Source: Corynebacterium vitaeruminis DSM 20294 (lineage in GTDB: Bacteria > Actinomycetota > Actinomycetes > Mycobacteriales > Mycobacteriaceae). From it: a stretch of DNA of 64,000 bases. Positions 1 through 64,000 of this stretch are shown in pieces (positions within the stretch are counted from its first letter, which is position 1; every line of letters begins with the position of its first letter). The notes under the pieces are model-generated. The model made no database searches, had not been told where the DNA came from, and saw only the letters and a list, made by a program, of their open reading frames with translations. Both the position numbers and the translations under genes were made by a program. The DNA lies in contig NZ_CP004353.1 in assembly GCF_000550805.1 (NCBI RefSeq), positions 1,674,001 through 1,738,000 on the forward strand, read 5' to 3'.

Positions 1-276
1 CCCCGCGGCGAGCTTAACGTCTCCCCCTCCGATTCCCCCGCGCAGACCCGCCGCCAGGTACACCCCGGCCCAGACCGCTCCCCCGAGAATCGCGGCCTCC
101 CGGCCCGCCGCGAGCGACCATCCCACGGCCTGGAGGAACAGGAGGGCCGTCCACTGGTTCGGTAGGCGTCGACACGCACAATCCCACGCCGCGAGCACCG
201 CAAGCGTGACAAGCAGCGCCGCGCCGAAGAAGGCGAGCGCAAAAGGGCTAAGCGAAACGGCGTGTAAAGGCTCCAT
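1..276 (-). CDS. Prepilin peptidase (type IV leader peptidase, A24 family), N-terminal part only
   Basis: The 92 codons from an ATG at 276 run off the window edge. The protein is hydrophobic, with at least three membrane segments. It contains the first aspartate region (WDCACRRLPNQ, the D...PN signature) and the second GGGDVKLA motif (GxGD type), the two catalytic aspartates of A24 aspartic peptidases. Family members cleave and may N-methylate type IV prepilins or Tad/Flp prepilins in the membrane. The gene lies just downstream of aroE on the same strand, an arrangement known from mycobacteria and corynebacteria. The short N-terminus without the zinc-binding cysteine domain suggests the small actinobacterial form. 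The C-terminal part is outside the window. Confidence 0.85.
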   Translation of the reverse strand, partial: MEPLHAVSLSPFALAFFGAALLVTLAVLAAWDCACRRLPNQWTALLFLQAVGWSLAAGREAAILGGAVWAGVYLAAGLRGGIGGGDVKLAAG

Positions 277-449
277 GCCCGAAACGCTAGGCGGGGCCGA
301 GAAGGCGTGCCACCGGAAACCCCGGAGGCTGTGGACAGTGGTGCTGGTGGGATCTAGGCGGCCCCGAGAGCACAAAACCAGCAGGTCACAACCCTAAGAA
401 GTTATTCACAGGCCTCCGGTCACGAGACCCTTAACGTTTAGAAGCTGGG

Positions 450-1286
450 CTAGCTCTCGTCGACCCCGTCGAGGCTCGCCATGAGCGCCGCGCGCATGGC
501 GGCCTCCGGCGCAGGGTGCCCGGTGTACTGCTCGAACTGGCTCAGCCCCTGGTGCAGGAGCATGGAGTGCCCGCCGACGGCCGAGTAGCCCTTCGCGCGC
601 GCGGCCGTGACCAGCGGCGTCGGCCACGGATCGTAGATGACGTCGAGGACCGGTCCCCCGGCGAGCTGTTCCTCCCAGCCCGCGATCGCGGCCGACGGCA
701 CGGTGGAGATGACCACGGCGGCGCCAGCGCACAGGTCTCCGATGCCCTCCTCGAAGCCGCTGTAGCTGAACTCGGCCCCGCCGCGCTCTGCCAGCGGACG
801 CAGCTCATCGGACTTGTCGGTGCGGTTGATGAGCAGGATCTGGCCCACGCCCAGCTCCGTCAGCGCCCAGAGCGCGGGCCTGGCGGTGCCGCCGCCGCCC
901 ACGACGACGGCGGCGTCCGTCTTGCTCAGGCTCGTGATGCCCAGTTCCGCCAGCGCGCCCAGGACGCCGAGGCAGTCGGTGTTGTCCGCGCGCCAGCCGG
1001 AGTCGGTGCGCACGAGCGTGTTCGCCGAGCCGATGAGCCGGGCCCGCTCCGTGAGCTCGTCGGCGAACTCGAGGGCAGCGAACTTCGCCGGCATGGTGAC
1101 CGAGAACCCCCGGTAGCTCTCGTCGGCCCCGCCGACGATTCCCGCCAGGTCGCCCGCGGCGCACTCGAAGCGGCCATACTCCCAGTCGTCGAGCCCCGCG
1201 GCCGCGTAGCCCGCGTTGTGGATCACCGGCGAGAGCGAGTGCTCGATGGGCTGGCCCAGTACTGCGGCCCGCTTGATTGCGTTCAC
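450..1286 (-). CDS. aroE: Shikimate dehydrogenase
   Basis: This 278-residue protein reduces 3-dehydroshikimate to shikimate with NADPH in aromatic amino acid synthesis. The shikimate-binding half has SLSP near residue 17, the SVTMPAK motif with catalytic Lys68, and NTD with catalytic Asp104. The Rossmann half has the glycine-rich VVGGGGTA around residue 130 and an NRT motif that fits NADP binding. LHQG lies near the C-terminus. I chose the GTG at 1286 because a GAAGGA ribosome-binding site precedes it; the longer reading frame upstream runs into the end of mltG and is not homologous. Paralogous quinate/shikimate dehydrogenases exist in corynebacteria, but the mltG-aroE context fits the biosynthetic enzyme. 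Confidence 0.93.
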   Translation of the reverse strand: MNAIKRAAVLGQPIEHSLSPVIHNAGYAAAGLDDWEYGRFECAAGDLAGIVGGADESYRGFSVTMPAKFAALEFADELTERARLIGSANTLVRTDSGWRADNTDCLGVLGALAELGITSLSKTDAAVVVGGGGTARPALWALTELGVGQILLINRTDKSDELRPLAERGGAEFSYSGFEEGIGDLCAGAAVVISTVPSAAIAGWEEQLAGGPVLDVIYDPWPTPLVTAARAKGYSAVGGHSMLLHQGLSQFEQYTGHPAPEAAMRAALMASLDGVDES

Positions 1287-1431
1287 GGAAATTCCTTCGT
1301 TCCTAAAGTTTTCGGTTCGTTGTTGGTGCGCCGCCACGAGAGCAGACGGATAAAGAAAGAGCCCCGCCTGCCGCAAGGGGAGGCGAGGCGCCGGAGGCCG
1401 CCCGGCAATGTGGTGGCTTGGCGGGAAGAGC

Positions 1432-2583
1432 TTAGCGGTTGGAGTCCAACACGCCATTCTGGATCGACTGCTGCACCGCGGCCTCGTGCTCCTCGAAGGT
1501 GTTGCTGAAGACGGTGGTACCGTTCTTGTCCACGGTCACGAAGTACAGCCAGTCGCCCTGAGCCGGGTTTTCGATCGCCTCGATGGCCTGCAGCGAGGCG
1601 CTCGCGATCGGGGTGGACGGCAGCCCCTCCATGGCGTAGGTGTTCCATGGGGTCACCCGCGCGCGGTCCTCGTCGGTGGTGGCCACCTCCTGCTCGCTCA
1701 GGTCGTAGTTGACCGTGGAGTCGAACTCCAGGCGCTGGTTCTTGGCCAGGCGGTTGAGGATGACGCGGGCGACCTTGTTGAAGTCGTTGGCCGGGGACTC
1801 GCGTTCCACGAGGGAGGCGGCGGTGAGCAGCTGGTACGGCGTGAGGTTGATCGCCTGCGCGCGCGACTCGATGTTGGTCGACTCGAACTGCTTGGCCGAA
1901 CGCGTGATGAGGTCCTTGAGGATCGCCACCGCGTCGGCGCTCGGGTCGACCACGTAGCTACCCGGGATGATGAGCCCCTCGAGCCGGCGCGGGTCGTTGC
2001 CGCGCGCGGTGACGGCGTCGATGGCCCAGGACGGAACGCCGAGGTCGGCCGGGGCGGTGTTGGCTGCCGCCTGCTGCAGCTGCTCGGCGGTGACGCAGTT
2101 GTCGCTGTTTTCCTGGCAGCTCACCTGGGAGATCTGCGAGTAGATGCCGGACCGGGTGCTGCCGCCGACGACGTTGACGTCCATGAGCGTGGAACCGCCC
2201 TGGATCTCGAGCATCTGCACCTTATTATTCGGGTCGAGCAGGGCCGCCACGGCGGACGACGCGCTCATGTGTTCCTGCAGGCGGTAGAAGCCGGGCTTGA
2301 CGTCGGCCGCGCCCTTGTTGGAAAAGGCCGCTGATTGGAAGGCGCCGTCGGAGGCGACGATCCCCTTGCTCACCAGATCCGGCCCGAGCTCGGAGAGGCT
2401 GGAGCCCTCCGGGATCTCGACCAGCTGCACCACTCCGTTGCCGGAACCACGGTAGTCCTCGTTTCCCCGATTGACCACGGCAACACCGATGTAGATCACC
2501 GAGCCAATCAAAAGAACAAGCGCCGCAATCAACACGGCCAGGCCCCGCTGGCGGCGCTTGACGTACTTGGGTTCCATTCTCAT
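1432..2583 (-). CDS. mltG: Endolytic murein transglycosylase MltG (YceG-like)
   Basis: This 383-residue type II membrane protein has one N-terminal transmembrane segment (about residues 17-40) after a basic cytoplasmic tail. The YceG domain fills the C-terminal half. It carries the LVERES motif, whose first Glu corresponds to the catalytic glutamate, followed by VILNRL, STVNYDL, the NTY..GLP..PI segment and a WLYFV motif near the end. The enzyme cleaves nascent glycan strands and ends peptidoglycan polymerisation. I chose ATG 2583 because a GGGAAAGG site lies 10 bases upstream; ATG 2577 is also possible. It sits between ruvX and aroE on the same strand, probably in one transcription unit. Confidence 0.93.
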   Translation of the reverse strand: MRMEPKYVKRRQRGLAVLIAALVLLIGSVIYIGVAVVNRGNEDYRGSGNGVVQLVEIPEGSSLSELGPDLVSKGIVASDGAFQSAAFSNKGAADVKPGFYRLQEHMSASSAVAALLDPNNKVQMLEIQGGSTLMDVNVVGGSTRSGIYSQISQVSCQENSDNCVTAEQLQQAAANTAPADLGVPSWAIDAVTARGNDPRRLEGLIIPGSYVVDPSADAVAILKDLITRSAKQFESTNIESRAQAINLTPYQLLTAASLVERESPANDFNKVARVILNRLAKNQRLEFDSTVNYDLSEQEVATTDEDRARVTPWNTYAMEGLPSTPIASASLQAIEAIENPAQGDWLYFVTVDKNGTTVFSNTFEEHEAAVQQSIQNGVLDSNR

Positions 2584-2669
2584 CGTGGAATTGCCTTTCC
2601 CTTCCCTACTGCACCCCACAAGACACAGGGGTAAACAGAACTATCTCGCAAGCGTACCGTAGAACACAC

Positions 2670-3257
2670 TTAACACTGTCTTTTACGCACCATGTCCGCG
2701 GGCGAAGGTGAGGTTTTTCTCACTTCTGCGGCGCCTTCGGCGGTTTTCGCTTCTCGACGGCCAAGGTACGCACGCCGCTCGTCCAGCCACGACTGCAGGA
2801 TCTCCACGGCGGCGATCTGGTCGACCACCGCCCTGCCCTGGCGCTCGTTCTTTCCTGACATGTGCAGCGCCTGGTACGCGATGACTGTGCTCAGCCGCTC
2901 GTCGGCCATCCGGATCGGCAGGGGCTTCCCGGCTGCAGTCAGACGGCGATTGATACGGAAGGCGAAGTCTTTGGCGTGCTTGACGCTGCGCGAACCCGAG
3001 CCGTCAAGGTTGCGGGGCAGGCCGACCACGACCTCCACCGCCTCGTACTCCTCGATGATCTCGAGGATGCGGTCGATGTCCTCGCTGTCGCGATCCTTGA
3101 GCCCGGTCGTGCGCCGCACCGTCTCCACGGGGCTGGCGAAGGTCGCGTCGCGATCGGAGGAGGCGACGCCGATGCGAACGCTGCCCACGTCAATGCCGAT
3201 GCGACGCCCGCGGCCCGGGTCGTCCTCACCGGGGGTATCGGGGGTGACTTGTGCCAT
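2670..3257 (-). CDS. ruvX: Putative pre-16S rRNA nuclease / Holliday junction resolvase-like YqgF
   Basis: The 195-residue protein has an RNase H-like fold signature. [12 protein letters not shown] near residue 22 carries the first acidic residue, [11 protein letters not shown] the second (walker-like) strand, and DERLST the conserved DER motif. Known family roles are 16S rRNA 5' end maturation and possibly Holliday junction processing. About 40 residues of charged, low-complexity sequence follow the domain, longer than in E. coli YqgF. A variant of the window-wide motif (GCTTCTCGACGGC, 2749-2761) falls in this tail. It is followed directly by mltG and aroE and preceded by alaS, the usual actinobacterial order. 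Confidence 0.92.
2749..2761 (+). repeat. Variant copy of the GCTTRTCGACGSC motif
   Basis: It reads GCTTCTCGACGGC and continues CAAGG, so it matches the copies at 39952 and 46312 over 18 bases except for one base. It lies in the C-terminal coding end of ruvX, about 80 bases before the stop codon. Confidence 0.5.
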
Positions 3258-3320
3258 GTCCGGTAGCCTACCTGCCGCCGCCGAAATCCGGAAAACGGGC
3301 TGGTTGCCTAGGGGGCGGAA

Positions 3321-3353
3321 AAAGCGGGATGGGGCTTGTCCCCATCCCGCTTT
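3321..3353 (-). terminator. Rho-independent terminator of alaS
   Basis: A perfect 14-bp stem (AAAGCGGGATGGGG against its complement) with a 5-base loop lies 17 bases after the alaS stop codon. On the minus strand the stem is followed by T-rich sequence. Confidence 0.85.
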
Positions 3354-3370
3354 GTTTCCTCGAAGAGGGT

Positions 3371-6043
<2,673 letters not shown>

Positions 6044-6151
6044 GGCGGTATGTCCTCGTTTCTCGACGATCATATTTTCTAACGAGCGTTAACTCTACCC
6101 CATGTCAATCGCGTGCCGCGCACTGCCGCTTCCTAGCCGCGCGAAAGCCGA

Positions 6152-7498
6152 TCAGCGCTTCCCGCGCACGATTCTGCGCAGCCGTCCGATGTAGTCGGCG
6201 ACGCGTTTTTCCGCACCGTGGTCGGTTGGTTGGTAGTACACGGCGTCGTCTAGGCCGTCCGGTATGTATTGCTGCGTGACGACGCCACGCGGGTCATCGT
6301 GCGGGTACACGTAGCCCACGGCGTTGCCGAGCTTCTTCGCGCCCTCGTAGTGGCCGTCGCGCAGGTGCGGCGGGACCGGCGGGGTCTTGCCGTGGCGCAC
6401 GTCGGCGATCGCGGAGTCGATGGCCGCGATGACCGAGTTCGACTTGGGCGCCGTGGCCAGATAGATGGCGGCTTCGGCCAGCGGGATGCGTGCCTCGGGC
6501 ATGCCGATGAGCTGCGCCGCCTGTGCGGCGGCGGTGGCCACCTGCAGGGCCTGGGGGTCGGCCATGCCGATGTCCTCGGCGGCGTGCACGATGAGCCTGC
6601 GGGCGATGAACCGCGGGTCCTCGCCGGCGTCGATCATCCGGGCGAGGTAGTGCAGGGTGGCGTCGACATCCGAGCCGCGGATCGACTTGATGAACGCGCT
6701 GGTGATGTCGTAGTGCTGGTCGCCGTCGCGGTCGTAGCGCACGACGGCCCGGTCGATGTTGGAGGTGATGACCTCCGTGGTAATCGCCGCGCCGTCGGGA
6801 AGCCCCTCGGCGACCGCCTCGAGGTAGGTCAGAGAGCGGCGCGCGTCACCGCCTGCGAGCTGCACGAGCTGCTCGAGCGCATCGTCGTCAATGGTGACCC
6901 GGCCGCCGAGGCCGCGGTTGTCCTCGATCGCGCGCAGGAGCACCTTTTTGATGTCGGCTGGCTCGAGGGCCTGCAGGTGCAGGATGAGCGAGCGCGACAG
7001 CAGCGGCGCCACCACGGAGAAGGAGGGGTTCTCGGTCGTCGCCGCGACCAGCAGCACAGTGCGGTTTTCCACCGCCGCGAGCAGCGCGTCCTGCTGGGTC
7101 TTGCTGAAGCGGTGCACCTCGTCGATGAACAACACGGTGCGCCGACCGTGGATCAGGTCCCTGCGGGCGGCGTCGATGACGGCGCGGACCTCCTTGACCC
7201 CGGAGTTCAGCGCGGACAGCCCCACGAAGCGGTGGCCGGTCGCCGAGCTGATGAGCGAGGCGATGGTGGTCTTGCCCGTGCCGGGCGGGCCGTAGAGGAT
7301 CACGCTCGCCTCGCCGGAACCCTCGATGAGCCGGCGCAGCGGCTTGCCCGGACCGAGCAGGTGCTCCTGGCCCACGATCTCGTCGAGGGTGCGCGGGCGC
7401 ATGCGGGCGGCCAGCGGCGAGTGGGCGCCCGATTCGAAGACCGGCGAGGAATCGGGCTGCGCCCCAGGAACCTCAAAGAGCCCACCGGCGTCGTCCAT
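6152..7498 (-). CDS. rarA: Replication-associated recombination protein A (AAA+ ATPase)
   Basis: The 448-residue protein belongs to the clamp-loader-like MgsA/RarA/WRNIP1 family that acts at stalled replication forks. The Walker A motif is GPPGTGKTT around residue 66, Walker B is LFIDEVHRF, sensor 1 is ATTENPSF and an arginine-rich LLSRSLI follows. The C-terminal tetramerisation domain includes [15 protein letters not shown] and the [13 protein letters not shown] segment. The N-terminus has the short acidic region typical of the family. ATG 7498 is preceded by a GGAAAGGGGG site. The longer upstream frame overlaps the neighbouring terminator and is not coding. Confidence 0.95.
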
Positions 7499-7531
7499 CG
7501 CAGCCACCCCCCTTTCCTTACTAACTAGAAA

Positions 7532-7559
7532 GGATAGGAGGCCGGGCGGCGTCCTATCC
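7532..7559 (-). terminator. Probable terminator after the phosphotransferase-like gene
   Basis: An 8-bp perfect stem (GGATAGGA / TCCTATCC) with a GC-rich loop follows the stop at 7570. TTTCT follows on the minus strand. It separates this gene from rarA. Confidence 0.6.
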
Positions 7560-7569
7560 CTTCGGCGCT

Positions 7570-8898
7570 TTATGCCTCGTCGGAAAGCAAATCCATGACG
7601 GAGGCGGCGAAGCTGGCCACGGCCGGGAACCGCGGGTCGGCGCCGCGTTGGGCGAAGCGTTGCATCGCCTCGAAGGTCTCGCGCAGATCCTGGCGGATCA
7701 TGTCCGCCTCCTCCGAGATCTCCTCCGGGTTCTTCACCAGGACCTGATCCGCGATCGGGGCCAGCTTGTCCACGATGGTGGCGAGGTCGAGGTGCTCGAT
7801 GACCACGTTGCCGCGGAACAGCTCCGCGGACAGCTCGCCCTGGGCGCTCAGGTGCATCATCGACAGGCTGGTCAGCGCCCAGCCGACCATCGCGGTGACG
7901 ATGCGCGCGGACAGGCGGGTGGAGTTGTTCACGTTCGGCCAGATCTTGCCCACCTCGTGCACCCACGACTCGATGAACACGTCAGCCTCGTCGTCGGTGA
8001 TCGGCTGGCTGAACAGGAACTGCGGGAAGCCGGCGATGACGCAGGCGACGTCGAAGGTGGCGTCCCTGAAGCCCGCCCACTCGTAGTCGAGGAAGTGCGT
8101 GCGATCGGAGACGATGATGTTGTCCGGCGACAGGTCGAAGGGAGTAAACGCGCGGTGCTGGCCGCTCATGAGGCGGCGCCCGGCGTCCTCGGCGAAGTCG
8201 CGCACCGTCTGGCTGATCTGGATGCCCGCGCGCGAGAGCAGCTCGAGCCCCACGGTCATCGACGCCATGAGCAGGCGCTCGCGGTAGCCGAACAGCGCCT
8301 GGACGTCCGGGTACTTGGCGAACATGCGCTTGAGCAGAATCTGGAAATCCTGCTCCTTGCTGGCCGTGTCGGCGTGCATCTTGCCGATCGCTTCGCCGAG
8401 GTTGCGCAGAATGGACACGCGCAGCTGCTCGTCGTGGGTGTCGAGCAGGTCCGCGAAGGTATCACCGTCGCCGGAGTCGCTCAGGATGATGAGCCGTTGA
8501 TCGACGTCGTAGGCGAGCAGCACCGGGCCCGGGCGCACCTCCTCGCTCAGCGAGGTGGTGAACTGGTAGGCGACGATCTCGCGCAGCAAGGTCGACTTGT
8601 CGTAGAGCAGGTCGGTGACCGGCATGTACTTGATCACCACGGAGCGCTGCTGCAGGAACGGCGACGGCGCCACGCGCGCCCGCAGGACAACAGCGATGCC
8701 CGAGCCCCCGAGATCCTTGATCTCGCTGAGCTTTTGGTTTCCGCCATAGCGCTGGCTGAGAAGCTTTTCAGCCGTATCGACGACCATGGCCACCAGCTCC
8801 TCGTCGGAGGAGGCTGCCAGCTTGGTGTCGTCGAAAGGCATTCCCGCCTGCGGGATCTGCGCCGGTTCGGAACCGTTTGCGGACTTGTTGGGGCTCAC
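7570..8898 (-). CDS. Phosphotransferase (APH/choline kinase-like fold) protein of unknown substrate
   Basis: This 442-residue protein shows the aminoglycoside phosphotransferase/choline kinase fold. An N-lobe VVIKYMP supplies the ATP-binding lysine. The Brenner-like catalytic loop [13 protein letters not shown] has the catalytic Asp and the following Asn but lacks the usual preceding His. [10 protein letters not shown] corresponds to the metal-binding D-E/W element. GTG 8898 is chosen because AAGGAG lies seven bases upstream; the frame further upstream has no ribosome-binding site. Homologues sit between aspS and rarA in corynebacteria as far as I know. The substrate cannot be read from the sequence, and a resistance function is not implied. 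Confidence 0.7.
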
Positions 8899-9069
8899 TG
8901 ATTCACTCCTTGTGGACGCGAACTTGGCGGGTGCGCAGGCCGTGCTCGCCGATCTGGCATTCCCGAGACTCATTCTAGGTGGTGCTCGCGACTTGCTGTT
9001 TAGTCTTCGTCAATTCTTCAGGCTTTCCTCGGCGATTCTCAACGTCGGGAACCGACCCCGGACACGGCT

Positions 9070-9102
9070 GTGTGGTGTGCTTAGATCCAAAGCACACCAC
9101 AC
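9070..9102. terminator. 13-bp stem-loop between aspS and the phosphotransferase gene
   Basis: GTGTGGTGTGCTT pairs perfectly with its complement across a 7-base loop, 42 bases after the aspS stop. No T-run follows on either strand, so it is either a weak terminator or an mRNA 3' end stabiliser. Confidence 0.5.
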
Positions 9103-9143
9103 ACCGAATAGTCCTCGTGCGAGGCACTGGCCCGAGCGTGGCC

Positions 9144-10940
9144 TTAGGCCTCCTTGGCCGCTGCCTTCTTCGGCTTGAAGTCGACGCCGGTCTCCTTGCG
9201 CTGTTCCGCAGGGATCGGTGCCGGGGCGTCGGTGAGAGGATCGACTCCGCCGCCGGACTTCGGGAACGCGATCACGTCGCGGATGGACTCGAAGCCACCC
9301 AGCAGCGAGACGATGCGGTCCCAGCCGAAGGCGATGCCGCCGTGCGGCGGGGCGCCGAAGGCAAAGGCGTCGAGCAGGAAGCCGAACTTCTCGCGGGCCT
9401 CCTCCTCGGTGATGCCCATGACCTGGAACACGCGCTCCTGGACGTCGCGGCGGTGGATACGAATGGAACCGCCGCCGATCTCGTTGCCGTTGCAGACGAT
9501 GTCGTAGGCGTACGCGGTGGCCTCGCCCGGGTTCTGGTCGAAGCTGTCCATCCACTCCGGCTTCGGGGAGGTGAACGCGTGGTGGACCGCGGTCCACTTG
9601 GAGTGACCGAGCGCGACGTCGCCGGAGGCGGTGGCGTCGGCGGCTGGCTCGAACAGCGGGGCGTCGACGACCCAGGTGAACGCCCAGTCGCCGTCCTTGA
9701 TGAGGCCGAGCTTCTTGGCGATCTCGCCGCGTGCCGCACCCAAAAGCGCGCGGGAGCTCTTGGTGTCACCGGCGGCGAAGAAGATGCAGTCGCCCGGCTT
9801 GGCGCCGACGTGGGCGGCAATACCCGCGCGCTCGGCGTCGGTGATGTTCTTGGCCACGGGGCCGGAAAGCTCGCCGTCCTCGCCGACGAGGATGTAGGCC
9901 AGGCCCTTCGCACCGCGCTGCTTGGCCCAGTCCTGCCAGGCGTCCAGCTGGCGGCGCGGCTGGGAGGCTCCGCCGTCCATGACGACCGCGCCAACGTACT
10001 CGTTCTGGAACACGCGGAAGGTGGTGTCCTTGAAGAACTCGGTGCACTCCACGATCTTGATGTCGAAGCGCAGGTCGGGCTTGTCGGAGCCGTAGTACTT
10101 CATGGCATGCGCGTAGGTCATGCGCGGGATCGGGGTGGTGATCTCGTAGCCGATGAGCTTCCACAGCTCGACGAGGATTTCCTCGGCAAGGGCGATGATG
10201 TCGTCCTGGTCGATGAAGCTCATCTCGACGTCCAGCTGGGTGAACTCCGGCTGGCGGTCAGCGCGGAAGTCCTCGTCGCGGTAGCAGCGGGCGATCTGGT
10301 AGTAGCGCTCCATGCCAGCGACCATGAGCAGCTGCTTGAACAGCTGTGGGGACTGCGGCAGGGCGTACCAGCTGCCCGGCTTGAGGCGGGCCGGCACGAG
10401 GAAGTCGCGGGCGCCCTCAGGCGTGGAGCGGGTCAGCGTCGGGGTCTCGATCTCCACGAAGTCGTGGCGGTCGAGCACGCGGCGGGCGGCCTGGTTCGCC
10501 TTGGAGCGAAGGCGCAGGGCGTTGCCCTGGGTCGGGCGGCGCAGGTCCAGGTAGCGGTACTTGAGGCGGGTCTCCTCGCCGACCTCGCCGGACGAAGCGG
10601 CGTCGTCGATCTGGAACGGCAGCGGCGCGGCCTCGTTGAGCACCTCGAGGTCGGTGACGTTCACCTCGATCTCGCCGGAAGCCAGGTTCGGGTTCTCGGA
10701 GCCCTCCGGGCGGGGCTCGACCACGCCGGTGACCTTGATGCAGAACTCGCTGCGAAGGTGGTGTGCCTTCTCCGCGACCTCGTTCTCGCGGAAGACAACC
10801 TGGGCCATACCGGAGGAGTCGCGAAGATCAATAAAGATCACGCCGCCGTGATCACGACGACGCGATACCCAACCGGTCAGGGTAACGGTCTGGCCGGCGA
10901 GATCCTTTCGCAGGTCACCGGCGAGATGAGTGCGCAGCAC
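9144..10940 (-). CDS. aspS: Aspartyl-tRNA synthetase
   Basis: This 598-residue class IIb synthetase has an N-terminal OB-fold anticodon-binding domain ([22 protein letters not shown]), the class II motif 2 region ([24 protein letters not shown]), a bacterial GAD insertion domain in the middle and motif 3 [10 protein letters not shown] near the end. It charges tRNA-Asp. GTG 10940 is chosen because AAAGGA precedes it and LRTHLAG is the usual start; the very long upstream extension is the shadow of the divergent acetyltransferase gene. A lysine/alanine-rich tail ([10 protein letters not shown]) ends the protein. Confidence 0.96.
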
Positions 10941-11096
10941 GTGCACCAATTCCTTTCGACTTGGAGGCGTGTAGGAGAGGTGTCGCCACAACCCTACAGA
11001 GCATTTCAAGTCAACAAGTCTACCCCGCCATAGCTCGCGCGCTCGCACGTGCCCCGTGGTTGGCGCCGTCGGGCGCGCGGTGGCATCCTCGACGAG

Positions 11097-11615
11097 GTGA
11101 GTACTTACGCGATTCGACGCGCCTCCGTAAACGACCTCGACGTGCTGAGGGAGCTGGGGCGGCGGACGTTCACCCAAACCTTCGGCCACCTTTACGCCCT
11201 CACCGATCTCGCCGCCTTCCTGGAGGACGCCTACTCGAGGGAGAAATTCGGTGCCCGCCTCGCCGATGAGCGGACGGCCTTCTGGCTCCTCGAACGCGAC
11301 CAGGAGCCCATAGGATTCGCAGAGGCCGGGCCGTGCCATCTCCCTCACCCTGACGTTCGCGAAGGCGACGGTGAGCTGCGTAAGCTCTACGTCCTCGCCT
11401 CGCACCAGGGCGGCGGACGAGGCAGGATGCTCCTTGAGACGGCCCTCGAGTGGCTGCCCACCGCCAATCCAGGCACGCAATGGCTCGGCGTCTGGAGCGA
11501 AAACTTCGGCGCCCAGCGCCTCTACACTAGCTACGGCTTCGCACGGGCCGGCGAGTATTACTTCAAGGTCGGCGACCACCGAGATTTCGAGTTCATCTTC
11601 CGACGGGAAAACTGA
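11097..11615 (+). CDS. GNAT-family N-acetyltransferase
   Basis: This 172-residue single-domain protein has the GNAT core. [14 protein letters not shown] forms the first strand, a central [20 protein letters not shown] carries the acetyl-CoA pyrophosphate-binding loop (Q-x-x-G-x-G/A), and [19 protein letters not shown] is the C-terminal half. The acceptor substrate cannot be predicted; similarity to the PaiA/RimI-like group is general. I chose GTG 11097, which starts the domain; the upstream in-frame residues are arginine-rich and look like non-coding sequence. It is transcribed divergently from aspS and 59 bases before the metallopeptidase gene. Confidence 0.85.
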
Positions 11616-11674
11616 GCTAACCCCTGAGCGTCACTTTCGTGGATTTAAGGACATCCATATGAAAGAATCAGCTC

Positions 11675-12562
11675 ATGACGTTTCGTGGTGATATCCAAAA
11701 GTCCGAGAACCGCGCCCGCACCGGTGGCGGCGGCGGACGCATCGCGGCCGGTGGCGGCATCGGCACGCTCTTGCTCGTGGGTCTCTTCCTGCTCATGGGC
11801 GGCAACCCCTCAGAGATCGGCCAGATTCTCGACCAAAACCAGCAGGTTCAGTCCGGCGACGAGACCAGCGCCTCCGGCGGGCTCGACCACTGCCAGACCG
11901 GCGAGGACGCCAACAAGTACGCCGACTGCCGCGTCGAATTCACCGCGATGAGCGTCGACCAGATGTGGAAGGAACAGCTGCCCAAGCAGGCGGGAATCGA
12001 GTACACCGAGCCCGGCCTCGTCGTCTTCACCGACACCGCCTCCTCCGGCTGTGGACAGGCGTCCTCGGCCACCGGCCCCTTCTACTGCCCCGGCGACGAG
12101 ACCGCCTACTTCGACGTCTCCTTCTTTGACCAGCTCCCGCAGTACGGCGGCGACAACACCCCCTTCGCCGAGGAGTACATCGTCGCCCACGAGTTCGGAC
12201 ACCACATCCAGAAGCTGGAGGGCACGCTTGGGCTGTCCAACTACAACGACCCCGGCGCGGATTCGAACGCCGTGAAGATCGAGCTGCAGGCTGACTGCTA
12301 CGCGGGCATCTGGGGCCACTACGCGGACCAAGGCGCGGACGCCTTCCTCGAGACGATCACCGAGCAGCAGGTCAACGACGCCATCACCGCGGCGCGCGCG
12401 GTGGGTGACGACAACATCCAGAAGCGTTCCAGCGGCCAGGTCCGACCGGACACCTTCACGCACGGCACCTCCGAGCAGCGCCAGCAGGCCTTCCTCGCCG
12501 GCTACAACTCCGGTCAGATGAGCGCCTGCGACACCCTGGGTCGCGGGGTCTACAACAGCTAG
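11675..12562 (+). CDS. Membrane-anchored neutral zinc metallopeptidase (YpfJ/KPN_02809 family)
   Basis: The 295-residue protein begins with a basic cytoplasmic stretch including a glycine-rich segment, then one membrane helix (about residues 30-46). The extracytoplasmic domain carries HEFGHHIQ, a HExxH-type zinc site, around residue 172. The later glutamate in ELQADCYAG is the probable third zinc ligand, and there are several cysteines that may pair outside the cell. The family is putatively proteolytic, with no established substrate. A clear terminator follows. It is next to the acetyltransferase gene on the same strand, but the spacing does not prove an operon. Confidence 0.85.
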   Translation: MTFRGDIQKSENRARTGGGGGRIAAGGGIGTLLLVGLFLLMGGNPSEIGQILDQNQQVQSGDETSASGGLDHCQTGEDANKYADCRVEFTAMSVDQMWKEQLPKQAGIEYTEPGLVVFTDTASSGCGQASSATGPFYCPGDETAYFDVSFFDQLPQYGGDNTPFAEEYIVAHEFGHHIQKLEGTLGLSNYNDPGADSNAVKIELQADCYAGIWGHYADQGADAFLETITEQQVNDAITAARAVGDDNIQKRSSGQVRPDTFTHGTSEQRQQAFLAGYNSGQMSACDTLGRGVYNS

Positions 12563-12579
12563 GACCACGCGCCCTCTCA

Positions 12580-12611
12580 CCCCGAGCCGCCCTCACGCGG
12601 CCCGGGGTTTT
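12580..12611 (+). terminator. Rho-independent terminator of the metallopeptidase gene
   Basis: CCCCGAGCCGC pairs with GCGGCCCGGGG (one mismatch) over a 6-base loop and is followed by TTTTCGTTTC, 18 bases after the stop codon. Confidence 0.8.
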
Positions 12612-12698
12612 CGTTTCTTTGCCCTCAGGCCGCGCATCTGCGCCCCGGCCGCGCCCCAAACCCCAGGTGGCTAGATCTGCTACGCCGCAAACGCGCGG

Positions 12699-15563
12699 CT
12701 ACGTGCTAACTGCCTCCCCCGGCGTTTCCTCGACGGAAACCGGCGCCGCCGCGTCTAGGCCTAGGCGCTCGCGCTCCTGCGCGATGATCTGTTGCGCCAG
12801 CTTCGCCTCCGAGACGTCGATGGCGTCCGGGATGGCGGCGGTGTCAGACTCGCGGGCGAAGGAGTCGAAGGCCTTGCGCTTGTGCTCGAGCACCTCGAGC
12901 AGTCGCTCGTCGACGGTCTCGTCGCCGACGATGCGGTGGACCTGCACCACCTGGGTTTGCCCCATGCGGTGCGCGCGGGCGATGGCCTGGTCCTCGATGG
13001 TGGGCTTGACCTGCACCTCGGCGAGGATGACCACGGAGGCCTTCTGGATGTTGAGCCCCACACCACCTGCGCCGATCTGCGCCAGGAGGATGTTGCCGCT
13101 GCGGCCGAGCTCGTCGACGAGCTGCTGGCGCCTGACCGGCGCCACATCGCCGCTGATGACGCCCACGCACCGCGCGCCGAACTCCTCCTCCAGGCGCGAG
13201 AGCACCTTGCGGAAGTAGCTGAACACTAGCACGTTGCGCTTGTCCGCGGTGGCCTCGGCGACCAGCTCCTTGATGCGCTCCACCTTGGCCGAGGAGGGGC
13301 TCGGCGAGAGCATCGCCGCCTGGCGCGCCTTCATCCAATTGCCCTCGGCGATCGCCTGGGAGTAGGCGGCCTGGTCGGCCTCGCTGAGGTCGACCCAGTC
13401 GATGGTCTCGACCTTCTCCGGCAGTTCGTCGAGGACGTCGACCTGGTTGCGCCGCAGGTAGAAGGGGGCGACCTTCTTTCGGAACGCGGACGGGGTGCCG
13501 GCGTTGTCGGGGTCGACGAGCTTCGGCTGGAGGTAGTTGACGAGGTTGGCGAACTCCGCCACGCGGTTCTCCATCGGTGTGCCGGTCATGAGCACGGCAA
13601 ACTGTGCCTCCCGCAGCAGCTTGGCGGCGGCCTGCGAGCGCTGGGCCGCGGGGTTTTTAATCATGTGCGCCTCGTCGACGATCACGAGCGTGGCGGGCGG
13701 CAGCGGCTGAGAGCGAATGCCCTCATAGGTCATGATGAGCACCCCACCGCGGGCGTTCCACACCTCCGCGATGCCCTCCTTGGCCTCACCGTGGCCGATG
13801 AGCACCTCGAGGTCGCTGAAGTTGGCCAGCTCGCGGCGCCAGTTGACGATGAGGCTGGCCGGAACCACGACGAGCACGCGGGCGGTCTCCGGCAGCGCCG
13901 TGTAGAACTCCGGCGGCGAGGCCTGCCAGCCAGGGCGCCCGGAATCCGAGTCGGGCTCCGCGCCACCCTGGGGTTCGGCGCCCTGGTCGTCGGCAAGCGA
14001 GCTGCGAAGGGCGGAAAGGTGCGTGGCGAACTCGCGCGCGGTGTACTCGCTCGACAGGTGCGCGGCGGCGGCGATCGCCTGGACCGTCTTGCCCAGGCCC
14101 ATCTCGTCGCCGAGGATCACCTTGTTCTGCACGAGGCAGAACTTCGCGCCGAAGGACTGGTATCCGCGCAGGTAGAGGTCCTTCAGGTGCTCCTGGTTGA
14201 GGTGGAGCGAGCGGATCGCGGCGATGGTCTCCTCCGACAGGCCGTCGAGCGAGGTTCCCACGGCGACGTCGGAGTCGAGCAGCGCGTTGAGCAGCGACTG
14301 GTAGTGCGCGGGCCGGGAAAGGTAGTCCTCCCATACGGGTACTGCGGGCGGGACGACGGGCCCGGGCAGGAAGGAACTCGGCGCGGCGTTGGCCCAAGAG
14401 ATGTCCTCGATGAACTGGTCGTAAAAGGTCTCCCCCGTCTTGGCCAGCACGAACGGCTGCCCGTAGGCGGCGAGCGTCTCGGGGAAGCTGCGGAAGTAGC
14501 CGACCAACCGGTCGCGGCGGGCGGCCTGCTCCTCGCTGAGGGTGTTCGACTGCTCGAAGGCGTTGAGCACCTCGACCAGCGCCACAGCTGGAGCGAGCCT
14601 CTCGTCGCCGATGTTCTTGTCCTTGGCGATGCTGGCCTCGGTGAGCAGGGTCTGGGCCGCGGCCTTCATGCGCTTGGCGGTCTGCGCGCCGATGCCGGGC
14701 ACCTGGGTGAGGACCACCTCGGGGCGGTCGATGACGTCGGCGACGGTGCGGATGCCGTGGTCAGCAAGCCCCTTGAAGCGCAGCCGCTCGTTGGTGACCT
14801 CCTTGAGCGCTTCCACGTCGAGCCCCTCGAGCATGCGCCTGGCGCGCAGGGCGGACAGGGCCGCCAGCTGGGCGCGCGCGGCCTTCTCGAGGTTCTCCGG
14901 CGAGTGCGGGTCGTTCTCGATTCCGGCCACGACCTCCCGGGTCGGCACCACGTACTTGCGGTCGAGGGAGTCGATGACGCTGCCTGGCATCTGGAGGGCG
15001 TCGAGCAGCTCCCCGCGCGCGGCCGCCATGTAGGGCTCGGGGCAGCCGTGTGCGCCGGGGCTGAGGTACACGCCCTGCCTCTGGATCGCCACGGCGCGGT
15101 CGGCGCGCGCGAGCAGGTCGGCGACGGTCACCTCGAGCTCCTTTAGCTGCGGCCCCTCGAGGATGCCTTGGAGCTCCTCGGCCGCCTGGGTGGCCATCTG
15201 CATGCTCGGGCCCGAGCCGAAGCTCATGCCGATGCGCGTGAACAGGCCCGCGTCGGCGCGCTTGGCGAGGTCGAGCAGCCCGGGGATCGGCTTGGTGAGC
15301 TGGGAAAACTGCTCGAGCACCGCGAGCGTGCCCTCGGTGTCGCCGGAGAACTCCGCGCGCAGGAACAGCCCGCTCGGCCAGGAGATGAGGCCGGAGTCCA
15401 TGAGCACGAAGCGGTCGGCGGCCTCCCCCAGCTCCGCGGCGGGCCCCACCCGCACGCTCGCGGGCTCCTCGCGCAGGATTCCGGCGAGCGACGCGGCCCT
15501 CGCCCTCGCGTCGACCAGGCGTGCGGCGTGGTCGCGCACCGCGCCAAGCGTCATCTTGTCCAT
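12699..15563 (-). CDS. SNF2-family DEAD/DEAH-box helicase
   Basis: This protein of about 954 residues has a long N-terminal region that includes a helix-hairpin-helix-like VPGIGAQTAKRMK segment about a third of the way along. The SNF2 ATPase core follows: DEMGLGKT (Walker A), VVPASLIVNW, DEAHMIKN (Walker B) and LMTGTPMEN. The helicase C-terminal domain has VFSYFRK, GAGGVGLNIQKAS and RAHRMGQTQVVQVHR. Such proteins translocate on double-stranded DNA; the exact role here is unknown. The start is uncertain between GTG 15581, ATG 15572 and ATG 15563, because a single GGAG lies near all three. The C-terminal tail is short and acidic. Confidence 0.88.
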   Translation of the reverse strand: MDKMTLGAVRDHAARLVDARARAASLAGILREEPASVRVGPAAELGEAADRFVLMDSGLISWPSGLFLRAEFSGDTEGTLAVLEQFSQLTKPIPGLLDLAKRADAGLFTRIGMSFGSGPSMQMATQAAEELQGILEGPQLKELEVTVADLLARADRAVAIQRQGVYLSPGAHGCPEPYMAAARGELLDALQMPGSVIDSLDRKYVVPTREVVAGIENDPHSPENLEKAARAQLAALSALRARRMLEGLDVEALKEVTNERLRFKGLADHGIRTVADVIDRPEVVLTQVPGIGAQTAKRMKAAAQTLLTEASIAKDKNIGDERLAPAVALVEVLNAFEQSNTLSEEQAARRDRLVGYFRSFPETLAAYGQPFVLAKTGETFYDQFIEDISWANAAPSSFLPGPVVPPAVPVWEDYLSRPAHYQSLLNALLDSDVAVGTSLDGLSEETIAAIRSLHLNQEHLKDLYLRGYQSFGAKFCLVQNKVILGDEMGLGKTVQAIAAAAHLSSEYTAREFATHLSALRSSLADDQGAEPQGGAEPDSDSGRPGWQASPPEFYTALPETARVLVVVPASLIVNWRRELANFSDLEVLIGHGEAKEGIAEVWNARGGVLIMTYEGIRSQPLPPATLVIVDEAHMIKNPAAQRSQAAAKLLREAQFAVLMTGTPMENRVAEFANLVNYLQPKLVDPDNAGTPSAFRKKVAPFYLRRNQVDVLDELPEKVETIDWVDLSEADQAAYSQAIAEGNWMKARQAAMLSPSPSSAKVERIKELVAEATADKRNVLVFSYFRKVLSRLEEEFGARCVGVISGDVAPVRRQQLVDELGRSGNILLAQIGAGGVGLNIQKASVVILAEVQVKPTIEDQAIARAHRMGQTQVVQVHRIVGDETVDERLLEVLEHKRKAFDSFARESDTAAIPDAIDVSEAKLAQQIIAQERERLGLDAAAPVSVEETPGEAVST

Positions 15564-15621
15564 GGCTTCCATTATCTCCACACGTCCCAGGCAGCAAGAA
15601 ATGGGCCCTTCCGCGGCGCGT

Positions 15622-15634
15622 GCTTGTCGACGCC
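15622..15634 (+). repeat. Copy of the GCTTRTCGACGSC motif
   Basis: Exact match (GCTTGTCGACGCC) in the 109-base gap between the YhgE stop and the helicase start. It lies between two GGGCCC blocks that could pair, placing it in a loop. Confidence 0.6.
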
Positions 15635-15672
15635 TACGGTTCCGGGCCCGTTGCTTTGATTCTCAGCCTGGG

Positions 15673-17694
15673 TTAGACCGCCACCTCCGGGTGGAGGTCC
15701 TTCATCTGCATCTGGCGCTCCCGGCGCGCCGAGAGCGAGGAGGCGACGAAGAAGATGACGAAGATGAGCGCCATCACCCACATCGCCTGCCACACGCGGG
15801 GATCGCCGCTGGTGGAGGGGCCGTAAATCATGTGGCGGATGAGGTTGACCGTGTAGGTCATGGGGTCGTAGGTGTTAAACCAGCGCAGGGGCGCGGGCTG
15901 GGTCTCCGGGGGATACAGGCCACCGGAGGAGACGATCTGCAGGCTCATGAGCGCGATGCACAGCACGCGGCCGACGGTGGCGCCGAAGACGGAGTTGAGC
16001 CCCTGGGTGACGCAGATGAACAGCAGGGAGGTCGCGGCCATCGCCGCCCACAGCCCGAGCTCCGTGGAGGCGTGCAGGCCGATGAACAGCTTCTGCACGA
16101 AGAACATCACCGTCGCCTGGCACACGCCGACGATGGCGGCCGGGGTGTAGGTGGCCAGCACCGCGCGGGCTGGGTTCATGCGGGATTCGATGGCGCGGCG
16201 CTGCAGCGGGCGCATGACCATGAAGCAGACGGTGCCGCCCATGAACAGGCCCAGCGAGATGAACATGGGCGAGAGACCCAATCCGAACTTGCTCATCTGG
16301 TCCTTCGGCACGCCGAGCGCCACCGGGGTGGAGACGTTGGTGGAGGCCGCGTCGATGGTGTCGTTGGAGAAGCTCGGGACCTTGCCCGCGCTGTCGTTAA
16401 GCTTGAGCGCCAGCTCGCCGGAGCCGGAGTCGAGGGTGACCAGTCCGGAGCTGAGCTGCTGCGCGCCCACCGTGAGCTGCTCGGATCCGGCCGCGAGCTT
16501 GCTCGTGCCGTCGGCGAGCTTCTTCGCACCCACGACCAGTTGCTGGGAGCCGTCAGACAGGGTGTGCAGGCCGGTGGCGAGCTCCTGGGAGCCCGCGGCC
16601 GCCTTGTCCACGCCCGCGCGGTACTCGGCGGTGGGGTCGACGAGCTGGCGCTGGACCTCGGCGGCACCGTCGCGCAGGGAGTGCAGCTGGGTGATCATCT
16701 GCGAGTCCTGGCCGATCCCCGTGCTGTTGAGCTGGGTGATGATGGCGTCGGCCTGGTCGGCCATCTGGCTGGCCTGCGGCAGGCCGGTCGAGCGCAGCTG
16801 CGCGGAGAGGTTGACCAGCGGGGCGACGAGCTGGGACTGGGCGGCGCTTGCCTGGTCCGCCATGCCCACGACCTGGTCGACGCCCTGGGAGACCTGGCCC
16901 GCGCCGTTGCCGAGGGTGTCAGTGGCGGCGTCGAGCTGGCTCAGCCCGCTGGCCAGCGAGTCCGCACCCTGGGAGGCGCTGGTGATTCCGGCGTCGAGCT
17001 GCTCCGCGCCGGTGGCCAGCTGCTGCGCGCCGTCGTCGGCGGTCTTCATGTTGTCCGAGAGCGTCTGCGCGCCGTCGGCCAGGGTGGCGCCGCCGTCCTT
17101 GGCCTGGGTCGCGCCGTCGGCGAGCTGGTTGGCGCCGTCGCCCGCGGTCTTCAGCCCAGAGCCGATCGTGTTGAATCCCACGAGCAGCTTGTTGGCCGCC
17201 TCGGAGCCGACGTTCTCGTTCACGGTCGCCAGCACCTTGCTGACGACCTGGTTGCCTAGCATGGTGGCCAAGAAGCCGTTGTTATTGTTGTAGACCGCGT
17301 TGAGTGTGGCCTGGTGCGGGTTGTCGGAATTCGCGCTGACGGCCGCCTGGCTGAAGTCCGTGGGCAGCTCGATGCCGAAGTAGTAGGTACCATTCTCGAT
17401 GCCGGTCCTAGCCTCGTCGGCGCTGACGGCGACGAACTTGACGTTCTTGTTCTCCAACAGGCCGTCGACGACCTGATCGCCGGCGTTGACCTGCTGACCG
17501 TTGGACTCGGCGCCCTCGTCGGAGTTGACCACCGCGACGGGCAGCTTGTCCAGCCTGCCTACCGGGTCCCAATAGCTCCACACGAACAACCCGCCGAAGA
17601 GCAGCGGCAAGAGGATGATGACGAGCAGCGCCAGCGGCGGCAGCTTCCCGTGCCCGAATCGACGGAACTCGGAACCGATGTGAAAGAGGTTCAT
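15673..17694 (-). CDS. YhgE/Pip-family membrane protein (ABC-2-type permease with long extracytoplasmic domain)
   Basis: The 673-residue protein starts with a membrane helix (about residues 19-40) followed by the Pip signature WSYWDPVGRLDKLPVAVVN. A large extracytoplasmic region then has many heptad-like repeats of the LADGA-x-Q-L / LATGAEQL type, predicted as long helical rods. The C-terminal part has five to six membrane helices of ABC-2 permease type. Relatives include phage infection protein and the ESX-adjacent YueB/EsaA group. The gene begins 6 bases after the stop of an ABC-ATPase-like gene, so the two are almost certainly cotranscribed and function together. Substrate is unknown. Confidence 0.87.
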   Translation of the reverse strand: MNLFHIGSEFRRFGHGKLPPLALLVIILLPLLFGGLFVWSYWDPVGRLDKLPVAVVNSDEGAESNGQQVNAGDQVVDGLLENKNVKFVAVSADEARTGIENGTYYFGIELPTDFSQAAVSANSDNPHQATLNAVYNNNNGFLATMLGNQVVSKVLATVNENVGSEAANKLLVGFNTIGSGLKTAGDGANQLADGATQAKDGGATLADGAQTLSDNMKTADDGAQQLATGAEQLDAGITSASQGADSLASGLSQLDAATDTLGNGAGQVSQGVDQVVGMADQASAAQSQLVAPLVNLSAQLRSTGLPQASQMADQADAIITQLNSTGIGQDSQMITQLHSLRDGAAEVQRQLVDPTAEYRAGVDKAAAGSQELATGLHTLSDGSQQLVVGAKKLADGTSKLAAGSEQLTVGAQQLSSGLVTLDSGSGELALKLNDSAGKVPSFSNDTIDAASTNVSTPVALGVPKDQMSKFGLGLSPMFISLGLFMGGTVCFMVMRPLQRRAIESRMNPARAVLATYTPAAIVGVCQATVMFFVQKLFIGLHASTELGLWAAMAATSLLFICVTQGLNSVFGATVGRVLCIALMSLQIVSSGGLYPPETQPAPLRWFNTYDPMTYTVNLIRHMIYGPSTSGDPRVWQAMWVMALIFVIFFVASSLSARRERQMQMKDLHPEVAV

Positions 17695-17700
17695 CTGCTG

Positions 17701-18483
17701 CTACTCCGTTTCTTCGCGGGCGGGAAAGGTGGTGGTGTCTGCCGCTGCCGGGGCGGGCTCGGGTCCGCCGGATTCTTCGCGGGCTTCTTCCGAGGCACCC
17801 GCGAGATGAATGACCTCCCGGCACTCGGGGATCGAGTCCGGGTTCGCCGAGAAGGCGATGACGGGGATCTCCCGGCTCACCCTGGCCAGTCGCTCAAGGA
17901 CCTCGTGGCGAAGCTCCATGGAGCGGACCTGGTCGATGTCGTCGACGATGAGCAGGCTCGCGTTCGGCCGGGCGACGAGCGCCAGGGCGATGCGCAGCAG
18001 CAGGCGGTTCTTCGGGTTCATCCCGCCGACGGTCTGCTTCTTCGCCATCTCCTTGGTCACCTCGAGGCCTAGCAGGTCGCAGGCCCAGCGGAAGGACGCG
18101 ATCTTGGTCACGTCGTAGGGCACGAACTTGTACCACGGCTGCGCCCAGGCCGCCTGCTCGCGGATGACCACCCGCAGCGGCACGAGGCGCTCGAGCTCGT
18201 CGAGCTGCGACACCCCTGCCAGGGCCACGTCCCGGTGCAGGTGCGATGGCTTCGTCTGCTCGTCCCCGCCGAGCGCCACGGCGCCGTTCTTGGGCTTCAT
18301 GCGTCCGGCAAGCGTCATGGCGAATACCGTCGCCGACGACTCGCGCTCGGCGTGGATGAGGGTGAGCCCCTCACCGATGTCGAGGTCCGGCTTCCGCGAG
18401 CCGGTGCTGAGCACAAGGTCGTGGGTGCGAAGAACGGGGCCTTCTCCCGACGACCCCTCGCGTGAAGTGTTTTCCACCGTCAT
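17701..18483 (-). CDS. ABC-ATPase-like protein with degenerate nucleotide-binding motifs
   Basis: The 260-residue protein aligns in layout with an ABC ATPase domain, but its P-loop position reads HAERESSAT, with no GxxGxGKST. The signature region is VGGMNPKN in place of LSGGQ. A Walker B-like LLIVDDID remains, and the LAGRMKPKNGAV that normally follows the P-loop is intact. It is therefore probably unable to hydrolyse ATP in the normal way. ATG 18483 has GGGAG four bases upstream; the longer frame upstream is intergenic. It is cotranscribed with the YhgE-like gene and divergent from a TetR regulator. An acidic, proline-rich tail ends the protein. Confidence 0.75.
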   Translation of the reverse strand: MTVENTSREGSSGEGPVLRTHDLVLSTGSRKPDLDIGEGLTLIHAERESSATVFAMTLAGRMKPKNGAVALGGDEQTKPSHLHRDVALAGVSQLDELERLVPLRVVIREQAAWAQPWYKFVPYDVTKIASFRWACDLLGLEVTKEMAKKQTVGGMNPKNRLLLRIALALVARPNASLLIVDDIDQVRSMELRHEVLERLARVSREIPVIAFSANPDSIPECREVIHLAGASEEAREESGGPEPAPAAADTTTFPAREETE

Positions 18484-18958
18484 TGGCTCCCTTGAGTATT
18501 CGTGCGAAATTTCGGCCGCGCCGCGGCAACCGCCGTCCCGCGTTCCCACTAAGAGTAATCGTGCGCGGCTTCTCACAACCACGCACGCAGCGGGAGGAAG
18601 GCCAGGCTCGGCCGACCTAGCTACAAAGGGCAGAAAACACCACTTTCCCGTATTAGTCAAATACCATAAACACGCAGGTCACAGCGCGTACGTACGGCCC
18701 GAAAACTTGCAGAGTGGCCGCGAAAAATGCAAGTTTTACCTAAGCGCATCCTGCGCGCCCACTCCCCCGTTTGCGCCGGGTTCTTAAGTTCCTCTCCCGC
18801 AAATCTTGAGCATTTTCAAGAATCTTCCCTTTTCGACGACGCAGACGCCACGAAACAGCGAAGAACATGAAATAATCAATGAGTTCCGCGGCGCCGCCAC
18901 CCGTACCCACACGGAGACGCCCGCGCTCGTTGTTTGTTTGAAGAATTGTAGGTATTCA
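18484..18958. other. 475-bp divergent intergenic region between ABC-like and TetR genes
   Basis: No gene is supported. The region is noticeably richer in A+T near 18650-18950 than its flanks. It holds a 10-bp perfect inverted repeat (18702-18737) and a perfect palindrome CGTACGTACG (18687-18696). It must contain the promoters for both divergent units, but I cannot place -10 and -35 boxes with confidence. Confidence 0.6.
18702..18737. promoter_or_regulatory. Inverted repeat AAAACTTGCA-N16-TGCAAGTTTT, candidate operator
   Basis: Two perfect 10-bp arms separated by 16 bases lie in the divergent promoter region, about 220 bases from each coding start. The 16-base spacer is long for one TetR dimer, so two half-sites or a different regulator are possible. 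The arms resemble, but do not match, the RamB consensus of C. glutamicum (AACTTTGCAA type). Confidence 0.5.
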
Positions 18959-19552
18959 GTGCGTTCCGATGCCGCCCGCCGCCGCCAGCTCATCATCGAC
19001 GCAGGTTGCGAACTGCTCATCAAGAACGGCCAGCACATGACCCTGGAGTCCGTGGCCGAGCGCGCCGGGGTCGGCATCGCCACCCTCTACCGTAACTTCT
19101 CCACCCGCAACGACCTCATCTATCACTGCATCATCCAGATCACCAAGCAGCAGATGAACATCCTCACCACCACCCAGCAGGAGTTCCGCGCCGAGGGCTC
19201 CGACCCGGAGAAGAAGCTACGCGAGATCATCCCCCGCACCATCCCGTGCGGAATCAACGTGCTGGTCCCCGCGCTCATGACCGCGCCGCTGGAGTCGCTG
19301 GACTCCACGCTCATCGACATCCGCGAGGAGTTCGTCACCAAGGTCCAGGAGATGGTCGGCACTTTGCGCGAGATGGGGCTCCTCCACGAGTCGGTCGGCC
19401 TACTCGACTTCCTCCAGGGGCTTATCGCCTTGTACACCCCGCCGCAGTTTGACGTGGGCCTCGACTACGACTACCCCTACGACGTGTCCAAGGCCGTGGA
19501 TATCTTCCTGGTCGGCTGCAAGAACGGCCCGCACTTCGCCTACCCCATGTAG
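18959..19552 (+). CDS. TetR-family transcriptional regulator
   Basis: The 197-residue protein has a canonical N-terminal TetR helix-turn-helix: RRRQLIIDAGCELL, then MTLESVAERAGVGIATLYRNF and the NDLIY hinge. The C-terminal ligand-binding and dimerisation domain is unassigned. GTG 18959 is chosen because AGG lies six bases upstream and it gives the normal family length; 51 in-frame residues further upstream lack TetR features and cover the inverted repeat region. Its divergent position suggests it represses the ABC-like/YhgE pair and perhaps itself. Confidence 0.88.
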   Translation: MRSDAARRRQLIIDAGCELLIKNGQHMTLESVAERAGVGIATLYRNFSTRNDLIYHCIIQITKQQMNILTTTQQEFRAEGSDPEKKLREIIPRTIPCGINVLVPALMTAPLESLDSTLIDIREEFVTKVQEMVGTLREMGLLHESVGLLDFLQGLIALYTPPQFDVGLDYDYPYDVSKAVDIFLVGCKNGPHFAYPM

Positions 19553-19647
19553 GCTTCCCAACCCGATTCCCGCCGCCCCGGGGTCCCACCGAACTTCTCT
19601 ATCCTCCGCTTGCGTCTCGCCGCAGGCGCCGCACTACACTGTGCCCC

Positions 19648-20214
19648 ATGAGCACTCTGACGATCGTCCACGCGGGGGTTTCCTCCCCATCGAGCTCTTT
19701 CCACCTCGGCCAGCGCATCGCCGAACGCGCCGCCGCCATCGCCAAGAATCAAGGCACGACCCTGGAAATTAGGGAGCTGGCGATCAAGGCGATCGGCCAC
19801 GACCTCGTCGACTGCCTGCTTGACGGAGGCAAGAAGTCGCCCGCGCTCGCGGATGCCATCGACTCGCTCATCTCCTCCGACGCGATCATCGCGGTCACCC
19901 CGGTGTATCAGTCGAGCTACTCGGGCCTGTTCAAGATGTTCTTCGACTGCATCCCGCCCCGCGCGCTCGAGGGAATCCCCGTTCTCATCGCGGCCAACGG
20001 CGGCTCGCCGCGCCACGCGCTCGTCCTCGAGTACGCGGTCCGCCCGCTGTTCGCCTACCTGCGCACGGCCATCGTCCCCACCGGCATCCTGCTGACTCCG
20101 TCCGATTCCCGCCCCGAGAATCAACAGCACGTCTCCGCCCGCATCACGCGCGCCGCCAACGAGCTCGTCTCGCTCATGGCCATCGACCGCAGGTGCGCCG
20201 ACCAGCAGGCCTAG
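19648..20214 (+). CDS. NADPH-dependent FMN reductase, CE1759 family
   Basis: The 188-residue flavodoxin-fold reductase begins with VHAGVSSPSSSFHLGQRIA, the phosphate-binding loop for FMN, and has the TPVYQSSYSGLFKMFFD segment typical of NADPH:FMN reductases, then AANGGSPRHALVLEY. It matches what I know of the family named after C. efficiens CE1759, usually described as partnered with a luciferase-like monooxygenase. No such partner is encoded in this window. ATG 19648 starts the first strand. It is followed 43 bases later by the HEPN-CBS gene on the same strand. Confidence 0.85.
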   Translation: MSTLTIVHAGVSSPSSSFHLGQRIAERAAAIAKNQGTTLEIRELAIKAIGHDLVDCLLDGGKKSPALADAIDSLISSDAIIAVTPVYQSSYSGLFKMFFDCIPPRALEGIPVLIAANGGSPRHALVLEYAVRPLFAYLRTAIVPTGILLTPSDSRPENQQHVSARITRAANELVSLMAIDRRCADQQA

Positions 20215-20257
20215 CGTTCCCGCCCTCGCTGCGGCGTTTCGTGGGAGACTGGAGGTC

Positions 20258-21013
20258 ATGAGCGCCACCGACAGCGACCGCCTCCGCGCGACCACGTTCC
20301 TTGCCCACTTCAACGAGATCGAGCTCGTCCTCAAGAAGCACGCCCGCGCCGACAACCGCGACAGCTTCACGTGGATGGTCCGCCAGGCGCTCAAGGACGG
20401 ACTGCTCACTGGCAACCAGGCCGATGCGCTTGTCGAGTTCTCGCAGCTGCGCAACGCGATCGCGCACGGCAGGTATTCCAAGGAGCTCCTGCCCATCGCC
20501 ATCCCGCTCCCAGAGACCGTGGAGCACATCGGGCGGATCCGCAGCTCGCTCACCTCCCCCAAGCGCGCCCTCGACTTCTGCCTCGAGGAGCAGCAGCGCC
20601 CGCCCATCACGTTCGAGCCCGGCACCAGGTTGCAGGAGCTTTTCGACGCCCATGGCAGCGACCACATCGCCAAGTTCCCGATCTACACCCCCGAGCACGT
20701 CTTCTCCGCCCTGCTGACCGCCAGCAACCTGTTCACCTGGGTGGCCGCCCGCGGCGCGAACCCCGCCGTGACCGCGGGCGAGATCATCGCCCACGCCCCG
20801 CAGCTCGGCATGGAGGTGCGCCGCTGCCACTTCCTCCCGAAGACCGCCTCCATTCAGAAGGCGCTTACGCTGCTGTCCACCCCCACGCCGGGCAACCGGC
20901 TGCCCCAAGCGCTCATCATCTCCGAGGCGGGGTTGGAGGCGCAGAAGCCGCTGGGGATCATCTCCGGCTCGGACGCCCAGGGTCTGCTGCGCTACATCGA
21001 GCACCCGATTTAG
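20258..21013 (+). CDS. HEPN-like plus tandem CBS domain protein, function unknown
   Basis: I do not recognise a named family for this 251-residue protein. The N-terminal 90 residues are all-helical and contain QLRNAIAHGRY, an R-x4-H motif of HEPN domains, often ribonucleolytic or RNA/nucleotide-binding. The C-terminal 150 residues resemble a CBS pair (Bateman module): FPIYTPEHVFSALLTASNLFTWVA in the first repeat and PLGIISGSDAQGLLRYI in the second. CBS pairs bind adenine nucleotides, so a nucleotide-sensing HEPN protein is a reasonable inference. A strong GGAGGTC ribosome-binding site precedes ATG 20258. Confidence 0.6.
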   Translation: MSATDSDRLRATTFLAHFNEIELVLKKHARADNRDSFTWMVRQALKDGLLTGNQADALVEFSQLRNAIAHGRYSKELLPIAIPLPETVEHIGRIRSSLTSPKRALDFCLEEQQRPPITFEPGTRLQELFDAHGSDHIAKFPIYTPEHVFSALLTASNLFTWVAARGANPAVTAGEIIAHAPQLGMEVRRCHFLPKTASIQKALTLLSTPTPGNRLPQALIISEAGLEAQKPLGIISGSDAQGLLRYIEHPI

Positions 21014-21097
21014 ATTTCTATCACTCGACAGGTACACTGAGTTTGGCTCCCCTAGAATGGTGAACCACACCACCTCTTCTCGCGAAGGATCCGACAC

Positions 21098-22492
21098 GTG
21101 ACCATCAGTACCCTCGATCTTTTCAGCATCGGCGTGGGACCATCCTCCTCCCACACCGTCGGCCCCATGCGGGCGGCCCTCGACTTTTCCACCAACCACG
21201 TCACCGAGGGAAGCCTCGTGAAGATCCTGCTCCGAGGCTCGCTCGCGGCCACCGGCGCGGGCCACGGCACCGACCGCGCGGTCCTGCTCGGACTCGTGGG
21301 CTACGATCCGGAGCACGTCTCCGACACCGACGGGATCCCCTTCGGCGCGGCGATCCCGGCGCGCGGCACCGTCTCCGGCCCGAAGGGCACGGTGAGCTAC
21401 GAGCTCGCCTTCGACCGCTCGCCACACCCCAAGCACCCCAACTGCCTGGCCTTTTCCACGAAGGAGGGGCAACGCGAGGAGACGGACACCTACTTCTCCG
21501 TCGGCGGCGGATTCATCCTCACCGAGGCGCAGATGCGCGCCTCCGAGCAAAGCGGCAAGCCCCTGGGATCGGGCGTGTCCACCACCGGCCGATGCGGCGA
21601 GATGCCCTATCCCTTCTCCACCGCCCGCGAGCTGCTCGAGGTGTGCGTCGACAACGGTCTCAGCATCCCCGAGATCATGCTCGCCAACGAGACGAGCCTG
21701 CACGGCGACCAGGCCACGGTCACCCGCCACCTTGATCGCGTGTGGGAGGTCATGCAGGCCTGCATCGACCGTGGGCTTCGCACCGAGGGGACGCTGCCCG
21801 GCGGCCTTAAGGTCCACCGCCGCGCGCCGGAGCTCCACCGCCACCTGCGGGAGGCGTCGGCAAGCAACGACGCCGACCCCCTGCGCGCGATGGAGTGGAT
21901 CAACCTGTACGCGCTGGCCGTGAACGAGGAAAACGCCGCGGGCGGGCAGGTGGTGACCGCGCCCACGAACGGCGCGGCAGGCATCGTGCCCGCGGTGATG
22001 CGCTACGCGGCCGAGTTCCTCCCCGGACTGCCTGCCGACGCGCACCGCGACTACCTGCTCACCGCGGCGGCCGTGGGCATCATCATCAAGGAAAACGCCT
22101 CCATCTCCGGCGCTGAGGTCGGCTGCCAAGGCGAGGTGGGGTCGGCATCCGCGATGGCGGCGGCCGGGCTGTGCCAACTCTTGGGCGGCGACCCCGAGCA
22201 GGTCGAGCACGCGGCCGAGGTCGCCCTCGAGCACAACCTGGGGCTCACCTGCGACCCGGTGGGCGGGCTCGTGCAGATACCCTGCATCGAGCGCAACGCC
22301 ATCGGCGCGGTCAAGGCCGTCAACGCCGCGCGCCTCGCGCTGCTGAGCACCGGTAACCACCGGGTCACCCTCGACGACGCCGTGCGCACGATGGCCAGCA
22401 CCGGCCGCGACATGCTCTCCAAGTACAAGGAGACCGCCACCGGCGGGCTCGCCGTGCAGCTGGGGCTGCCGGTCAACCTCACCGAGTGCTAG
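21098..22492 (+). CDS. sdaA: L-serine ammonia-lyase (iron-sulfur type, single chain)
   Basis: The 464-residue enzyme deaminates L-serine to pyruvate with a [4Fe-4S] cluster. The beta-type domain comes first (SIGVGPSSSHTVGPMRAA) and the alpha-type domain second. The latter has the PTNGAAGIVPAV motif and the cysteines of VGCQGEVGSASAMAAAG, GLTCDPVGG and IPCIERNA that ligate the cluster. The two halves are fused, as in E. coli SdaA and C. glutamicum. GTG 21098 has AAGGA eight bases upstream. A bidirectional terminator follows. Confidence 0.95.
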   Translation: MTISTLDLFSIGVGPSSSHTVGPMRAALDFSTNHVTEGSLVKILLRGSLAATGAGHGTDRAVLLGLVGYDPEHVSDTDGIPFGAAIPARGTVSGPKGTVSYELAFDRSPHPKHPNCLAFSTKEGQREETDTYFSVGGGFILTEAQMRASEQSGKPLGSGVSTTGRCGEMPYPFSTARELLEVCVDNGLSIPEIMLANETSLHGDQATVTRHLDRVWEVMQACIDRGLRTEGTLPGGLKVHRRAPELHRHLREASASNDADPLRAMEWINLYALAVNEENAAGGQVVTAPTNGAAGIVPAVMRYAAEFLPGLPADAHRDYLLTAAAVGIIIKENASISGAEVGCQGEVGSASAMAAAGLCQLLGGDPEQVEHAAEVALEHNLGLTCDPVGGLVQIPCIERNAIGAVKAVNAARLALLSTGNHRVTLDDAVRTMASTGRDMLSKYKETATGGLAVQLGLPVNLTEC

Positions 22493-22507
22493 TCCCTGGC
22501 GCGAAAT

Positions 22508-22554
22508 AAGGCCAGCCCCCGTTACCTGTACTGGTCCCCGGGAGCTGGCCTTTT
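22508..22554. terminator. Bidirectional terminator between sdaA and hisS
   Basis: AAGGCCAGC pairs with GCTGGCCTT around a long loop, with TTTTCG on the plus strand and A-rich sequence on the other side. The two genes converge here. Confidence 0.75.
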
Positions 22555-22568
22555 CGTTGTCTAGGCGG

Positions 22569-23855
22569 CTACTGCGCGAGCCGCTTGCCGAGCTCCGCTA
22601 CCACCTCGTCGAGGGCGATGTCGTGCTGCTCGTGGGCCGCCAAGTCCTTGACGGCCACGGTCTTGTTCTCCAGCTCGCGGTCGCCGAGCACGAGGGCGAA
22701 GCGCGCGCCCGCCTTGTCGGCGCCCTTCATGGCCCCCTTGAGGCCGCGGTCTCCGTAGGCCATGTCGGCGCGGATGCCGGCTGCGCGCAGCTGGTCGATG
22801 ATGCGCACCATCTCGCGCTTGGCGTCCGCGCCCATGGGCACGCCGTAGACGGCGACGCGGGAGCCGTCGGTCATGGTCTGCTTCTCCGCCTCGAGGGCAA
22901 GCAGGCAGCGGTCGACGCCGAGGGCGTAGCCGATGCCGGAGAGGTCCTGGCCGCCGAGCTGGGCCATGAGGCCGTCGTAGCGCCCGCCGCCGCCGATGCC
23001 GGACTGCGCGCCGAGGCCGTCGTGGACGAACTCGAAGGTGGTCTTGGTGTAGTAGTCGAGGCCGCGGACCATGCGCGGGTTGACCTCGAAGGCCACGCCG
23101 AGGTCAGTGAGCAGCTGGAGGACGGTGTCGAAGTGGCGCTTCGACTCGTCGTTGAGGTTGTCCAGCATGAGGGGCGCGTCCGCGGTCATCTCGCGCACCT
23201 CCGGGCGCTTGTCGTCGAGCACGCGCAGCGGGTTGATCTCCGCGCGGTGGCGGGTCTCCTCGTCCAGCGGGAGCGTGAACAGGAACTCCTGGAGCTTCTC
23301 GCGGTAGGCCGGGCGGCAGTTGTTGTCGCCCAGGCTGGTGAGCTCGAGGCGATAGCCGGAAAGCCCGATGGCCTTGAGGCTGCGGTCGGCTAAGGCGATG
23401 ACCTCGGCGTCAAGCGCCGGGTCGTCGACGCCGATGGCCTCGATCCCCACCTGCTGCAGCTGGCGGTAACGGCCGGCCTGCGGGCGCTCGTAGCGGAAGA
23501 AGGGGCCGTAGTAGTTGAGCTTCACCGGAAGCTGGCCGCGGCCGAGGTTGTGCTCGATGACGGCGCGCATGACGCCCGCGGTGCCCTCCGGTCGAAGGGT
23601 CACCGAGCGCCCGCCGCGGTCGGCGAAGGTGTACATCTCCTTGGTCACCACGTCGGTGGACTCGCCCACGCCGCGGGCGAACAAGGTGGTGTCCTCGAAG
23701 ACGGGAAGCTCGATGTGCTCGTAGCCCGCCAGGTGCGCCTGGTGCGCGAACATGTCGCGCACGGCGAGGAACTCGGGAGAGACGGGCGGGAGGTATTCCG
23801 GAACGCCCTTGGGCGCCGTGATTACTTGGAGCTTCTTCTTGTCAGTCACGGTCAT
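22569..23855 (-). CDS. hisS: Histidyl-tRNA synthetase
   Basis: The 428-residue class II synthetase charges tRNA-His. It has motif 1 around [15 protein letters not shown], motif 2 [21 protein letters not shown], the histidine-A signature [15 protein letters not shown] and motif 3 with [15 protein letters not shown]. The anticodon-binding domain ends the protein. Length is normal. The ATG at 23855 is five bases after the stop of the metallo-hydrolase gene, so the two are cotranscribed, an order also found in mycobacteria. Confidence 0.97.
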
Positions 23856-23860
23856 ACAGT

Positions 23861-24508
23861 TTAATCCCTGAACGCCTGAAGAAAGGGATTGGTCATGCGT
23901 TCGGCGCGGATGGTGGTGGTCCCGCCGTGGCCGGGCAGCACCTGCAGGGCGTCGTCTAGCGGCAGCACCACGTCGCGCAGGGTCACCTGCATGTCCTCCG
24001 GGGAGGACTGCACAAGGTCGGTGCGGCCGATCGAACCGCGGAAGAGCACGTCGCCGCTGAAGCAGATCTCGGACCCCACCAGCAGCGTCGAGCCCGGCGA
24101 GTGGCCCGGCGCGTGGCGCGGGACGAACTGCTCCCCCGCGATCTCGAGGGCCTCTCCGTTACAAAGGTGGCGCAGGTCCTTGATGGGGGTCATGTTCTTC
24201 GCGTCGAAGAGAATCTTCGACTTCTCGGAGACGCCGTCGCCCGCGTCGAGCATGAACTCGTCGTTCGGGTGGATGTACACCGGCACCTGGTAGCGGGCGG
24301 CCAGGGTCCCCGCGTCGCGGGTGTGGTCGATGTGGCCGTGGGTGAGCACGATCTGCACCGGCTCGAGCCCGGTCTCGTCGAAGAACTCCACGAGCTTTGC
24401 TGCCGCGTGCATGCCCGGGTCGATCACCGTGACTTTGTTGTCGAGCGCGTCGTAGACCAGGTAGCAGTTGGTTTGGTAGGGGCCGGTGGCGAAGCCGCGA
24501 ATCTCCAT
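23861..24508 (-). CDS. MBL-fold hydrolase, hydroxyacylglutathione hydrolase-like
   Basis: The 215-residue protein has the metallo-beta-lactamase motif [10 protein letters not shown] (HxHxDH) near residue 59, a further His in HAPGHSPGS, the metal-bridging Asp in CFSGDVLF and a final His in VLPGHGG. It belongs to the GloB-like group. Corynebacteria use mycothiol rather than glutathione, so the true thioester substrate is unclear. ATG 24508 is preceded by GAAGGAAG. It is cotranscribed with hisS. Confidence 0.9.
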
Positions 24509-24554
24509 GAGTTCTTCCTTCTTGGTTGTTTCTCGCGTTGACAGTCTAGGCTTT

Positions 24555-24567
24555 AGCGTCGACAAGC
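24555..24567 (-). repeat. Near copy of the GCTTRTCGACGSC motif
   Basis: On the minus strand it reads GCTTGTCGACGCT, one mismatch at the last base. It lies between tpx and the hydrolase gene, ten bases beyond the tpx terminator. Confidence 0.5.
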
Positions 24568-24576
24568 CAAAAGCGT

Positions 24577-24607
24577 AAAGCCCCCGTTCCGCGAAAGAAA
24601 CGAGGGC
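24577..24607 (-). terminator. Rho-independent terminator of tpx
   Basis: GCCCTCGTT pairs with AACGGGGGC (one mismatch) over a 10-base loop and is followed by TTT on the minus strand, 15 bases after the tpx stop. Confidence 0.75.
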
Positions 24608-24621
24608 GTAGGAAGCGCCGC

Positions 24622-25116
24622 TTACAGTGCCTTGAGCGCTGCCTCGTAGTCGGGCTCGGTGGTGATCTCGTCAACCAGCTGCACGTGCTTGACGACGCCT
24701 TCGGCGTCCGCCACCACGACGGAGCGGGCCAGAAGCCCCTTGAGCGGGGAATCCAGCAGCGTCACGCCGAAGTCCTTGCCGAAGGTCGAGCGGAACGCAG
24801 ACGCGCTGACCACGTTCTCGATGCCCTCCGCGCCGCAGAAGCGAGCCTGGGCGAAGGGGAGATCCTCGGAGACGCACAGCACGACGGTGTTCTCCAGCGC
24901 GGCGGCCTCCTCGTTGAAGCGGCGCACCGACTGCGCGCACACGCCGGTGTCGATGGACGGGAAGATGTTGAGGATGATCTGCTTGCCCTCGAAGTCGGCG
25001 CCTGTGACCTCGGCGAGGTCGGTGCCGACGAGCGCGAAGGCGGGCAGCTGGGAGCCGACGGCGGGAAGCTCGCCGATGGTGGACACGGTGGTGCCTTGGA
25101 AGTGAGTATTAGCCAT
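24622..25116 (-). CDS. tpx: Thiol peroxidase (atypical 2-Cys peroxiredoxin)
   Basis: The 164-residue peroxiredoxin reduces hydroperoxides using thioredoxin. The peroxidatic Cys60 lies in PSIDTGVCA and the resolving Cys94 in ARFCGAEG, the same spacing as in E. coli Tpx. A Gly replaces the more common Pro at position 58. The protein has no signal peptide and is cytoplasmic. It is transcribed away from the cyclophilin gene and has its own terminator. Confidence 0.95.
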
Positions 25117-25323
25117 GCCTCACATCTTAGGAATCGCGGCCAGTGGCCGCCACAAATAATCTCCTGGAGTGCGCTCTCGCGGGCACTCGCGGGCGCGGGC
25201 ACCCGTAGCGATTGCTCCCGCCCGGCGCCCCGCAGGTAGACTCGTGGGGAGTTTGTCTGTACATCCCCGCGGTGCGCGGGTCTTTCCCCGAGCGCCGGAT
25301 GCGAGAACTAGAGGTTTAACAAG

Positions 25324-26166
25324 GTGAGTTCGAACAAGGAACGCCGCGAGCAGTCGCTGCGCGCGCTGGAGAAAGAGATCAAGTCTCGCGACCGCGCGGA
25401 GAAGACTCGCCCGCTCGGCGTCGCCGCTGCCGCGGCCGTGGCCATCGCCGTCATCGTCGGCGGCATCGTCTATCTGAACAATCAGAGCAATGACAACAAG
25501 GCGGAGAACACCGCCGCGGCCACCACGTCGGCCACCGCCGACTACCAGCCGCTCGCGCTCACCCGCTCTCAGCCGCTTGGCGACACCGTCACCTGCTCCT
25601 ACCCCGCCTCCGGCACCGCCGCTAAGGCCGTCGACGCCCCGGCCACCGAGAACGTCTCCGCGACGGGCACCGTCACCGTCACGCTGCAGACCAACAAGGG
25701 CGACATCCCCATGGAGCTCGACCGCAGCGTCTCCCCGTGCACGGTCAACGCCGTCGAGCACCTCGCGCAGGCCGGCTACTACGACGACACCGTCTGCCAC
25801 CGCCTGACCACCCAGGGCATCTACGTACTCCAGTGCGGCGACCCGACCGGCCAGGGCAGCGGCGGCCCGGGCTTCCAGTTCGCCAACGAATACCCGACCG
25901 ACGAGGCCACTGACACCAATACCCCGGTGATCTACCCGCGCGGCTCGATCGCGATGGCCAACGCTGGCCAGGACACGAACGGCTCGCAGTTCTTCCTCAA
26001 CTACCAGGATTCCCCGCTGCCGCCGATGTACACCTACTTCGGCCAGATCAGCGACACGGGCCTTGCCAGCCTCGACTCCATCGCCGCCGCGGGCGTGCAG
26101 GATGGCGGCTCCGACGGCGCGCCCGCCGAGGAGGTCCGCATCACCAAGGCTGTGGTCGCGAGCTAG
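25324..26166 (+). CDS. Membrane-anchored peptidyl-prolyl cis-trans isomerase (cyclophilin type)
   Basis: The 280-residue protein has a basic N-terminus, a single membrane helix around residues 36-56, an Ala/Thr-rich linker and a C-terminal cyclophilin domain from about residue 115. Cyclophilin features include HRLTTQGIYVLQCGDPTG, where FRhihgFmiQGGD is usual, then GSIAMANAGQDTNGSQFFL and YTYFGQI. It is the counterpart of the PpiB-like protein beside rel in mycobacteria and probably acts on secreted proteins outside the membrane. Three extra cysteines in the domain could form disulfides. It starts at GTG 25324. Confidence 0.88.
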   Translation: MSSNKERREQSLRALEKEIKSRDRAEKTRPLGVAAAAAVAIAVIVGGIVYLNNQSNDNKAENTAAATTSATADYQPLALTRSQPLGDTVTCSYPASGTAAKAVDAPATENVSATGTVTVTLQTNKGDIPMELDRSVSPCTVNAVEHLAQAGYYDDTVCHRLTTQGIYVLQCGDPTGQGSGGPGFQFANEYPTDEATDTNTPVIYPRGSIAMANAGQDTNGSQFFLNYQDSPLPPMYTYFGQISDTGLASLDSIAAAGVQDGGSDGAPAEEVRITKAVVAS

Positions 26167-26186
26167 CTGAATTTCGATCGTTTTCT

Positions 26187-26225
26187 AAATACCGGAGACG
26201 GGGTTACCGTTTCCGGTATTTTTTA
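26187..26225 (+). terminator. Rho-independent terminator of the cyclophilin gene
   Basis: AATACCGGA pairs with TCCGGTATT over a 15-base loop and is followed by a T-run, 20 bases after the stop codon. Confidence 0.85.
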
Positions 26226-26448
26226 CCCCCGCAACTGCTTTTGTGCAGCTAATTAAGGTGACGGGGGCGAAACGTGGATTAATCAGCGGCGATGCATCAA
26301 AGGTGGTCGCACCGTTCCAGTAGTTTGCCCTCTCACGCTCTTCTCACTTGATTCTTATGTTCAGGTGGTGCCGCGCCACCGTTGCGCGAAGGGGGATTAT
26401 GAGTTAGCATGTCCGAGAAATTTAAACCCCCTCCTCGAAGGACATTTC

Positions 26449-26802
26449 ATGAAGCTGTTTTCCCGCAAGGCACTCCTGTCTGTCGCCACCGCCACCGCTC
26501 TGACCGCTGGCTCCCTCTCCGCTCCGGCCTTCGCGCAGGACAACACCCCAGTCACGACCACCCAGGGTTCCGCGAACCTCGGCTCCTCCACCACCACCGA
26601 TACCGCCGCGACAGATGAAACGGGCACCGACCCTGGGGCCGCCTCTAACGCCTCCTCCGACCTGCTCGCTGGCTCCTCCGATTCCAACGGCAAGATCGAT
26701 CCGAAGCAGATCGCCGCTTGGATCTCCATCGTCGGCACCGTCATCTCCGTGCTCACCGCAGCCGTGACCTTCGCCGCTAAGGTTGGCAGCCTCTCCAAGT
26801 AA
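26449..26802 (+). CDS. Small secreted protein A (signal peptide, low-complexity linker, C-terminal hydrophobic helix)
   Basis: The 117-residue protein has a Sec signal peptide ending APAFA before Gln30. A Thr/Ser/Ala/Asp-rich region of about 50 residues without cysteine follows. One hydrophobic helix (about residues 93-112) ends in VGSLSK six residues from the stop. The helix resembles that of the next gene (VISV..A..TFA...GSL against VLSV..A..TFA...QSL), so the two are paralogues. The function is not recognised; a mycomembrane or cell-surface location is plausible. AAGGA precedes ATG 26449; the longer upstream frame is discarded because the signal peptide starts here. Confidence 0.75.
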   Translation: MKLFSRKALLSVATATALTAGSLSAPAFAQDNTPVTTTQGSANLGSSTTTDTAATDETGTDPGAASNASSDLLAGSSDSNGKIDPKQIAAWISIVGTVISVLTAAVTFAAKVGSLSK

Positions 26803-26831
26803 TCCAAGGCTCGCTGACGATCCTTGCGTTA

Positions 26832-26866
26832 TCCCTTCGCTGCGCTTAGCGCGCGGAGGGATTTCT
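26832..26866 (+). terminator. Possible terminator after small secreted protein A
   Basis: An imperfect stem (ATCCCTTCGCTGCGC against GCGCGCGGAGGGAT) is followed by TTCTC, about 30 bases after the stop. Confidence 0.45.
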
Positions 26867-27058
26867 CATACCTGTATCCCGCGCCCCTTCTCCCACCGCC
26901 GCTCCCCGGGAGTGCGCGCGAAAAGGGGTAGGCGCGGGGTCATCCGAAACCTGCGAATTTGCTTGCCTTGGCTCGACATTGGGGGCATCGCTACTAACGT
27001 GTCCCTTGTTGTCTTCTCCTATCGCCATCGTTGAAAGAAAGTTGAAGGAATACTCCTC

Positions 27059-27382
27059 ATGAAGCTGATGAACCGCACCTCGCTCGTCGCCGTCGCCACC
27101 TCCGTGGCCCTTACTTCCGGCGCGCTCGCCGCGCCCGCGATGGCTCAGTCCTCCGACGCCTCCGCCGCATCCGACACCACCGTGAGCACCGTCGACTCGG
27201 CCGCTGATACCGCCGGTACCTCGACCTCCTCGAACATCGTCTCCTTCGTGGACACCCTCGCAACTTCCTCCAAGCAGATCACCGACTCAGACGCCTACAA
27301 GTGGTTCACTGTTGCCGCTGCGGTGCTAAGCGTCGTTGCTGCAGGCATCACCTTCGCCCTGCGCATTCAGTCGCTCATCTAG
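27059..27382 (+). CDS. Small secreted protein B, paralogue of A
   Basis: The 107-residue protein starts MKLMNR with a signal peptide cleaved after APAMA. The mature part is Ser/Thr/Asp/Ala-rich, then a hydrophobic helix near the end (about residues 83-101) finishing with RIQSLI at the stop. There are no cysteines. GAAGGA precedes the ATG at 27059. It has its own 256-base upstream region and a strong terminator, so it is probably transcribed separately from A. The architecture is that of a short surface peptide inserted by its C-terminal helix; function is unknown. Confidence 0.75.
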   Translation: MKLMNRTSLVAVATSVALTSGALAAPAMAQSSDASAASDTTVSTVDSAADTAGTSTSSNIVSFVDTLATSSKQITDSDAYKWFTVAAAVLSVVAAGITFALRIQSLI

Positions 27383-27409
27383 TACCTCAGTTCCCGCGAT
27401 TAAATGAGC

Positions 27410-27446
27410 AAAGAGCATCCGAGAATTCCTCCCGGATGCTCTTTTT
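27410..27446. terminator. Bidirectional terminator between secreted protein B and rel
   Basis: A perfect 12-bp stem (AAAGAGCATCCG) with an 11-base loop is followed by a T-run on the plus strand and is A-flanked for the other direction. The adjacent genes converge. Confidence 0.9.
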
Positions 27447-27480
27447 GCTTCCTTTGAATGTCGTCGCTTGTGGCTCGAGC

Positions 27481-29757
27481 CTAGCCGCCGGTGGTCACAC
27501 GGTAGACGTCGAACACGCCCTCCGTGTTGCGTAGCTGCGTCATGAGCGCACCCAGCTGCTTGGTGTCGGAGACGCTGAAGGTGAAGCGCACGGTGGCCAC
27601 GTGGTCCTCGGAGGCGTGGGAGTTCATCGACACCACGGACACCTTCTGCTCGTTGATAACGCGGGTGAGCTCCATGAGCAGGCCGTTGCGGTCAAGTGCC
27701 TCTAGCTGCAGGGTCGCGGCGAACACGGAACCGCCCTCGGCCGCCCAGGAGACGGAGATGAGGCGCTCGGGCTCGTCGCGCAGCTTGTCGGCGTTGGTGC
27801 AGTCCGTTCGGTGCACGGAGACGCCGCCGCCGCGGGTGACGAACCCGAAGATGTCGTCGCCGGGCACCGGCATGCAGCACTTGGCCAGCTTGGCCATGAC
27901 GTCGGGGCTGCCCTCCACGAGGATGCCGTTCTCGTCGGAGACCTGCTGCTTCTGCCCCACCAGCTCGCTGAACGGGGTGCGGGAGACGAGGGTGTCCTCG
28001 GCCTCGTCGGCATCGCCGAAGGCTGCCATGAGACGGTTGGCCACGTGCTGGGCCGAGACCGACCCGGAGCCGATGGCGGTGTAGAGGGCGTCGACGTCCG
28101 GGTAGTGCAGCTCCGTGGCCACCTGCTTCATCGACTGCGCGGTAAACAGGCGGTGCATCGGCAGGCCGCCGCGCTGGACCTCGGCGGCCAGCGCGTCGCG
28201 CCCGGCCTCCAGGTATTCCTCGCGGCGCTCCTTGGCAAACCACTGGCGGATCTTCGCCTTGGCGCGCGGGGAAACCACGAACTCCTGCCAGTCGCGCGAG
28301 GGACCGGCGTTCTGGTCCTTGCTGGTGAAAATCTCCACGCGGTCGCCGGACTTGAGCTTGGACTCGAGCGCCACGAGCTTGCCGTTGATCTTCGCGCCGA
28401 TGCAGCGGTGGCCCACCTCGGTGTGCACCGCGTAGGCGAAGTCCACCGGGGTGGAGTTGATCGGCAGGTTGACCACGTCGCCCTTCGGCGTGAACACGAA
28501 GATCTGCTTGCTCGTGAGGTCGTAGCGCAGGCTGTCGAGGAACTCGTTCGGGTCCGCGGCCTCCTTCTGCCAGTCGAGCAGCTGGCGCATCCAGGCCATC
28601 TGGTCGACCTCGGCCTGCTCCCCGCCCTGGTGGCCCTTGGTTTCCTTGTAGCGCCAGTGCGCGGCGATGCCGAACTCGGCGTTGTAGTGCATCTCGTGCG
28701 TGCGCACCTGGACCTCGAGCGGCTTGCCGCCCTCGGCCATGACGGTCGTGTGCAGCGACTGGTACACGCCGAACTTCGGGCTCGAGATGTAGTCCTTGAA
28801 CCGGCCCGGCATCGCCGCGTAAATCGAGTGAACCACGCCGATGGCCGCGTAGCAGTTGTTCACCGAGTCCACCAGCACGCGGATGCCCACGAGGTCGAAG
28901 ATCTCCTCGAAGTCCTTCCCGCGCACGATCATCTTCTGGTAGATCGACCAGTAGTGCTTCGGGCGGCCCATGACCTCCGCCTCGATGTGGTTTTCCTTCA
29001 GCGCCGACTGGAGCTGGGCGATGATCTCCTTCAGGTAGCGGTCGCGCGAGGGCGCCCGGTCCGCGACGAGGCGGACCACCTCCTGGTACTTCTTCGGGTA
29101 CAGGATCGCGAACGAAAGGTCCTCGAGCTCCCACTTGATGCTCGCCATGCCCAGGCGGTGCGCCAGCGGCGCGATGACCTCGAGGGTCTGCCGCGCCTTC
29201 TTGGCCTGCTTCTCCGGCGGGAGGAAGCGCATCGTGCGCATGTTGTGCAGGCGGTCGGCGACCTTGATCACCAGCACGCGGGGGTCCTGGCTCATGGCCA
29301 CGATCATCTTGCGGATGGTCTCCGCCTCCGCAGCGGCTCCCAGTGCCACCTTGTCCAGCTTGGTCACGCCATCGACAAGACGGGCGACCTCCTCGCCGAA
29401 GTCGGCGCTGAGGTCGTCGAGGGAATAGTCGGTGTCCTCCACGGTATCGTGCAGCAGCGCCGCGACGAGCGTGGTGGTGTCCATGCCGATCTCCGCGGCG
29501 ATTGTGGCCACGGCCAGCGGGTGCGTGATGTACGGGTCCCCGGACTTGCGGTAGACCCCCTCGTGGAGGCGCTCTGCGGTGGAGTAGGCCTTCTCCAAAA
29601 TCGCCGCGTCCGCCTTGGGGTGGAACTCGCGGTGGATGCTCAGCAGCGGCTCGAGGACGGGGTTGACCTTGACTCGGTTGCCCGTCAGGCTGCGTGCGAG
29701 GCGAGCAGACATGCTGCGCATGGGGTTCTGCTGTTTGACCGAACGATTATTCGTCAT
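27481..29757 (-). CDS. rel: Bifunctional (p)ppGpp synthetase/hydrolase
   Basis: The 758-residue long RSH enzyme makes and degrades the stringent-response alarmone. The N-terminal hydrolase domain has the HD metal site ([10 protein letters not shown]) and [10 protein letters not shown]. The synthetase domain has [11 protein letters not shown] and the EVQVRT motif. TGS ([12 protein letters not shown]), a conserved-cysteine region ([12 protein letters not shown]) and ACT (SWAAEGG..., [10 protein letters not shown]) domains follow. The HD motif is intact, so both activities are expected. A GAGGGAG site precedes ATG 29757. The order apt-rel is conserved in corynebacteria. Confidence 0.97.
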
Positions 29758-29833
29758 TGTGTGCTCCCTCGTTCACGTACCGCCGCGCGGTGTGCGCGCG
29801 ACCCATCACCCCGGCGTCACTCGGGCCTTAGGT

Positions 29834-30451
29834 TCATTGTAGACAGCGCCGCCGCGGCCGTTCGCTTTTCGCTTCTTCGCTTATCGACGCCTCTCGGCGC
29901 CAAACCCTATTGGTTGACGACGTAGACCGGCTTGTCGGGAGCCTTTCGCGCCCGCCGAGCCCATCGACTTCGAGGACCACTCCGTAGCCCACGACGCTAC
30001 CACCGCAGCGCTCGATGAGCTTGCGGGCCGCCACGAGGGTCCCGCCGGTGGCCAAAACGTCGTCGATGAGCACCACGCGCTGACCGGCGAGATCGAGGGA
30101 GTCCGCGGGCAGCTCGAGCGCCGCGGTGCCGTACTCGAGGGCGTACTCCTCGGAGACGACCGGCGGCGGGAGCTTCCCGCGCTTGCGGATGGCGAGGATG
30201 CCGTTGGCGGTCCGGTAGGACACCGCGGAGCCGAGCAGGAAGCCGCGGGCGTCGAGGCCGCCGATGAGGGTCGCCTCGCACTCCATGGCGAACTCGGCGA
30301 GCTCGTTGACGATCAGCCGGAAGGCCAGGCCATCGGCGAGCACCGGGGTGAGGTCCTCGAACAAGACCCCCTCCACCGGGAAGTTGGGCACGAGCCTCGT
30401 CTTCTTGGCCAGCGCGTCCTTCGCCGACGTGAAGGATGACTGAATGGTCAT
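29834..30451 (-). CDS. apt: Adenine phosphoribosyltransferase with an apparent frameshift near its C-terminus
   Basis: The enzyme joins adenine and PRPP to give AMP. The first 170 residues are a normal Apt: [13 protein letters not shown], the RKRGKLP segment, and the PRPP loop [13 protein letters not shown]. After GRERL at about 29940 the frame reads into Arg/Ser-rich sequence and ends at 29834, 205 residues in total. One base into another frame the sequence reads [10 protein letters not shown] and stops at 29907, which gives about 181 residues, the family norm. A C missing from the CTCCC run (29937-29939) explains it. The core is intact, so activity may be retained. AAGGAG precedes ATG 30451. 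Confidence 0.88.
29879..29891 (+). repeat. Copy of the GCTTRTCGACGSC motif
   Basis: Exact match (GCTTATCGACGCC) between apt and rel, 16 bases beyond the inferred original apt stop at 29907. Confidence 0.6.
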
Positions 30452-30553
30452 GTGTGTACGCTCCTTGCGCGTGTCGTCAAATACGCTCGATGCACCTCGA
30501 GCGCGCCCCCAAGAATCCTAGTGAATGGGTGGTTTCCAAGGAGCGAATTGGGC

Positions 30554-32182
30554 CTACTTCTTCGCCGAGTACTTCCATTTGTTCATGTTCCACCCGATGC
30601 CCGAGGTGTCGGTGTTGGCCACCACGTTCTCCACGCCCTTGTGAGTCACGAACACCCGCGGCTGCGAGGCGAGCGGGATGGTTTCCACCCGATCCCAGGA
30701 GTCGGTCTCCGCGGCGCGGATGCCCTGGATGTCGGTGCTCGCCGGGGCGATCGTGGGGAACTCCGACATCGGGTCGACGGCCTGGATGAACGCGTCGGCG
30801 CTGCCGGGGACGAAGGTCTCCGCTCCCCCGGCGTCGACGGAGGTCTTGCTCAGGTTGCCGAGCGAGGAGGCGTCGGCCGAGGCGTCCACGACCGTGATAC
30901 CCGCCGACTGGCAGGTGCGGTTCATGTCCTCAACCATGGCGGCGAATCTTTCGTTCGGGCCCGAGTATCCCACCCGGATGGTCTGTCCGCGCAGGGGTGC
31001 CGCCGCCTCGAGGTTCACCGCGAGGTGGGGGTCGGTGATGTCCTTCATCTGGCTGGCCGCGGGGTCGGTGGCGCGTACCACCCGGGTCGCGACCGGTTGG
31101 ACGTCGACGCCGGACTTCTCGAAGGAGACCGACGCGATGGAGGCCTGGTCGATGCAGGCGGCGAACGCCTGGCGTGCCGCCTTGTCGTAGAAGACGCCAG
31201 CGTTGCTCAAGAAGAGCTGTTCGGTGAGCACGCCCGCCTCGGACTCCACGTGATAGGGATTGTTGGTGTCCTCGGTGTTGATCCAGTCGAGGGCGGAGGT
31301 GGACGCCGCCTCCGCCACCTGCAGGCCTTCGCCGTCGGCGAGGTCCTTGAGGCTCTTGCTGTTGGGCCAGACCGTGAGTGTGTCCAGTTCGGCCTTCTCC
31401 CCGACGTAGGCGTCGTTGCGCTTCAAGACCACCTGGCCCTCAGAGCCCACGGAGTCGATCTTGTAGGGACCGGTGGACACCTGCAGCGTCGGATCGAAGT
31501 TGCTTAAGTCGAAGCCGTGCTTCCAGATCTCGGCCACCGGGGCGAGCGCATCCTCGTCCTTGTTGCTGGCGGCCGCGTTGAGTTCCTCGAGGCTCATTCC
31601 GGCCTTCTCCGCGATCGCGTGGGCGGGCATGAGCACGCCGGGGCCGAACAGCTGGCGCCAGCGGGCGCCGAAGCCCTCCTTGAACACGACGGTGGCCTGC
31701 TTCGAGCCGGGGGTGCACTCGACCCGGTCGACCTGCTGCATGAGCGGCAGGTGGGAGTCGAAGAGATCGGGAAGGCTGCCGGCGGTGAAGGCGAGGAGGT
31801 AGGAATCGCAGGTTACGGGCTTGCCGTCGGAGTAGTTGGCGTCCTGGGAGATGTTGTAGATCACCCGCTGGGTGGCCCCGGGCAGGACCTGGGTGTTGAC
31901 GAAGTCCGAGTTGGGGATGAGCTGCCCCTTCGGCCCGGGCACGTGCGCCGAGGGATACAGGCGACCGGCCAGCACCTGAGCGTTGGTGCTCACGCCCACG
32001 TTGGTGCCCGCGTTGGTGGTCACGAGTTGCTCGTTGACCGCGTAGCCGAAGGCGGCGGCCTCGTCGCTGCTGCCGGAGCCAGAACCGGTGGAGCAGGCGG
32101 CAGCCCCCACGGCGAGCGCGCAGAGAGAGGAGAAGACCGCCAAACGCACGGAAGCGGAGCTAGGTCGAATCATTGTCACCAT
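30554..32182 (-). CDS. ABC transporter solute-binding lipoprotein, family 5 (peptide-binding type)
   Basis: The 542-residue protein has a signal peptide with GAAAC as the likely lipidation site near residue 30, a Gly/Ser-rich spacer and then a family 5 extracellular solute-binding fold (YNISQDANYSDGKPVTCDSY corresponds to the usual SDG..v.a.Dv segment). It is the counterpart of the dciAE gene described next to apt-rel in C. glutamicum. No permease or ATPase genes are nearby, so the transport partner is unknown. The lipobox is weak, with Ala at -3. ATG 32182 and ATG 32173 are both possible starts. Confidence 0.82.
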   Translation of the reverse strand: MVTMIRPSSASVRLAVFSSLCALAVGAAACSTGSGSGSSDEAAAFGYAVNEQLVTTNAGTNVGVSTNAQVLAGRLYPSAHVPGPKGQLIPNSDFVNTQVLPGATQRVIYNISQDANYSDGKPVTCDSYLLAFTAGSLPDLFDSHLPLMQQVDRVECTPGSKQATVVFKEGFGARWRQLFGPGVLMPAHAIAEKAGMSLEELNAAASNKDEDALAPVAEIWKHGFDLSNFDPTLQVSTGPYKIDSVGSEGQVVLKRNDAYVGEKAELDTLTVWPNSKSLKDLADGEGLQVAEAASTSALDWINTEDTNNPYHVESEAGVLTEQLFLSNAGVFYDKAARQAFAACIDQASIASVSFEKSGVDVQPVATRVVRATDPAASQMKDITDPHLAVNLEAAAPLRGQTIRVGYSGPNERFAAMVEDMNRTCQSAGITVVDASADASSLGNLSKTSVDAGGAETFVPGSADAFIQAVDPMSEFPTIAPASTDIQGIRAAETDSWDRVETIPLASQPRVFVTHKGVENVVANTDTSGIGWNMNKWKYSAKK

Positions 32183-32313
32183 AACTTGGGTCGATGTGAG
32201 CCTGAGGGATTCCTCGTAGAGAGGCCGTACCCCTTCTACGGTATCGGATACTTAAAAAAGTATAAAACCCGTGACGCGTCCCGTTAAATCCCCAGTGTGG
32301 CCCACGACATACA

Positions 32314-32347
32314 CGCACCCCACCTCCGTGATCGGAGATGGGGTGCG
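32314..32347 (-). terminator. Stem-loop after secF
   Basis: CGCACCCCACCTCCG pairs with CGGAGATGGGGTGCG (one mismatch) over a 4-base loop, 30 bases after the secF stop. The following T content is modest. Confidence 0.7.
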
Positions 32348-32377
32348 ATGCTTTAGGTGTCGGAAAGCGAAATGCTT

Positions 32378-33487
32378 TTAGCGGTTGGGACGCCAGGAGG
32401 CACCGGTCGAGCGCGGCGTCTGGGTAGAATCCACCCGGCGCTTCGGCTGTTCCTTGGGCTCCTCCGGCTCCTCGTCCGCGGGTGCGCGGTGCTCGGGGTC
32501 GCGGAAGGCGGCAACCTTCTCGTTGTGGGCCTTTGTCTCCTTCGTGCGGTTCTTCAGGCTGACCAGGATCGGCGTGGCCAGGAACACCGAGGAGAACGTA
32601 CCCTCGATGACGCCGATGAGCTGCACGAGCGCCAGGTCCTTCAGCGTGCCCACGCCCATGAGCCACACGGCGACGATCATGAGCGCCAAGATCGGCAGGG
32701 CGGAGATGACGGTGGTGGAGATCGAGCGCATGACCGTCTGGTTGATGGCCAGGTTCGCGTGCTCGGCGTAGGTGCGGCGGGTGTTGCCCAGGTAGCCTGC
32801 CGTGTTCTCACGCACCTTGTCGAAGACGATGACGGTGTCGTAGAGGGAGAACGCCAGGACCGTGAGCAGGCCGATGACGGTGGCCGGGGTGACCTCGAAG
32901 CCGACGAGCGCGTAGATGCCCGAGATGGCGATGAGGTCGACCAGGAGCGCGGCGATCGCGGCGACGGCCATCTCGCGCTGGAGGCGCACGGCGATGTAGA
33001 CGAACACCGCGCCCAAGAAGACCAGCATCGAGATGATCATGCGGTTGGTGATCGTCGAGCCCCACGACTCGGACACCGTCGAGTCGCCGATGACGTCCGG
33101 GGTCTGGGTGCCGGCCGCGTCGACCGGCTTGTAGGCGTCGTACATCGCCGAACGGGCGGCGTCGATCTGCTCCTCGCTCAGGCGAACGGAGCTGATCTCC
33201 AAGATGCGGGAGTCACCCGAGCCGACGATCTGCACCGACTCCGGGGTGACCCCGGTGGCGTCGGTGAAGGTCTGGGAGACCTCGCTGGTGGTGAGGTCCG
33301 AGGCGGGCAGGTTCATCTTCGTTCCGCCCACGAAGTCGATGCCGAGGGTGAATCCCCGCAGCGCGATCGCGAGGATGCACACCACGATGACGCCCGCGGC
33401 GATCGAGTACCACGTGCGGCGGCGGCCGACGAAGTCGAGCCCACCCTCGCCGGTGTACAGCTTGTTCAAAACTCCAGTGTTGCTCAT
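32378..33487 (-). CDS. secF: Protein translocase subunit SecF
   Basis: The 369-residue protein has six membrane helices and the SecF signature: GIDFVGGTKM in the first periplasmic region, the conserved LYDTVIVFDKVREN loop and the SISTTVISALPIL helix. With SecD it uses the proton gradient to help SecYEG export. A hydrophilic tail of about 60 residues rich in Glu, Pro and Arg extends past the last helix. It starts six bases after secD with GAGGAG upstream, so translation is coupled. The last codons show no frame damage. Confidence 0.97.
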   Translation of the reverse strand: MSNTGVLNKLYTGEGGLDFVGRRRTWYSIAAGVIVVCILAIALRGFTLGIDFVGGTKMNLPASDLTTSEVSQTFTDATGVTPESVQIVGSGDSRILEISSVRLSEEQIDAARSAMYDAYKPVDAAGTQTPDVIGDSTVSESWGSTITNRMIISMLVFLGAVFVYIAVRLQREMAVAAIAALLVDLIAISGIYALVGFEVTPATVIGLLTVLAFSLYDTVIVFDKVRENTAGYLGNTRRTYAEHANLAINQTVMRSISTTVISALPILALMIVAVWLMGVGTLKDLALVQLIGVIEGTFSSVFLATPILVSLKNRTKETKAHNEKVAAFRDPEHRAPADEEPEEPKEQPKRRVDSTQTPRSTGASWRPNR

Positions 33488-33493
33488 GATGGG

Positions 33494-35374
33494 TTACTCC
33501 TCCTCTCCTTCTGCCTTTTCTGATGACTCTTTTGCCTCTTGTGCCTTTTCAGCCTTTTCTGCCTCTGCCGCCGGAGTCTTTTCGGTCTCCGCCGCGGGCG
33601 CTGCCTTATGCTCGCGGGCAACGGCCATGACCCTACCCAGGCCGTTGGCGCTGGGCTTGGAGGTCCACGGCTTGCGGGAGGCCAGCACCACCAGCGGCGC
33701 GGTCACAAGGAAGGTAACCACGATGTCGAACAGGGTGGTCAGCCCCAGCGTGAAGGCGAAGCCCTTCACCTCACCGACGGCGAGGATGTAGATGACCACG
33801 GCCGCGATGAGGGTCACCGCGTTACCGGTGATGATGGTCTGCTTAGCGCGGTCCCAGCCACGCGGCACGGCCGAGCGGAAGGTGCGGCCCTCGCGGACCT
33901 CGTCCTTGATCCTCTCGTAGAGGACCACGAAGGAGTCCGCGGTGGTGCCGATACCGATGATGAGGCCGGCGATGCCCGCCAGGTCGAGCGAGTAGCCGAT
34001 CCAGCGGCCGAGCAGGACGAGCGCGCCGTAGACCAGCGCGAACGAGGCCACCAGCGAGAACATCGAGATGAAGCCGAAGAAGCGGTAGAAGAACAGCGAG
34101 AACGCCGCCACCGCGAGCAGGCCCACGAGGCCCGCGATGAGGCCCGCCTGGAGAGAGGCGATACCCAGCGAGGCGGGAACGGTGATCGCGGTGCCGCCGG
34201 ACTCGCCGTTCTCACCCGCGAAGCTGAGCGGCAGCGCGCCGTACTTGAGGTTGTTGGCCAGCTCCTGGGCCTCGGTCTGGGTGAAGTCGCCGGTGATCGC
34301 CGTCGCGGAGCCGACCGGGGTGGCCGACTGGATGACCGGCGCGGAGATGATCTGGGAGTCCAGCGTGATGGCGACCTGCTGCTGCAGGTACTCCTGGGTC
34401 AGCTGCGACCACGTGGCGCTGCCCTGGTCGCCGTTGTCCGACTTGAAGGAGAAGGAGATCTCCATCTGGCCGGTCTGGGAGTTGAGGCCGCCAGTGATCG
34501 GCTTGTTGGTATCGATCTCGTTGCCGGTCAGGCGCTTGCCGTTGACCTGGTCAGTCTCGCCGACCAGCAGCGGCGCCTCGCCCAGGACGTAAGGCGTGGA
34601 GCTGGTGGCGTCGCAGGTGACCAGCGGCAGGGCCGGGTCGTCGGTGCCCTGGAGCGGATCCTGCTTGTCCGGGCCGCACTGCAGAAGCGCCGCCGAGGCG
34701 ATCTGGATGTTGGCGTCGGTCGACTGACGGTCGGCCTTGAGGACGTCGATCTCCTTCGTGCGCAGCTGCTCCGCCTCGATGGAGTTGGCAGGCTCAGCCG
34801 GCGGCTGGGAGGTGACGGTCGGCGCCGTCTGGTCCTGCGCGTTGGGGTCGGTCTGCTTGTTGGAGGCATTGAGCGAGTCGGTGAGCTTGCTCATCGCGGC
34901 GTTCGCATCGTCGACGCTGATCGCGCCCACCTCGACCCAGCGGTTCGCCGTCTGCTGCAACGCGGGCAGCAGGGTGGTCACGTCCGGGTTGTTGGGCGTG
35001 CTCACCGGTCGGAACAGCAGCTGGGAGGTCTGGCCCAGCGCGCGTGCCTGGGAACTATCGCTGCCCGGAACAGTGATGACGAGGGTGTTGCCATCGGCCA
35101 CGACGCTCGCGCCGGTAACGCCCATGCCGTTGACGCGGTTCTCCAGGATTGTGCGCGCCTGGTTGAGCTGGTCCTGGGTGGGCTGCTGCCCCTGCGGCAC
35201 GAGGGTGACGCGGGTACCGCCCTGCAGGTCGATGCCCAGCTGGGGCGTCGCGGTCTTGTTCCCGGTGAGGAAGATCAAAGCGTAGATCACGATGATGAGG
35301 ACAGCGAAGATGCCGAGCGCCTTCTTCGGCCAGGTCCGCCATCGCGATTTCGCGCTTCGTGATTGCGAAGACAA
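33494..35374 (-). CDS. secD: Protein translocase subunit SecD
   Basis: The 626-residue protein has one N-terminal helix, the GIDLQGGTRV motif, a large periplasmic domain with a Gln/Asn/Thr-rich insertion of about 60 residues, five C-terminal helices including IGIGTTADSFVVLYERIKDE, and a charged Glu/Ala/Lys-rich tail. It starts at TTG 35374 with AAGGAG nine bases upstream. It pairs with SecF and YajC in the SecDF-YajC complex. The gap to yajC (255 bases) is larger than to secF. Confidence 0.96.
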   Translation of the reverse strand: MSSQSRSAKSRWRTWPKKALGIFAVLIIVIYALIFLTGNKTATPQLGIDLQGGTRVTLVPQGQQPTQDQLNQARTILENRVNGMGVTGASVVADGNTLVITVPGSDSSQARALGQTSQLLFRPVSTPNNPDVTTLLPALQQTANRWVEVGAISVDDANAAMSKLTDSLNASNKQTDPNAQDQTAPTVTSQPPAEPANSIEAEQLRTKEIDVLKADRQSTDANIQIASAALLQCGPDKQDPLQGTDDPALPLVTCDATSSTPYVLGEAPLLVGETDQVNGKRLTGNEIDTNKPITGGLNSQTGQMEISFSFKSDNGDQGSATWSQLTQEYLQQQVAITLDSQIISAPVIQSATPVGSATAITGDFTQTEAQELANNLKYGALPLSFAGENGESGGTAITVPASLGIASLQAGLIAGLVGLLAVAAFSLFFYRFFGFISMFSLVASFALVYGALVLLGRWIGYSLDLAGIAGLIIGIGTTADSFVVLYERIKDEVREGRTFRSAVPRGWDRAKQTIITGNAVTLIAAVVIYILAVGEVKGFAFTLGLTTLFDIVVTFLVTAPLVVLASRKPWTSKPSANGLGRVMAVAREHKAAPAAETEKTPAAEAEKAEKAQEAKESSEKAEGEEE

Positions 35375-35629
35375 TTCGAATAACTCCTTGCTACGTACAA
35401 AGACAAGACGGCACGCCTAACCCGATCGCCGTTGATTCTTTTGATGGTTAGTGGCGCCGTCTCGAAGAAAGTTCCCACGTGCCCCGCGCAGGTTCCGATG
35501 TGGGCTCGGCGCGCCGCGGGGTGTGAAAGAACCCAGTTCCGCTAAGAGTGTACGCCACCGGCCCACGCCGGCGGCGACGCCATTCCCGTTTCCGGCCCCT
35601 GCTAGCGCAGCCAGGCGAAGCGATTGAGA

Positions 35630-36151
35630 CTAGGCTTCCTTGGCATCGCGCTTGTCGACGCCTTCCGCCTCCGCCTCCACGCGTGGCGCGGGAGCGGAAG
35701 TGGCTTCACCGGATTCAACGGACACGATGTTCGGGTGGGACTCGTTTTCCGAGTTGGATCCGTTTTCCGAGTTGGATCCGTTTTCCGAGTTGGACTCGAT
35801 TAACGAGTTGGATCCGTTTTCCGAGTTGGACTCGAATAGCGAGTTGGATCCGTTTTCCGAGTTGGACTCGATTAACGAGTTGGATGCTCCCGCATCCAAC
35901 TCCCTCCGGATCACAGCGCTCTTCTCGAAGGTCAGCACGACGCCCTCTGCCACCTCGAGGTCCACCGTCTCCGTCCCGACGCCCGCGACCGTGGCGAAGA
36001 TGCCCGCGGTGGTGACGACGCGGTCGCCCACGGCGAGCTGGGACTGTAGCTGACGGATCTGCTCGAGGCGCTGCTTCTGCTTCCTCTGCATCATGAGCGA
36101 CGGCAGAATCATGATGGCGAGCAGGACCAGCAGAATAATGATGTTTTCCAT
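35630..36151 (-). CDS. yajC: Preprotein translocase subunit YajC with an extended repetitive tail
   Basis: The 173-residue protein has an N-terminal membrane helix (MENIIILLVLLAIMI...), a basic stretch and a compact YajC domain (LAVGDRVVTTAGIFATVAGV). E. coli YajC is about 110 residues. Here the domain is followed by a Ser/Asn/Glu/Gly-rich tail coded by eight 18-bp repeats, and a final acidic section. ATG 36151 starts the helix; TTG 36160 is less likely. It is upstream of secD in the same orientation. The exact motif copy GCTTGTCGACGCC lies in the last codons. Confidence 0.92.
   Translation of the reverse strand: MENIIILLVLLAIMILPSLMMQRKQKQRLEQIRQLQSQLAVGDRVVTTAGIFATVAGVGTETVDLEVAEGVVLTFEKSAVIRRELDAGASNSLIESNSENGSNSLFESNSENGSNSLIESNSENGSNSENGSNSENESHPNIVSVESGEATSAPAPRVEAEAEGVDKRDAKEA
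35650..35662 (+). repeat. Copy of the GCTTRTCGACGSC motif
   Basis: Exact match (GCTTGTCGACGCC) inside the last codons of yajC, antisense to it and about 20 bases before the stop. Confidence 0.55.
35741..35884. repeat. Eight tandem 18-bp repeats inside yajC
   Basis: The units end in CGAGTTGGA and differ mainly in a 9-base part: TCCGTTTTC (four units), CTCGATTAA (two), CTCGAATAG and CTCGTTTTC (one each). Each unit codes for six residues (on the minus strand SNSENG, SNSLIE or SNSLFE), so copy-number changes keep the reading frame. Confidence 0.9.
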
Positions 36152-36225
36152 AGCCAGCAAGTGTGCCAGAGTTCGCGGCGAATGTCAGATTGACGTTTCG
36201 CCGCGATTCGCTTGCACCCGCCGCA

Positions 36226-37305
36226 TTAGTACAGGGTGCCCATGACTCCCTCGGGCGGCTCGAGCCCGATGTGGCGCCAGGCCAAGGCGGTGGCCACGCG
36301 CCCGCGCCCGGTGCGGGTGATCATGCCCGCGCGCACGAGGTAGGGCTCGCAGACCTCCTCCACGGTGGAGGGCTCCTCCCCCACGGCAACGGCCAGGGTG
36401 TTGATGCCCACGGGTCCGCCGCCGTGGCCTTTGATGAGCGCCTCCAGCACCGCGCGGTCGAGACGGTCGAGGCCCATCTCGTCGACGTCGAAGACGATGA
36501 GCGCAGCGCGCGCGGCGGCGAGATCGATGTGGCCATCCGAGTGCACCTCGGCGAAGTCGCGCACGCGGCGCAGCAGGCGGTTGGCGATACGCGGTGTTCC
36601 CCGCGAGCGGGAGGCGATCTCGGTGGCGGCGTCGGCGTCGATGGGCACGCCGAGGATGGAGGCCGCGCGGGTGACCACCTTGGTGAGGTCGTCGACCCCA
36701 TAGAACTCCATCTGCGCGGTGAAACCGAAGCGGTCGCGAAGCGGGCCGGTGAGCATGCCCGAGCGCGTAGTGGCGCCCACCAGGGTGAACGGCGCTAGCT
36801 CGAGCGGGATGGAGGTGGCACCCGGCCCCTTGCCCACGATGACGTCGATGCGGAAGTCCTCCATCGCCATGTAGAGCATTTCCTCCGCCGGGCGGGCCAT
36901 GCGGTGGATCTCGTCAATAAACAGGACGTCGCCCTCCATGAGGTTGGACAGCATGGCCGCGAGGTCGCCGGCGCGCTCCAGCGCGGGACCGGAGGTCATG
37001 CGCAAACTGGTGCCCAGCTCGTAGGCGATGATCATGGCCATCGTGGTCTTGCCCAGGCCGGGCGGGCCGGACAGCAGAACATGGTCCGGGGTCACCCCGC
37101 GCTTCTTCGCGCCGGTGAGGACGAGGTCGAGCTGGTCGCGCACCTTCGGCTGGCCGATGAACTCGCCAAGAGATCGAGGGCGCAGCGAGACCTCCTGATC
37201 CGCCTCCCCCTCCTGCGCGCGGGCGTCGACGTCCGCGGAGCGGGCGGGCGAAGCCTTCGGCTGGGGCTCCGGCAGCCGGAACTCCGTCTTTTCCACGTTG
37301 GCCAC
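36226..37305 (-). CDS. ruvB: Holliday junction ATP-dependent helicase RuvB
   Basis: The 359-residue AAA+ motor has Walker [10 protein letters not shown] near residue 80, Walker B LFIDEIHR, sensor 1 GATTRSG, the arginine finger in GPLRDRFGF and a winged-helix C-terminus with [18 protein letters not shown]. It drives branch migration with RuvA. GTG 37305 has GGAAGG upstream and adds a short acidic leader. It lies 125 bases downstream of ruvA. Confidence 0.97.
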
Positions 37306-37430
37306 GTCCGCGCCCTTCCTTACTTATCGGTACTTTGTTCGTACTTTCCTGCAGCGCCGGTCAACCCTCATGAACGGCTCTGCTCACTACAACGTTAGCC
37401 GCGGCGCACCTGCCGCGCCCCGATTGGCCG

Positions 37431-38039
37431 CTAGCGTTTCGAACCCAGCGCGTTGAGCGAGCTGCGCAGCACCTCGCCGGTGGCGAGCTCCGGGTTCTGG
37501 CTGGCCACGGCGGTAACGGTGGCCTCGGCGTCCTTCTCCCGGAAGCCCAGCCCGACCAGAGCCTCGATGACCTGCTCGAGGTTAGCCCCGGAGGCGGTGG
37601 CGCCCGCCGAGACGGCCGGGGCGCCCGGCAGCTCCTCGACCTCGGCGACCTTGTCCTTGAGATCCACGATGAGCCGCTCGGCCATGCGCTTTCCCACGCC
37701 GGGGATCTTCTGCAGCGCCTTGGCGTCCCCGCCGCGGATGTGGGCCGCCAGCTCGCCGGTGGTGTACACGGCCTGCGCCGCCAGCGCTAGGCGAGGACCC
37801 AACCCAGAGACGGTCTGGAGCAGGACGAACATGTCCCGCGAATCGGCATCCAGGAAGCCGTAGAGCGTCTGGGCGTCCTCGCGCACCACGAACTTGGTGA
37901 GCACGAAGGCCTCCTCGCCCCGGCGCAGCTCCGCCAAGGTCCGCGGCGCGGCGAGCACCTGGTAGCCCACGCCAGCGCACTCGATGACCGCCGAGCCCAG
38001 CCCGAGGTCGATGACGGTTCCCCTCAGCGACGCAATCAC
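37431..38039 (-). CDS. ruvA: Holliday junction branch migration protein RuvA
   Basis: The 202-residue protein has the N-terminal OB fold (IASLRGTVIDLG), the central helix-hairpin-helix pair (VSGLGPRLALA and IPGVGKRMAERLI, the HhH motifs that contact the junction) and the C-terminal RuvB-binding domain (EALVGLGFREKDA). It starts at GTG 38039, 29 bases after ruvC. Confidence 0.97.
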   Translation of the reverse strand: MIASLRGTVIDLGLGSAVIECAGVGYQVLAAPRTLAELRRGEEAFVLTKFVVREDAQTLYGFLDADSRDMFVLLQTVSGLGPRLALAAQAVYTTGELAAHIRGGDAKALQKIPGVGKRMAERLIVDLKDKVAEVEELPGAPAVSAGATASGANLEQVIEALVGLGFREKDAEATVTAVASQNPELATGEVLRSSLNALGSKR

Positions 38040-38068
38040 GATGTCCTAGCCTTTCCCCGTAGTAACAG

Positions 38069-38722
38069 TTAATTGTTGCCGCTGCGCGCGGACGTGTGCC
38101 ACGCGCTGGCGGGCTTTCCCACCCGGCGCTCGCGCTCCTCGCGGTTGGCCTGCTCCTTGGCCTTGCCCAAAAGCCCCTGCTGGCGGCGGCGAACCGCCTC
38201 GGCGTGCTTCTCGTTTTCCTTTTGCTGCACGAGAAGCGGCGCGCGCCAGCAGTGGCACACCGCGAGCGCGAGGGCGTCCGCGGCGTCGGCGGGCTTCGGC
38301 GGCTCCGACAAACCCAGAATGCGGGTGATCATGGAGGTCATCTGCTTCTTGTCCGCCCGGCCGTTGCCGGAGATCGCCTTCTTCACCTCGCTGGGAGTGT
38401 ACATGTGCACGTCCAGGCCGCGCTCGGCGGCGGCGAGGACCAGCACGCCCACGCCGTGGGCGGTCTGCATGACGGTGGAGACGTTGCCGCGCTCAAAAAC
38501 CCGTTCGATGGCCACGACGTCCGGCTGGTACTGATCCATCCACTCGTTGACCGCCTGGCTCAGCTCGAGCAGCCGCTGGGGCAGCTCCCCCTTGACCGGG
38601 GTGCGCACGACCCCCACCGCGATGGGGAGCACCTGCCTGCCGCGACCGGCCTGCACCACGGACAGGCCGCACCGGGTCAGCCCCGGGTCGATGCCCATGA
38701 CGCGCAGGCCTTGGTTGGACAC
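38069..38722 (-). CDS. ruvC: Crossover junction endodeoxyribonuclease RuvC
   Basis: The 217-residue resolvase has the four acidic residues of the family in [17 protein letters not shown], the [12 protein letters not shown] segment and [10 protein letters not shown]. The last 50 residues form a basic Arg/Glu/Lys-rich extension not present in E. coli RuvC (173 residues). GTG 38722 has GAGGTAA upstream. It heads the ruvCAB cluster. Confidence 0.97.
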
Positions 38723-38802
38723 GCTTTACCTCACCCCTCATCACCGCAGGAATCCCTCAACAGGAAAGAATTTAGCACACTTTTTCGAAGGTCCGGAAAA
38801 CG

Positions 38803-38835
38803 AAAAGGCGCGCGCCGCACCACGCAGCGCGCGCC
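38803..38835 (-). terminator. Rho-independent terminator of yebC
   Basis: GGCGCGCGC pairs perfectly with GCGCGCGCC over an 11-base loop, followed by TTTTCG on the minus strand, 17 bases after the stop codon. Confidence 0.85.
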
Positions 38836-38852
38836 CTTCGGCTCGCCGGGTA

Positions 38853-39608
38853 TTAATCCTCGTCGAGCGCGGCGAGGACCTCGTCGCTTAGGTCCATGTT
38901 GGTGTAGACGTTCTGCACGTCGTCGGATTCCTCGAGGGCGTCGATGAGGCGGAAGATGCGCTTGGCCTCGTTGACCTCGAGCGGGACCTCCACGGAGGCG
39001 CGGAAGTCGGTCTCGGAGTCGTCGACCTCGATCTCGGCCTCGGCCAGCGCCTCGCGCACGGCGGCGACGTCGCCCGGCGCGCAAACGATCTCGAAGCGCT
39101 CGCCCAGGTCGTTGACCTCCTCGGCGCCGGCGTCGAGGACGGCCATGAGGACGTCGTCCTCGGAGAGCTCGCCCTTGGCCACGAAGACCAGCCCGGTGCG
39201 GGAGAACATGTAGGAGACGGCGCCGGACTCTGCCATGTTGCCGCCGTTCTTGGACATCGCGGTGCGGACCTCGGAGGCGGCGCGGTTGCGGTTGTCGGTG
39301 AGGCACTCGATGAGCACGGCCACGCCGTTGGGTCCGTAGCCCTCGTACATGATGGTCTGCCAGTCGGCGCCGCCAGCCTCCTCGCCGGAGCCGCGCTTGC
39401 GGGCGCGCTCGATGTTGTCGTTCGGGACGGAGGCCTTCTTGGCCTTCTTGATCATGTCGTCCAGAGTCGGGTTCGCGGAAGGGTCGCCGCCGCCGGTGCG
39501 GGCCGCGACCTCGATGTTCTTGATCAGCTTCGCAAATTCCTTGCCGCGCTTAGCATCGTTTGCGGCCTTCTTGTGCTTCGTGGTTGCCCATTTGGAGTGG
39601 CCGGACAT
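38853..39608 (-). CDS. yebC: YebC/PmpR/TACO1-family protein
   Basis: The 251-residue protein begins [16 protein letters not shown], the family's invariant start, and has [16 protein letters not shown], the [10 protein letters not shown] motif and an acidic C-terminus. The family was annotated as transcriptional regulators; more recent work links it to translation of difficult peptide stretches. It lies upstream of ruvC on the same strand but is separated from it by a terminator. GAAAGG precedes the start. Confidence 0.95.
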
Positions 39609-39848
39609 CGTGAACCTTTCTATGAAACTTCTTCATTCACAGCGCGCGAGTAACCGCCGCGCTCCCCTTCGCGAAAACGGGGCGCAGGCTACTTGTTTCC
39701 GCGCCCCTCGCCCCGCCGCGGGCAGGCCGCGGCCGGTGGGGTGCTGCATCCGCGTGCCCCGCCGATGGGCCGTGCCAGCCTTCCTGGGCGGGGAACTTCT
39801 CGCCTATCGATACGCCGATAGACAAGACGCTGCAGTACAACTCGCACA

Positions 39849-39854
39849 ATTATA
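39849..39854 (-). promoter_or_regulatory. Candidate -10 box (TATAAT) for yebC
   Basis: The hexamer matches the consensus exactly in an otherwise GC-rich gap. No clear -35 box is seen 16-18 bases upstream. If used, the yebC message would have a leader of roughly 230 bases. Confidence 0.4.
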
Positions 39855-39951
39855 CTGCATTCGACAACGGGCGTTTATTGAGGGCGGGCGAACTTTTCGG
39901 CGCCGCCCTGCACCCTTTTGTGAGTGCTTGGCCCGCGGGTGCGGCGCCTTG

Positions 39952-39964
39952 GCCGTCGACAAGC
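39952..39964 (-). repeat. Copy of the GCTTRTCGACGSC motif
   Basis: Exact match (GCTTGTCGACGGC, continuing CAAGG), 12 bases after the thioesterase stop codon. Confidence 0.6.
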
Positions 39965-39976
39965 GACGTGCAAGGG

Positions 39977-40843
39977 TTACATCTCTCCCTTTTTCAGGTT
40001 GTCCAGCGGGATCGACTTCGCGCCGGCGCGCAGCGTGCGGGTGAGCCCCTCCTGGGTGACCACCGCGACGAGATCGCCCGCCTCGTTGAAGATCCGGCCC
40101 TGGGTGAGCGCGCGACCGGCGTGCGCGGAGGGCGAGATCTGGTCGTAGAGCAGCCACTCGTCGGCGCGGAAGGGGCGCAGGAACCACATCGCGTGGTCAA
40201 GCGAGGCCAGCTGCACCTTGTGGTCGGGGTGCGGGACCAGCGAGGAATGCAACAGCGTCATATCCGACATGTAGGCCAGGCTGCAGATGTGGAAGGTTTC
40301 GTCATCGGGCAGGTGGCGCTTCGAGCGGAACCACACGCACTGCTGGCTCGCGGTGTACTTGTTGTGCTCGAAGTCGTCGGAGGGAACCACGCGGATGTCC
40401 CAGTCGCCCCACTCCTCCAGCAGCGCCCGGGAGCTGGCGGGCATCGCGTCGGTGTCCACCTCGATCTCCTCTGGCCGCGGCACCCGGCGCATGGAATCGG
40501 AGTGCTCGGGTCCCTTGTCGTCGCGGCGGTGGAAGCTCGCCTGCATGATAAACAGCGGCTGGCCGTCCTGGACCGCGGTGACCTGGCGCGAGATGAAGCT
40601 GCGCCCATCGCGGATGCGGTCGACCAAGAAGGCGGTGGTCTTGTGCGAGTTGCCCGGCCCCACGAAGTAGCCGTGGAGGGAGTGCACGCGAAACGCCGGA
40701 TCGACCGTCTTGGTGGCCGCCACCAGCGTCTGCGCGGCGACCTGCCCGCCGAAGGTGCGGCTGAGCATGGACTCGATGGCCGCGCCCCGGTAGATGTCGG
40801 TGTCGATGTACTCGAGGTTGAGAATGTCTTCGATGACAGGCAC
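39977..40843 (-). CDS. tesB: Acyl-CoA thioesterase II (TesB family)
   Basis: The 288-residue protein has two hotdog domains: FGGQVAAQTLVAA and VHSLHGYFVGPG in the first, and ASLDHAMWFLRPFRADEWLLYD in the second. The second domain carries the catalytic Asp/Gln/Thr region (GRIFNEAGDLVAVVTQEGLTR). It hydrolyses acyl-CoA in the cytoplasm. It starts at GTG 40843 with GGAG ten bases upstream. The same gene neighbours yebC in mycobacteria. Confidence 0.93.
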   Translation of the reverse strand: MPVIEDILNLEYIDTDIYRGAAIESMLSRTFGGQVAAQTLVAATKTVDPAFRVHSLHGYFVGPGNSHKTTAFLVDRIRDGRSFISRQVTAVQDGQPLFIMQASFHRRDDKGPEHSDSMRRVPRPEEIEVDTDAMPASSRALLEEWGDWDIRVVPSDDFEHNKYTASQQCVWFRSKRHLPDDETFHICSLAYMSDMTLLHSSLVPHPDHKVQLASLDHAMWFLRPFRADEWLLYDQISPSAHAGRALTQGRIFNEAGDLVAVVTQEGLTRTLRAGAKSIPLDNLKKGEM

Positions 40844-41183
40844 TTGAGGAAAACTCCAACGTGTGTGGGATCCCAGACCGGGATCCGTGGGGGCGAACGT
40901 GCGAAACGAACGTGGTCGTGCATTTCACATTACAACCGGCTTAGCGCTCATTCTCCCACAACTTCGCGCTAGGCCACCCCGGGTGCGCGCCCGCGGCCCT
41001 GCCGGAAGCTAGAATCCCTAGTGGAACCTGCGCGTTTGCCTCCCCCGTGGCGGTTGCCTGCGCGGTTCGTTGCTTCCCTTGCTTATCGACGCCAAGGCGT
41101 GACGGCCCCGCCGCCTCGTCCGCGGCGATCGGCCAGGCGCCCCCTTAAGTGTTGGACCTTCGTAGAAAAGAAGCCCCCTGACA
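40844..41183. other. 340-bp divergent intergenic region between tesB and the glycosyltransferase gene
   Basis: No gene is supported. It must hold the promoters of both divergent genes. It also holds a motif copy at 41081-41093 that belongs to a 24-base stretch repeated identically at 62816-62839. Confidence 0.6.
41081..41093 (+). repeat. Copy of the GCTTRTCGACGSC motif
   Basis: Exact match (GCTTATCGACGCC). The flanks CCTTG and CAAGG form a short dyad around it. Confidence 0.6.
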
Positions 41184-42440
41184 GTGAACTCCTCGCACCC
41201 GCTTGCCCGCAGGCTCAACACGGAACTGTCCGTGTGGCTCGTCTGGATCGTCGCCCACGTCGTCTCGCTCGCCATCATCCAGCGCCAGATCATGCCGGAG
41301 GGCGACGTCGAGTACTACTACCGCAGCCTCGTCGGCGTCGTCCCCGGCGGGTTGCAGGAATACCCCGCGGTGGGTGTCTGGCCACTGACCTTCCTTCAAG
41401 ACTTCATCGGCCGCGGCGAGGACGAGTTCATCGTCTGGTTCCAGGTCCTGTGCATGATCGTCGACGCGGTCTTCCTCGCCGTGCTCCTGCGCTCCCGCTC
41501 GCCCCACCGCATCACGGCTGGCTACTTCTGGGCGGTGTTCTGCCTGCTCGCGCTGCACGTCCAGTTCCTGCGCCTCGACATCTTCACCGGCGTGCTGGTC
41601 GGCGTCGCCGGGTTGTTCTTCTTCAGGAACCCCACCGTGTCCGCGCACCTTTTGGGCTGGGCGACGGCGATGAAGCTGTGGCCGGGAGTCCTGGCCGTCA
41701 CCATCGTCCAGCGCAAACTCAGGCCGGTGTGGATGTTCGTGGGCACGCTCGCCGCACTCTGCGCCGTCGTGGTGCTGCGTTCCGACGTGCACCGGCTGTT
41801 CTCGCCGCTGACCTACCAGGGCGATCGAGGCCTGCAGATCGAGTCGATAGCGGCGACCCCGTTCATGGTCCGCGAGCTGGTGCAGCCCGGAACCTATTCC
41901 GTGAGCTACGCCGCCTCCAAGAGCTTCGAGATCTCCGGCCCCGGCGTCGACGCTGCGGCAACCGCGTGCTCGTGGGCGCTCATCACCGCGGTCCTGCTCT
42001 GCGTGCTGTGGAGTGTGGTGGGGCTGGTGCGCAAGGCGTGGAGCCCGCGCACAGCGCTGCTTTCGGCCATCGTTATCGTCATGCTCATGCTGGACACCAA
42101 CAAGGTGTTCTCCCCGCAGTACATCATGTGGCTGGCCCCGCTGGTCGCCGTGTCGCTCGCCTACCTGGCGGATTCCCGGTTGATCCAGCTCATCGGCGCC
42201 CTCGTGGTGGTTATGGCGGTGCTGGGATCGCAGCTGTTCCCCTACCACTACGACCAGATCTGGAACACGCCGTTTAGCGGCTCTACCGGAGTCATCCTGC
42301 TCGCCGTGCGCAACGTGCTGGTGCTGGTGATCACGATCGTCGTCATCGTCGCGTTCATGCGCTCCGTCCGAGAAGATGCCACGGAAAACACCGCAAACTC
42401 CGCGAACTCCGGAGACTCCGAAAGCGCGCTGCGCGCCTAA
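41184..42440 (+). CDS. GT-C fold integral membrane glycosyltransferase (GT87/DUF2029-like)
   Basis: The 418-residue protein has about ten membrane helices. EGDVEYYY lies after the first helix, the acidic motif in the first extracytoplasmic loop that marks polyprenyl-phosphate-sugar-dependent GT-C enzymes. NKVFSPQYIMWLAPL near the C-terminus is another family feature. It is probably an alpha-mannosyltransferase or related enzyme of lipomannan synthesis, by fold and by its position beside the PI-mannoside genes. GTG 41184 is the start. The Asn/Ser/Glu-rich tail is cytoplasmic. Confidence 0.8.
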   Translation: MNSSHPLARRLNTELSVWLVWIVAHVVSLAIIQRQIMPEGDVEYYYRSLVGVVPGGLQEYPAVGVWPLTFLQDFIGRGEDEFIVWFQVLCMIVDAVFLAVLLRSRSPHRITAGYFWAVFCLLALHVQFLRLDIFTGVLVGVAGLFFFRNPTVSAHLLGWATAMKLWPGVLAVTIVQRKLRPVWMFVGTLAALCAVVVLRSDVHRLFSPLTYQGDRGLQIESIAATPFMVRELVQPGTYSVSYAASKSFEISGPGVDAAATACSWALITAVLLCVLWSVVGLVRKAWSPRTALLSAIVIVMLMLDTNKVFSPQYIMWLAPLVAVSLAYLADSRLIQLIGALVVVMAVLGSQLFPYHYDQIWNTPFSGSTGVILLAVRNVLVLVITIVVIVAFMRSVREDATENTANSANSGDSESALRA

Positions 42441-42463
42441 TCGTTTCCCCGCCCCGCCGGGGG

Positions 42464-42919
42464 CTAGAAGTCGTTGAACTCGAAGTATTCGGGCAGCCGC
42501 GCGGTTCCCCCCAGTCGCAGGACGCGAACCATGGGGCGCGTGCGCAGCGCGCGGGTATCGGATACGGCGTCGTTGTAGAAGCGATGCGCCAACTGCAGCC
42601 GCGACTGCGCGTCGATGACCCGCGGCGGCAGATCCTCCCCCATCGCCGCAATCGCCTTGGAGATCTCCCGCTCCGCGTTGGCCCGCGACTCGAAGGTGGC
42701 GTAGTCCAAGGTTATCGCCTCAGCCGCCTCGGCGGCCGCCTGCGAGGACGGCTCCACGGCGGCGACCACGGCCGCCCGCTTGTCCAGCGCCGCCTGCAGC
42801 GCCAGCTTCGCCGAGTCTGTCCGGATGTGGAGGCGGTTGAGCCGCTGGGCGGTGGAAAACGCCCAGTAGAGGGCCACGGTGACGAGCACCGCCAGGATGA
42901 CGAGTAGTGCGGTTTCCAT
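42464..42919 (-). CDS. LemA-like membrane protein
   Basis: The 151-residue protein has one N-terminal membrane helix (residues 4-22) and a helical region with SAKLALQAALDKRAAVV, and ends with LAHRFYNDAVSDTR, the LemA pattern. The C-terminus finishes PEYFEFNDF. The start is three bases after the pimA stop, so it belongs to that operon. The Mtb gene next to pimA (Rv2609c) is, as I recall, a membrane protein with a Nudix domain; no Nudix box is seen here. Function unknown. Confidence 0.65.
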   Translation of the reverse strand: METALLVILAVLVTVALYWAFSTAQRLNRLHIRTDSAKLALQAALDKRAAVVAAVEPSSQAAAEAAEAITLDYATFESRANAEREISKAIAAMGEDLPPRVIDAQSRLQLAHRFYNDAVSDTRALRTRPMVRVLRLGGTARLPEYFEFNDF

Positions 42920-42922
42920 GGG

Positions 42923-44011
42923 CTAGCACTCCACTTTCGTTCCGTCGGCCACGGTCTCGTACACGCGGAGGATGTCGCGCACGACCGTGTTCCAGTCGTA
43001 CTTGTTTGCGCGGGCGACGCCCGCCTCGGCCAGGCGAACCCGCGCCGAAGGATCGTCGATAAGCGAACGCAGCTTGCTCGCGAGGTCGTCGGCGTCGCCG
43101 TTGTAGAAGAGCAGACCGGCGGGCGTGGGCGACTCGACGTCGCACACTGCGGCGAAGGCCTCGAGGTCGCTGGCGACCACCGCGCAGCCGGCGGCCATCG
43201 CCTCGACGAGCACGATGCCGAAGCTCTCGCCGCCCGTATTCGGCGCGACGTAGATGTCCGCCTCGCCGAGGATCTCCACCTTGCGCTCGTCGGAGACGCG
43301 CCCGGCGAACTCGACGCCCTCCACCTCGCGGGGCTTGCCGCCGCCCATGACCACGAACTCCGCGGGCCGCCCCAGCTTTTCCCTCGCCTCGAGCAGGATG
43401 TCGAGGCCCTTGCGCGGCTCGTCGAGCCGGCCGAGGAAGGCGATGCGCACGGGGTCGGCCTCACGCCGGATGTGCATGTGCTCGCGATAGACCGAGACCT
43501 CGACGCCGTTGGGGATGAGCACTGGGTCGCCGCCGAGCTGCTCGACCTGCCAGCGCCTGGCCATCTCGCTCACGGCAATGCCCCCGCGAATCTTCTCCAG
43601 CGAGCCGCGCAGGAACGGCAGCGCCACCTTGAGCAGCTGGGAGCCGCTGCTGGAGGCGTGGTAGGTGGCAACGATGGGCCCGCGCGCGAGCCGGAGCGCC
43701 GCGAGCGAGAAGCTCGGCGAGTTGGGCTCGTGGATGTGGAGGATGTCGAACTGGCCCTCCTCGATGAACTCGCGGGCCACGGCGAAGGTGTGGGGGCTAA
43801 ACGAGAGCCTAGCCACCGAACCGTTGTACGGAATGGGGATGCTGGCACCGCCGCGGGTGACGAAATCGGGGAGGTCGACGTCGCTGGAAGCCGGTCCCAA
43901 AACCTGGACCTCGTGCCCCAGTGAGATGAGCTTGGCCGAAAGGTCAAGGATGTGCGCCTGAACTCCTCCCGGTTGGTCGAAGGAGTACGGGCAGACGATG
44001 CCGATCCTCAC
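42923..44011 (-). CDS. pimA: Phosphatidyl-myo-inositol mannosyltransferase
   Basis: The 362-residue GT-B enzyme transfers the first mannose from GDP-mannose to phosphatidylinositol on the inner face of the membrane. It starts RIGIVCPYSFDQPGGVQAH, with the GGV acceptor loop, has HIHEPNSPSFSL, a basic/hydrophobic membrane-binding helix near residue 125, VLIPNGVEVSVY, FLGRLDEPRKGLD and the GT4 E-x7-E motif in ESFGIVLVEAMAAG. GTG 44011 has GAGGAGG upstream. The order thrS-HIT-pgsA-patA-pimA is conserved across mycolic acid bacteria. Confidence 0.96.
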   Translation of the reverse strand: MRIGIVCPYSFDQPGGVQAHILDLSAKLISLGHEVQVLGPASSDVDLPDFVTRGGASIPIPYNGSVARLSFSPHTFAVAREFIEEGQFDILHIHEPNSPSFSLAALRLARGPIVATYHASSSGSQLLKVALPFLRGSLEKIRGGIAVSEMARRWQVEQLGGDPVLIPNGVEVSVYREHMHIRREADPVRIAFLGRLDEPRKGLDILLEAREKLGRPAEFVVMGGGKPREVEGVEFAGRVSDERKVEILGEADIYVAPNTGGESFGIVLVEAMAAGCAVVASDLEAFAAVCDVESPTPAGLLFYNGDADDLASKLRSLIDDPSARVRLAEAGVARANKYDWNTVVRDILRVYETVADGTKVEC

Positions 44012-44083
44012 TCGATGGTCCTCCTCAATGCTCGTGCGCTAGGCGCCGTTGTCGGCATAGCCGAGTACTTCCCGCCGAGGGCC

Positions 44084-44998
44084 TTAGGAAAGACCCTTGG
44101 TGTAGCGTTCTTGATCCAAGTCCTTCAACCATAAGGGTTGAAGCATGTGCCAGTCCACGGGATGCTCGCGGATGTTCTCCTCGAAGCCCCGCGCGATGGA
44201 CTGAACGAGCTCCTCCACGCTTTCGCCCTCCAGCGCCGGGGACACCTTGGTTCCCCACCCCGAACCGTCGAACCAGCAGTGCGCCACGTGGAGCGGCGCG
44301 CCCGAGTCGAGGGCGAGGCGGGCAGCGCCGGAGGGCATGCGGGTGGTCTCTCCGAAGAACTCGACCTCCACGCCCGACTTCTTCAAATCGCGCTCGCCGA
44401 GCAACGCCACGACCCCGCCCTGCCGAACCACCTCGAGCAGCCGTTCGTAGGGTCCGGTCGACCCCTCGTGCGGTACGACGCTGAAGCCGAGCGACTCGCG
44501 GAAGTCCACGAAGGCGTCGTAGAGGCTTTCGGGCTTGAGCCGCTCGGCCACGGTGGTAAAGGACTCGTACTTGGCCGCCAGATACATTCCGGCCATGTCC
44601 CAGTTGCCGCTGTGCGGCAGGACGAGCACGACCCCCTTTCCGGCGGAAAGGGACGCCTCAAGGATGTCCGTGCCGATCATCCCAGAGTGGTAGCGCTCGA
44701 CGAGGTTGGGCTCGCCCACCATGCGGGGCAGCCGGAAGGATTCCAGCCAGTAGCGCGCGTACGAGCGCATGGAGTCGCGCACGAGGCGGTCGGTGACGTT
44801 GCTCTCCCCCACGACGCGGGCCAGGTTCTTGCGCAGCTGAGGCATCCCCTTCCCCCGCCTTGACGCGATGTCCGCGCCCAGGGTGAACAGGGGGCGGGTG
44901 ATCGCCACCGGCAGGTAGGCGACGACCTTCCAGCCGGCGATGTAGCCAGCGGCGGCGAGGTTCTGCCTCAGTGAGCTGAGGATACGTGGTGCCGCCAT
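44084..44998 (-). CDS. patA: Phosphatidylinositol mannoside acyltransferase (LpxL/HtrB superfamily)
   Basis: The 304-residue protein has the LpxL-like acyltransferase signature LPHSGNWDMAG (H-x4-D) around residue 128, and LGERDLKKSGVEVEFFG. It has a hydrophobic N-terminus that anchors it to the membrane. In mycobacteria PatA acylates the first mannose of PIM1/PIM2. ATG 44998 is one base after the pgsA stop codon (TAGCATG), so translation is coupled. The protein ends shortly before pimA (72-base gap). Confidence 0.92.
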   Translation of the reverse strand: MAAPRILSSLRQNLAAAGYIAGWKVVAYLPVAITRPLFTLGADIASRRGKGMPQLRKNLARVVGESNVTDRLVRDSMRSYARYWLESFRLPRMVGEPNLVERYHSGMIGTDILEASLSAGKGVVLVLPHSGNWDMAGMYLAAKYESFTTVAERLKPESLYDAFVDFRESLGFSVVPHEGSTGPYERLLEVVRQGGVVALLGERDLKKSGVEVEFFGETTRMPSGAARLALDSGAPLHVAHCWFDGSGWGTKVSPALEGESVEELVQSIARGFEENIREHPVDWHMLQPLWLKDLDQERYTKGLS

Positions 44999-44999
44999 G

Positions 45000-45650
45000 C
45001 TACTTGCTGAAGTCCTTCGCGCCAGCGGGTGCCGCAATCTTCTCCTGCCCCACCGGGGACTGGGAGGCGATGCGCAGGCGCTGGCCAACCGTGTACACGC
45101 TGCCCACGGCCAGCACCCAGATCGCGACCTCGAGGGCGTAAGGAACGCCGAGGCCGGCCAGGCCGATGCCGCCGAGTCCCAGGATGAGGCGCTCCGGGCG
45201 CTCGATGAGGCCGCCGACCATCTTGAAGCCGCTCGCCTCGCCGCGGGCCTTGACGTACGAGATGACCTGCGAGCTCACGATAACGCTGAACGACGCCGCC
45301 ACCAGCGCCGGGTGGGCGTTCACGGAGTAGATGAGCCACCAGGTGATCGCACTGAACAGCGCGCCGTCGGTGATGCGGTCGCAGGAGGCGTCGAGCGTCG
45401 CGCCGAACTTCGTGCCGCCGCCGCGCATGCGCGCCATCGTCCCGTCGACCATGTCGAACGCGGCGAACAGTCCGGACAAGACCGCCGCGGCGAAGAGGTG
45501 GCCCGTCGGGATGAGCACAACGGCGACCGCGATGGTAAGGACCGTTCCCACGACGGTGACGGTATTCGGGGTGAGCCCCGCCTTGATGAGCCCCCGGGCG
45601 ACGGGTTCGACCACGACCGCGGCTGGCTTTCGTCCATGAACACTAAGCAT
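45000..45650 (-). CDS. pgsA: Phosphatidylinositol phosphate synthase (CDP-alcohol phosphatidyltransferase)
   Basis: The 216-residue membrane enzyme carries the full CDP-alcohol motif D-x2-DG-x2-AR-x8-G-x3-D-x3-D, beginning DMVDGTMAR near residue 66. It has six predicted helices. In actinobacteria this member uses CDP-diacylglycerol and inositol 1-phosphate to give PI phosphate. ATG 45650 overlaps the HIT gene stop by eight bases. The longer upstream frame is HIT gene shadow. Place and sequence fit Mtb PgsA1. Confidence 0.94.
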   Translation of the reverse strand: MLSVHGRKPAAVVVEPVARGLIKAGLTPNTVTVVGTVLTIAVAVVLIPTGHLFAAAVLSGLFAAFDMVDGTMARMRGGGTKFGATLDASCDRITDGALFSAITWWLIYSVNAHPALVAASFSVIVSSQVISYVKARGEASGFKMVGGLIERPERLILGLGGIGLAGLGVPYALEVAIWVLAVGSVYTVGQRLRIASQSPVGQEKIAAPAGAKDFSK

Positions 45651-46239
45651 TGCACTCTCCAGGGGCGTCGGGTAGTTCCATCCAGGTCTTGGCCAGCAGG
45701 CGACGGGTGTCCTTGAGCAGCTGCGGCAGCACCTTGGTGCCGTCGATGATCGCCATGAAGTTCGAGTCGCCGTTCCAGCGGGGCACGATGTGCATGTGCA
45801 GGTGCTCGCCGACCGATCCGCCGCTTGACTTGCCGAGGTTGAACCCGGCGTTAAAGGCGTCCGGATGCGAGGCCCGCTTGAGCACGCGGATCGCGGTCTG
45901 GGCGAAGAGCATGAGCTCGCTCGACTCCTCGAGGGTGAGGTCTTCAAGCTCAGCGACTTGACGATACGGCACCACCATCATGTGGCCCGCGTTGTACGGG
46001 AAGAGGTTGAGTAGGACGTACACGTAGGTGCCGCGGGCGACGACGAGCCCGTCCTCGTCCGGCATCGTGGGGATGACGACGAAGGGGTTTTCCTTCTTCT
46101 TGGGCTTGGGCGCGGCTTCGGCCCCGGAGGTCTCCCCCACGCGGTTGGTGATGTAGCTCATCCGGTAGGGCGCCCAGAGCCGCTCCAGCCGGTCAGGGAT
46201 TCCCACGCCGCTATCCACGTACACGTCTTTGTCAGGCAC
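45643..46239 (-). CDS. HIT-family hydrolase or phosphorylase (AP4A phosphorylase-like)
   Basis: The 198-residue protein has LNLFPYNAGHMMVVPYR, NLGKSSGGSVGEHLHMHIVPRW (the HIT triad H-x-H-x-H) and ends just inside pgsA. It resembles Mtb Rv2613c, described as a diadenosine tetraphosphate phosphorylase. The start is uncertain: GTG 46239 has GAGG four bases upstream and gives the family length; ATG 46275 would add 12 residues. An Ala/Lys-rich insertion (EAAPKPKKKEN) separates the N-terminal YITN segment from the core. Confidence 0.88.
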   Translation of the reverse strand: MPDKDVYVDSGVGIPDRLERLWAPYRMSYITNRVGETSGAEAAPKPKKKENPFVVIPTMPDEDGLVVARGTYVYVLLNLFPYNAGHMMVVPYRQVAELEDLTLEESSELMLFAQTAIRVLKRASHPDAFNAGFNLGKSSGGSVGEHLHMHIVPRWNGDSNFMAIIDGTKVLPQLLKDTRRLLAKTWMELPDAPGECNA

Positions 46240-46311
46240 TTTTCCTCGAAAGAGTCGCTTCTCGTCACAAGTCATCATCGCATTCATCTGATCCGCGGGC
46301 CGGTAGCCTTG

Positions 46312-46324
46312 GCCGTCGACAAGC
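46312..46324 (-). repeat. Copy of the GCTTRTCGACGSC motif
   Basis: Exact match (GCTTGTCGACGGC, continuing CAAGG), 18 bases beyond the thrS stem-loop. Confidence 0.6.
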
Positions 46325-46341
46325 GAAGGCACCTAGCAAGC

Positions 46342-46379
46342 GGGGCGGGAAGAAACGCGATGCGCACTCTTCCCGCCCC
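46342..46379 (-). terminator. Stem-loop after thrS
   Basis: A perfect 12-bp stem (GGGGCGGGAAGA) with a 14-base loop lies 18 bases after the thrS stop. The following T content is low. Confidence 0.7.
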
Positions 46380-46396
46380 GCCGCGCGCCATCATGA

Positions 46397-48463
46397 CTAA
46401 TCCAGCTTAGCGGAAACGGCAGCCTCTGTCGGCTGATCGTTGATGCGCTGGCGGATCCACTCGTCGATGAGCCTAACCGCCTTGTCGACGGCTACGCCAT
46501 TGATCTGCGTGCCGTCGAGGAAGCGGAAGGACACCGCGTTCGCCTCGACGTCGCGCGCGCCGGCGAGCAGCATGAACGGCACGCGGTTGGTGGTGTGGTT
46601 GCGGATCTTCTTCTGCATGCGGTCGTCGGAGGTGTCCACGTCGGCGCGGATGCCGAGCTCGCGCAGCTTCGCGGTCACGCCCTCGAGGTGCTCGGAGAAG
46701 GTGTCGGCGACCGGGATGCCGATGACCTGGTGCGGAGCCAGCCACGCCGGGAACGCACCCGCGTAGTGCTCGAGCAGCACGCCGAAGAAACGCTCGATGG
46801 AGCCGAAGAGCGCGCGGTGGATCATGACCGGGCGCTTCTTAGAACCGTCGGAGGCGGTGTACTCCAGCTCGAAGCGCTCCGGCAGGTTGAAGTCCAGCTG
46901 GACGGTGGACATCTGCCAGGTGCGCCCGATCGCGTCGCGGGCCTGGACGGAGATCTTCGGGCCGTAGAAGGCGGCGCCCGCAGGGTCTGGAACCAGCTCG
47001 AGGCCGGACTTCTCTGCCACCGCGCGCAGGGTGTTCGTGGCCTTCTCCCACACCTCGTCGGAGCCGACGTACTTGTTCGGGTCCTTGGTGGACAGCTCGA
47101 GGTAGAAATCGTCGAGACCGTAGTCCTTGAGCAGCGAGATGATGAACTCGAGGACGCTAGTCAGCTCCTGCTCGAGCTGCTCCTCGGTGCAGTAGATGTG
47201 AGCGTCGTCCTGGGTGAAGCCGCGGGCGCGGGTAAGTCCGTGGATGACGCCGGACTTCTCGTAGCGGTACACGGTGCCGAACTCGAACAGGCGCAGCGGG
47301 AGCTCGCGGTAGGAGCGGCCGCGCGATGCGAAGATCAGGTTGTGCATCGGGCAGTTCATGGGCTTGGCGTAGTAGTCCTGCGGCTGCTTGGTGCAGTTGC
47401 CCTCTTCGTCGTACTCGCCGTCGAGCTGCATGGGCGGGAACATGCCGTCCTGGTACCAGTCGAGGTGGCCCGACTTCTTGAACAGATCACCCTTGGTCAA
47501 GTGCGGGGTATTGACAAACGAGTATCCTGCCGCGAGGTGGCGGCGGCGGGAGTGCTCCTCCATCTCCAGGCGGACGATGCCGCCGTTCGGGTGGAACACC
47601 GGGAAGCCGGAGCCGATCTCGTCGGGGAAGCTGAACAGGTCGAGCTCGTTGCCCAGGCGGCGGTGGTCGCGCTTCTCGGCCTCGGCGAGCATCGTCTGGT
47701 ACTCCTCGAGCGCCTCCTTGGACTCCCAGGCCGTGCCGTAGATGCGCTGCAGGCCAGCCTTGGACTGATCGCCGCGCCAGTAGGCGGCGGAGGAACGGGT
47801 CAGCGCGAAGGCCGGGATGTACTTGGTCGTGGGCACGTGCGGGCCGCGGCACAGGTCGTACCACTCGACCTCGCCGGAGCGCGGGTTGACGTTGTAGTAG
47901 CCGGTCAGCTCGCCGGCGCCGACCTCGGTGGCCTCGTCGGAGTCCGGATCGACGGAGCCCTTGTCCTGGATGAGCTCGAGCTTGTACGGCTCGGCGGCGA
48001 GCGCCTCGCTGGCCTCCTCGGAGTCGGCGAAGACCCGGCGCTCGAACTTCTGGCCCGCCTTGATGATCTTCTTCATCCGCTTCTCGATCTTCTGCAGATC
48101 CTCCGGCGTGAACGGCTCGGCGGCGTCGAAGTCGTAGTAGAAGCCGTTCTCGATGGCCGGACCGATGCCCAGCTTGGTGCCGGGGAACTCGGCCTGGACG
48201 GCCTGAGCGAGGACGTGAGTGCAGGAGTGGCGGATGACGCTGCGGCCGTCCTCAGTGTTTGCGGGGACCGGCTGGAACTCGGAGTCGGTGGTGGGGGTGA
48301 AGGACAGGTCCTTCAGTTCCCCGTTGCGGTCCTTGACGCAGACGATGGCCTCGGGCCCCTTGTTCGGAAGCTCCAGCTCCCGCATCGCGGTTCCGACCGG
48401 GGTGCCAGCGGGAACGGCGAAGAAAGAATGACCGTTGGCCTGTGCCTCAGCAACATGTGCCAT
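46397..48463 (-). CDS. thrS: Threonyl-tRNA synthetase
   Basis: The 688-residue class II synthetase has an N-terminal TGS domain, the second additional editing domain ([16 protein letters not shown]; a later DLCRGPHVP cysteine/histidine zinc-like site), the catalytic core ([13 protein letters not shown] with the zinc cysteine, [23 protein letters not shown]) and the anticodon-binding domain (WLAPHQV). AAGGAG precedes ATG 48463. The 164-base upstream gap contains the terminator of the preceding gene, and I see no T-box. Confidence 0.97.
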
Positions 48464-48549
48464 GGATGTGTGCTCCTTTATGCACTCAAGGTGCGTGCGT
48501 CATACCTGGACGCCCGCACTGTCAACATTTCAGTTGTGGTCCTCCAACG

Positions 48550-48585
48550 AAAAATCCGGCCCGGGGCACGAAGCCTCGGGCCGGA
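48550..48585 (-). terminator. Rho-independent terminator of the DyP peroxidase gene
   Basis: TCCGGCCCGAGGC pairs with GCCCCGGGCCGGA (one mismatch) over a 5-base loop, followed by TTTTT on the minus strand. Confidence 0.9.
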
Positions 48586-48627
48586 GACGCGCAGAAGACT
48601 TACACCGCGCTATCTTACAGTGTCCGC

Positions 48628-49881
48628 CTAGCTTTCCAGCAGTGCGGCTCCCCAATAGTCGGAGGAGGATTGGGTGCCCGGCACGATGGCGTAGACGGCG
48701 GAACCAATGTGGGTGATCCAGGTGTTGAGCCGGTCGCTGGCGTCCAGGCGAGTCTGGATCGGGATGAACTGCTTGCGCGGGTCCTTCTGGAAGCAGCAGA
48801 ACACGAGTCCGGCGTTGGACAGCTCAGTGCTTCCCGGGACGGGCGCGGCGTCGTAGTTGTAGGCGCGGCGCAGCAGGCGGTCCTCGCTGTTGTCCGTGTG
48901 CGGCGTGGCCAGCGCCATGTGGGAGTTGACGTCGATGACCGGCAGGCCGTACTGGTCGGTCTTGTCGAAGTCGGCGGTGTCGAACTCGTTGGTGCCGGTC
49001 AGCGGCGCGCCGGAGTCGAGGAAGCGCCCCATTGACACCTCGCGGGAGGTGCGGTCGAGCTCCTCCCAGGTGTCTAGGTTCATGTGAATCCTGCGCACGA
49101 CAAGGCAGGAGCCGCCGCGCATCCACTCGGGCGAATCGTCGTTCTCGTCGATCCACACTCGGTCGTCGTACTCGGCGTCGGTGTGCGGGTTGACGGTGCC
49201 GTCCTTCTGGCCGAACAGGTTGCGCGGGGTCTCCCCCGCATCGCGCACGCCGGGCGAGTTGAGGAAGCCCTGTTGGAACCACTTGGTGGTCACGATCGTC
49301 GTGCTGCTGCGGGTGAGATGGCGGGCAACGAAGGCGTTGAGCAGCGGATCGTCGCTGCACACCTGCACGACCACGTCGCTTTGGCCCCACTGCTCGTCCA
49401 GCTTGTCCTTGGAGAACACCGGCATGGGCGCCAACCAGCTGGGGCGCTTGTCGGCCTTGCCGATGATGTCGAACAAGCGCGGGCCGAAGCCCACCGTGAC
49501 GGTCAGCCGCGATGGGTGGACGGTCATCTCGGGCTCGAGCGAGCCCGGCGGGTTCTGCCCCTGGGTGAGCATGCGGGAGTCCTCGGTCCAGATGCGCATG
49601 AGCCGCTGCACCGCGTGGAGATCACTTCCGGCGCGCAGATCGAAGCCGATGAGGGTAAGGAACCCCTGGGCCGGGGTCTGCACGCCCGCCTGATGCACGC
49701 CGTCGAAGGCGACGGTGACCGCGCCCGGCGCCTCCTGCTCAGCCGCCGAGTCGGCGCCGGTGGCCTTCGAATCGTTGCAGGCGCTCAGCGCGCCCGCGCC
49801 GAGGATCGCCGCGCCGCCTAGGACAAAGTTGCGCCGGGAAAGCCTGAAGGATCCCTCCTGTGGATCCTGCGTGCTAGTCAA
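48628..49881 (-). CDS. Dye-decolorizing (DyP-type) heme peroxidase, Tat-exported
   Basis: The 417-residue protein has a twin-arginine signal (SRRNFVLGG) followed by a hydrophobic stretch ending LSACND, so it may also be lipidated. The mature enzyme carries the DyP motif FGQKDGTVNP (GxxDG), the proximal heme His in the C-terminal half and the distal-side Arg region RRAYNYD. Related proteins are EfeB and the DyP of M. tuberculosis. It starts at TTG 49881 with GGAG ten bases upstream. It follows copC and the PCu(A)C gene on the same strand but after a strong terminator. Confidence 0.92.
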   Translation of the reverse strand: MTSTQDPQEGSFRLSRRNFVLGGAAILGAGALSACNDSKATGADSAAEQEAPGAVTVAFDGVHQAGVQTPAQGFLTLIGFDLRAGSDLHAVQRLMRIWTEDSRMLTQGQNPPGSLEPEMTVHPSRLTVTVGFGPRLFDIIGKADKRPSWLAPMPVFSKDKLDEQWGQSDVVVQVCSDDPLLNAFVARHLTRSSTTIVTTKWFQQGFLNSPGVRDAGETPRNLFGQKDGTVNPHTDAEYDDRVWIDENDDSPEWMRGGSCLVVRRIHMNLDTWEELDRTSREVSMGRFLDSGAPLTGTNEFDTADFDKTDQYGLPVIDVNSHMALATPHTDNSEDRLLRRAYNYDAAPVPGSTELSNAGLVFCCFQKDPRKQFIPIQTRLDASDRLNTWITHIGSAVYAIVPGTQSSSDYWGAALLES

Positions 49882-49950
49882 TGGAAAGCATCTCCAATCG
49901 TGCGAGACGGTAGCGAGCTCGTCAAGTTCTTCAAGCTCAAAAACTCATGA

Positions 49951-50003
49951 AAAAGGCCATGCAGCGCGCCCGTCGCTTGACGCACTCAAGCGGCTGCATG
50001 GCG
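49951..50003 (-). terminator. Terminator after the PCu(A)C gene
   Basis: A 10-bp perfect outer stem (GCCATGCAGC) encloses an inner hairpin (GCTTGA/TCAAGC) and is followed by TTTTTCATG on the minus strand, 15 bases after the stop. Confidence 0.85.
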
Positions 50004-50017
50004 GAGGGAGGAAAGAA

Positions 50018-50638
50018 CTAGTGGTTCATCTCGGTCATGCCGGACATCTCGGTCATGCTGGCCATACCGGACATCTCGGTCATGCCGGAGCCACCGTAGT
50101 TCTCATTGCCTGCTGCGAGGTCGCGGACCGGGAGGGCCTTCGCCTCGATGCTCTGGCCATCGGCCAGGTTGATGGTGACGTCGACCGTGTCGCCGGCGAG
50201 GATCGGAGTGGACACACCCATGAGCATCATGTGCTCGTGGCCCGGCTGCAGGGTCAGGGACTCACCCGCCGGAATGACGAAGCCGCCCTGCTTCTCCTGC
50301 ATCTTGCCGTCGACGGTCTCGTGCAGCTCGGTCTTCTCAGCCTGAACGCTCGAGGTGAAGGAGACGACGTTGATGTCCTTGTCGGTGTTGTTGGTGATCA
50401 CGCCGAAAATGCCGGTCATGGTCTTGCCCTCGGGCATCGCCTTGACGTAGCCGTCGGTGAAGGTCACGCCCTGCTCGGTGGCCATAGCCGAGGAGGCGGC
50501 TGCGGAGGTCATTGCAGCGGACGTCGCGGACTCCGAGGTGGAGGTCGAGTCGTTCTGAGAGTTGGAGCACCCCGCAAGCATCAGGGATGCGGCTGCGACG
50601 GTGGCGAGGGCGTACTTGGTGCGGCGAGAGGTAAACAA
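50018..50638 (-). CDS. PCu(A)C-type copper chaperone lipoprotein with Met-rich tail
   Basis: The 206-residue protein has a signal peptide with lipobox LAGC near residue 23 and a Ser/Thr/Ala linker. The PCu(A)C domain has the copper-binding set ELHETVDGKMQEK (H-x7-M) and PGHEHMMLMG. The last 30 residues add a repeat of GMTEMSGM with methionines and a final His, which could add a Cu(I) site. The family delivers copper to CuA or CuB of cytochrome oxidase outside the membrane. It starts at TTG 50638 with AAGGAG. It is 45 bases downstream of copC, likely cotranscribed. Confidence 0.9.
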   Translation of the reverse strand: MFTSRRTKYALATVAAASLMLAGCSNSQNDSTSTSESATSAAMTSAAASSAMATEQGVTFTDGYVKAMPEGKTMTGIFGVITNNTDKDINVVSFTSSVQAEKTELHETVDGKMQEKQGGFVIPAGESLTLQPGHEHMMLMGVSTPILAGDTVDVTINLADGQSIEAKALPVRDLAAGNENYGGSGMTEMSGMASMTEMSGMTEMNH

Positions 50639-50683
50639 CGTAACTCCTTAACTGAAATCTCAATGCGGCAGATGCACGAAGCC

Positions 50684-51268
50684 TTAGGACTTCTTCCGGC
50701 GCAACAGGGCCACGACGGCGGCGAGGACGATCACGATCGCGGCGCCAAGTCCCCACAACAGACCCGAGTTGCTCGAATCATTGGAGGCCTGCTGCGCGTC
50801 GCTCGACGAGGTCGCGGTAGCGCTTTCGCTTTCGCTTGTCGACGACGTACCGCTTGCGGCCTCGCTCCCCGAGCCGGACACCGTGAAGGAGATCTTGCCC
50901 CTCGTGGCGTGTCCATCGGAGGAGGTGATCTGGAACCCGACGTTGTACGAGCCATCGCCCGGGTGGACGTCAGCTGGCACGGCGAGCGTCAGCTCGTTTC
51001 CGTTGAGCGTGGGCTCGCCGGAGAACAGCACGGTTCCGCCCTGGTCGGTCACGGCCATGGTGTTGAACCCCGCCTTGGGCTCGGCGGAGAAGTCGAGCGT
51101 GATCGCCTGGGGGAACTCCGACAGGGTCTGACCGTCGGTCGGGGTACCGCCAACAACGGCATCATGAGCGCTGGCAACCGGCACCGTGGCAACGCCAGCG
51201 AGGCCGAAGAATCCGGAGAGAGCTATCAAGCCGGTGGCGACCCTGCGGGCGCCGGTGCGATGCTTCAT
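50684..51268 (-). CDS. CopC-domain copper-binding protein, membrane-anchored
   Basis: The 194-residue protein has a signal peptide ending SAHD, so the mature protein starts with His, the first copper ligand of CopC. It has the immunoglobulin-like CopC domain (ITLDFSAEPKAGF; VGFQITSSDGHATRG with the second conserved His), a Ser/Thr-rich linker and a C-terminal membrane helix followed by RRKKS. This layout matches YobA/YcnJ-type proteins. GAGG precedes ATG 51268. It heads the copper gene pair. Confidence 0.9.
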   Translation of the reverse strand: MKHRTGARRVATGLIALSGFFGLAGVATVPVASAHDAVVGGTPTDGQTLSEFPQAITLDFSAEPKAGFNTMAVTDQGGTVLFSGEPTLNGNELTLAVPADVHPGDGSYNVGFQITSSDGHATRGKISFTVSGSGSEAASGTSSTSESESATATSSSDAQQASNDSSNSGLLWGLGAAIVIVLAAVVALLRRKKS

Positions 51269-51642
51269 CTATTTCCTCTTCAGTAGTTACTGCCGTGCCA
51301 GCGTCCCTTTAAGCCAAGAACGCATCTCATCCTGCATTGAGATCAACAATGAAATCCAATATTGAATAAAACCCTTGTTTCAGGGTCACACACTAGTCGC
51401 ACGGGGCTTGGGGAAAGTTCCTCTGCCGTCTCGATCCTACCCCCTCTGCTTAACCCCCTAAGTATTGACCTGCATCTCAACCTTTTGGATAGCCCACCCT
51501 TAGTAAACGCCCAGCTCACCGCTTCCGACCTCGGCTGAATCCACTTAGTTTGGCCATCCTTTGTAGGCTCCTGGCGGACGTTGCGCGGGAACCTGTGGCC
51601 GTCGATAAGCGGTACCCCCGCGGGTATAGCAAACCGCAACGA
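51269..51642. other. 374-bp intergenic region upstream of copC
   Basis: No gene is supported. It is A+T-richer near 51310-51480 than its surroundings and must hold the copC promoter. It has an ATCTCA-N8-TGAGAT inverted repeat (51325-51344) about 60 bases before copC, a possible operator. The motif copy at 51598 lies near the amidohydrolase stop. I find no DtxR-type box. Confidence 0.55.
51598..51610 (-). repeat. Copy of the GCTTRTCGACGSC motif
   Basis: Exact match (GCTTATCGACGGC), 32 bases after the amidohydrolase stop codon. Confidence 0.6.
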
Positions 51643-52611
51643 TCAGGAGCGCTCACGCAGCGCGGGGAACAGCTCCTCCGCGGTGCCGTGACACAACCGC
51701 TCGAGCGCTGTGCCCGCGACAAACTCGCCCGCGAGCAGGCGCGTGACGTTGTCCCGAACCGCGGGCGGCGGCGCGTAGGGAAGATCGGTTCCGAGGACGA
51801 GGTGGTCGTCCTCGGTCAGGGCCCTCGCCGCGGCCGCGGTGCGCGGGAACGGGGCGGACGAGCCGACCTCGTAGTACAAGCCCCGAAGCGCGGCCCCGAT
51901 ATCGAGCTCCGCCGCGGAGTGCAGCACCTCGCGCTGGAAGAGGCTCACCCGGTCGACCACGCCCGCGAGCGCGGCGCCGTTATGCGGGACGATCCACTTG
52001 ATGTGCGGGTAGCGCAGCAGCGTGCCCGTGAGGAAGAGGTTGACGATCGCCCTCGTCGTGTCGAAAAGGTACTCAAGAAGCGGCGCCGGTCGCCCCATGT
52101 CCACGTGGCAGCATCCTGCGGGCGAGGTGGGGTGGACGAACACCGTGGCACGGCGGCGGTCGAGCTCCTCCATCACGGGATCAAGGGTTGGGTCGCCCAA
52201 ATACACTCCGCGCTGGTTGGTGAGCAAGGCAAACCCGTCGGCACGCAGCTGCTCGGCACAGTATTCCAGCTCGCCTAGCGCGGCATCCACGTCGGGCACG
52301 GGCAGACTCGCCAGCCATCCGAAGCGACCGGGGTGCTCCGCGCGGGTCGCGGCGCCCGCCTCGTTGAGGAATCGCGCCCAGTAGTCGGGGCGGCCATCGA
52401 CCTCAACCCCGGGGCTCGAGGCCGAGAGCATCGCGGTGGTCACCCCGAGCTCGTCGAGCAGCTCAATGTGCCGCTGCGCCGACCACTCCGGGATCGGCGA
52501 GCCGTCTGGAAATGCGTTGCCCGCGGCGACGAGGGCCTCGCGGTACTCGGTGGGTACGAAGTGCGCGTGGACGTCGATGACCCGCGAAGCTGAGAGCTGC
52601 TGTTGTTCCAT
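51643..52611 (-). CDS. Amidohydrolase family protein (ACMSD-like TIM barrel)
   Basis: The 322-residue protein begins with IDVHAHF (metal-binding HxH near residue 15). It has VFVHPTSPAG, WIVPHNGAA with a further metal His, and LVLGTDLPYAPP with the last Asp, the pattern of ACMSD/decarboxylase-type amidohydrolases. Substrate unknown; no pathway neighbours. ATG 52611 starts the domain, and the ribosome-binding site is weak. It lies between the copper genes and the tRNA array. Confidence 0.85.
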   Translation of the reverse strand: MEQQQLSASRVIDVHAHFVPTEYREALVAAGNAFPDGSPIPEWSAQRHIELLDELGVTTAMLSASSPGVEVDGRPDYWARFLNEAGAATRAEHPGRFGWLASLPVPDVDAALGELEYCAEQLRADGFALLTNQRGVYLGDPTLDPVMEELDRRRATVFVHPTSPAGCCHVDMGRPAPLLEYLFDTTRAIVNLFLTGTLLRYPHIKWIVPHNGAALAGVVDRVSLFQREVLHSAAELDIGAALRGLYYEVGSSAPFPRTAAAARALTEDDHLVLGTDLPYAPPPAVRDNVTRLLAGEFVAGTALERLCHGTAEELFPALRERS

Positions 52612-52788
52612 GGGTCCAGGCTGCCACAACTTTCTGTATGGACCATATCCACCACCAGTGCGACCCGCCGCAAAAGCACACATTCTGTCGTTTAAGCCAC
52701 ATTTTGAGCCTTAACCCACCCTAAGCCTGAAGCCGCGGCACACCATGCAAATGCAAAAAGAGCGCCGGTTTCCCGACGCCCCAGGCTG

Positions 52789-52861
52789 AGCGGATGACGA
52801 GACTCGAACTCGCGACCCTCACCTTGGCAAGGTGATGCGCTACCAACTGCGCTACATCCGC
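52789..52861 (-). tRNA. tRNA-Gly (GCC), copy 1
   Basis: Complete cloverleaf: acceptor GCGGATG/CATCCGC, D-arm AGCGCAGTTGGTAGCGC, anticodon loop CTTGCCAAG (GCC), T-arm GAGTTCGAGTCTC. No CCA is encoded. It is the last gene of the array in transcription order and lies in a duplicated block. Confidence 0.95.
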
Positions 52862-52898
52862 ACAATCCGTTTTTGAAAAGTCTGGATAAAAGACTTTG

Positions 52899-52970
52899 TG
52901 CGCGATACTGGGATTGAACCAGTGACCTCTTCCGTGTCAGGGAAGCGCTCTCCCGCTGAGCTAAACGCGC
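52899..52970 (-). tRNA. tRNA-Val (GAC), copy 1
   Basis: Anticodon loop CTGACAC (GAC), T-arm ACTGGTTCAATCCCAGT. The acceptor stem GCGCGTT/ATCGCGC has a U-U mismatch at pair 6-67. No CCA is encoded. Confidence 0.94.
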
Positions 52971-52978
52971 CTTGTGCG

Positions 52979-53049
52979 AGGTGGAAACGGGAATCGAACC
53001 CGTGTGCACGGTTTTGCAGACCGTTGCCTCACCACTCGGCCATTCCACC
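52979..53049 (-). tRNA. tRNA-Cys (GCA)
   Basis: Acceptor GGTGGAA/TTCCACC, anticodon loop CTGCAAA (GCA), T-arm CGGGTTCGATTCCCG, U discriminator as expected for Cys. Eight bases separate it from tRNA-Val copy 1, so they are processed from one transcript. Confidence 0.95.
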
Positions 53050-53084
53050 GCGGCGTTACCGCCTCCAGTATGAAAACATACCTG

Positions 53085-53157
53085 AGCGGATGACGAGACT
53101 CGAACTCGCGACCCTCACCTTGGCAAGGTGATGCGCTACCAACTGCGCTACATCCGC
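53085..53157 (-). tRNA. tRNA-Gly (GCC), copy 2
   Basis: Identical in sequence to copy 1, including flanking bases on the 5' side, as part of a duplicated Gly-Val block. Confidence 0.95.
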
Positions 53158-53194
53158 ACAATCCGTTTTTGAAAAGTCTGGATACAAGACTTTG

Positions 53195-53266
53195 TGCGCG
53201 ATACTGGGATTGAACCAGTGACCTCTTCCGTGTCAGGGAAGCGCTCTCCCGCTGAGCTAAACGCGC
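53195..53266 (-). tRNA. tRNA-Val (GAC), copy 2
   Basis: Identical to copy 1, including the U-U mismatch in the acceptor stem. The 37-base spacer to tRNA-Gly copy 2 is also the same as in copy 1 apart from one base. Confidence 0.94.
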
Positions 53267-53283
53267 CCTACGCTTTCGCGTGG

Positions 53284-53356
53284 AGCGGATGACGAGACTC
53301 GAACTCGCGACCCTCACCTTGGCAAGGTGATGCGCTACCAACTGCGCTACATCCGC
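53284..53356 (-). tRNA. tRNA-Gly (GCC), copy 3
   Basis: Identical mature sequence to the other two Gly copies. It is the first gene of the array in transcription order. Confidence 0.95.
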
Positions 53357-53725
53357 ATGCACACTAACTGGTGCGAGACAAAACATTAGCGCGTTTCGAC
53401 TGCCTTGCACAAATCCCCAGTTCAGTCGGCAAATCAGGCCCAGAGAGTGAGCCAGGCGACCGAGGGGAGCGAAAGTGAGCAAGCCGCCACGTGCCAAGAA
53501 GGCACCGCGTCACCCAAGCTGCCCCACAAAGGCCATGACCATCGCCCGGTGCCACCTGATCCTCTTCCCCTTTTCGTTCCTTCCCCCAGATTTTCCGAAC
53601 GCCTCGATTGAGTAAGTCTCGGGCGCATGGACGCCGATTCCCAACTACGCCACCCACAAAATGTCACCTGAGCTGCGGATTGCACTTCTTTGCCCCATCC
53701 GTGCTACATTTTTGTTCAGCCCAAA
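53357..53725. other. 369-bp region between the two tRNA groups
   Basis: No gene is supported. The short open frames here have no ribosome-binding sites and no protein-like composition. It should contain the promoter of the minus-strand tRNA array and that of the plus-strand tRNA-Val. Confidence 0.6.
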
Positions 53726-53797
53726 GGTTCTATGGCTCAGTGGAAGAGCGTTCCGTTCACACCGGAAAGGTCGCTGGTTCGATCCCAGCTAGAACCA
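53726..53797 (+). tRNA. tRNA-Val (CAC)
   Basis: Acceptor GGTTCTA/TAGAACC, D-arm GGCTCAGTGGAAGAGC, anticodon loop TTCACAC (CAC), T-arm GCTGGTTCGATCCCAGC, A discriminator. A terminator follows eight bases downstream. Confidence 0.95.
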
Positions 53798-53804
53798 CAA
53801 AATC

Positions 53805-53832
53805 AAGCCCGTTGCCCCGCGCAACGGGCTTT
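53805..53832 (+). terminator. Terminator of tRNA-Val (CAC)
   Basis: AAGCCCGTTGC pairs with GCAACGGGCTT over a 5-base loop and is followed by TTCTG. Confidence 0.85.
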
Positions 53833-54025
53833 CTGCGTTTCGCCGAATTCCAGAACCTGCTGCCGGGTTAAGTAGCGGAATGTGTGCTTTTCTGCTTTCA
53901 GAGACATCTACTCACCTGCCTCAACTCGCGTAGTCTGGTCTCCACCGAATTCCCTCTTCCGTAAAGGCAAACCGCTTTCCGGGTGGGATCCCTTTTCTCA
54001 AAAGGGTCTCCTTTATTTGGGAGGG

Positions 54026-54080
54026 TTTCCTTTTCTCGGGTGGATTTCCTTTTCTCGGGTGGATTTCCTTTTCTCGGGGA
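54026..54080 (+). repeat. Three tandem 19-bp repeats upstream of the RibD-like gene
   Basis: The unit TTTCCTTTTCTCGGGTGGA occurs twice in full and a third time with its end changed to GGGGA. The copies end 45 bases before ATG 54126, so they lie in the promoter or leader. Confidence 0.85.
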
Positions 54081-54125
54081 GTGAAAACCTTCCCTCCCCC
54101 TTCAACACGTAAGCAGGTCCCCAGC

Positions 54126-54854
54126 ATGAACTCTGACATTTCCGACGCGACGGTCGCGAGCATCCTTGGCCCCGAACATCCCGTGGGCACCCCCGAGGTC
54201 CGGATGATCTTCGTGTCCTCCATCAACGGCGAGGCGGCAGTCGCGGGCACGTCGGAGGCGCTGGGCAACGCGACTGATTTTCAGGTCTTGCTCGGTGCGC
54301 GGGCGTGGGCCGACGTCGTGATGGTGGGGGCTGGCACGGTTCGCGCGGAAAACTACGGTGGGGTAAGGCTCGACGAAGCCACGCAGCGTGCCCGGCGCGC
54401 CCGCGGGCAGGCGCCCGTCCCGCCGCTGGCCGTGGTGGGGCGCACGCTGGACTTCGCGTCGGATTCCCGGGTCGTGGCCGACTACCACGTGCCCCCGCTC
54501 TTCCTGCGGCTGCCCGGCGGGCCTGCGCCCGCCCCCGCTTTAGCGTCGGAAAGCATCATCGAACTAGATAGCCTCACCGCCAGCGAGTGCCTGGCGCGGC
54601 TTCGCGAGGCGGGGTTCGCGCGGATCCTGTGCGAGGGCGGGCCGACGCTGTATTCGAAGCTCATGGCGGAGGACTGCGTCGACGTCGTGCATTGGACGCT
54701 TGACCCCTCCTTCGTCTATCCCCAGCGGGTCCCGGTCTTCCCTATGGCTGACCGCGAGGAAGGCACGGCCCCGCTGCGGCACCGGTTCGAGCTGAGGTCT
54801 GCGACGCCGTGCGAGGATGGGGTGCTTTTCCTCCGTTACGATCGCTTGCGCTAG
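54126..54854 (+). CDS. RibD C-terminal-domain reductase (pyrimidine reductase-like)
   Basis: The 242-residue protein is a dihydrofolate reductase-like fold of the RibD C-terminal family: MIFVSSINGEAA, VMVGAGTVRAENYGG, VVGRTLDF and ILCEGGPTLYSKLMAE. It lacks the deaminase domain of riboflavin RibD. The counterpart next to aftC in Mtb (Rv2671) has been discussed as an alternative dihydrofolate-type reductase. ATG 54126 is chosen because AGG lies eleven bases upstream and it begins just before the fold; an ATG at 54081 is possible. Confidence 0.85.
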   Translation: MNSDISDATVASILGPEHPVGTPEVRMIFVSSINGEAAVAGTSEALGNATDFQVLLGARAWADVVMVGAGTVRAENYGGVRLDEATQRARRARGQAPVPPLAVVGRTLDFASDSRVVADYHVPPLFLRLPGGPAPAPALASESIIELDSLTASECLARLREAGFARILCEGGPTLYSKLMAEDCVDVVHWTLDPSFVYPQRVPVFPMADREEGTAPLRHRFELRSATPCEDGVLFLRYDRLR

Positions 54855-54942
54855 GGCATGTGCCCGCGGGCGCCGACAATTGGTTTCTTCAAACAAAGGG
54901 TGTCACCCCCGTGGCCAGTGGGTGTCGGCTAACATTTCTGGG

Positions 54943-56211
54943 GTGACCGCCCCACTGAAAGAACGTCTCGAAACCGCCTTCCTCGCCCCCGACGCCGAGC
55001 GGCTCCTCGGCGCCCGGAGCGCCTTCGCGCCGCTTGCATCCTCGCCGCAGGCAAACCGGATCGGCAACGCGCTGCTGTGGCCGCTGGCGGTGATCATGGT
55101 CATCCACCGCGTGTTCTTCCTCGCGATCAATGGCTCTGTAACCGACGACTTCAGTACGGTGTTCTTCGCGCTCAAGCGCTTCCGCGACGGCGCGCCGGTG
55201 TACAGCGAGAACTATCAGTTCGTGGATCCGCACTACCTCTATAATCCGGGCGCGACGCTGTTGCTCTCGCCCATGGGGCTGCTCGACCACTTCTTCCTCA
55301 GCCGCACGCTGTTTATCTGCGGCAACGCCGCGGCCATCATCCTCGCGCTGGCGCTTCTGACGCGCATGTTCGGCGCGAGCCTGAAGTCGATGGCGTTTCC
55401 GCTGGCGATCACCGGGGCGTTTCTCACGGAGGCGGTCAAGAACACCCTCGTGTTCGCCAACATCAACGGCGTGCTCCTGCTGGTGTTCGTGGGCTTCCTG
55501 TGGGCGCTCCTTTCCGGTCGCAATGTGCTCGCAGGCGTGCTCATCGGCCTGGCGATCCTGGTCAAGCCCCTTTTTATCCCGCTCCTGTTCCTGCCGCTCG
55601 TGCGGATGCAGTGGTCGACGCTCATCACCGGCGTCGCGGTCCCGGCGGTATTTAACCTTGCGGGGTGGTTCTTCGTGCCGGGCGCCAGCGACTACTGGAC
55701 CGTGACCACGCCGTACCTGAAGGAGGTACGCGACTACTCCAACAGCAGCCTGCCGGGCATCATGGCCTACTTCGGCGCGCCGGGGTGGCTCCAGAACGTC
55801 CTGTTCGTGGTCTTCGCCCTCGCCGTCGCCGCGGGCGTGATCCTGCTCCTGCGCGTCCGCAGGGCGGATCCCCTGGCGTGGGCGTGCGCGACCGCGGGGC
55901 TGTTGCTCGCGGGCGTGTTCTTCCTGTCCTCGCTGGGGCAGATGTACTACTCCATGATGCTGTTCCCGCTGGTCTTCGCCTGCATCCGCGTGCCGTCGCT
56001 CGGCGCCAACCCGATGGTGTGGCTCGGATTCATCCTCTGCCTCTTCCCCGCCAAGTGGGACTCGGACCGCTGGCGCGACTACGGCCGCTGGCTGAACTTC
56101 TTCGAGTCCACCGCAGGCTGGGCCATATTAATTCTTGCCCTTTCAACCACGGCGGTCGCTTGGTACTACCTTGGGAGGAAGGCTCCGCGCACGTCGCTTT
56201 CCGACGCCTAA
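54943..56211 (+). CDS. aftC: Arabinofuranosyltransferase AftC (GT-C membrane enzyme)
   Basis: The 422-residue protein has about ten membrane helices. VTDDFSTVFFALKRFRDG in the first extracytoplasmic loop carries the DD motif for decaprenyl-phosphate-arabinose. It adds the alpha-1,3 branch in arabinogalactan and lipoarabinomannan. The order RibD-like, aftC, msrB, hemQ matches Mtb Rv2671-Rv2676c, which supports the name over generic GT87. I chose GTG 54943; the frame reaches further upstream but has no good site. The overlap with the preceding gene in the longer version is unlikely. Confidence 0.87.
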   Translation: MTAPLKERLETAFLAPDAERLLGARSAFAPLASSPQANRIGNALLWPLAVIMVIHRVFFLAINGSVTDDFSTVFFALKRFRDGAPVYSENYQFVDPHYLYNPGATLLLSPMGLLDHFFLSRTLFICGNAAAIILALALLTRMFGASLKSMAFPLAITGAFLTEAVKNTLVFANINGVLLLVFVGFLWALLSGRNVLAGVLIGLAILVKPLFIPLLFLPLVRMQWSTLITGVAVPAVFNLAGWFFVPGASDYWTVTTPYLKEVRDYSNSSLPGIMAYFGAPGWLQNVLFVVFALAVAAGVILLLRVRRADPLAWACATAGLLLAGVFFLSSLGQMYYSMMLFPLVFACIRVPSLGANPMVWLGFILCLFPAKWDSDRWRDYGRWLNFFESTAGWAILILALSTTAVAWYYLGRKAPRTSLSDA

Positions 56212-56254
56212 CGGCAGCCGCCTAAATATTTAGAGCACCAACGAAGGACGTACC

Positions 56255-56671
56255 ATGACCGACTTCACCCTTATCAGCGACGACGAATGGCGCAAGCGCC
56301 TTTCCAGCGAGGAGTACCGCGTCCTTCGGCAAGCGGGCACCGAGGCCCCGTTCATCGGCGAGTACACCGACACCACCACCGAGGGCGTCTACTCCTGCCG
56401 CGCCTGCGGCGCGGAGCTATTCCGCTCCACGGAGAAGTTCTCCTCCCACTGCGGGTGGCCCTCCTTCTTCTCTCCCCTGGCGGGCGACCGCGTCATCGAG
56501 CGCGACGACTTCTCCCTTGGACACCACCGCGTGGAGGTCCTGTGCGCCAACTGCCACTCGCACCTGGGCCACGTCTTCGCGGGCGAGGGCTACGACACCC
56601 CGACCGACCTGCGCTACTGCATCAACTCGATCTGCCTGACTCTGGAAGAAAAGCCGGTCGCCGATTCCTAG
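56255..56671 (+). CDS. msrB: Peptide-methionine (R)-S-oxide reductase
   Basis: The 138-residue enzyme repairs methionine R-sulfoxide. Zinc cysteines are Cys48/Cys51 (CRAC) and Cys97/Cys100 (CANC). Conserved HCGWPSFF precedes the second pair, HSHLGHVF follows it, and the catalytic Cys122 is in RYCINS. It is a single-domain MsrB. GAAGGA precedes ATG 56255. It follows aftC by 43 bases. Confidence 0.97.
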   Translation: MTDFTLISDDEWRKRLSSEEYRVLRQAGTEAPFIGEYTDTTTEGVYSCRACGAELFRSTEKFSSHCGWPSFFSPLAGDRVIERDDFSLGHHRVEVLCANCHSHLGHVFAGEGYDTPTDLRYCINSICLTLEEKPVADS

Positions 56672-56690
56672 GTGCTTTGTGCAATCGCCG

Positions 56691-56733
56691 AAAACGCCCG
56701 CCGGGTTCCACGAGGGAATCCGAGCGGGCGTTT
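56691..56733. terminator. Bidirectional terminator between msrB and hemQ
   Basis: AAAACGCCCGC pairs with GCGGGCGTTT outside an inner GGTTCC/GGAATC stem, with a T-run on the plus strand and A-run on the other side. The genes converge. Confidence 0.85.
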
Positions 56734-56763
56734 CGCTTATCCCCCTTCGGGGGACGAAAAGGA

Positions 56764-57465
56764 TTAGGGCAGGACGTCGATAAGCGGGGCGATCTCGACG
56801 CGCTTGCCGGAGAAGAACGGGATCTCCTCGCGCACGTGCAGGCGGGCCTCCGTGTAGCGCATCTTGTGCATGAGGTCGACGGTGCGGTGCAGCTCGGGCG
56901 CCTCGAAGGCGAGGATCCACTCGTAGTCACCGAGCGCGAAAGCGGGAACGGTGTTCGCGCGCACGTCCGGGAAGTCGCGGGCGGCCTGGCCGTGCTCGGA
57001 GAGGATGCGGCGGCGCTTCTGCGGGTCCATGATGTACCAGTCGTAGGAGCGGACGAACGGGTAGACCGTCACCCACTGGCCGGCGTCCTCGTCCATGATG
57101 AAGCTCGGGAGGTGGGACTTGTTGAACTCGCTCGGGCGGTGCAGCGCGTTGCCGATCCAGGCGACCTCGACGAGCTGGCCCAGGGTGGTCTCGCGGCGGA
57201 AGGCGGCGAACGCCTTCTGGATGTCCTCGAACTCCTCGGCGTGCCACCAGATCATGAAGTCGGCGTCCGCGCGGAAGCCGGCAAGGTCGTAGATGCCGCG
57301 GACGGTGACCACGCCCTCCTCAGCCAGCTTCTCGAAGAACTCCTGGGCCTGAGCCTTGATCTCGGCCCGCTCGGTGCCGATCGCACCCGGGATAGCCCGG
57401 AACACAGCCCACTGCGTGTAACGCTGCATGCTGTTGAGTTCCTCGAAGTTGAGCTTTTCTGCCAT
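56764..57465 (-). CDS. hemQ: Coproheme decarboxylase (HemQ/ChdC)
   Basis: The 233-residue chlorite dismutase-family protein performs the last step of the coproporphyrin-dependent heme pathway. It has the long N-terminal helix, DLAGFRADADFMIWW, the YPFVRSYDWY segment whose Tyr acts as radical site, and MRYTEARLHVREEIPFFSG with the conserved heme-ligand His region. AAAGGA precedes ATG 57465. hemY and hemE, neighbours in Mtb, are not here. The near-motif GCTTATCGACGTC lies 10-22 bases before the stop. Confidence 0.96.
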   Translation of the reverse strand: MAEKLNFEELNSMQRYTQWAVFRAIPGAIGTERAEIKAQAQEFFEKLAEEGVVTVRGIYDLAGFRADADFMIWWHAEEFEDIQKAFAAFRRETTLGQLVEVAWIGNALHRPSEFNKSHLPSFIMDEDAGQWVTVYPFVRSYDWYIMDPQKRRRILSEHGQAARDFPDVRANTVPAFALGDYEWILAFEAPELHRTVDLMHKMRYTEARLHVREEIPFFSGKRVEIAPLIDVLP

Positions 57466-57804
57466 GTGAATGTCCTTTCCACCCACTCGAACGTCCAAGA
57501 AGTGGCCTCGTGCTTGCCGACGGGCCACGCGCCCACACCGGGCGCGATAGGCGGGCTGCTCCCGCCTTTCGGGTTTCCTACCCTCCTGCGCCCTGTGGCG
57601 TTTCTCGGGGCTCCGATCAACTACTTGGGCGAGGTGCGATATACACCATTAGTTGGATAGCAACAGTAGGATATCCTACCCCACCTTGTACCCGACTGGG
57701 CCCCGCGACCGCGCCGCCAGCCCCCGTTCGGCCCGTCGAGACGCCGAAAGAATCTTCGGCGCGCCTAACTCCAAATGTCGGGACCGCATAGTTAGCTAGT
57801 CTTT
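57466..57804. other. 339-bp divergent region between hemQ and the DUF3000 gene
   Basis: No gene is supported. It contains a 14-bp perfect palindrome (57666-57679) in a locally A+T-richer stretch, and a weak relative of the 13-bp motif (GCTTGCCGACGGG, 57513-57525). Confidence 0.6.
57666..57679. promoter_or_regulatory. Palindrome GTAGGATATCCTAC, candidate operator
   Basis: The 14 bases are fully self-complementary, about 200 bases from hemQ and 125 from the DUF3000 gene start. No known regulator consensus that I recall matches it. Confidence 0.45.
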
Positions 57805-58419
57805 GTGACCGAATCTCAAACGACGCCGACCAATCTCCACCGCTCGTCGGGGACCGAGAGCATCCCCGCGGACTTCTCGCGCGCGGTGGAATCGATGCAC
57901 CGCGCCGAGTTGAGGCCTGAGATTTCCATCGGGACGATTCGCCCGCCGCAGCGCCTGGCACCCTTCAGCCACGCCATCGGCCTCGAGGTCGTTCGCGAGT
58001 CCGACGACAACCCCTCCCAGGACTCCGACGGCGACGCCTTCGGCAGGCTCATCCTCCTCCACGACCCCAACGCCGACGAGACGTGGGAGGGCGCCATGCG
58101 GCTCGTGGCCTACATCCAGGCCGACATGGAAGACGCCGTGGCCAACGACCCGCTGCTGCCCGAGGTGGCCTGGCAGTGGCTCACCGAGGGGCTCGAGCTC
58201 GCCGGGGCCAAGTACACCAACCTCGGCGGCACGGTGACCTCCACCGCGTCGGTGCGCTTCGGCGAGATCGGTGGGCCGCCGCGCGCCTATCAGGTGGAGA
58301 TGCGCGCCAGCTGGACCGCCACGGACATCGACCTGGCCCCGCACGTCGAGGCCTTCTCCGCGGTGCTCGCCAACGTGGCGGGCCTCCCGCCGGAGGGAGT
58401 GGCTTCCCTCGGCGGCTAG
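57805..58419 (+). CDS. DUF3000 domain protein
   Basis: The 204-residue acidic protein has no signal or membrane helix. It shows FSRAVESMHRAELRPEI, RLAPFSHAIG, GRLILLHDPNADETWEGAMRLVAYIQADME and VTSTASVRFGEIGGPP, which fit the actinobacterial DUF3000 family (Rv2680 in Mtb). Function is unknown. It starts at GTG 57805 and lies 50 bases before the RNase D gene, likely cotranscribed. Confidence 0.85.
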   Translation: MTESQTTPTNLHRSSGTESIPADFSRAVESMHRAELRPEISIGTIRPPQRLAPFSHAIGLEVVRESDDNPSQDSDGDAFGRLILLHDPNADETWEGAMRLVAYIQADMEDAVANDPLLPEVAWQWLTEGLELAGAKYTNLGGTVTSTASVRFGEIGGPPRAYQVEMRASWTATDIDLAPHVEAFSAVLANVAGLPPEGVASLGG

Positions 58420-58469
58420 ACTTTAGGGGTCTATACAACTTTCCTACCGAGGACCGCATCCCTTCCGCC

Positions 58470-59669
58470 ATGTCTTTCATCGCTCGTCGCCCCGCCGAGG
58501 GCACCCCTGCCCTCCTGCACACCGGCGAGGAGGTCGCCCGCGCCGCCGGCGCTCTGGGCGCCGGACATGGACCCATCGCCATCGACGTCGAACGCGCCGG
58601 TGCGTACCTCTTTCGCGACGAGGCCTGCCTCATCCAGCTGCGCCGAGAGGGGGCAGGATCCTTCCTCCTCGACCCCCTGCGCGCGGGCCAGGCGATCGAG
58701 AACGAGCTCGCGCCCGTGCTCAACGACGCGGAGTGGATCCTGCACTCCGCCACCTCGGACCTGCCCAGCCTCTTCGACCTAGGCCTGCGCCCCGCCGCGT
58801 TATTCGACACGGAGCTGGCCGGGCGGTTCGGCGGGTTCGAGAGGGTCAACCTCGCAGCCTTGGTCGACGAGTTCTGCGACGTCACGCTGCTGAAGCAGCA
58901 CGGCAACGAGAACTGGTCGGTGCGCCCGCTGCCGCAGTCTTGGCTCAACTACGCGGCCCTCGACGTCGAATACCTCATCCCGCTCGCCGACGGCCTGCGC
59001 GAGGACCTCGACGCCAGCGACAAGCTCGACTGGTTCTACGACGAATGCGACTACATCGTCGATCGCTACCGCCACGGCGACCCGCACCCGACCAAGCAGT
59101 GGAGCGACACGAAGGGGATCTCGAGGCTGAAAAAGCGCAAGAGCCTCCAGATCGCGAGGCTTTTGTGGCAGCGCCGCTTCGACATCGCGCGCGACCGCAA
59201 CATCGCGGTCTCCCGGGTGCTTAAGGACAAGACTCTCGTCGCCATCGCCGAGCAGGCTCCTCGCAGCTACCAGCAGCTCAAGCGGGTCCCCTTCTACAGC
59301 GAGCAGGTCCGCCAGCACGCAAGCGTCTGGCTGGACGTCGTGCGCGACGTAGAGCAGCAAGACCCCGCGGGCTTCCCGAGCCGCGCAGAGCTGCGCCCGG
59401 CAGAGGAGCTTCCCGACGTCAGGGCGCTAAAAAACCAGTACCCCGACACCTGGGAGTCGATGCAGGACGCCCGCGACATGGTCTACGACCTAGGCCGCGA
59501 GCTGGAGATTCCCGCGGAGAACATTCTCAAGCCAGCGATCTTAAAGACCACCATCTGGGAGGCGCGCGACGGCGGGGTGGACATCGCCCGCGCGCTCACT
59601 AGGCGCGGCGCACGGCGCTGGCAGGTGGAGCTGACGGCACCGATCATCGCCGAGGCGCTCGGCTTCTAG
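58470..59669 (+). CDS. rnd: RNase D-family 3'-5' exoribonuclease
   Basis: The 399-residue protein has the DEDD exonuclease core: IAIDVERAG (first D and E), LHSATSDLPSLF (second D) and NYAALDVEYL (Y-x3-D). An HRDC domain follows, with AVSRVLKDKTLVAIAEQAP. It trims 3' ends of tRNA and other stable RNAs. ATG 58470 is chosen at the start of homology; the much longer frame upstream is the shadow of DUF3000. It converges with dxs. Confidence 0.92.
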   Translation: MSFIARRPAEGTPALLHTGEEVARAAGALGAGHGPIAIDVERAGAYLFRDEACLIQLRREGAGSFLLDPLRAGQAIENELAPVLNDAEWILHSATSDLPSLFDLGLRPAALFDTELAGRFGGFERVNLAALVDEFCDVTLLKQHGNENWSVRPLPQSWLNYAALDVEYLIPLADGLREDLDASDKLDWFYDECDYIVDRYRHGDPHPTKQWSDTKGISRLKKRKSLQIARLLWQRRFDIARDRNIAVSRVLKDKTLVAIAEQAPRSYQQLKRVPFYSEQVRQHASVWLDVVRDVEQQDPAGFPSRAELRPAEELPDVRALKNQYPDTWESMQDARDMVYDLGRELEIPAENILKPAILKTTIWEARDGGVDIARALTRRGARRWQVELTAPIIAEALGF

Positions 59670-59704
59670 GCCGAGGGTGGCTTTCTCTCCCGGCTCCTCG
59701 TCGC

Positions 59705-61684
59705 TTACTGTGCGGGCACCTCGTCTGGGGTGTCCGCGGTGTCCTCGGTGTCATCTATGTCCGCGGGGTCCTCGCTGAGGGATTCCTCGCCGAAGAGCTC
59801 CTGGGCCCAGCCGCGGATCGACTCCGCGATGCCTGCCTCGTCGAGCCCGACCTCGGCCATGAGCTCCCCGCGGCTCGCGTGCAGCGGGAACAGCTCGGGG
59901 AAGGCGATGTTGCGCACGGGGGTGTCCACGCCCGCGGCGTTGAGCGCCTCGTTGAGCATCGAGCCGACGCCGCCGTGGATGACGCCGTCCTCGACGGTGA
60001 CCACGAGGTCGTGGTCGTCCGCCATCGCGACGAGGCTCGGCGCGATCGGAACCACCCAGCGGGGATCGACGACGGTGACATCGAGGCCGTCGTTGACGAG
60101 CCCCTCCGCGACCGCCACGGCTGGCTGGGCCATCGCCCCGCAGGCGACGACGAGCACCGAGGGAGCATCGTCGCTCAGGGTCTCCTCGTCCTGGTAGAAC
60201 AGGATATCCACGCCGTCGGCGAGGCGCTCCTTTTCCTCGATGACCGCGGGCAGGTTGCCCTTGGGGAAGCGAACGATGGTCGGCGACTCGATCTCCAGCG
60301 CCTCCCGGAACTGCTCGACCAGCTGCTCGCCGTCGCGGGGCGCGGCGACCCTGATGCCCGGGATGATCCCGGCCAAGGACATGTCCCACACGCCGTTGTG
60401 GCTAGCTCCGTCGGAACCGGTGACGCCGGCGCGGTCGAGCACGATGGTGACCGGAAGCCCAAGGAGCGAGACGTCCATGAGCAGCTGGTCAAAGGCACGA
60501 TTCAGGAAGGTCGAGTAGATAGCGACCACGGGGTGCAGGCCGCCGAGCGCGAGGCCCGCCGCCGAGGTGAGCGCGTGCTGCTCCGCGATGCCGACGTCGA
60601 AGAAGCGTTCCGGGTAGGCCTTGCCGAAGGCCGAGAGCCCGGTGGGCCCAGCCATGGCCGCCGTGATGGCGACGATGTCGCTGCGCTCCCCGCCGACCGC
60701 GACGAGCTCCTTGGAAAACACCGAGGTCCAGCCGGGGCTCTTCGTCCCCACGGGCTCTCCGGTCTTCGGGTTGATGACGCCGGTGGAGTGCATGAGCTCG
60801 GCGACGTCGTTCTCCGCCGGGGCGTAGCCGCGGCCCTTCTCGGTGACGGCGTGGACGATGATCGGGCCGTTGTAGTCGCGGGCGTAGCGCAGCGCGGCCT
60901 CAATCGCCTTGAGGTTGTGCCCGTTGACGGGGCCCACATACTTCATGCCCAGCTCGGGGAACATCTCCGTGGGGATGACGGTGGACTTGACCCCCTCCTT
61001 GAAGGCGTGCAGCGCCTCGAAGGTGCGCTCGCCCACCCAACCCATGGACTTCAGCGTCGTCTTGCCGTGCTCCATGACGCGGTCATAGAAGGGCTGCATG
61101 CGCAGGTCGGCAAGGTTGTCGGCGAAGCCGCCGATGGTCGGGGAATAGCTGCGCCCGTTGTCGTTGACGATGATGACCACGTTGCGGTCCTTGCCCGCGG
61201 CGATGTTGTTGAGTGCCTCCCAGCACATGCCTCCTGTCAACGCCCCGTCGCCGACGATGACCACGGCCTGGCGGTCGGTCTCCCCCTTGATCTGGAAGGC
61301 CTTGGCGAGCCCGTCGGCGTAGCTCAGCGCTGCCGAGGCGTGCGAGGACTCGGTCCAGTCGTGCTCGCTCTCCGCGCGGCAGGTGTAGCCGGACAGGCCG
61401 CCCTTCTGGCGCAGGTTGTCAAAGTCCTCCGAGCGGCCGGTGAGGATCTTGTGCACGTAAGACTGGTGCGAGGTATCGAAGATGATGGGATCCTTGGGCG
61501 AATCGAACACCCGGTGCACGGCCAGCGTCAGCTCGACGACGCCGAGGTTCGGGCCCAAGTGCCCGCCCGTGGCCGAGACCTTCTCCACAAGAAAGTGCCG
61601 GATCTCCCCTGCCAGCTCCTCGAGCTCATCCGCCGAGAGTGCTTTCACGTCCGCGGGGGACTTGATGCGATTCAAAATACTCAT
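59705..61684 (-). CDS. dxs: 1-deoxy-D-xylulose-5-phosphate synthase
   Basis: The 659-residue thiamine-diphosphate enzyme condenses pyruvate and glyceraldehyde 3-phosphate, the first step of the MEP isoprenoid pathway. It has [27 protein letters not shown], the TPP motif [17 protein letters not shown] and the transketolase-like [15 protein letters not shown]. The C-terminus adds about 30 mostly Asp/Glu residues not found in E. coli Dxs. ATG 61684 begins the homology; the ribosome-binding site is not clear. Confidence 0.96.
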
Positions 61685-61978
61685 GCTGGAAGCTCGAGCA
61701 TCCTTTCCTGTTGGGACCACGGTGTATGGGCTGCTTGGGCCCTACCGGCAGGACGAGCGCGAAGCCGCCTACCCGGTCTCGCGGCACCACGTTATGCGCG
61801 GGCCGCCCTTCAAGGCCGGGGTCTTTGCAGCCCCACGGCCTCGTAGCTGCGAAAACTCATTTCGCTTTTAGCGTTGTCTACCCATATTACTAGGGCGGTT
61901 CATTGTTTAATGCATCGCGCGCGAAAAGGCGGCGAAAAGATGTTCGCCCACTTTCGTCGCGCGCCGCGCTCTGTGCTC
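61685..61978. other. 294-bp region between the methyltransferase and dxs genes
   Basis: No gene is supported. It should hold the dxs promoter; the most A+T-rich part is 61855-61915. Confidence 0.5.
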
Positions 61979-63238
61979 TTAGGACTGGGCGGGGCGAAAC
62001 AGCCCCACGGCCTCCATGTGGTGCGTGCCGGGGAAGGCGTTGAACAGCGCGAGCCTCTCAAGCTCGTATCCACGTTCGGTCCAGGTGCGCGCGTCCCTCG
62101 CGAAGGTCGCCGGATCGCATCCGATGTGGATGACCGCCTGGGGACCGCTGGCGGCGACCGCCTCGATCACGGCGGCGCCAGCCCCGACACGAGGCGGGTC
62201 GAGCACTACGACGTCCGCCTCGGGTAGCTGGTCGAGCGCGCCCTCCACGGTCGATGAGTGGAATACGACGCGGTCGGCGAGCCCGCCGGCTGCCGCGGCG
62301 GAGAAGGCCTTTCGTCCCGCCTTCGCAGCCTGCGGCGAGGTCTCCACGGAATGGACCAGCGAACCGGTGCCGAGGCCTTCAAGGATGGCCGGGGCGAACG
62401 CACCCACACCGCCGTAGAGGTCCCAGCCCACCGCGTGGTCTCCTCGCCGGGGGCTGATCTCAGCCTGGGAAATCCACTCGGCGATCAGCCGCGAATACGC
62501 CTCCGGGGCTTTTATGTGCGCCTGCCAGAAGGAGGCGGCGGGCAGCTCGAAGCGCACGCCGCCGACGGTCTGGGCGGCGAGGCCGCTTCCCTCGACGACC
62601 TTGGTCACCTTCTCGTTGCGGCGGCCACGCGGCGCGCGACGCACCTCGACCACGTGCCGGGCGCCTTCGTCGTCGCGCACGACCACGACCTCGCTGCCCG
62701 GGGTGAACTCCCGCGCGCCCTCGCCGACGATACCGTCGAGAAGCCCGTCGACGGCCTGCGTGCACGCGCGGTCCGTGACGATCTCGTTCGATTCCGACTT
62801 GCGCGTTCCGGCGTGCCCTTGCTTATCGACGCCAAGGCGAACGCGGGTGCGCCACCCCGAAGAAGGCTCAAGGTCGATGGCCTCGATCTCGGGGAAAGCC
62901 TCCAGACGGCTTAGGCGGCGGAGCTGGTCCTCCAGGATCGAACGCTTGAGCTCCAGCTCGCGGGCCGGATCGACGATGCCGAAGTCGCAGCAGCCTCCCC
63001 CCGCGGCCGCCGCGGGGCAACGCTCTGCCACGCGCATGGGCGACGGCGTGTCGATGCGCAGCGCCCTGCCGCGGGCGAAGCTCTTCTTCGACTCGGTGAT
63101 CTCGGCGACCAGGTCGTCGCCGGGCAGTCCGCCGCGCACGAAGACTACCTTGCCGTCGTCGAGGGCGATTCCCTCGCCCCCGTGCGCGATCCTCTCGATG
63201 TGGAGCGCGACCTGCTGGCCCTTTTGCACTGCTGGCAC
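61979..63238 (-). CDS. TrmA/RlmD-like class I SAM-dependent RNA methyltransferase
   Basis: The 419-residue protein has an N-terminal TRAM domain (IERIAHGGEGIA), a cysteine cluster CPAAAAGGGCCDFG that fits the [4Fe-4S] site of RlmD-like enzymes, and the methyltransferase core: WDLYGGVGAFAP (SAM motif I), VVLDPPRVGAG (motif IV) and IGCDPATFARD with the catalytic Cys. It probably makes 5-methyluridine in rRNA or tRNA. GTG 63238 overlaps the upstream stop (TAGTG). An exact copy of the 13-bp motif (62821-62833) lies inside the gene, in the codons for LGVDKQG. Confidence 0.9.
   Translation of the reverse strand: MPAVQKGQQVALHIERIAHGGEGIALDDGKVVFVRGGLPGDDLVAEITESKKSFARGRALRIDTPSPMRVAERCPAAAAGGGCCDFGIVDPARELELKRSILEDQLRRLSRLEAFPEIEAIDLEPSSGWRTRVRLGVDKQGHAGTRKSESNEIVTDRACTQAVDGLLDGIVGEGAREFTPGSEVVVVRDDEGARHVVEVRRAPRGRRNEKVTKVVEGSGLAAQTVGGVRFELPAASFWQAHIKAPEAYSRLIAEWISQAEISPRRGDHAVGWDLYGGVGAFAPAILEGLGTGSLVHSVETSPQAAKAGRKAFSAAAAGGLADRVVFHSSTVEGALDQLPEADVVVLDPPRVGAGAAVIEAVAASGPQAVIHIGCDPATFARDARTWTERGYELERLALFNAFPGTHHMEAVGLFRPAQS
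62821..62833 (+). repeat. Intragenic copy of the GCTTRTCGACGSC motif
   Basis: Exact match (GCTTATCGACGCC), part of a 24-base stretch (62816-62839) identical to 41076-41099. It is the only exact copy well inside a gene. Confidence 0.55.
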
Positions 63239-63969
63239 TAGTGATCGTGGCCTTTCGTTTCTTGCTGAGGCGATTCGAGTTCGACCGCCGTGGGTTCACC
63301 GCTGCCCGGTTCTTCGGCTTCGGGCTCGAGGTAGGAGTGGGCTCGCCGAACCATGAGGACAGTGTATAGCGTAACCACGCCCGTCAGCGGCCACCCCATG
63401 AGCATGCGGGCGAGCCACAGGCTGGTCGTGTCGTCGGCGTTGTAGAGCCAATTCTGCACGAAGAACCGCGCCAAGAACGCGATTCCCCAGCCGACCGTGG
63501 CATAGGCATACGCCTTGCGGGCTGGCGCCACCGAGCGCCACCTCATCCCGTCGCCGTTGATGCCCTTCCAGATGACGCCCACGAGCGGCCACCGGACCAA
63601 GACGGAGGCGAAGAATGCGACGCCGTAGAGCAGCGACATCCAGATTCCGTACAGGAAGTAGCCCTTCACGTCGCCGGTGAGCCAGGCGATGGCCACGCAG
63701 ATGGCCACGCCGACCAGCCCGGAGACGGCCGGCTGCACATTCTCTTTCCGAGCAATCCGCCACACGAAGATGGCCAACGCGAGCCCGAGCGAGGCGACGA
63801 TCGCGCCCACCAGCCCCCACGCCTTGTTCGCGGGAACGAAGACCAGGATGGGGAGCGTGCTGGACACCAGCCCGCTGAGCCCGCCCATCTGGTCGAGCAG
63901 GCTGGGAGCGTCCTCGTCTTCGGAGGGCTCGGCGCTTCGCAGGGGCTCCATATTGTTATCGGTGGTCAC
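63238..63969 (-). CDS. DUF3159 membrane protein
   Basis: The 243-residue protein has a charged N-terminus and five or six membrane helices: LGLVSSTLPILVFVPANKAWG leads, then GLVGAIVASLGLALAIFVWRIARKE, PAVSGLVGVAICVAIAWLTG, and a C-terminal pair near WLARMLMGWPLTGVVTLYTV. It matches the actinobacterial DUF3159 family, of unknown function. The tail is acidic and ends HDH. It starts at GTG 63969, and its stop overlaps the next gene's start, so these are coupled. Confidence 0.85.
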   Translation of the reverse strand: MTTDNNMEPLRSAEPSEDEDAPSLLDQMGGLSGLVSSTLPILVFVPANKAWGLVGAIVASLGLALAIFVWRIARKENVQPAVSGLVGVAICVAIAWLTGDVKGYFLYGIWMSLLYGVAFFASVLVRWPLVGVIWKGINGDGMRWRSVAPARKAYAYATVGWGIAFLARFFVQNWLYNADDTTSLWLARMLMGWPLTGVVTLYTVLMVRRAHSYLEPEAEEPGSGEPTAVELESPQQETKGHDH

Positions 63970-63976
63970 TAGGCTG

Positions 63977-64000
63977 CTACTCGGTTTCCTTCGCGGGCTG
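63977..64000 (-). CDS. C-terminal end of an upstream gene (possibly DUF3710)
   Basis: Reading in from the window edge, seven codons (QPAKETE) end in TAG at 63977, seven bases before the DUF3159 start. In related genomes a DUF3710 gene lies here, but only the context supports that name. Confidence 0.35.
   Translation of the reverse strand, partial: QPAKETE

Follow-up and report, generated by a model that had tools for sequence, protein, structure and literature searches.

The 13-mer GCTTRTCGACGSC, found in 430 copies in this 2.93-Mb genome, is one spelling within a genus-wide family, GCTTNNCGAYG, and on balance it would appear to be the species spelling of a DNA uptake sequence, GCTTNNCGAYG(SC), belonging to the whole genus Corynebacterium, for which the Tad/Flp pilus-ComEA-ComEC machinery is the probable reader. 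A DNA-uptake-like signal had been among the explanations offered in an earlier note on this DNA, and this reading fits every sequence statistic tried, while uptake, competence and a receptor are what we infer from them.

The excess of the 13-mer, first claimed from the window (the whole 64-kb stretch analysed here), proved real and larger than stated. The reversed-pattern control gave no copies in the genome, and the Markov expectation, named beforehand as a check and scaled up from a 464-kb sample with 86 exact copies, ranged from 2.5 (order-3) to 8.6 (order-5) copies genome-wide, far below the 430 observed (222 on the plus strand and 208 on the minus strand). The family pattern GCTTNNCGAYG occurred 1,538 times (764/774 on the two strands), against 115 for its control. 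Within the window, 64 matches with at most two mismatches to the 13-mer were found, compared with 12.1 +/- 4.0 in 100 dinucleotide-preserving shuffles, none of which reached 64.

All eight exact copies listed for the window were recovered at the same positions and on the same strands (Table 1), whereas the one-mismatch copies, given as three, number ten (165, 2749, 4589, 20638, 21853, 24555, 24687, 46480, 50834 and 56773). Six of the exact copies had been called intergenic and a single one placed in the last codons of a gene; by the gene calls made here, only five are intergenic (15622, 39952, 41081, 46312 and 51598) and two lie in last codons (29879 in apt, 35650 in yajC, the latter as described), whereas 62821 is indeed gene-internal. 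Copies 24555 and 46312 had also been said to lie beside terminators, but a consensus scan of 24,000-25,200 and 45,900-46,800 returned one terminator-like site in each interval, at 24175 and 46582, adjoining neither copy.

Table 1. Motif sites and one pilus-related gene in the 64-kb window.
Feature	Sequence	Position	Strand	Context
Family site	GCTTCTCGACGGC	2749..2761	+	in ruvX (opposite strand), 79 nt from ruvX 3' end
Family site	GCTTGCCGACGGC	4589..4601	-	genic
Family site	GCTTCCCGACGGC	6791..6803	-	genic
Family site	GCTTTCCGACGAG	7576..7588	-	last codons of gene 7570-8898
Family site	GCTTGCCGACGAC	13986..13998	-	genic
Exact copy	GCTTGTCGACGCC	15622..15634	+	intergenic (tandem genes)
Family site	GCTTTTCGACGCC	20638..20650	+	genic
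Family site	GCTTGCCGACGCC	21853..21865	-	genic
Family site	GCTTGTCGACGCT	24555..24567	-	intergenic
Family site	GCTTGACGACGCC	24687..24699	+	65 nt from 3' end of gene 24622-25116
Exact copy	GCTTATCGACGCC	29879..29891	+	last codons of apt (phosphoribosyltransferase domain), 45 nt from 3' end
Exact copy	GCTTGTCGACGCC	35650..35662	+	last codons of yajC, 20 nt from 3' end
Exact copy	GCTTGTCGACGGC	39952..39964	-	intergenic, 12 nt past 3' end of acyl-CoA thioesterase gene
Exact copy	GCTTATCGACGCC	41081..41093	+	intergenic (divergent genes)
Family site	GCTTATCGACGAT	43052..43064	-	genic
Exact copy	GCTTGTCGACGGC	46312..46324	-	intergenic
Family site	GCTTGTCGACGAC	50834..50846	+	genic
Exact copy	GCTTATCGACGGC	51598..51610	-	intergenic, 32 nt from gene 3' end
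Family site	GCTTTCCGACGCT	54542..54554	-	genic
Family site	GCTTTCCGACGCC	56196..56208	+	5 nt from gene 3' end
Family site	GCTTATCGACGTC	56773..56785	-	11 nt from 3' end of chlorite-dismutase-like gene
Family site	GCTTGCCGACGGG	57512..57524	+	called intergenic; uncertain start of neighbour gene may take it in
Family site	GCTTCCCGACGTC	59408..59420	+	genic
Family site	GCTTCTCGACGGT	62732..62744	-	genic
Exact copy	GCTTATCGACGCC	62821..62833	+	within gene 61979-63229
Prepilin peptidase (Peptidase_A24) gene, partial		1..219	-	cut by window edge; genome match 1673941-1674219

Gene context was analysed, using gene calls made in this analysis, over 464 kb (16% of the genome) consisting of the window and 20 further stretches; the stretches were picked with a partial site list in view, and a slight bias toward sites is possible. 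Of the 86 exact sites in this sample, 85 were classified: 43 between genes, 37 inside them and 5 across a gene's 3' end. The claim that the motif sits at gene ends thus holds as an enrichment, and the excess outside coding sequence, also named beforehand as a check, is evident in a sample called 87% coding, but it fails as a rule. Of the exact sites between tandem genes, 20 of 26 were nearer the upstream stop codon (medians 31 and 101 bp), and the density of intergenic exact copies fell from 2.3 per kb in convergent spacers to 0.76 in tandem and 0.45 in divergent ones. Neighbouring sites less than 80 bp apart were inverted pairs in 14 of 15 cases, i.e. 28 of the 240 family sites in the sample, and these pairs form predicted hairpins. 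A T run upstream of the motif was clear at intergenic sites of this genome; 20 other genomes, sampled at 145 family sites, did not show it clearly.

Inside genes, the motif is selected at the DNA level. Genic sites in the 464-kb sample are codon-phased, and the leucine codon CTT, which makes up 6.6% of Leu codons overall, was used in 82 of 199 G-Leu-NNC-GAY-G contexts, where it completes the motif, and in 29 of 445 Leu-NNC-GAY contexts without both flanking Gs.

Conservation in related genomes was borne out. Of 121 genomes taken to be Corynebacterium, 92 carried the family pattern at no less than five times its control and 22 at less than 2-fold, and it stayed below 2.1-fold in all 100 genomes of other genera in the same order; the median motif-rich genome carries about 1,100 copies. 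The genus-wide consensus is GCTTNNCGAYG(SC), with spellings that differ by lineage around a common core: the RT share of the family ranges from 0.01 to 0.54 across the 92 motif-rich genomes, and the spelling GCTTNNCGATG is preferred in five genomes. When over-represented words were sought in 80 kb from each of five genomes poor in the 13-mer, two (G006, G118) yielded the GATG spelling, the word from G014 was a tandem coding repeat, and no clear motif was found in G030 and G063. In a single midpoint-rooted FastTree tree of 20 chosen genomes, with two inner supports near 0.16, the motif was lost in several separate branches.

Comparison of orthologous sites in two species pairs (100 kb each) revealed flanks that stay aligned across the site, in most cases differing by substitutions alone, and a core better kept than the NN positions and flanks, the latter comparison having few control sites (2-9 per pattern). 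Gene-end positions were seldom common to different species; indeed, site positions turn over between species while density stays. In the one stretch of acquired DNA examined, which spans about 95 kb and carries genes of a prophage and of conjugation, a single site was present between those at 692,696 and 787,933. In this genome, a long motif gap marked a mobile stretch.

In the accounts of PMC3630211 and PMC1939737, uptake sequences are described in two Gram-negative families only. The motif resembles the DUS of Neisseriaceae, whose receptor is ComP, in being a short word that a genome may carry in thousands of copies, in having lineage dialects with a common core, in lying inside and between genes, and in forming inverted pairs tied to gene ends (PMC3630211); atypical DUS content also reveals conjugative elements (PMC7371117). 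It differs in sequence, phylum and envelope, in its two free central bases, and in the Tad/Flp-type locus of Corynebacterium, where the function would be as we propose from sequence. Copy numbers in other uptake systems are 1,471 in Haemophilus influenzae and 1,965 in Neisseria gonorrhoeae (PMC1939737). With respect to the Pasteurellaceae USS (H. influenzae), the sequence differs, and the uptake bias is experimental for USS whereas for Corynebacterium we infer it (PMC1939737); moreover, several Corynebacterium inverted pairs have A/T runs in the reverse of the terminator order.

Machinery for such uptake (pilus, ComEA, ComEC, DprA) is present in the genus, equally in motif-poor and motif-rich genomes. 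ComEC and DprA were found in 121 of 121 genomes, prepilin peptidase in 120 (112 over the cut-off) and T2SSE/TadA in 118 (115 over the cut-off), so near-universal that none of the four separates the two classes of genome; because the machinery is equally common in motif-poor genomes, its co-occurrence with the motif gives no support to the uptake reading. Of 20 tad loci searched by tblastn, 14 matched a TadE-like protein, which did not track the motif cleanly. Longer ComEC frames were often seen, by eye, in motif-poor genomes, but ComEC length was dropped as a correlate because no added domain was detected by Pfam in 11 scanned proteins, bar a weak DUF4131 match in one, and the long frames fall largely in one part of the tree. 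The Peptidase_A24 gene at the window edge may belong to the pilus machinery and is distinct from the motif. To our knowledge, the actinobacterium Micrococcus luteus has no mycomembrane. Its transformation requires Flp pilus genes and ComEC (PMC4322843), and it shares with Corynebacterium tad genes together with comEA/comEC, but the term "uptake sequence" is absent from the main text of that paper.

The main rival, which we consider rather unlikely, is that the motif is the site of an intracellular chromosome-organising protein (a nucleoid-associated protein, an SMC loader, or a segregation or division factor) that requires numerous sites scattered over both strands; a nucleoid-protein site had likewise been among the earlier suggestions. 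Every one of the sequence statistics might also come from a nucleoid or repair protein with sites under diffuse selection: the sites are dispersed, strand-balanced, inside and between genes and sparsest per kb in divergent spacers, they are nearly missing from acquired DNA, and their core is conserved by substitution. Nevertheless, no obvious ori/ter trend was seen by eye in 20-kb samples, lineage spellings and loss in several branches would be unusual for an essential organiser, and a protein of this kind by itself leaves the numerical likeness to uptake sequences unexplained. No chromosome organiser known to us recognises over 1,000 sites defined by 8 fixed bases and one two-fold base.

A Chi-type recombination or repair signal read by a helicase-nuclease seems improbable. 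Chi sites and KOPS are likewise over-represented genomic words, and a Chi-type signal could account for genome-wide excess and scarcity in acquired DNA. However, Chi is a short word that runs with the direction of replication, and both Chi and KOPS are polar along replichores and shorter than this motif, whereas the Corynebacterium motif lacks replichore polarity: with the origin taken near position 1 and a mid-chromosome stretch (7 plus, 5 minus) left out, the sampled sites numbered 60 plus and 60 minus in the left half of the chromosome and 51 plus and 57 minus in the right. A polar signal of either type was rejected on this orientation, in line with the earlier argument against KOPS, and neither the crowding past stop codons nor the inverted pairs would be expected of Chi.

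A still less probable function is that of a transcription element at gene ends (terminator, attenuator or regulator site), for which the high density between convergent genes, the proximity to stop codons and the predicted hairpins could be cited. Against it, 156 of 240 sampled family sites (65%) are genic, of the exact sites between tandem genes 11 share the strand of the genes and 15 do not, several hairpins have a T run before and an A run after, the reverse of an intrinsic terminator, and gene-end sites are seldom shared between species. A terminator or promoter element was rejected on the strand split, the A/T-run order, the unshared positions and the terminator scan.

It is very improbable that the motif is a mobile or copied repeat (REP/RAYT, MITE or transposase-bound end), in spite of its many copies and intergenic enrichment. 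GSC-loop-GSC complementarity beside the motif, another feature that would suit such a repeat, was present at 82 of 117 sites against a mean of 63 and a maximum of 73 in 200 flank swaps, a modest excess that carries no weight in our conclusions. The small repeat family envisaged earlier is unsupported because copies change by point substitution within alignable flanks and the RAYT/Y1 transposase family is mostly missing, with no match in this genome and none in 116 of 121 genomes (5 of 121 carry one); REP/RAYT or any other inserted repeat was accordingly rejected, the conserved stretch being just ~13-20 bp and the genic sites codon-phased. Chance or compositional bias, to which the 66% GC of the window might lend some colour, deserves practically no credence and was ruled out by the counts against the Markov and reversed-pattern backgrounds, the family pattern also staying below 2.1-fold of its control in the other genera of the order.

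Under the uptake-sequence reading, the motif would be bound in natural transformation by a DNA receptor on the cell surface, for which a Tad/Flp minor pilin or ComEA is the most plausible candidate; the pilus would haul DNA bearing the tag across the mycomembrane and the cell wall, and ComEA/ComEC/DprA would take it into the cell. Preferential uptake and recombination of tagged DNA would make the motif accumulate (molecular drive); a changed receptor would change the spelling in a lineage, and loss of specificity or competence would lead to loss of the motif. We lean slightly towards the broader view that Corynebacterium, with its mycolic-acid outer membrane, evolved sequence-specific DNA uptake independently, in the form of a "mating tag" that is ancestral and genus-wide, has diversified into species dialects, was lost several times and is probably recognised by a receptor carried on the Tad pilus.

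Among the literature matches listed, none described this motif, and none, as judged by titles and abstract openings, reported that Corynebacterium is naturally transformable. With reference to PMC3630211 and PMC1939737, Corynebacterium would be the first uptake-sequence system beyond Neisseriaceae and Pasteurellaceae, and a third group, unrelated to those two, would have uptake tags. What all three have in common may be an outer membrane, and the genus would offer a test of the idea that such a membrane favours uptake specificity. If the reading is true, Corynebacterium would be strongly shaped by natural transformation, today or up to the recent past, the Tad-type pilus would become a possible sequence-specific DNA receptor, and a transformation route might be available for industrial and harmless species of the genus. 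Even if it is wrong, a word present in so many copies in the median motif-rich genome calls for explanation.

All eight exact copies of the 13-bp motif GCTTRTCGACGSC that the earlier note had reported in the window were recovered at the coordinates it gave. In the whole Corynebacterium vitaeruminis DSM 20294 genome (G000), a single contig of 2,931,780 bases in which the window spans 1,674,001-1,738,000, the motif was found 222 times on the forward and 208 times on the reverse strand, with no occurrence of the reversed-pattern control. This genome-wide count, which had been proposed as a check, bears out the over-representation: 430 copies exceed by far the Markov expectation, modelled from a 464-kb sample (the window plus L111-L130), which runs from 2.5 at order 3 to 8.6 at order 5. 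Analysis of words enriched in sampled parts of other genomes placed the 13-mer in a family of spellings, GCTTNNCGAYG, composed of a fixed core and two free central bases (NN), which amounts to 1,538 copies in G000.

The ratio of family copies to the reversed-pattern control was 5 or more in 92 of 121 genomes of the genus (rich genomes), between 2 and 5 in 7, and below 2 in 22 (poor genomes). Rich genomes carry between 320 and 1,969 copies, the median being 1,135 as against 82.5 for the control, and their strand imbalance is 8.4% at most. Of 36 further genomes of the genus, 24 contained the 13-mer itself 52-353 times and the remaining 12 had 1-16 copies; conservation in related Corynebacterium genomes had also been suggested as a check. 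At a smaller scale, 17 of 18 named Corynebacterium loci contained 0-14 family sites each, with zero in five. Outside the genus, none of 100 genomes (11 from the same family and 89 from the same order) reached 2.1-fold over the control, the highest ratio corresponding to G216 (152 vs. 74). In all 24 genomes examined from other families, the 13-mer had 0-14 copies and its control 0-15.

The location of the motif was analyzed in the 464-kb sample, 87% of which is coding according to our own gene caller. The claim that the motif sits at gene ends stands as an enrichment (43 of 85 exact sites are intergenic and 5 span a gene 3' end) but not as a rule, since 37 are genic, as are 156 of the 240 family sites. 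Intergenic exact copies per kb were 2.3 in convergent, 0.76 in tandem and 0.45 in divergent spacers (n = 9, 26 and 8, respectively). Mapping to stop codons showed that tandem sites crowd after the upstream stop, which was nearer than the downstream start at 20 of 26 sites (medians 31 vs. 101 bp; Wilcoxon p = 0.004), with 11 sites on the same strand as the genes and 15 on the opposite one. Family neighbors less than 80 bp apart were inverted in 14 of 15 cases, including five pairs inside genes. Several inverted pairs are predicted to fold into strong hairpins; in some of them a T run precedes the stem and an A run follows it, an order that does not fit an intrinsic terminator. On the 3' side of the core, GCC-TAC-GGC/GGC-TAC-GCC complementarity was observed at 82 of 117 G000 sites (flank-swap mean 63, maximum 73).

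The main rival to an uptake function, a chromosome-organising site, is considered unlikely. As regards polarity, samples from the left and right chromosome halves were balanced (60/60 and 51/57 plus/minus sites, respectively), which upholds the earlier argument against a KOPS-type polar signal.

Within genes, the motif is selected as DNA and not as protein. Of the same-strand genic sites, 81 of 97 share the phase G-CTT-NNC-GAY-G, a further 59 genic sites lying on the opposite strand. CTT represents 6.6% of Leu codons (857/13,083), but 82 of 199 leucines within G-Leu-NNC-GAY-G, and 29 of 445 without both flanking Gs. In orthologous regions, conservation of core, NN and flanks was 0.909, 0.763 and 0.799 from G073 to G102 (38 sites), 0.935, 0.742 and 0.782 in the reverse direction (31 sites), 0.992, 0.966 and 0.947 from G093 to G123 (58 sites), and 0.994, 0.974 and 0.950 in reverse (57 sites), a test that is weak alone given the wide spread of control patterns (2-9 sites each, core 0.72-1.00). 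Alignments at the sites exhibited chiefly substitutions with continuous flanks, and in none of those listed was the motif seen inserted as a unit. A family site at the corresponding gene end was found in 0 of 20 other genomes for apt, 1 of 19 for yajC and 3 of 20 for the acyl-CoA thioesterase gene, the best-shared of 11 G000 gene ends being common to 5 of 20. Positions therefore turn over while family density is maintained.

The central bases vary between lineages. GT or AT (RT spelling) occupies NN at 123 of the 240 sampled G000 sites, followed by TC, GC, TT and CT; the commonest NN is GC, then GA, TA and TC, in the species pair G093/G123, and AT in G073/G102. The RT share ranges from 0.01 to 0.54 among the 92 rich genomes. 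CGATG is preferred to CGACG in G006, G118, G077, G129 and G135, a preference judged in the last three from small or partial site lists and from RT shares of 0.01-0.02. In G027 (L187, L207), GCGTNNCGANG is also common, with 25 occurrences in 34 kb alongside 30 GCTT sites, and is possibly a second spelling within one genome. On a 20-genome tree, poor genomes are scattered over several places and rich ones lie on either side of the midpoint root. The most parsimonious interpretation is that the motif is ancestral in the genus and was lost several times; alternatively, it may have been gained in parallel.

Locations and genome groups (G, genomes; L, loci)
Feature	Location or members	Remark
Motif-poor stretch, about 95 kb	G000:C1:692697-787932	L223-L227, L117
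Long predicted hairpin, close inverted pair	L113:14613-14688	
Long predicted hairpin, close inverted pair	L114:10-77	
Long predicted hairpin, close inverted pair	L122:10788-10826	A run after stem
Tandem repeat, units around AACGACGATCGCGACGA	G014, L149:13799-14006	Apparently coding, without relation to the motif
Part of Peptidase_A24 (prepilin peptidase) gene	window:1-219	Cut at window start, far from tad locus
Poor clade on tree	G010, G015, G030, G033, G090	
Poor genome	G063	Beside motif-rich G093 on tree
Poor genome	G014	Beside motif-rich G006 on tree
Poor genome	G106	Near G000 on tree
Low group on tree	G065/G086/G144	
ComECs scanned for domains	L183, L185, L187, L188, L190, L193, L195-L197, L200, L201	

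One G000 stretch is nearly devoid of the family: a single site (768,877) lies between those at 692,696 and 787,933, where our own arithmetic from the genome average predicts about 50, with normal density on either side. Among the 20 proteins scanned there are phage components (capsid, portal, terminase, tail), a TraG/TraD-like coupling protein, a serine recombinase, an M23/SLT enzyme and proteins of restriction type, the restriction genes of the stretch being GmrSD-like and ResIII-type. We read it as a conjugative element plus a prophage, the borders of the mobile part not being fixed because the gap opens with an ordinary UPF0182 gene. The terminase of the stretch shares 74.5-79.4% identity with phage terminases among the matches listed (30 of 2,732 records), whose assigned hosts include Ruminococcus, Oscillospirales and Streptococcus, a likeness pointing to a cross-phylum relationship.

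Uptake genes are nearly universal in the genus: ComEC and DprA were each detected in 121 of 121 genomes, Peptidase_A24 in 120 (112 above the curated cut-off) and T2SSE/TadA in 118 (115 above it). Loci from eight rich, eight poor and four intermediate genomes were compared by tblastn. All 20 gave matches to ComEA, TadA and a Flp-like protein, 19 to ComEC (the twentieth, G063, being positive by Pfam) and 14 to a TadE-like protein. The six genomes without the latter match, five poor plus the rich G101, all belong to the tree half away from G000. The G000 tad locus, located at about 312 kb, encodes TadA and two T2SSF proteins, together with a DUF4244 protein, which we interpret as Flp, and two small frames lacking Pfam matches, which we regard as pilin-like. 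The Peptidase_A24 gene at the window start likely belongs to the Tad system. All 11 Corynebacterium ComECs scanned with Pfam contain the Competence domain, and none of the 11 matched the beta-lactamase-like domain present in many ComECs (E up to 0.01). Since motif-poor genomes have the same genes, the machinery permits but does not favor the uptake reading.

In excerpted text, H. influenzae carries 1,471 and N. gonorrhoeae 1,965 uptake sequences, of which 65% and 35%, respectively, fall in reading frames and approximately 10% form inverted repeats; they are in excess in non-coding DNA and have no orientation bias (PMC1939737). By comparison, the G000 family, with 1,538 copies, shows no polarity, and of its 240 sampled sites 65% are genic and 28 belong to close inverted pairs. 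Excerpts of other sources describe lineage dialects with a common core and inverted pairs, and term the uptake-sequence requirement unique to Neisseria and Pasteurellaceae (PMC3630211); they also report conjugative elements detectable from atypical uptake-sequence content (PMC7371117), transformation of Micrococcus luteus dependent on a Flp pilus and ComEC (PMC4322843), and CRISPR-derived pairs from a scan of Corynebacterium genomes for spaced motifs (PMC5217627). Titles and abstract beginnings among the matches listed from the open-access literature (without preprints) mentioned no Corynebacterium uptake motif, over-represented motif or natural transformation.

This motif is a genuine DNA signal, genus-wide and evolving. 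In every sequence property examined it looks like the uptake sequences of Neisseriaceae and Pasteurellaceae, and the best-supported reading is that it probably serves Corynebacterium as a DNA uptake sequence.
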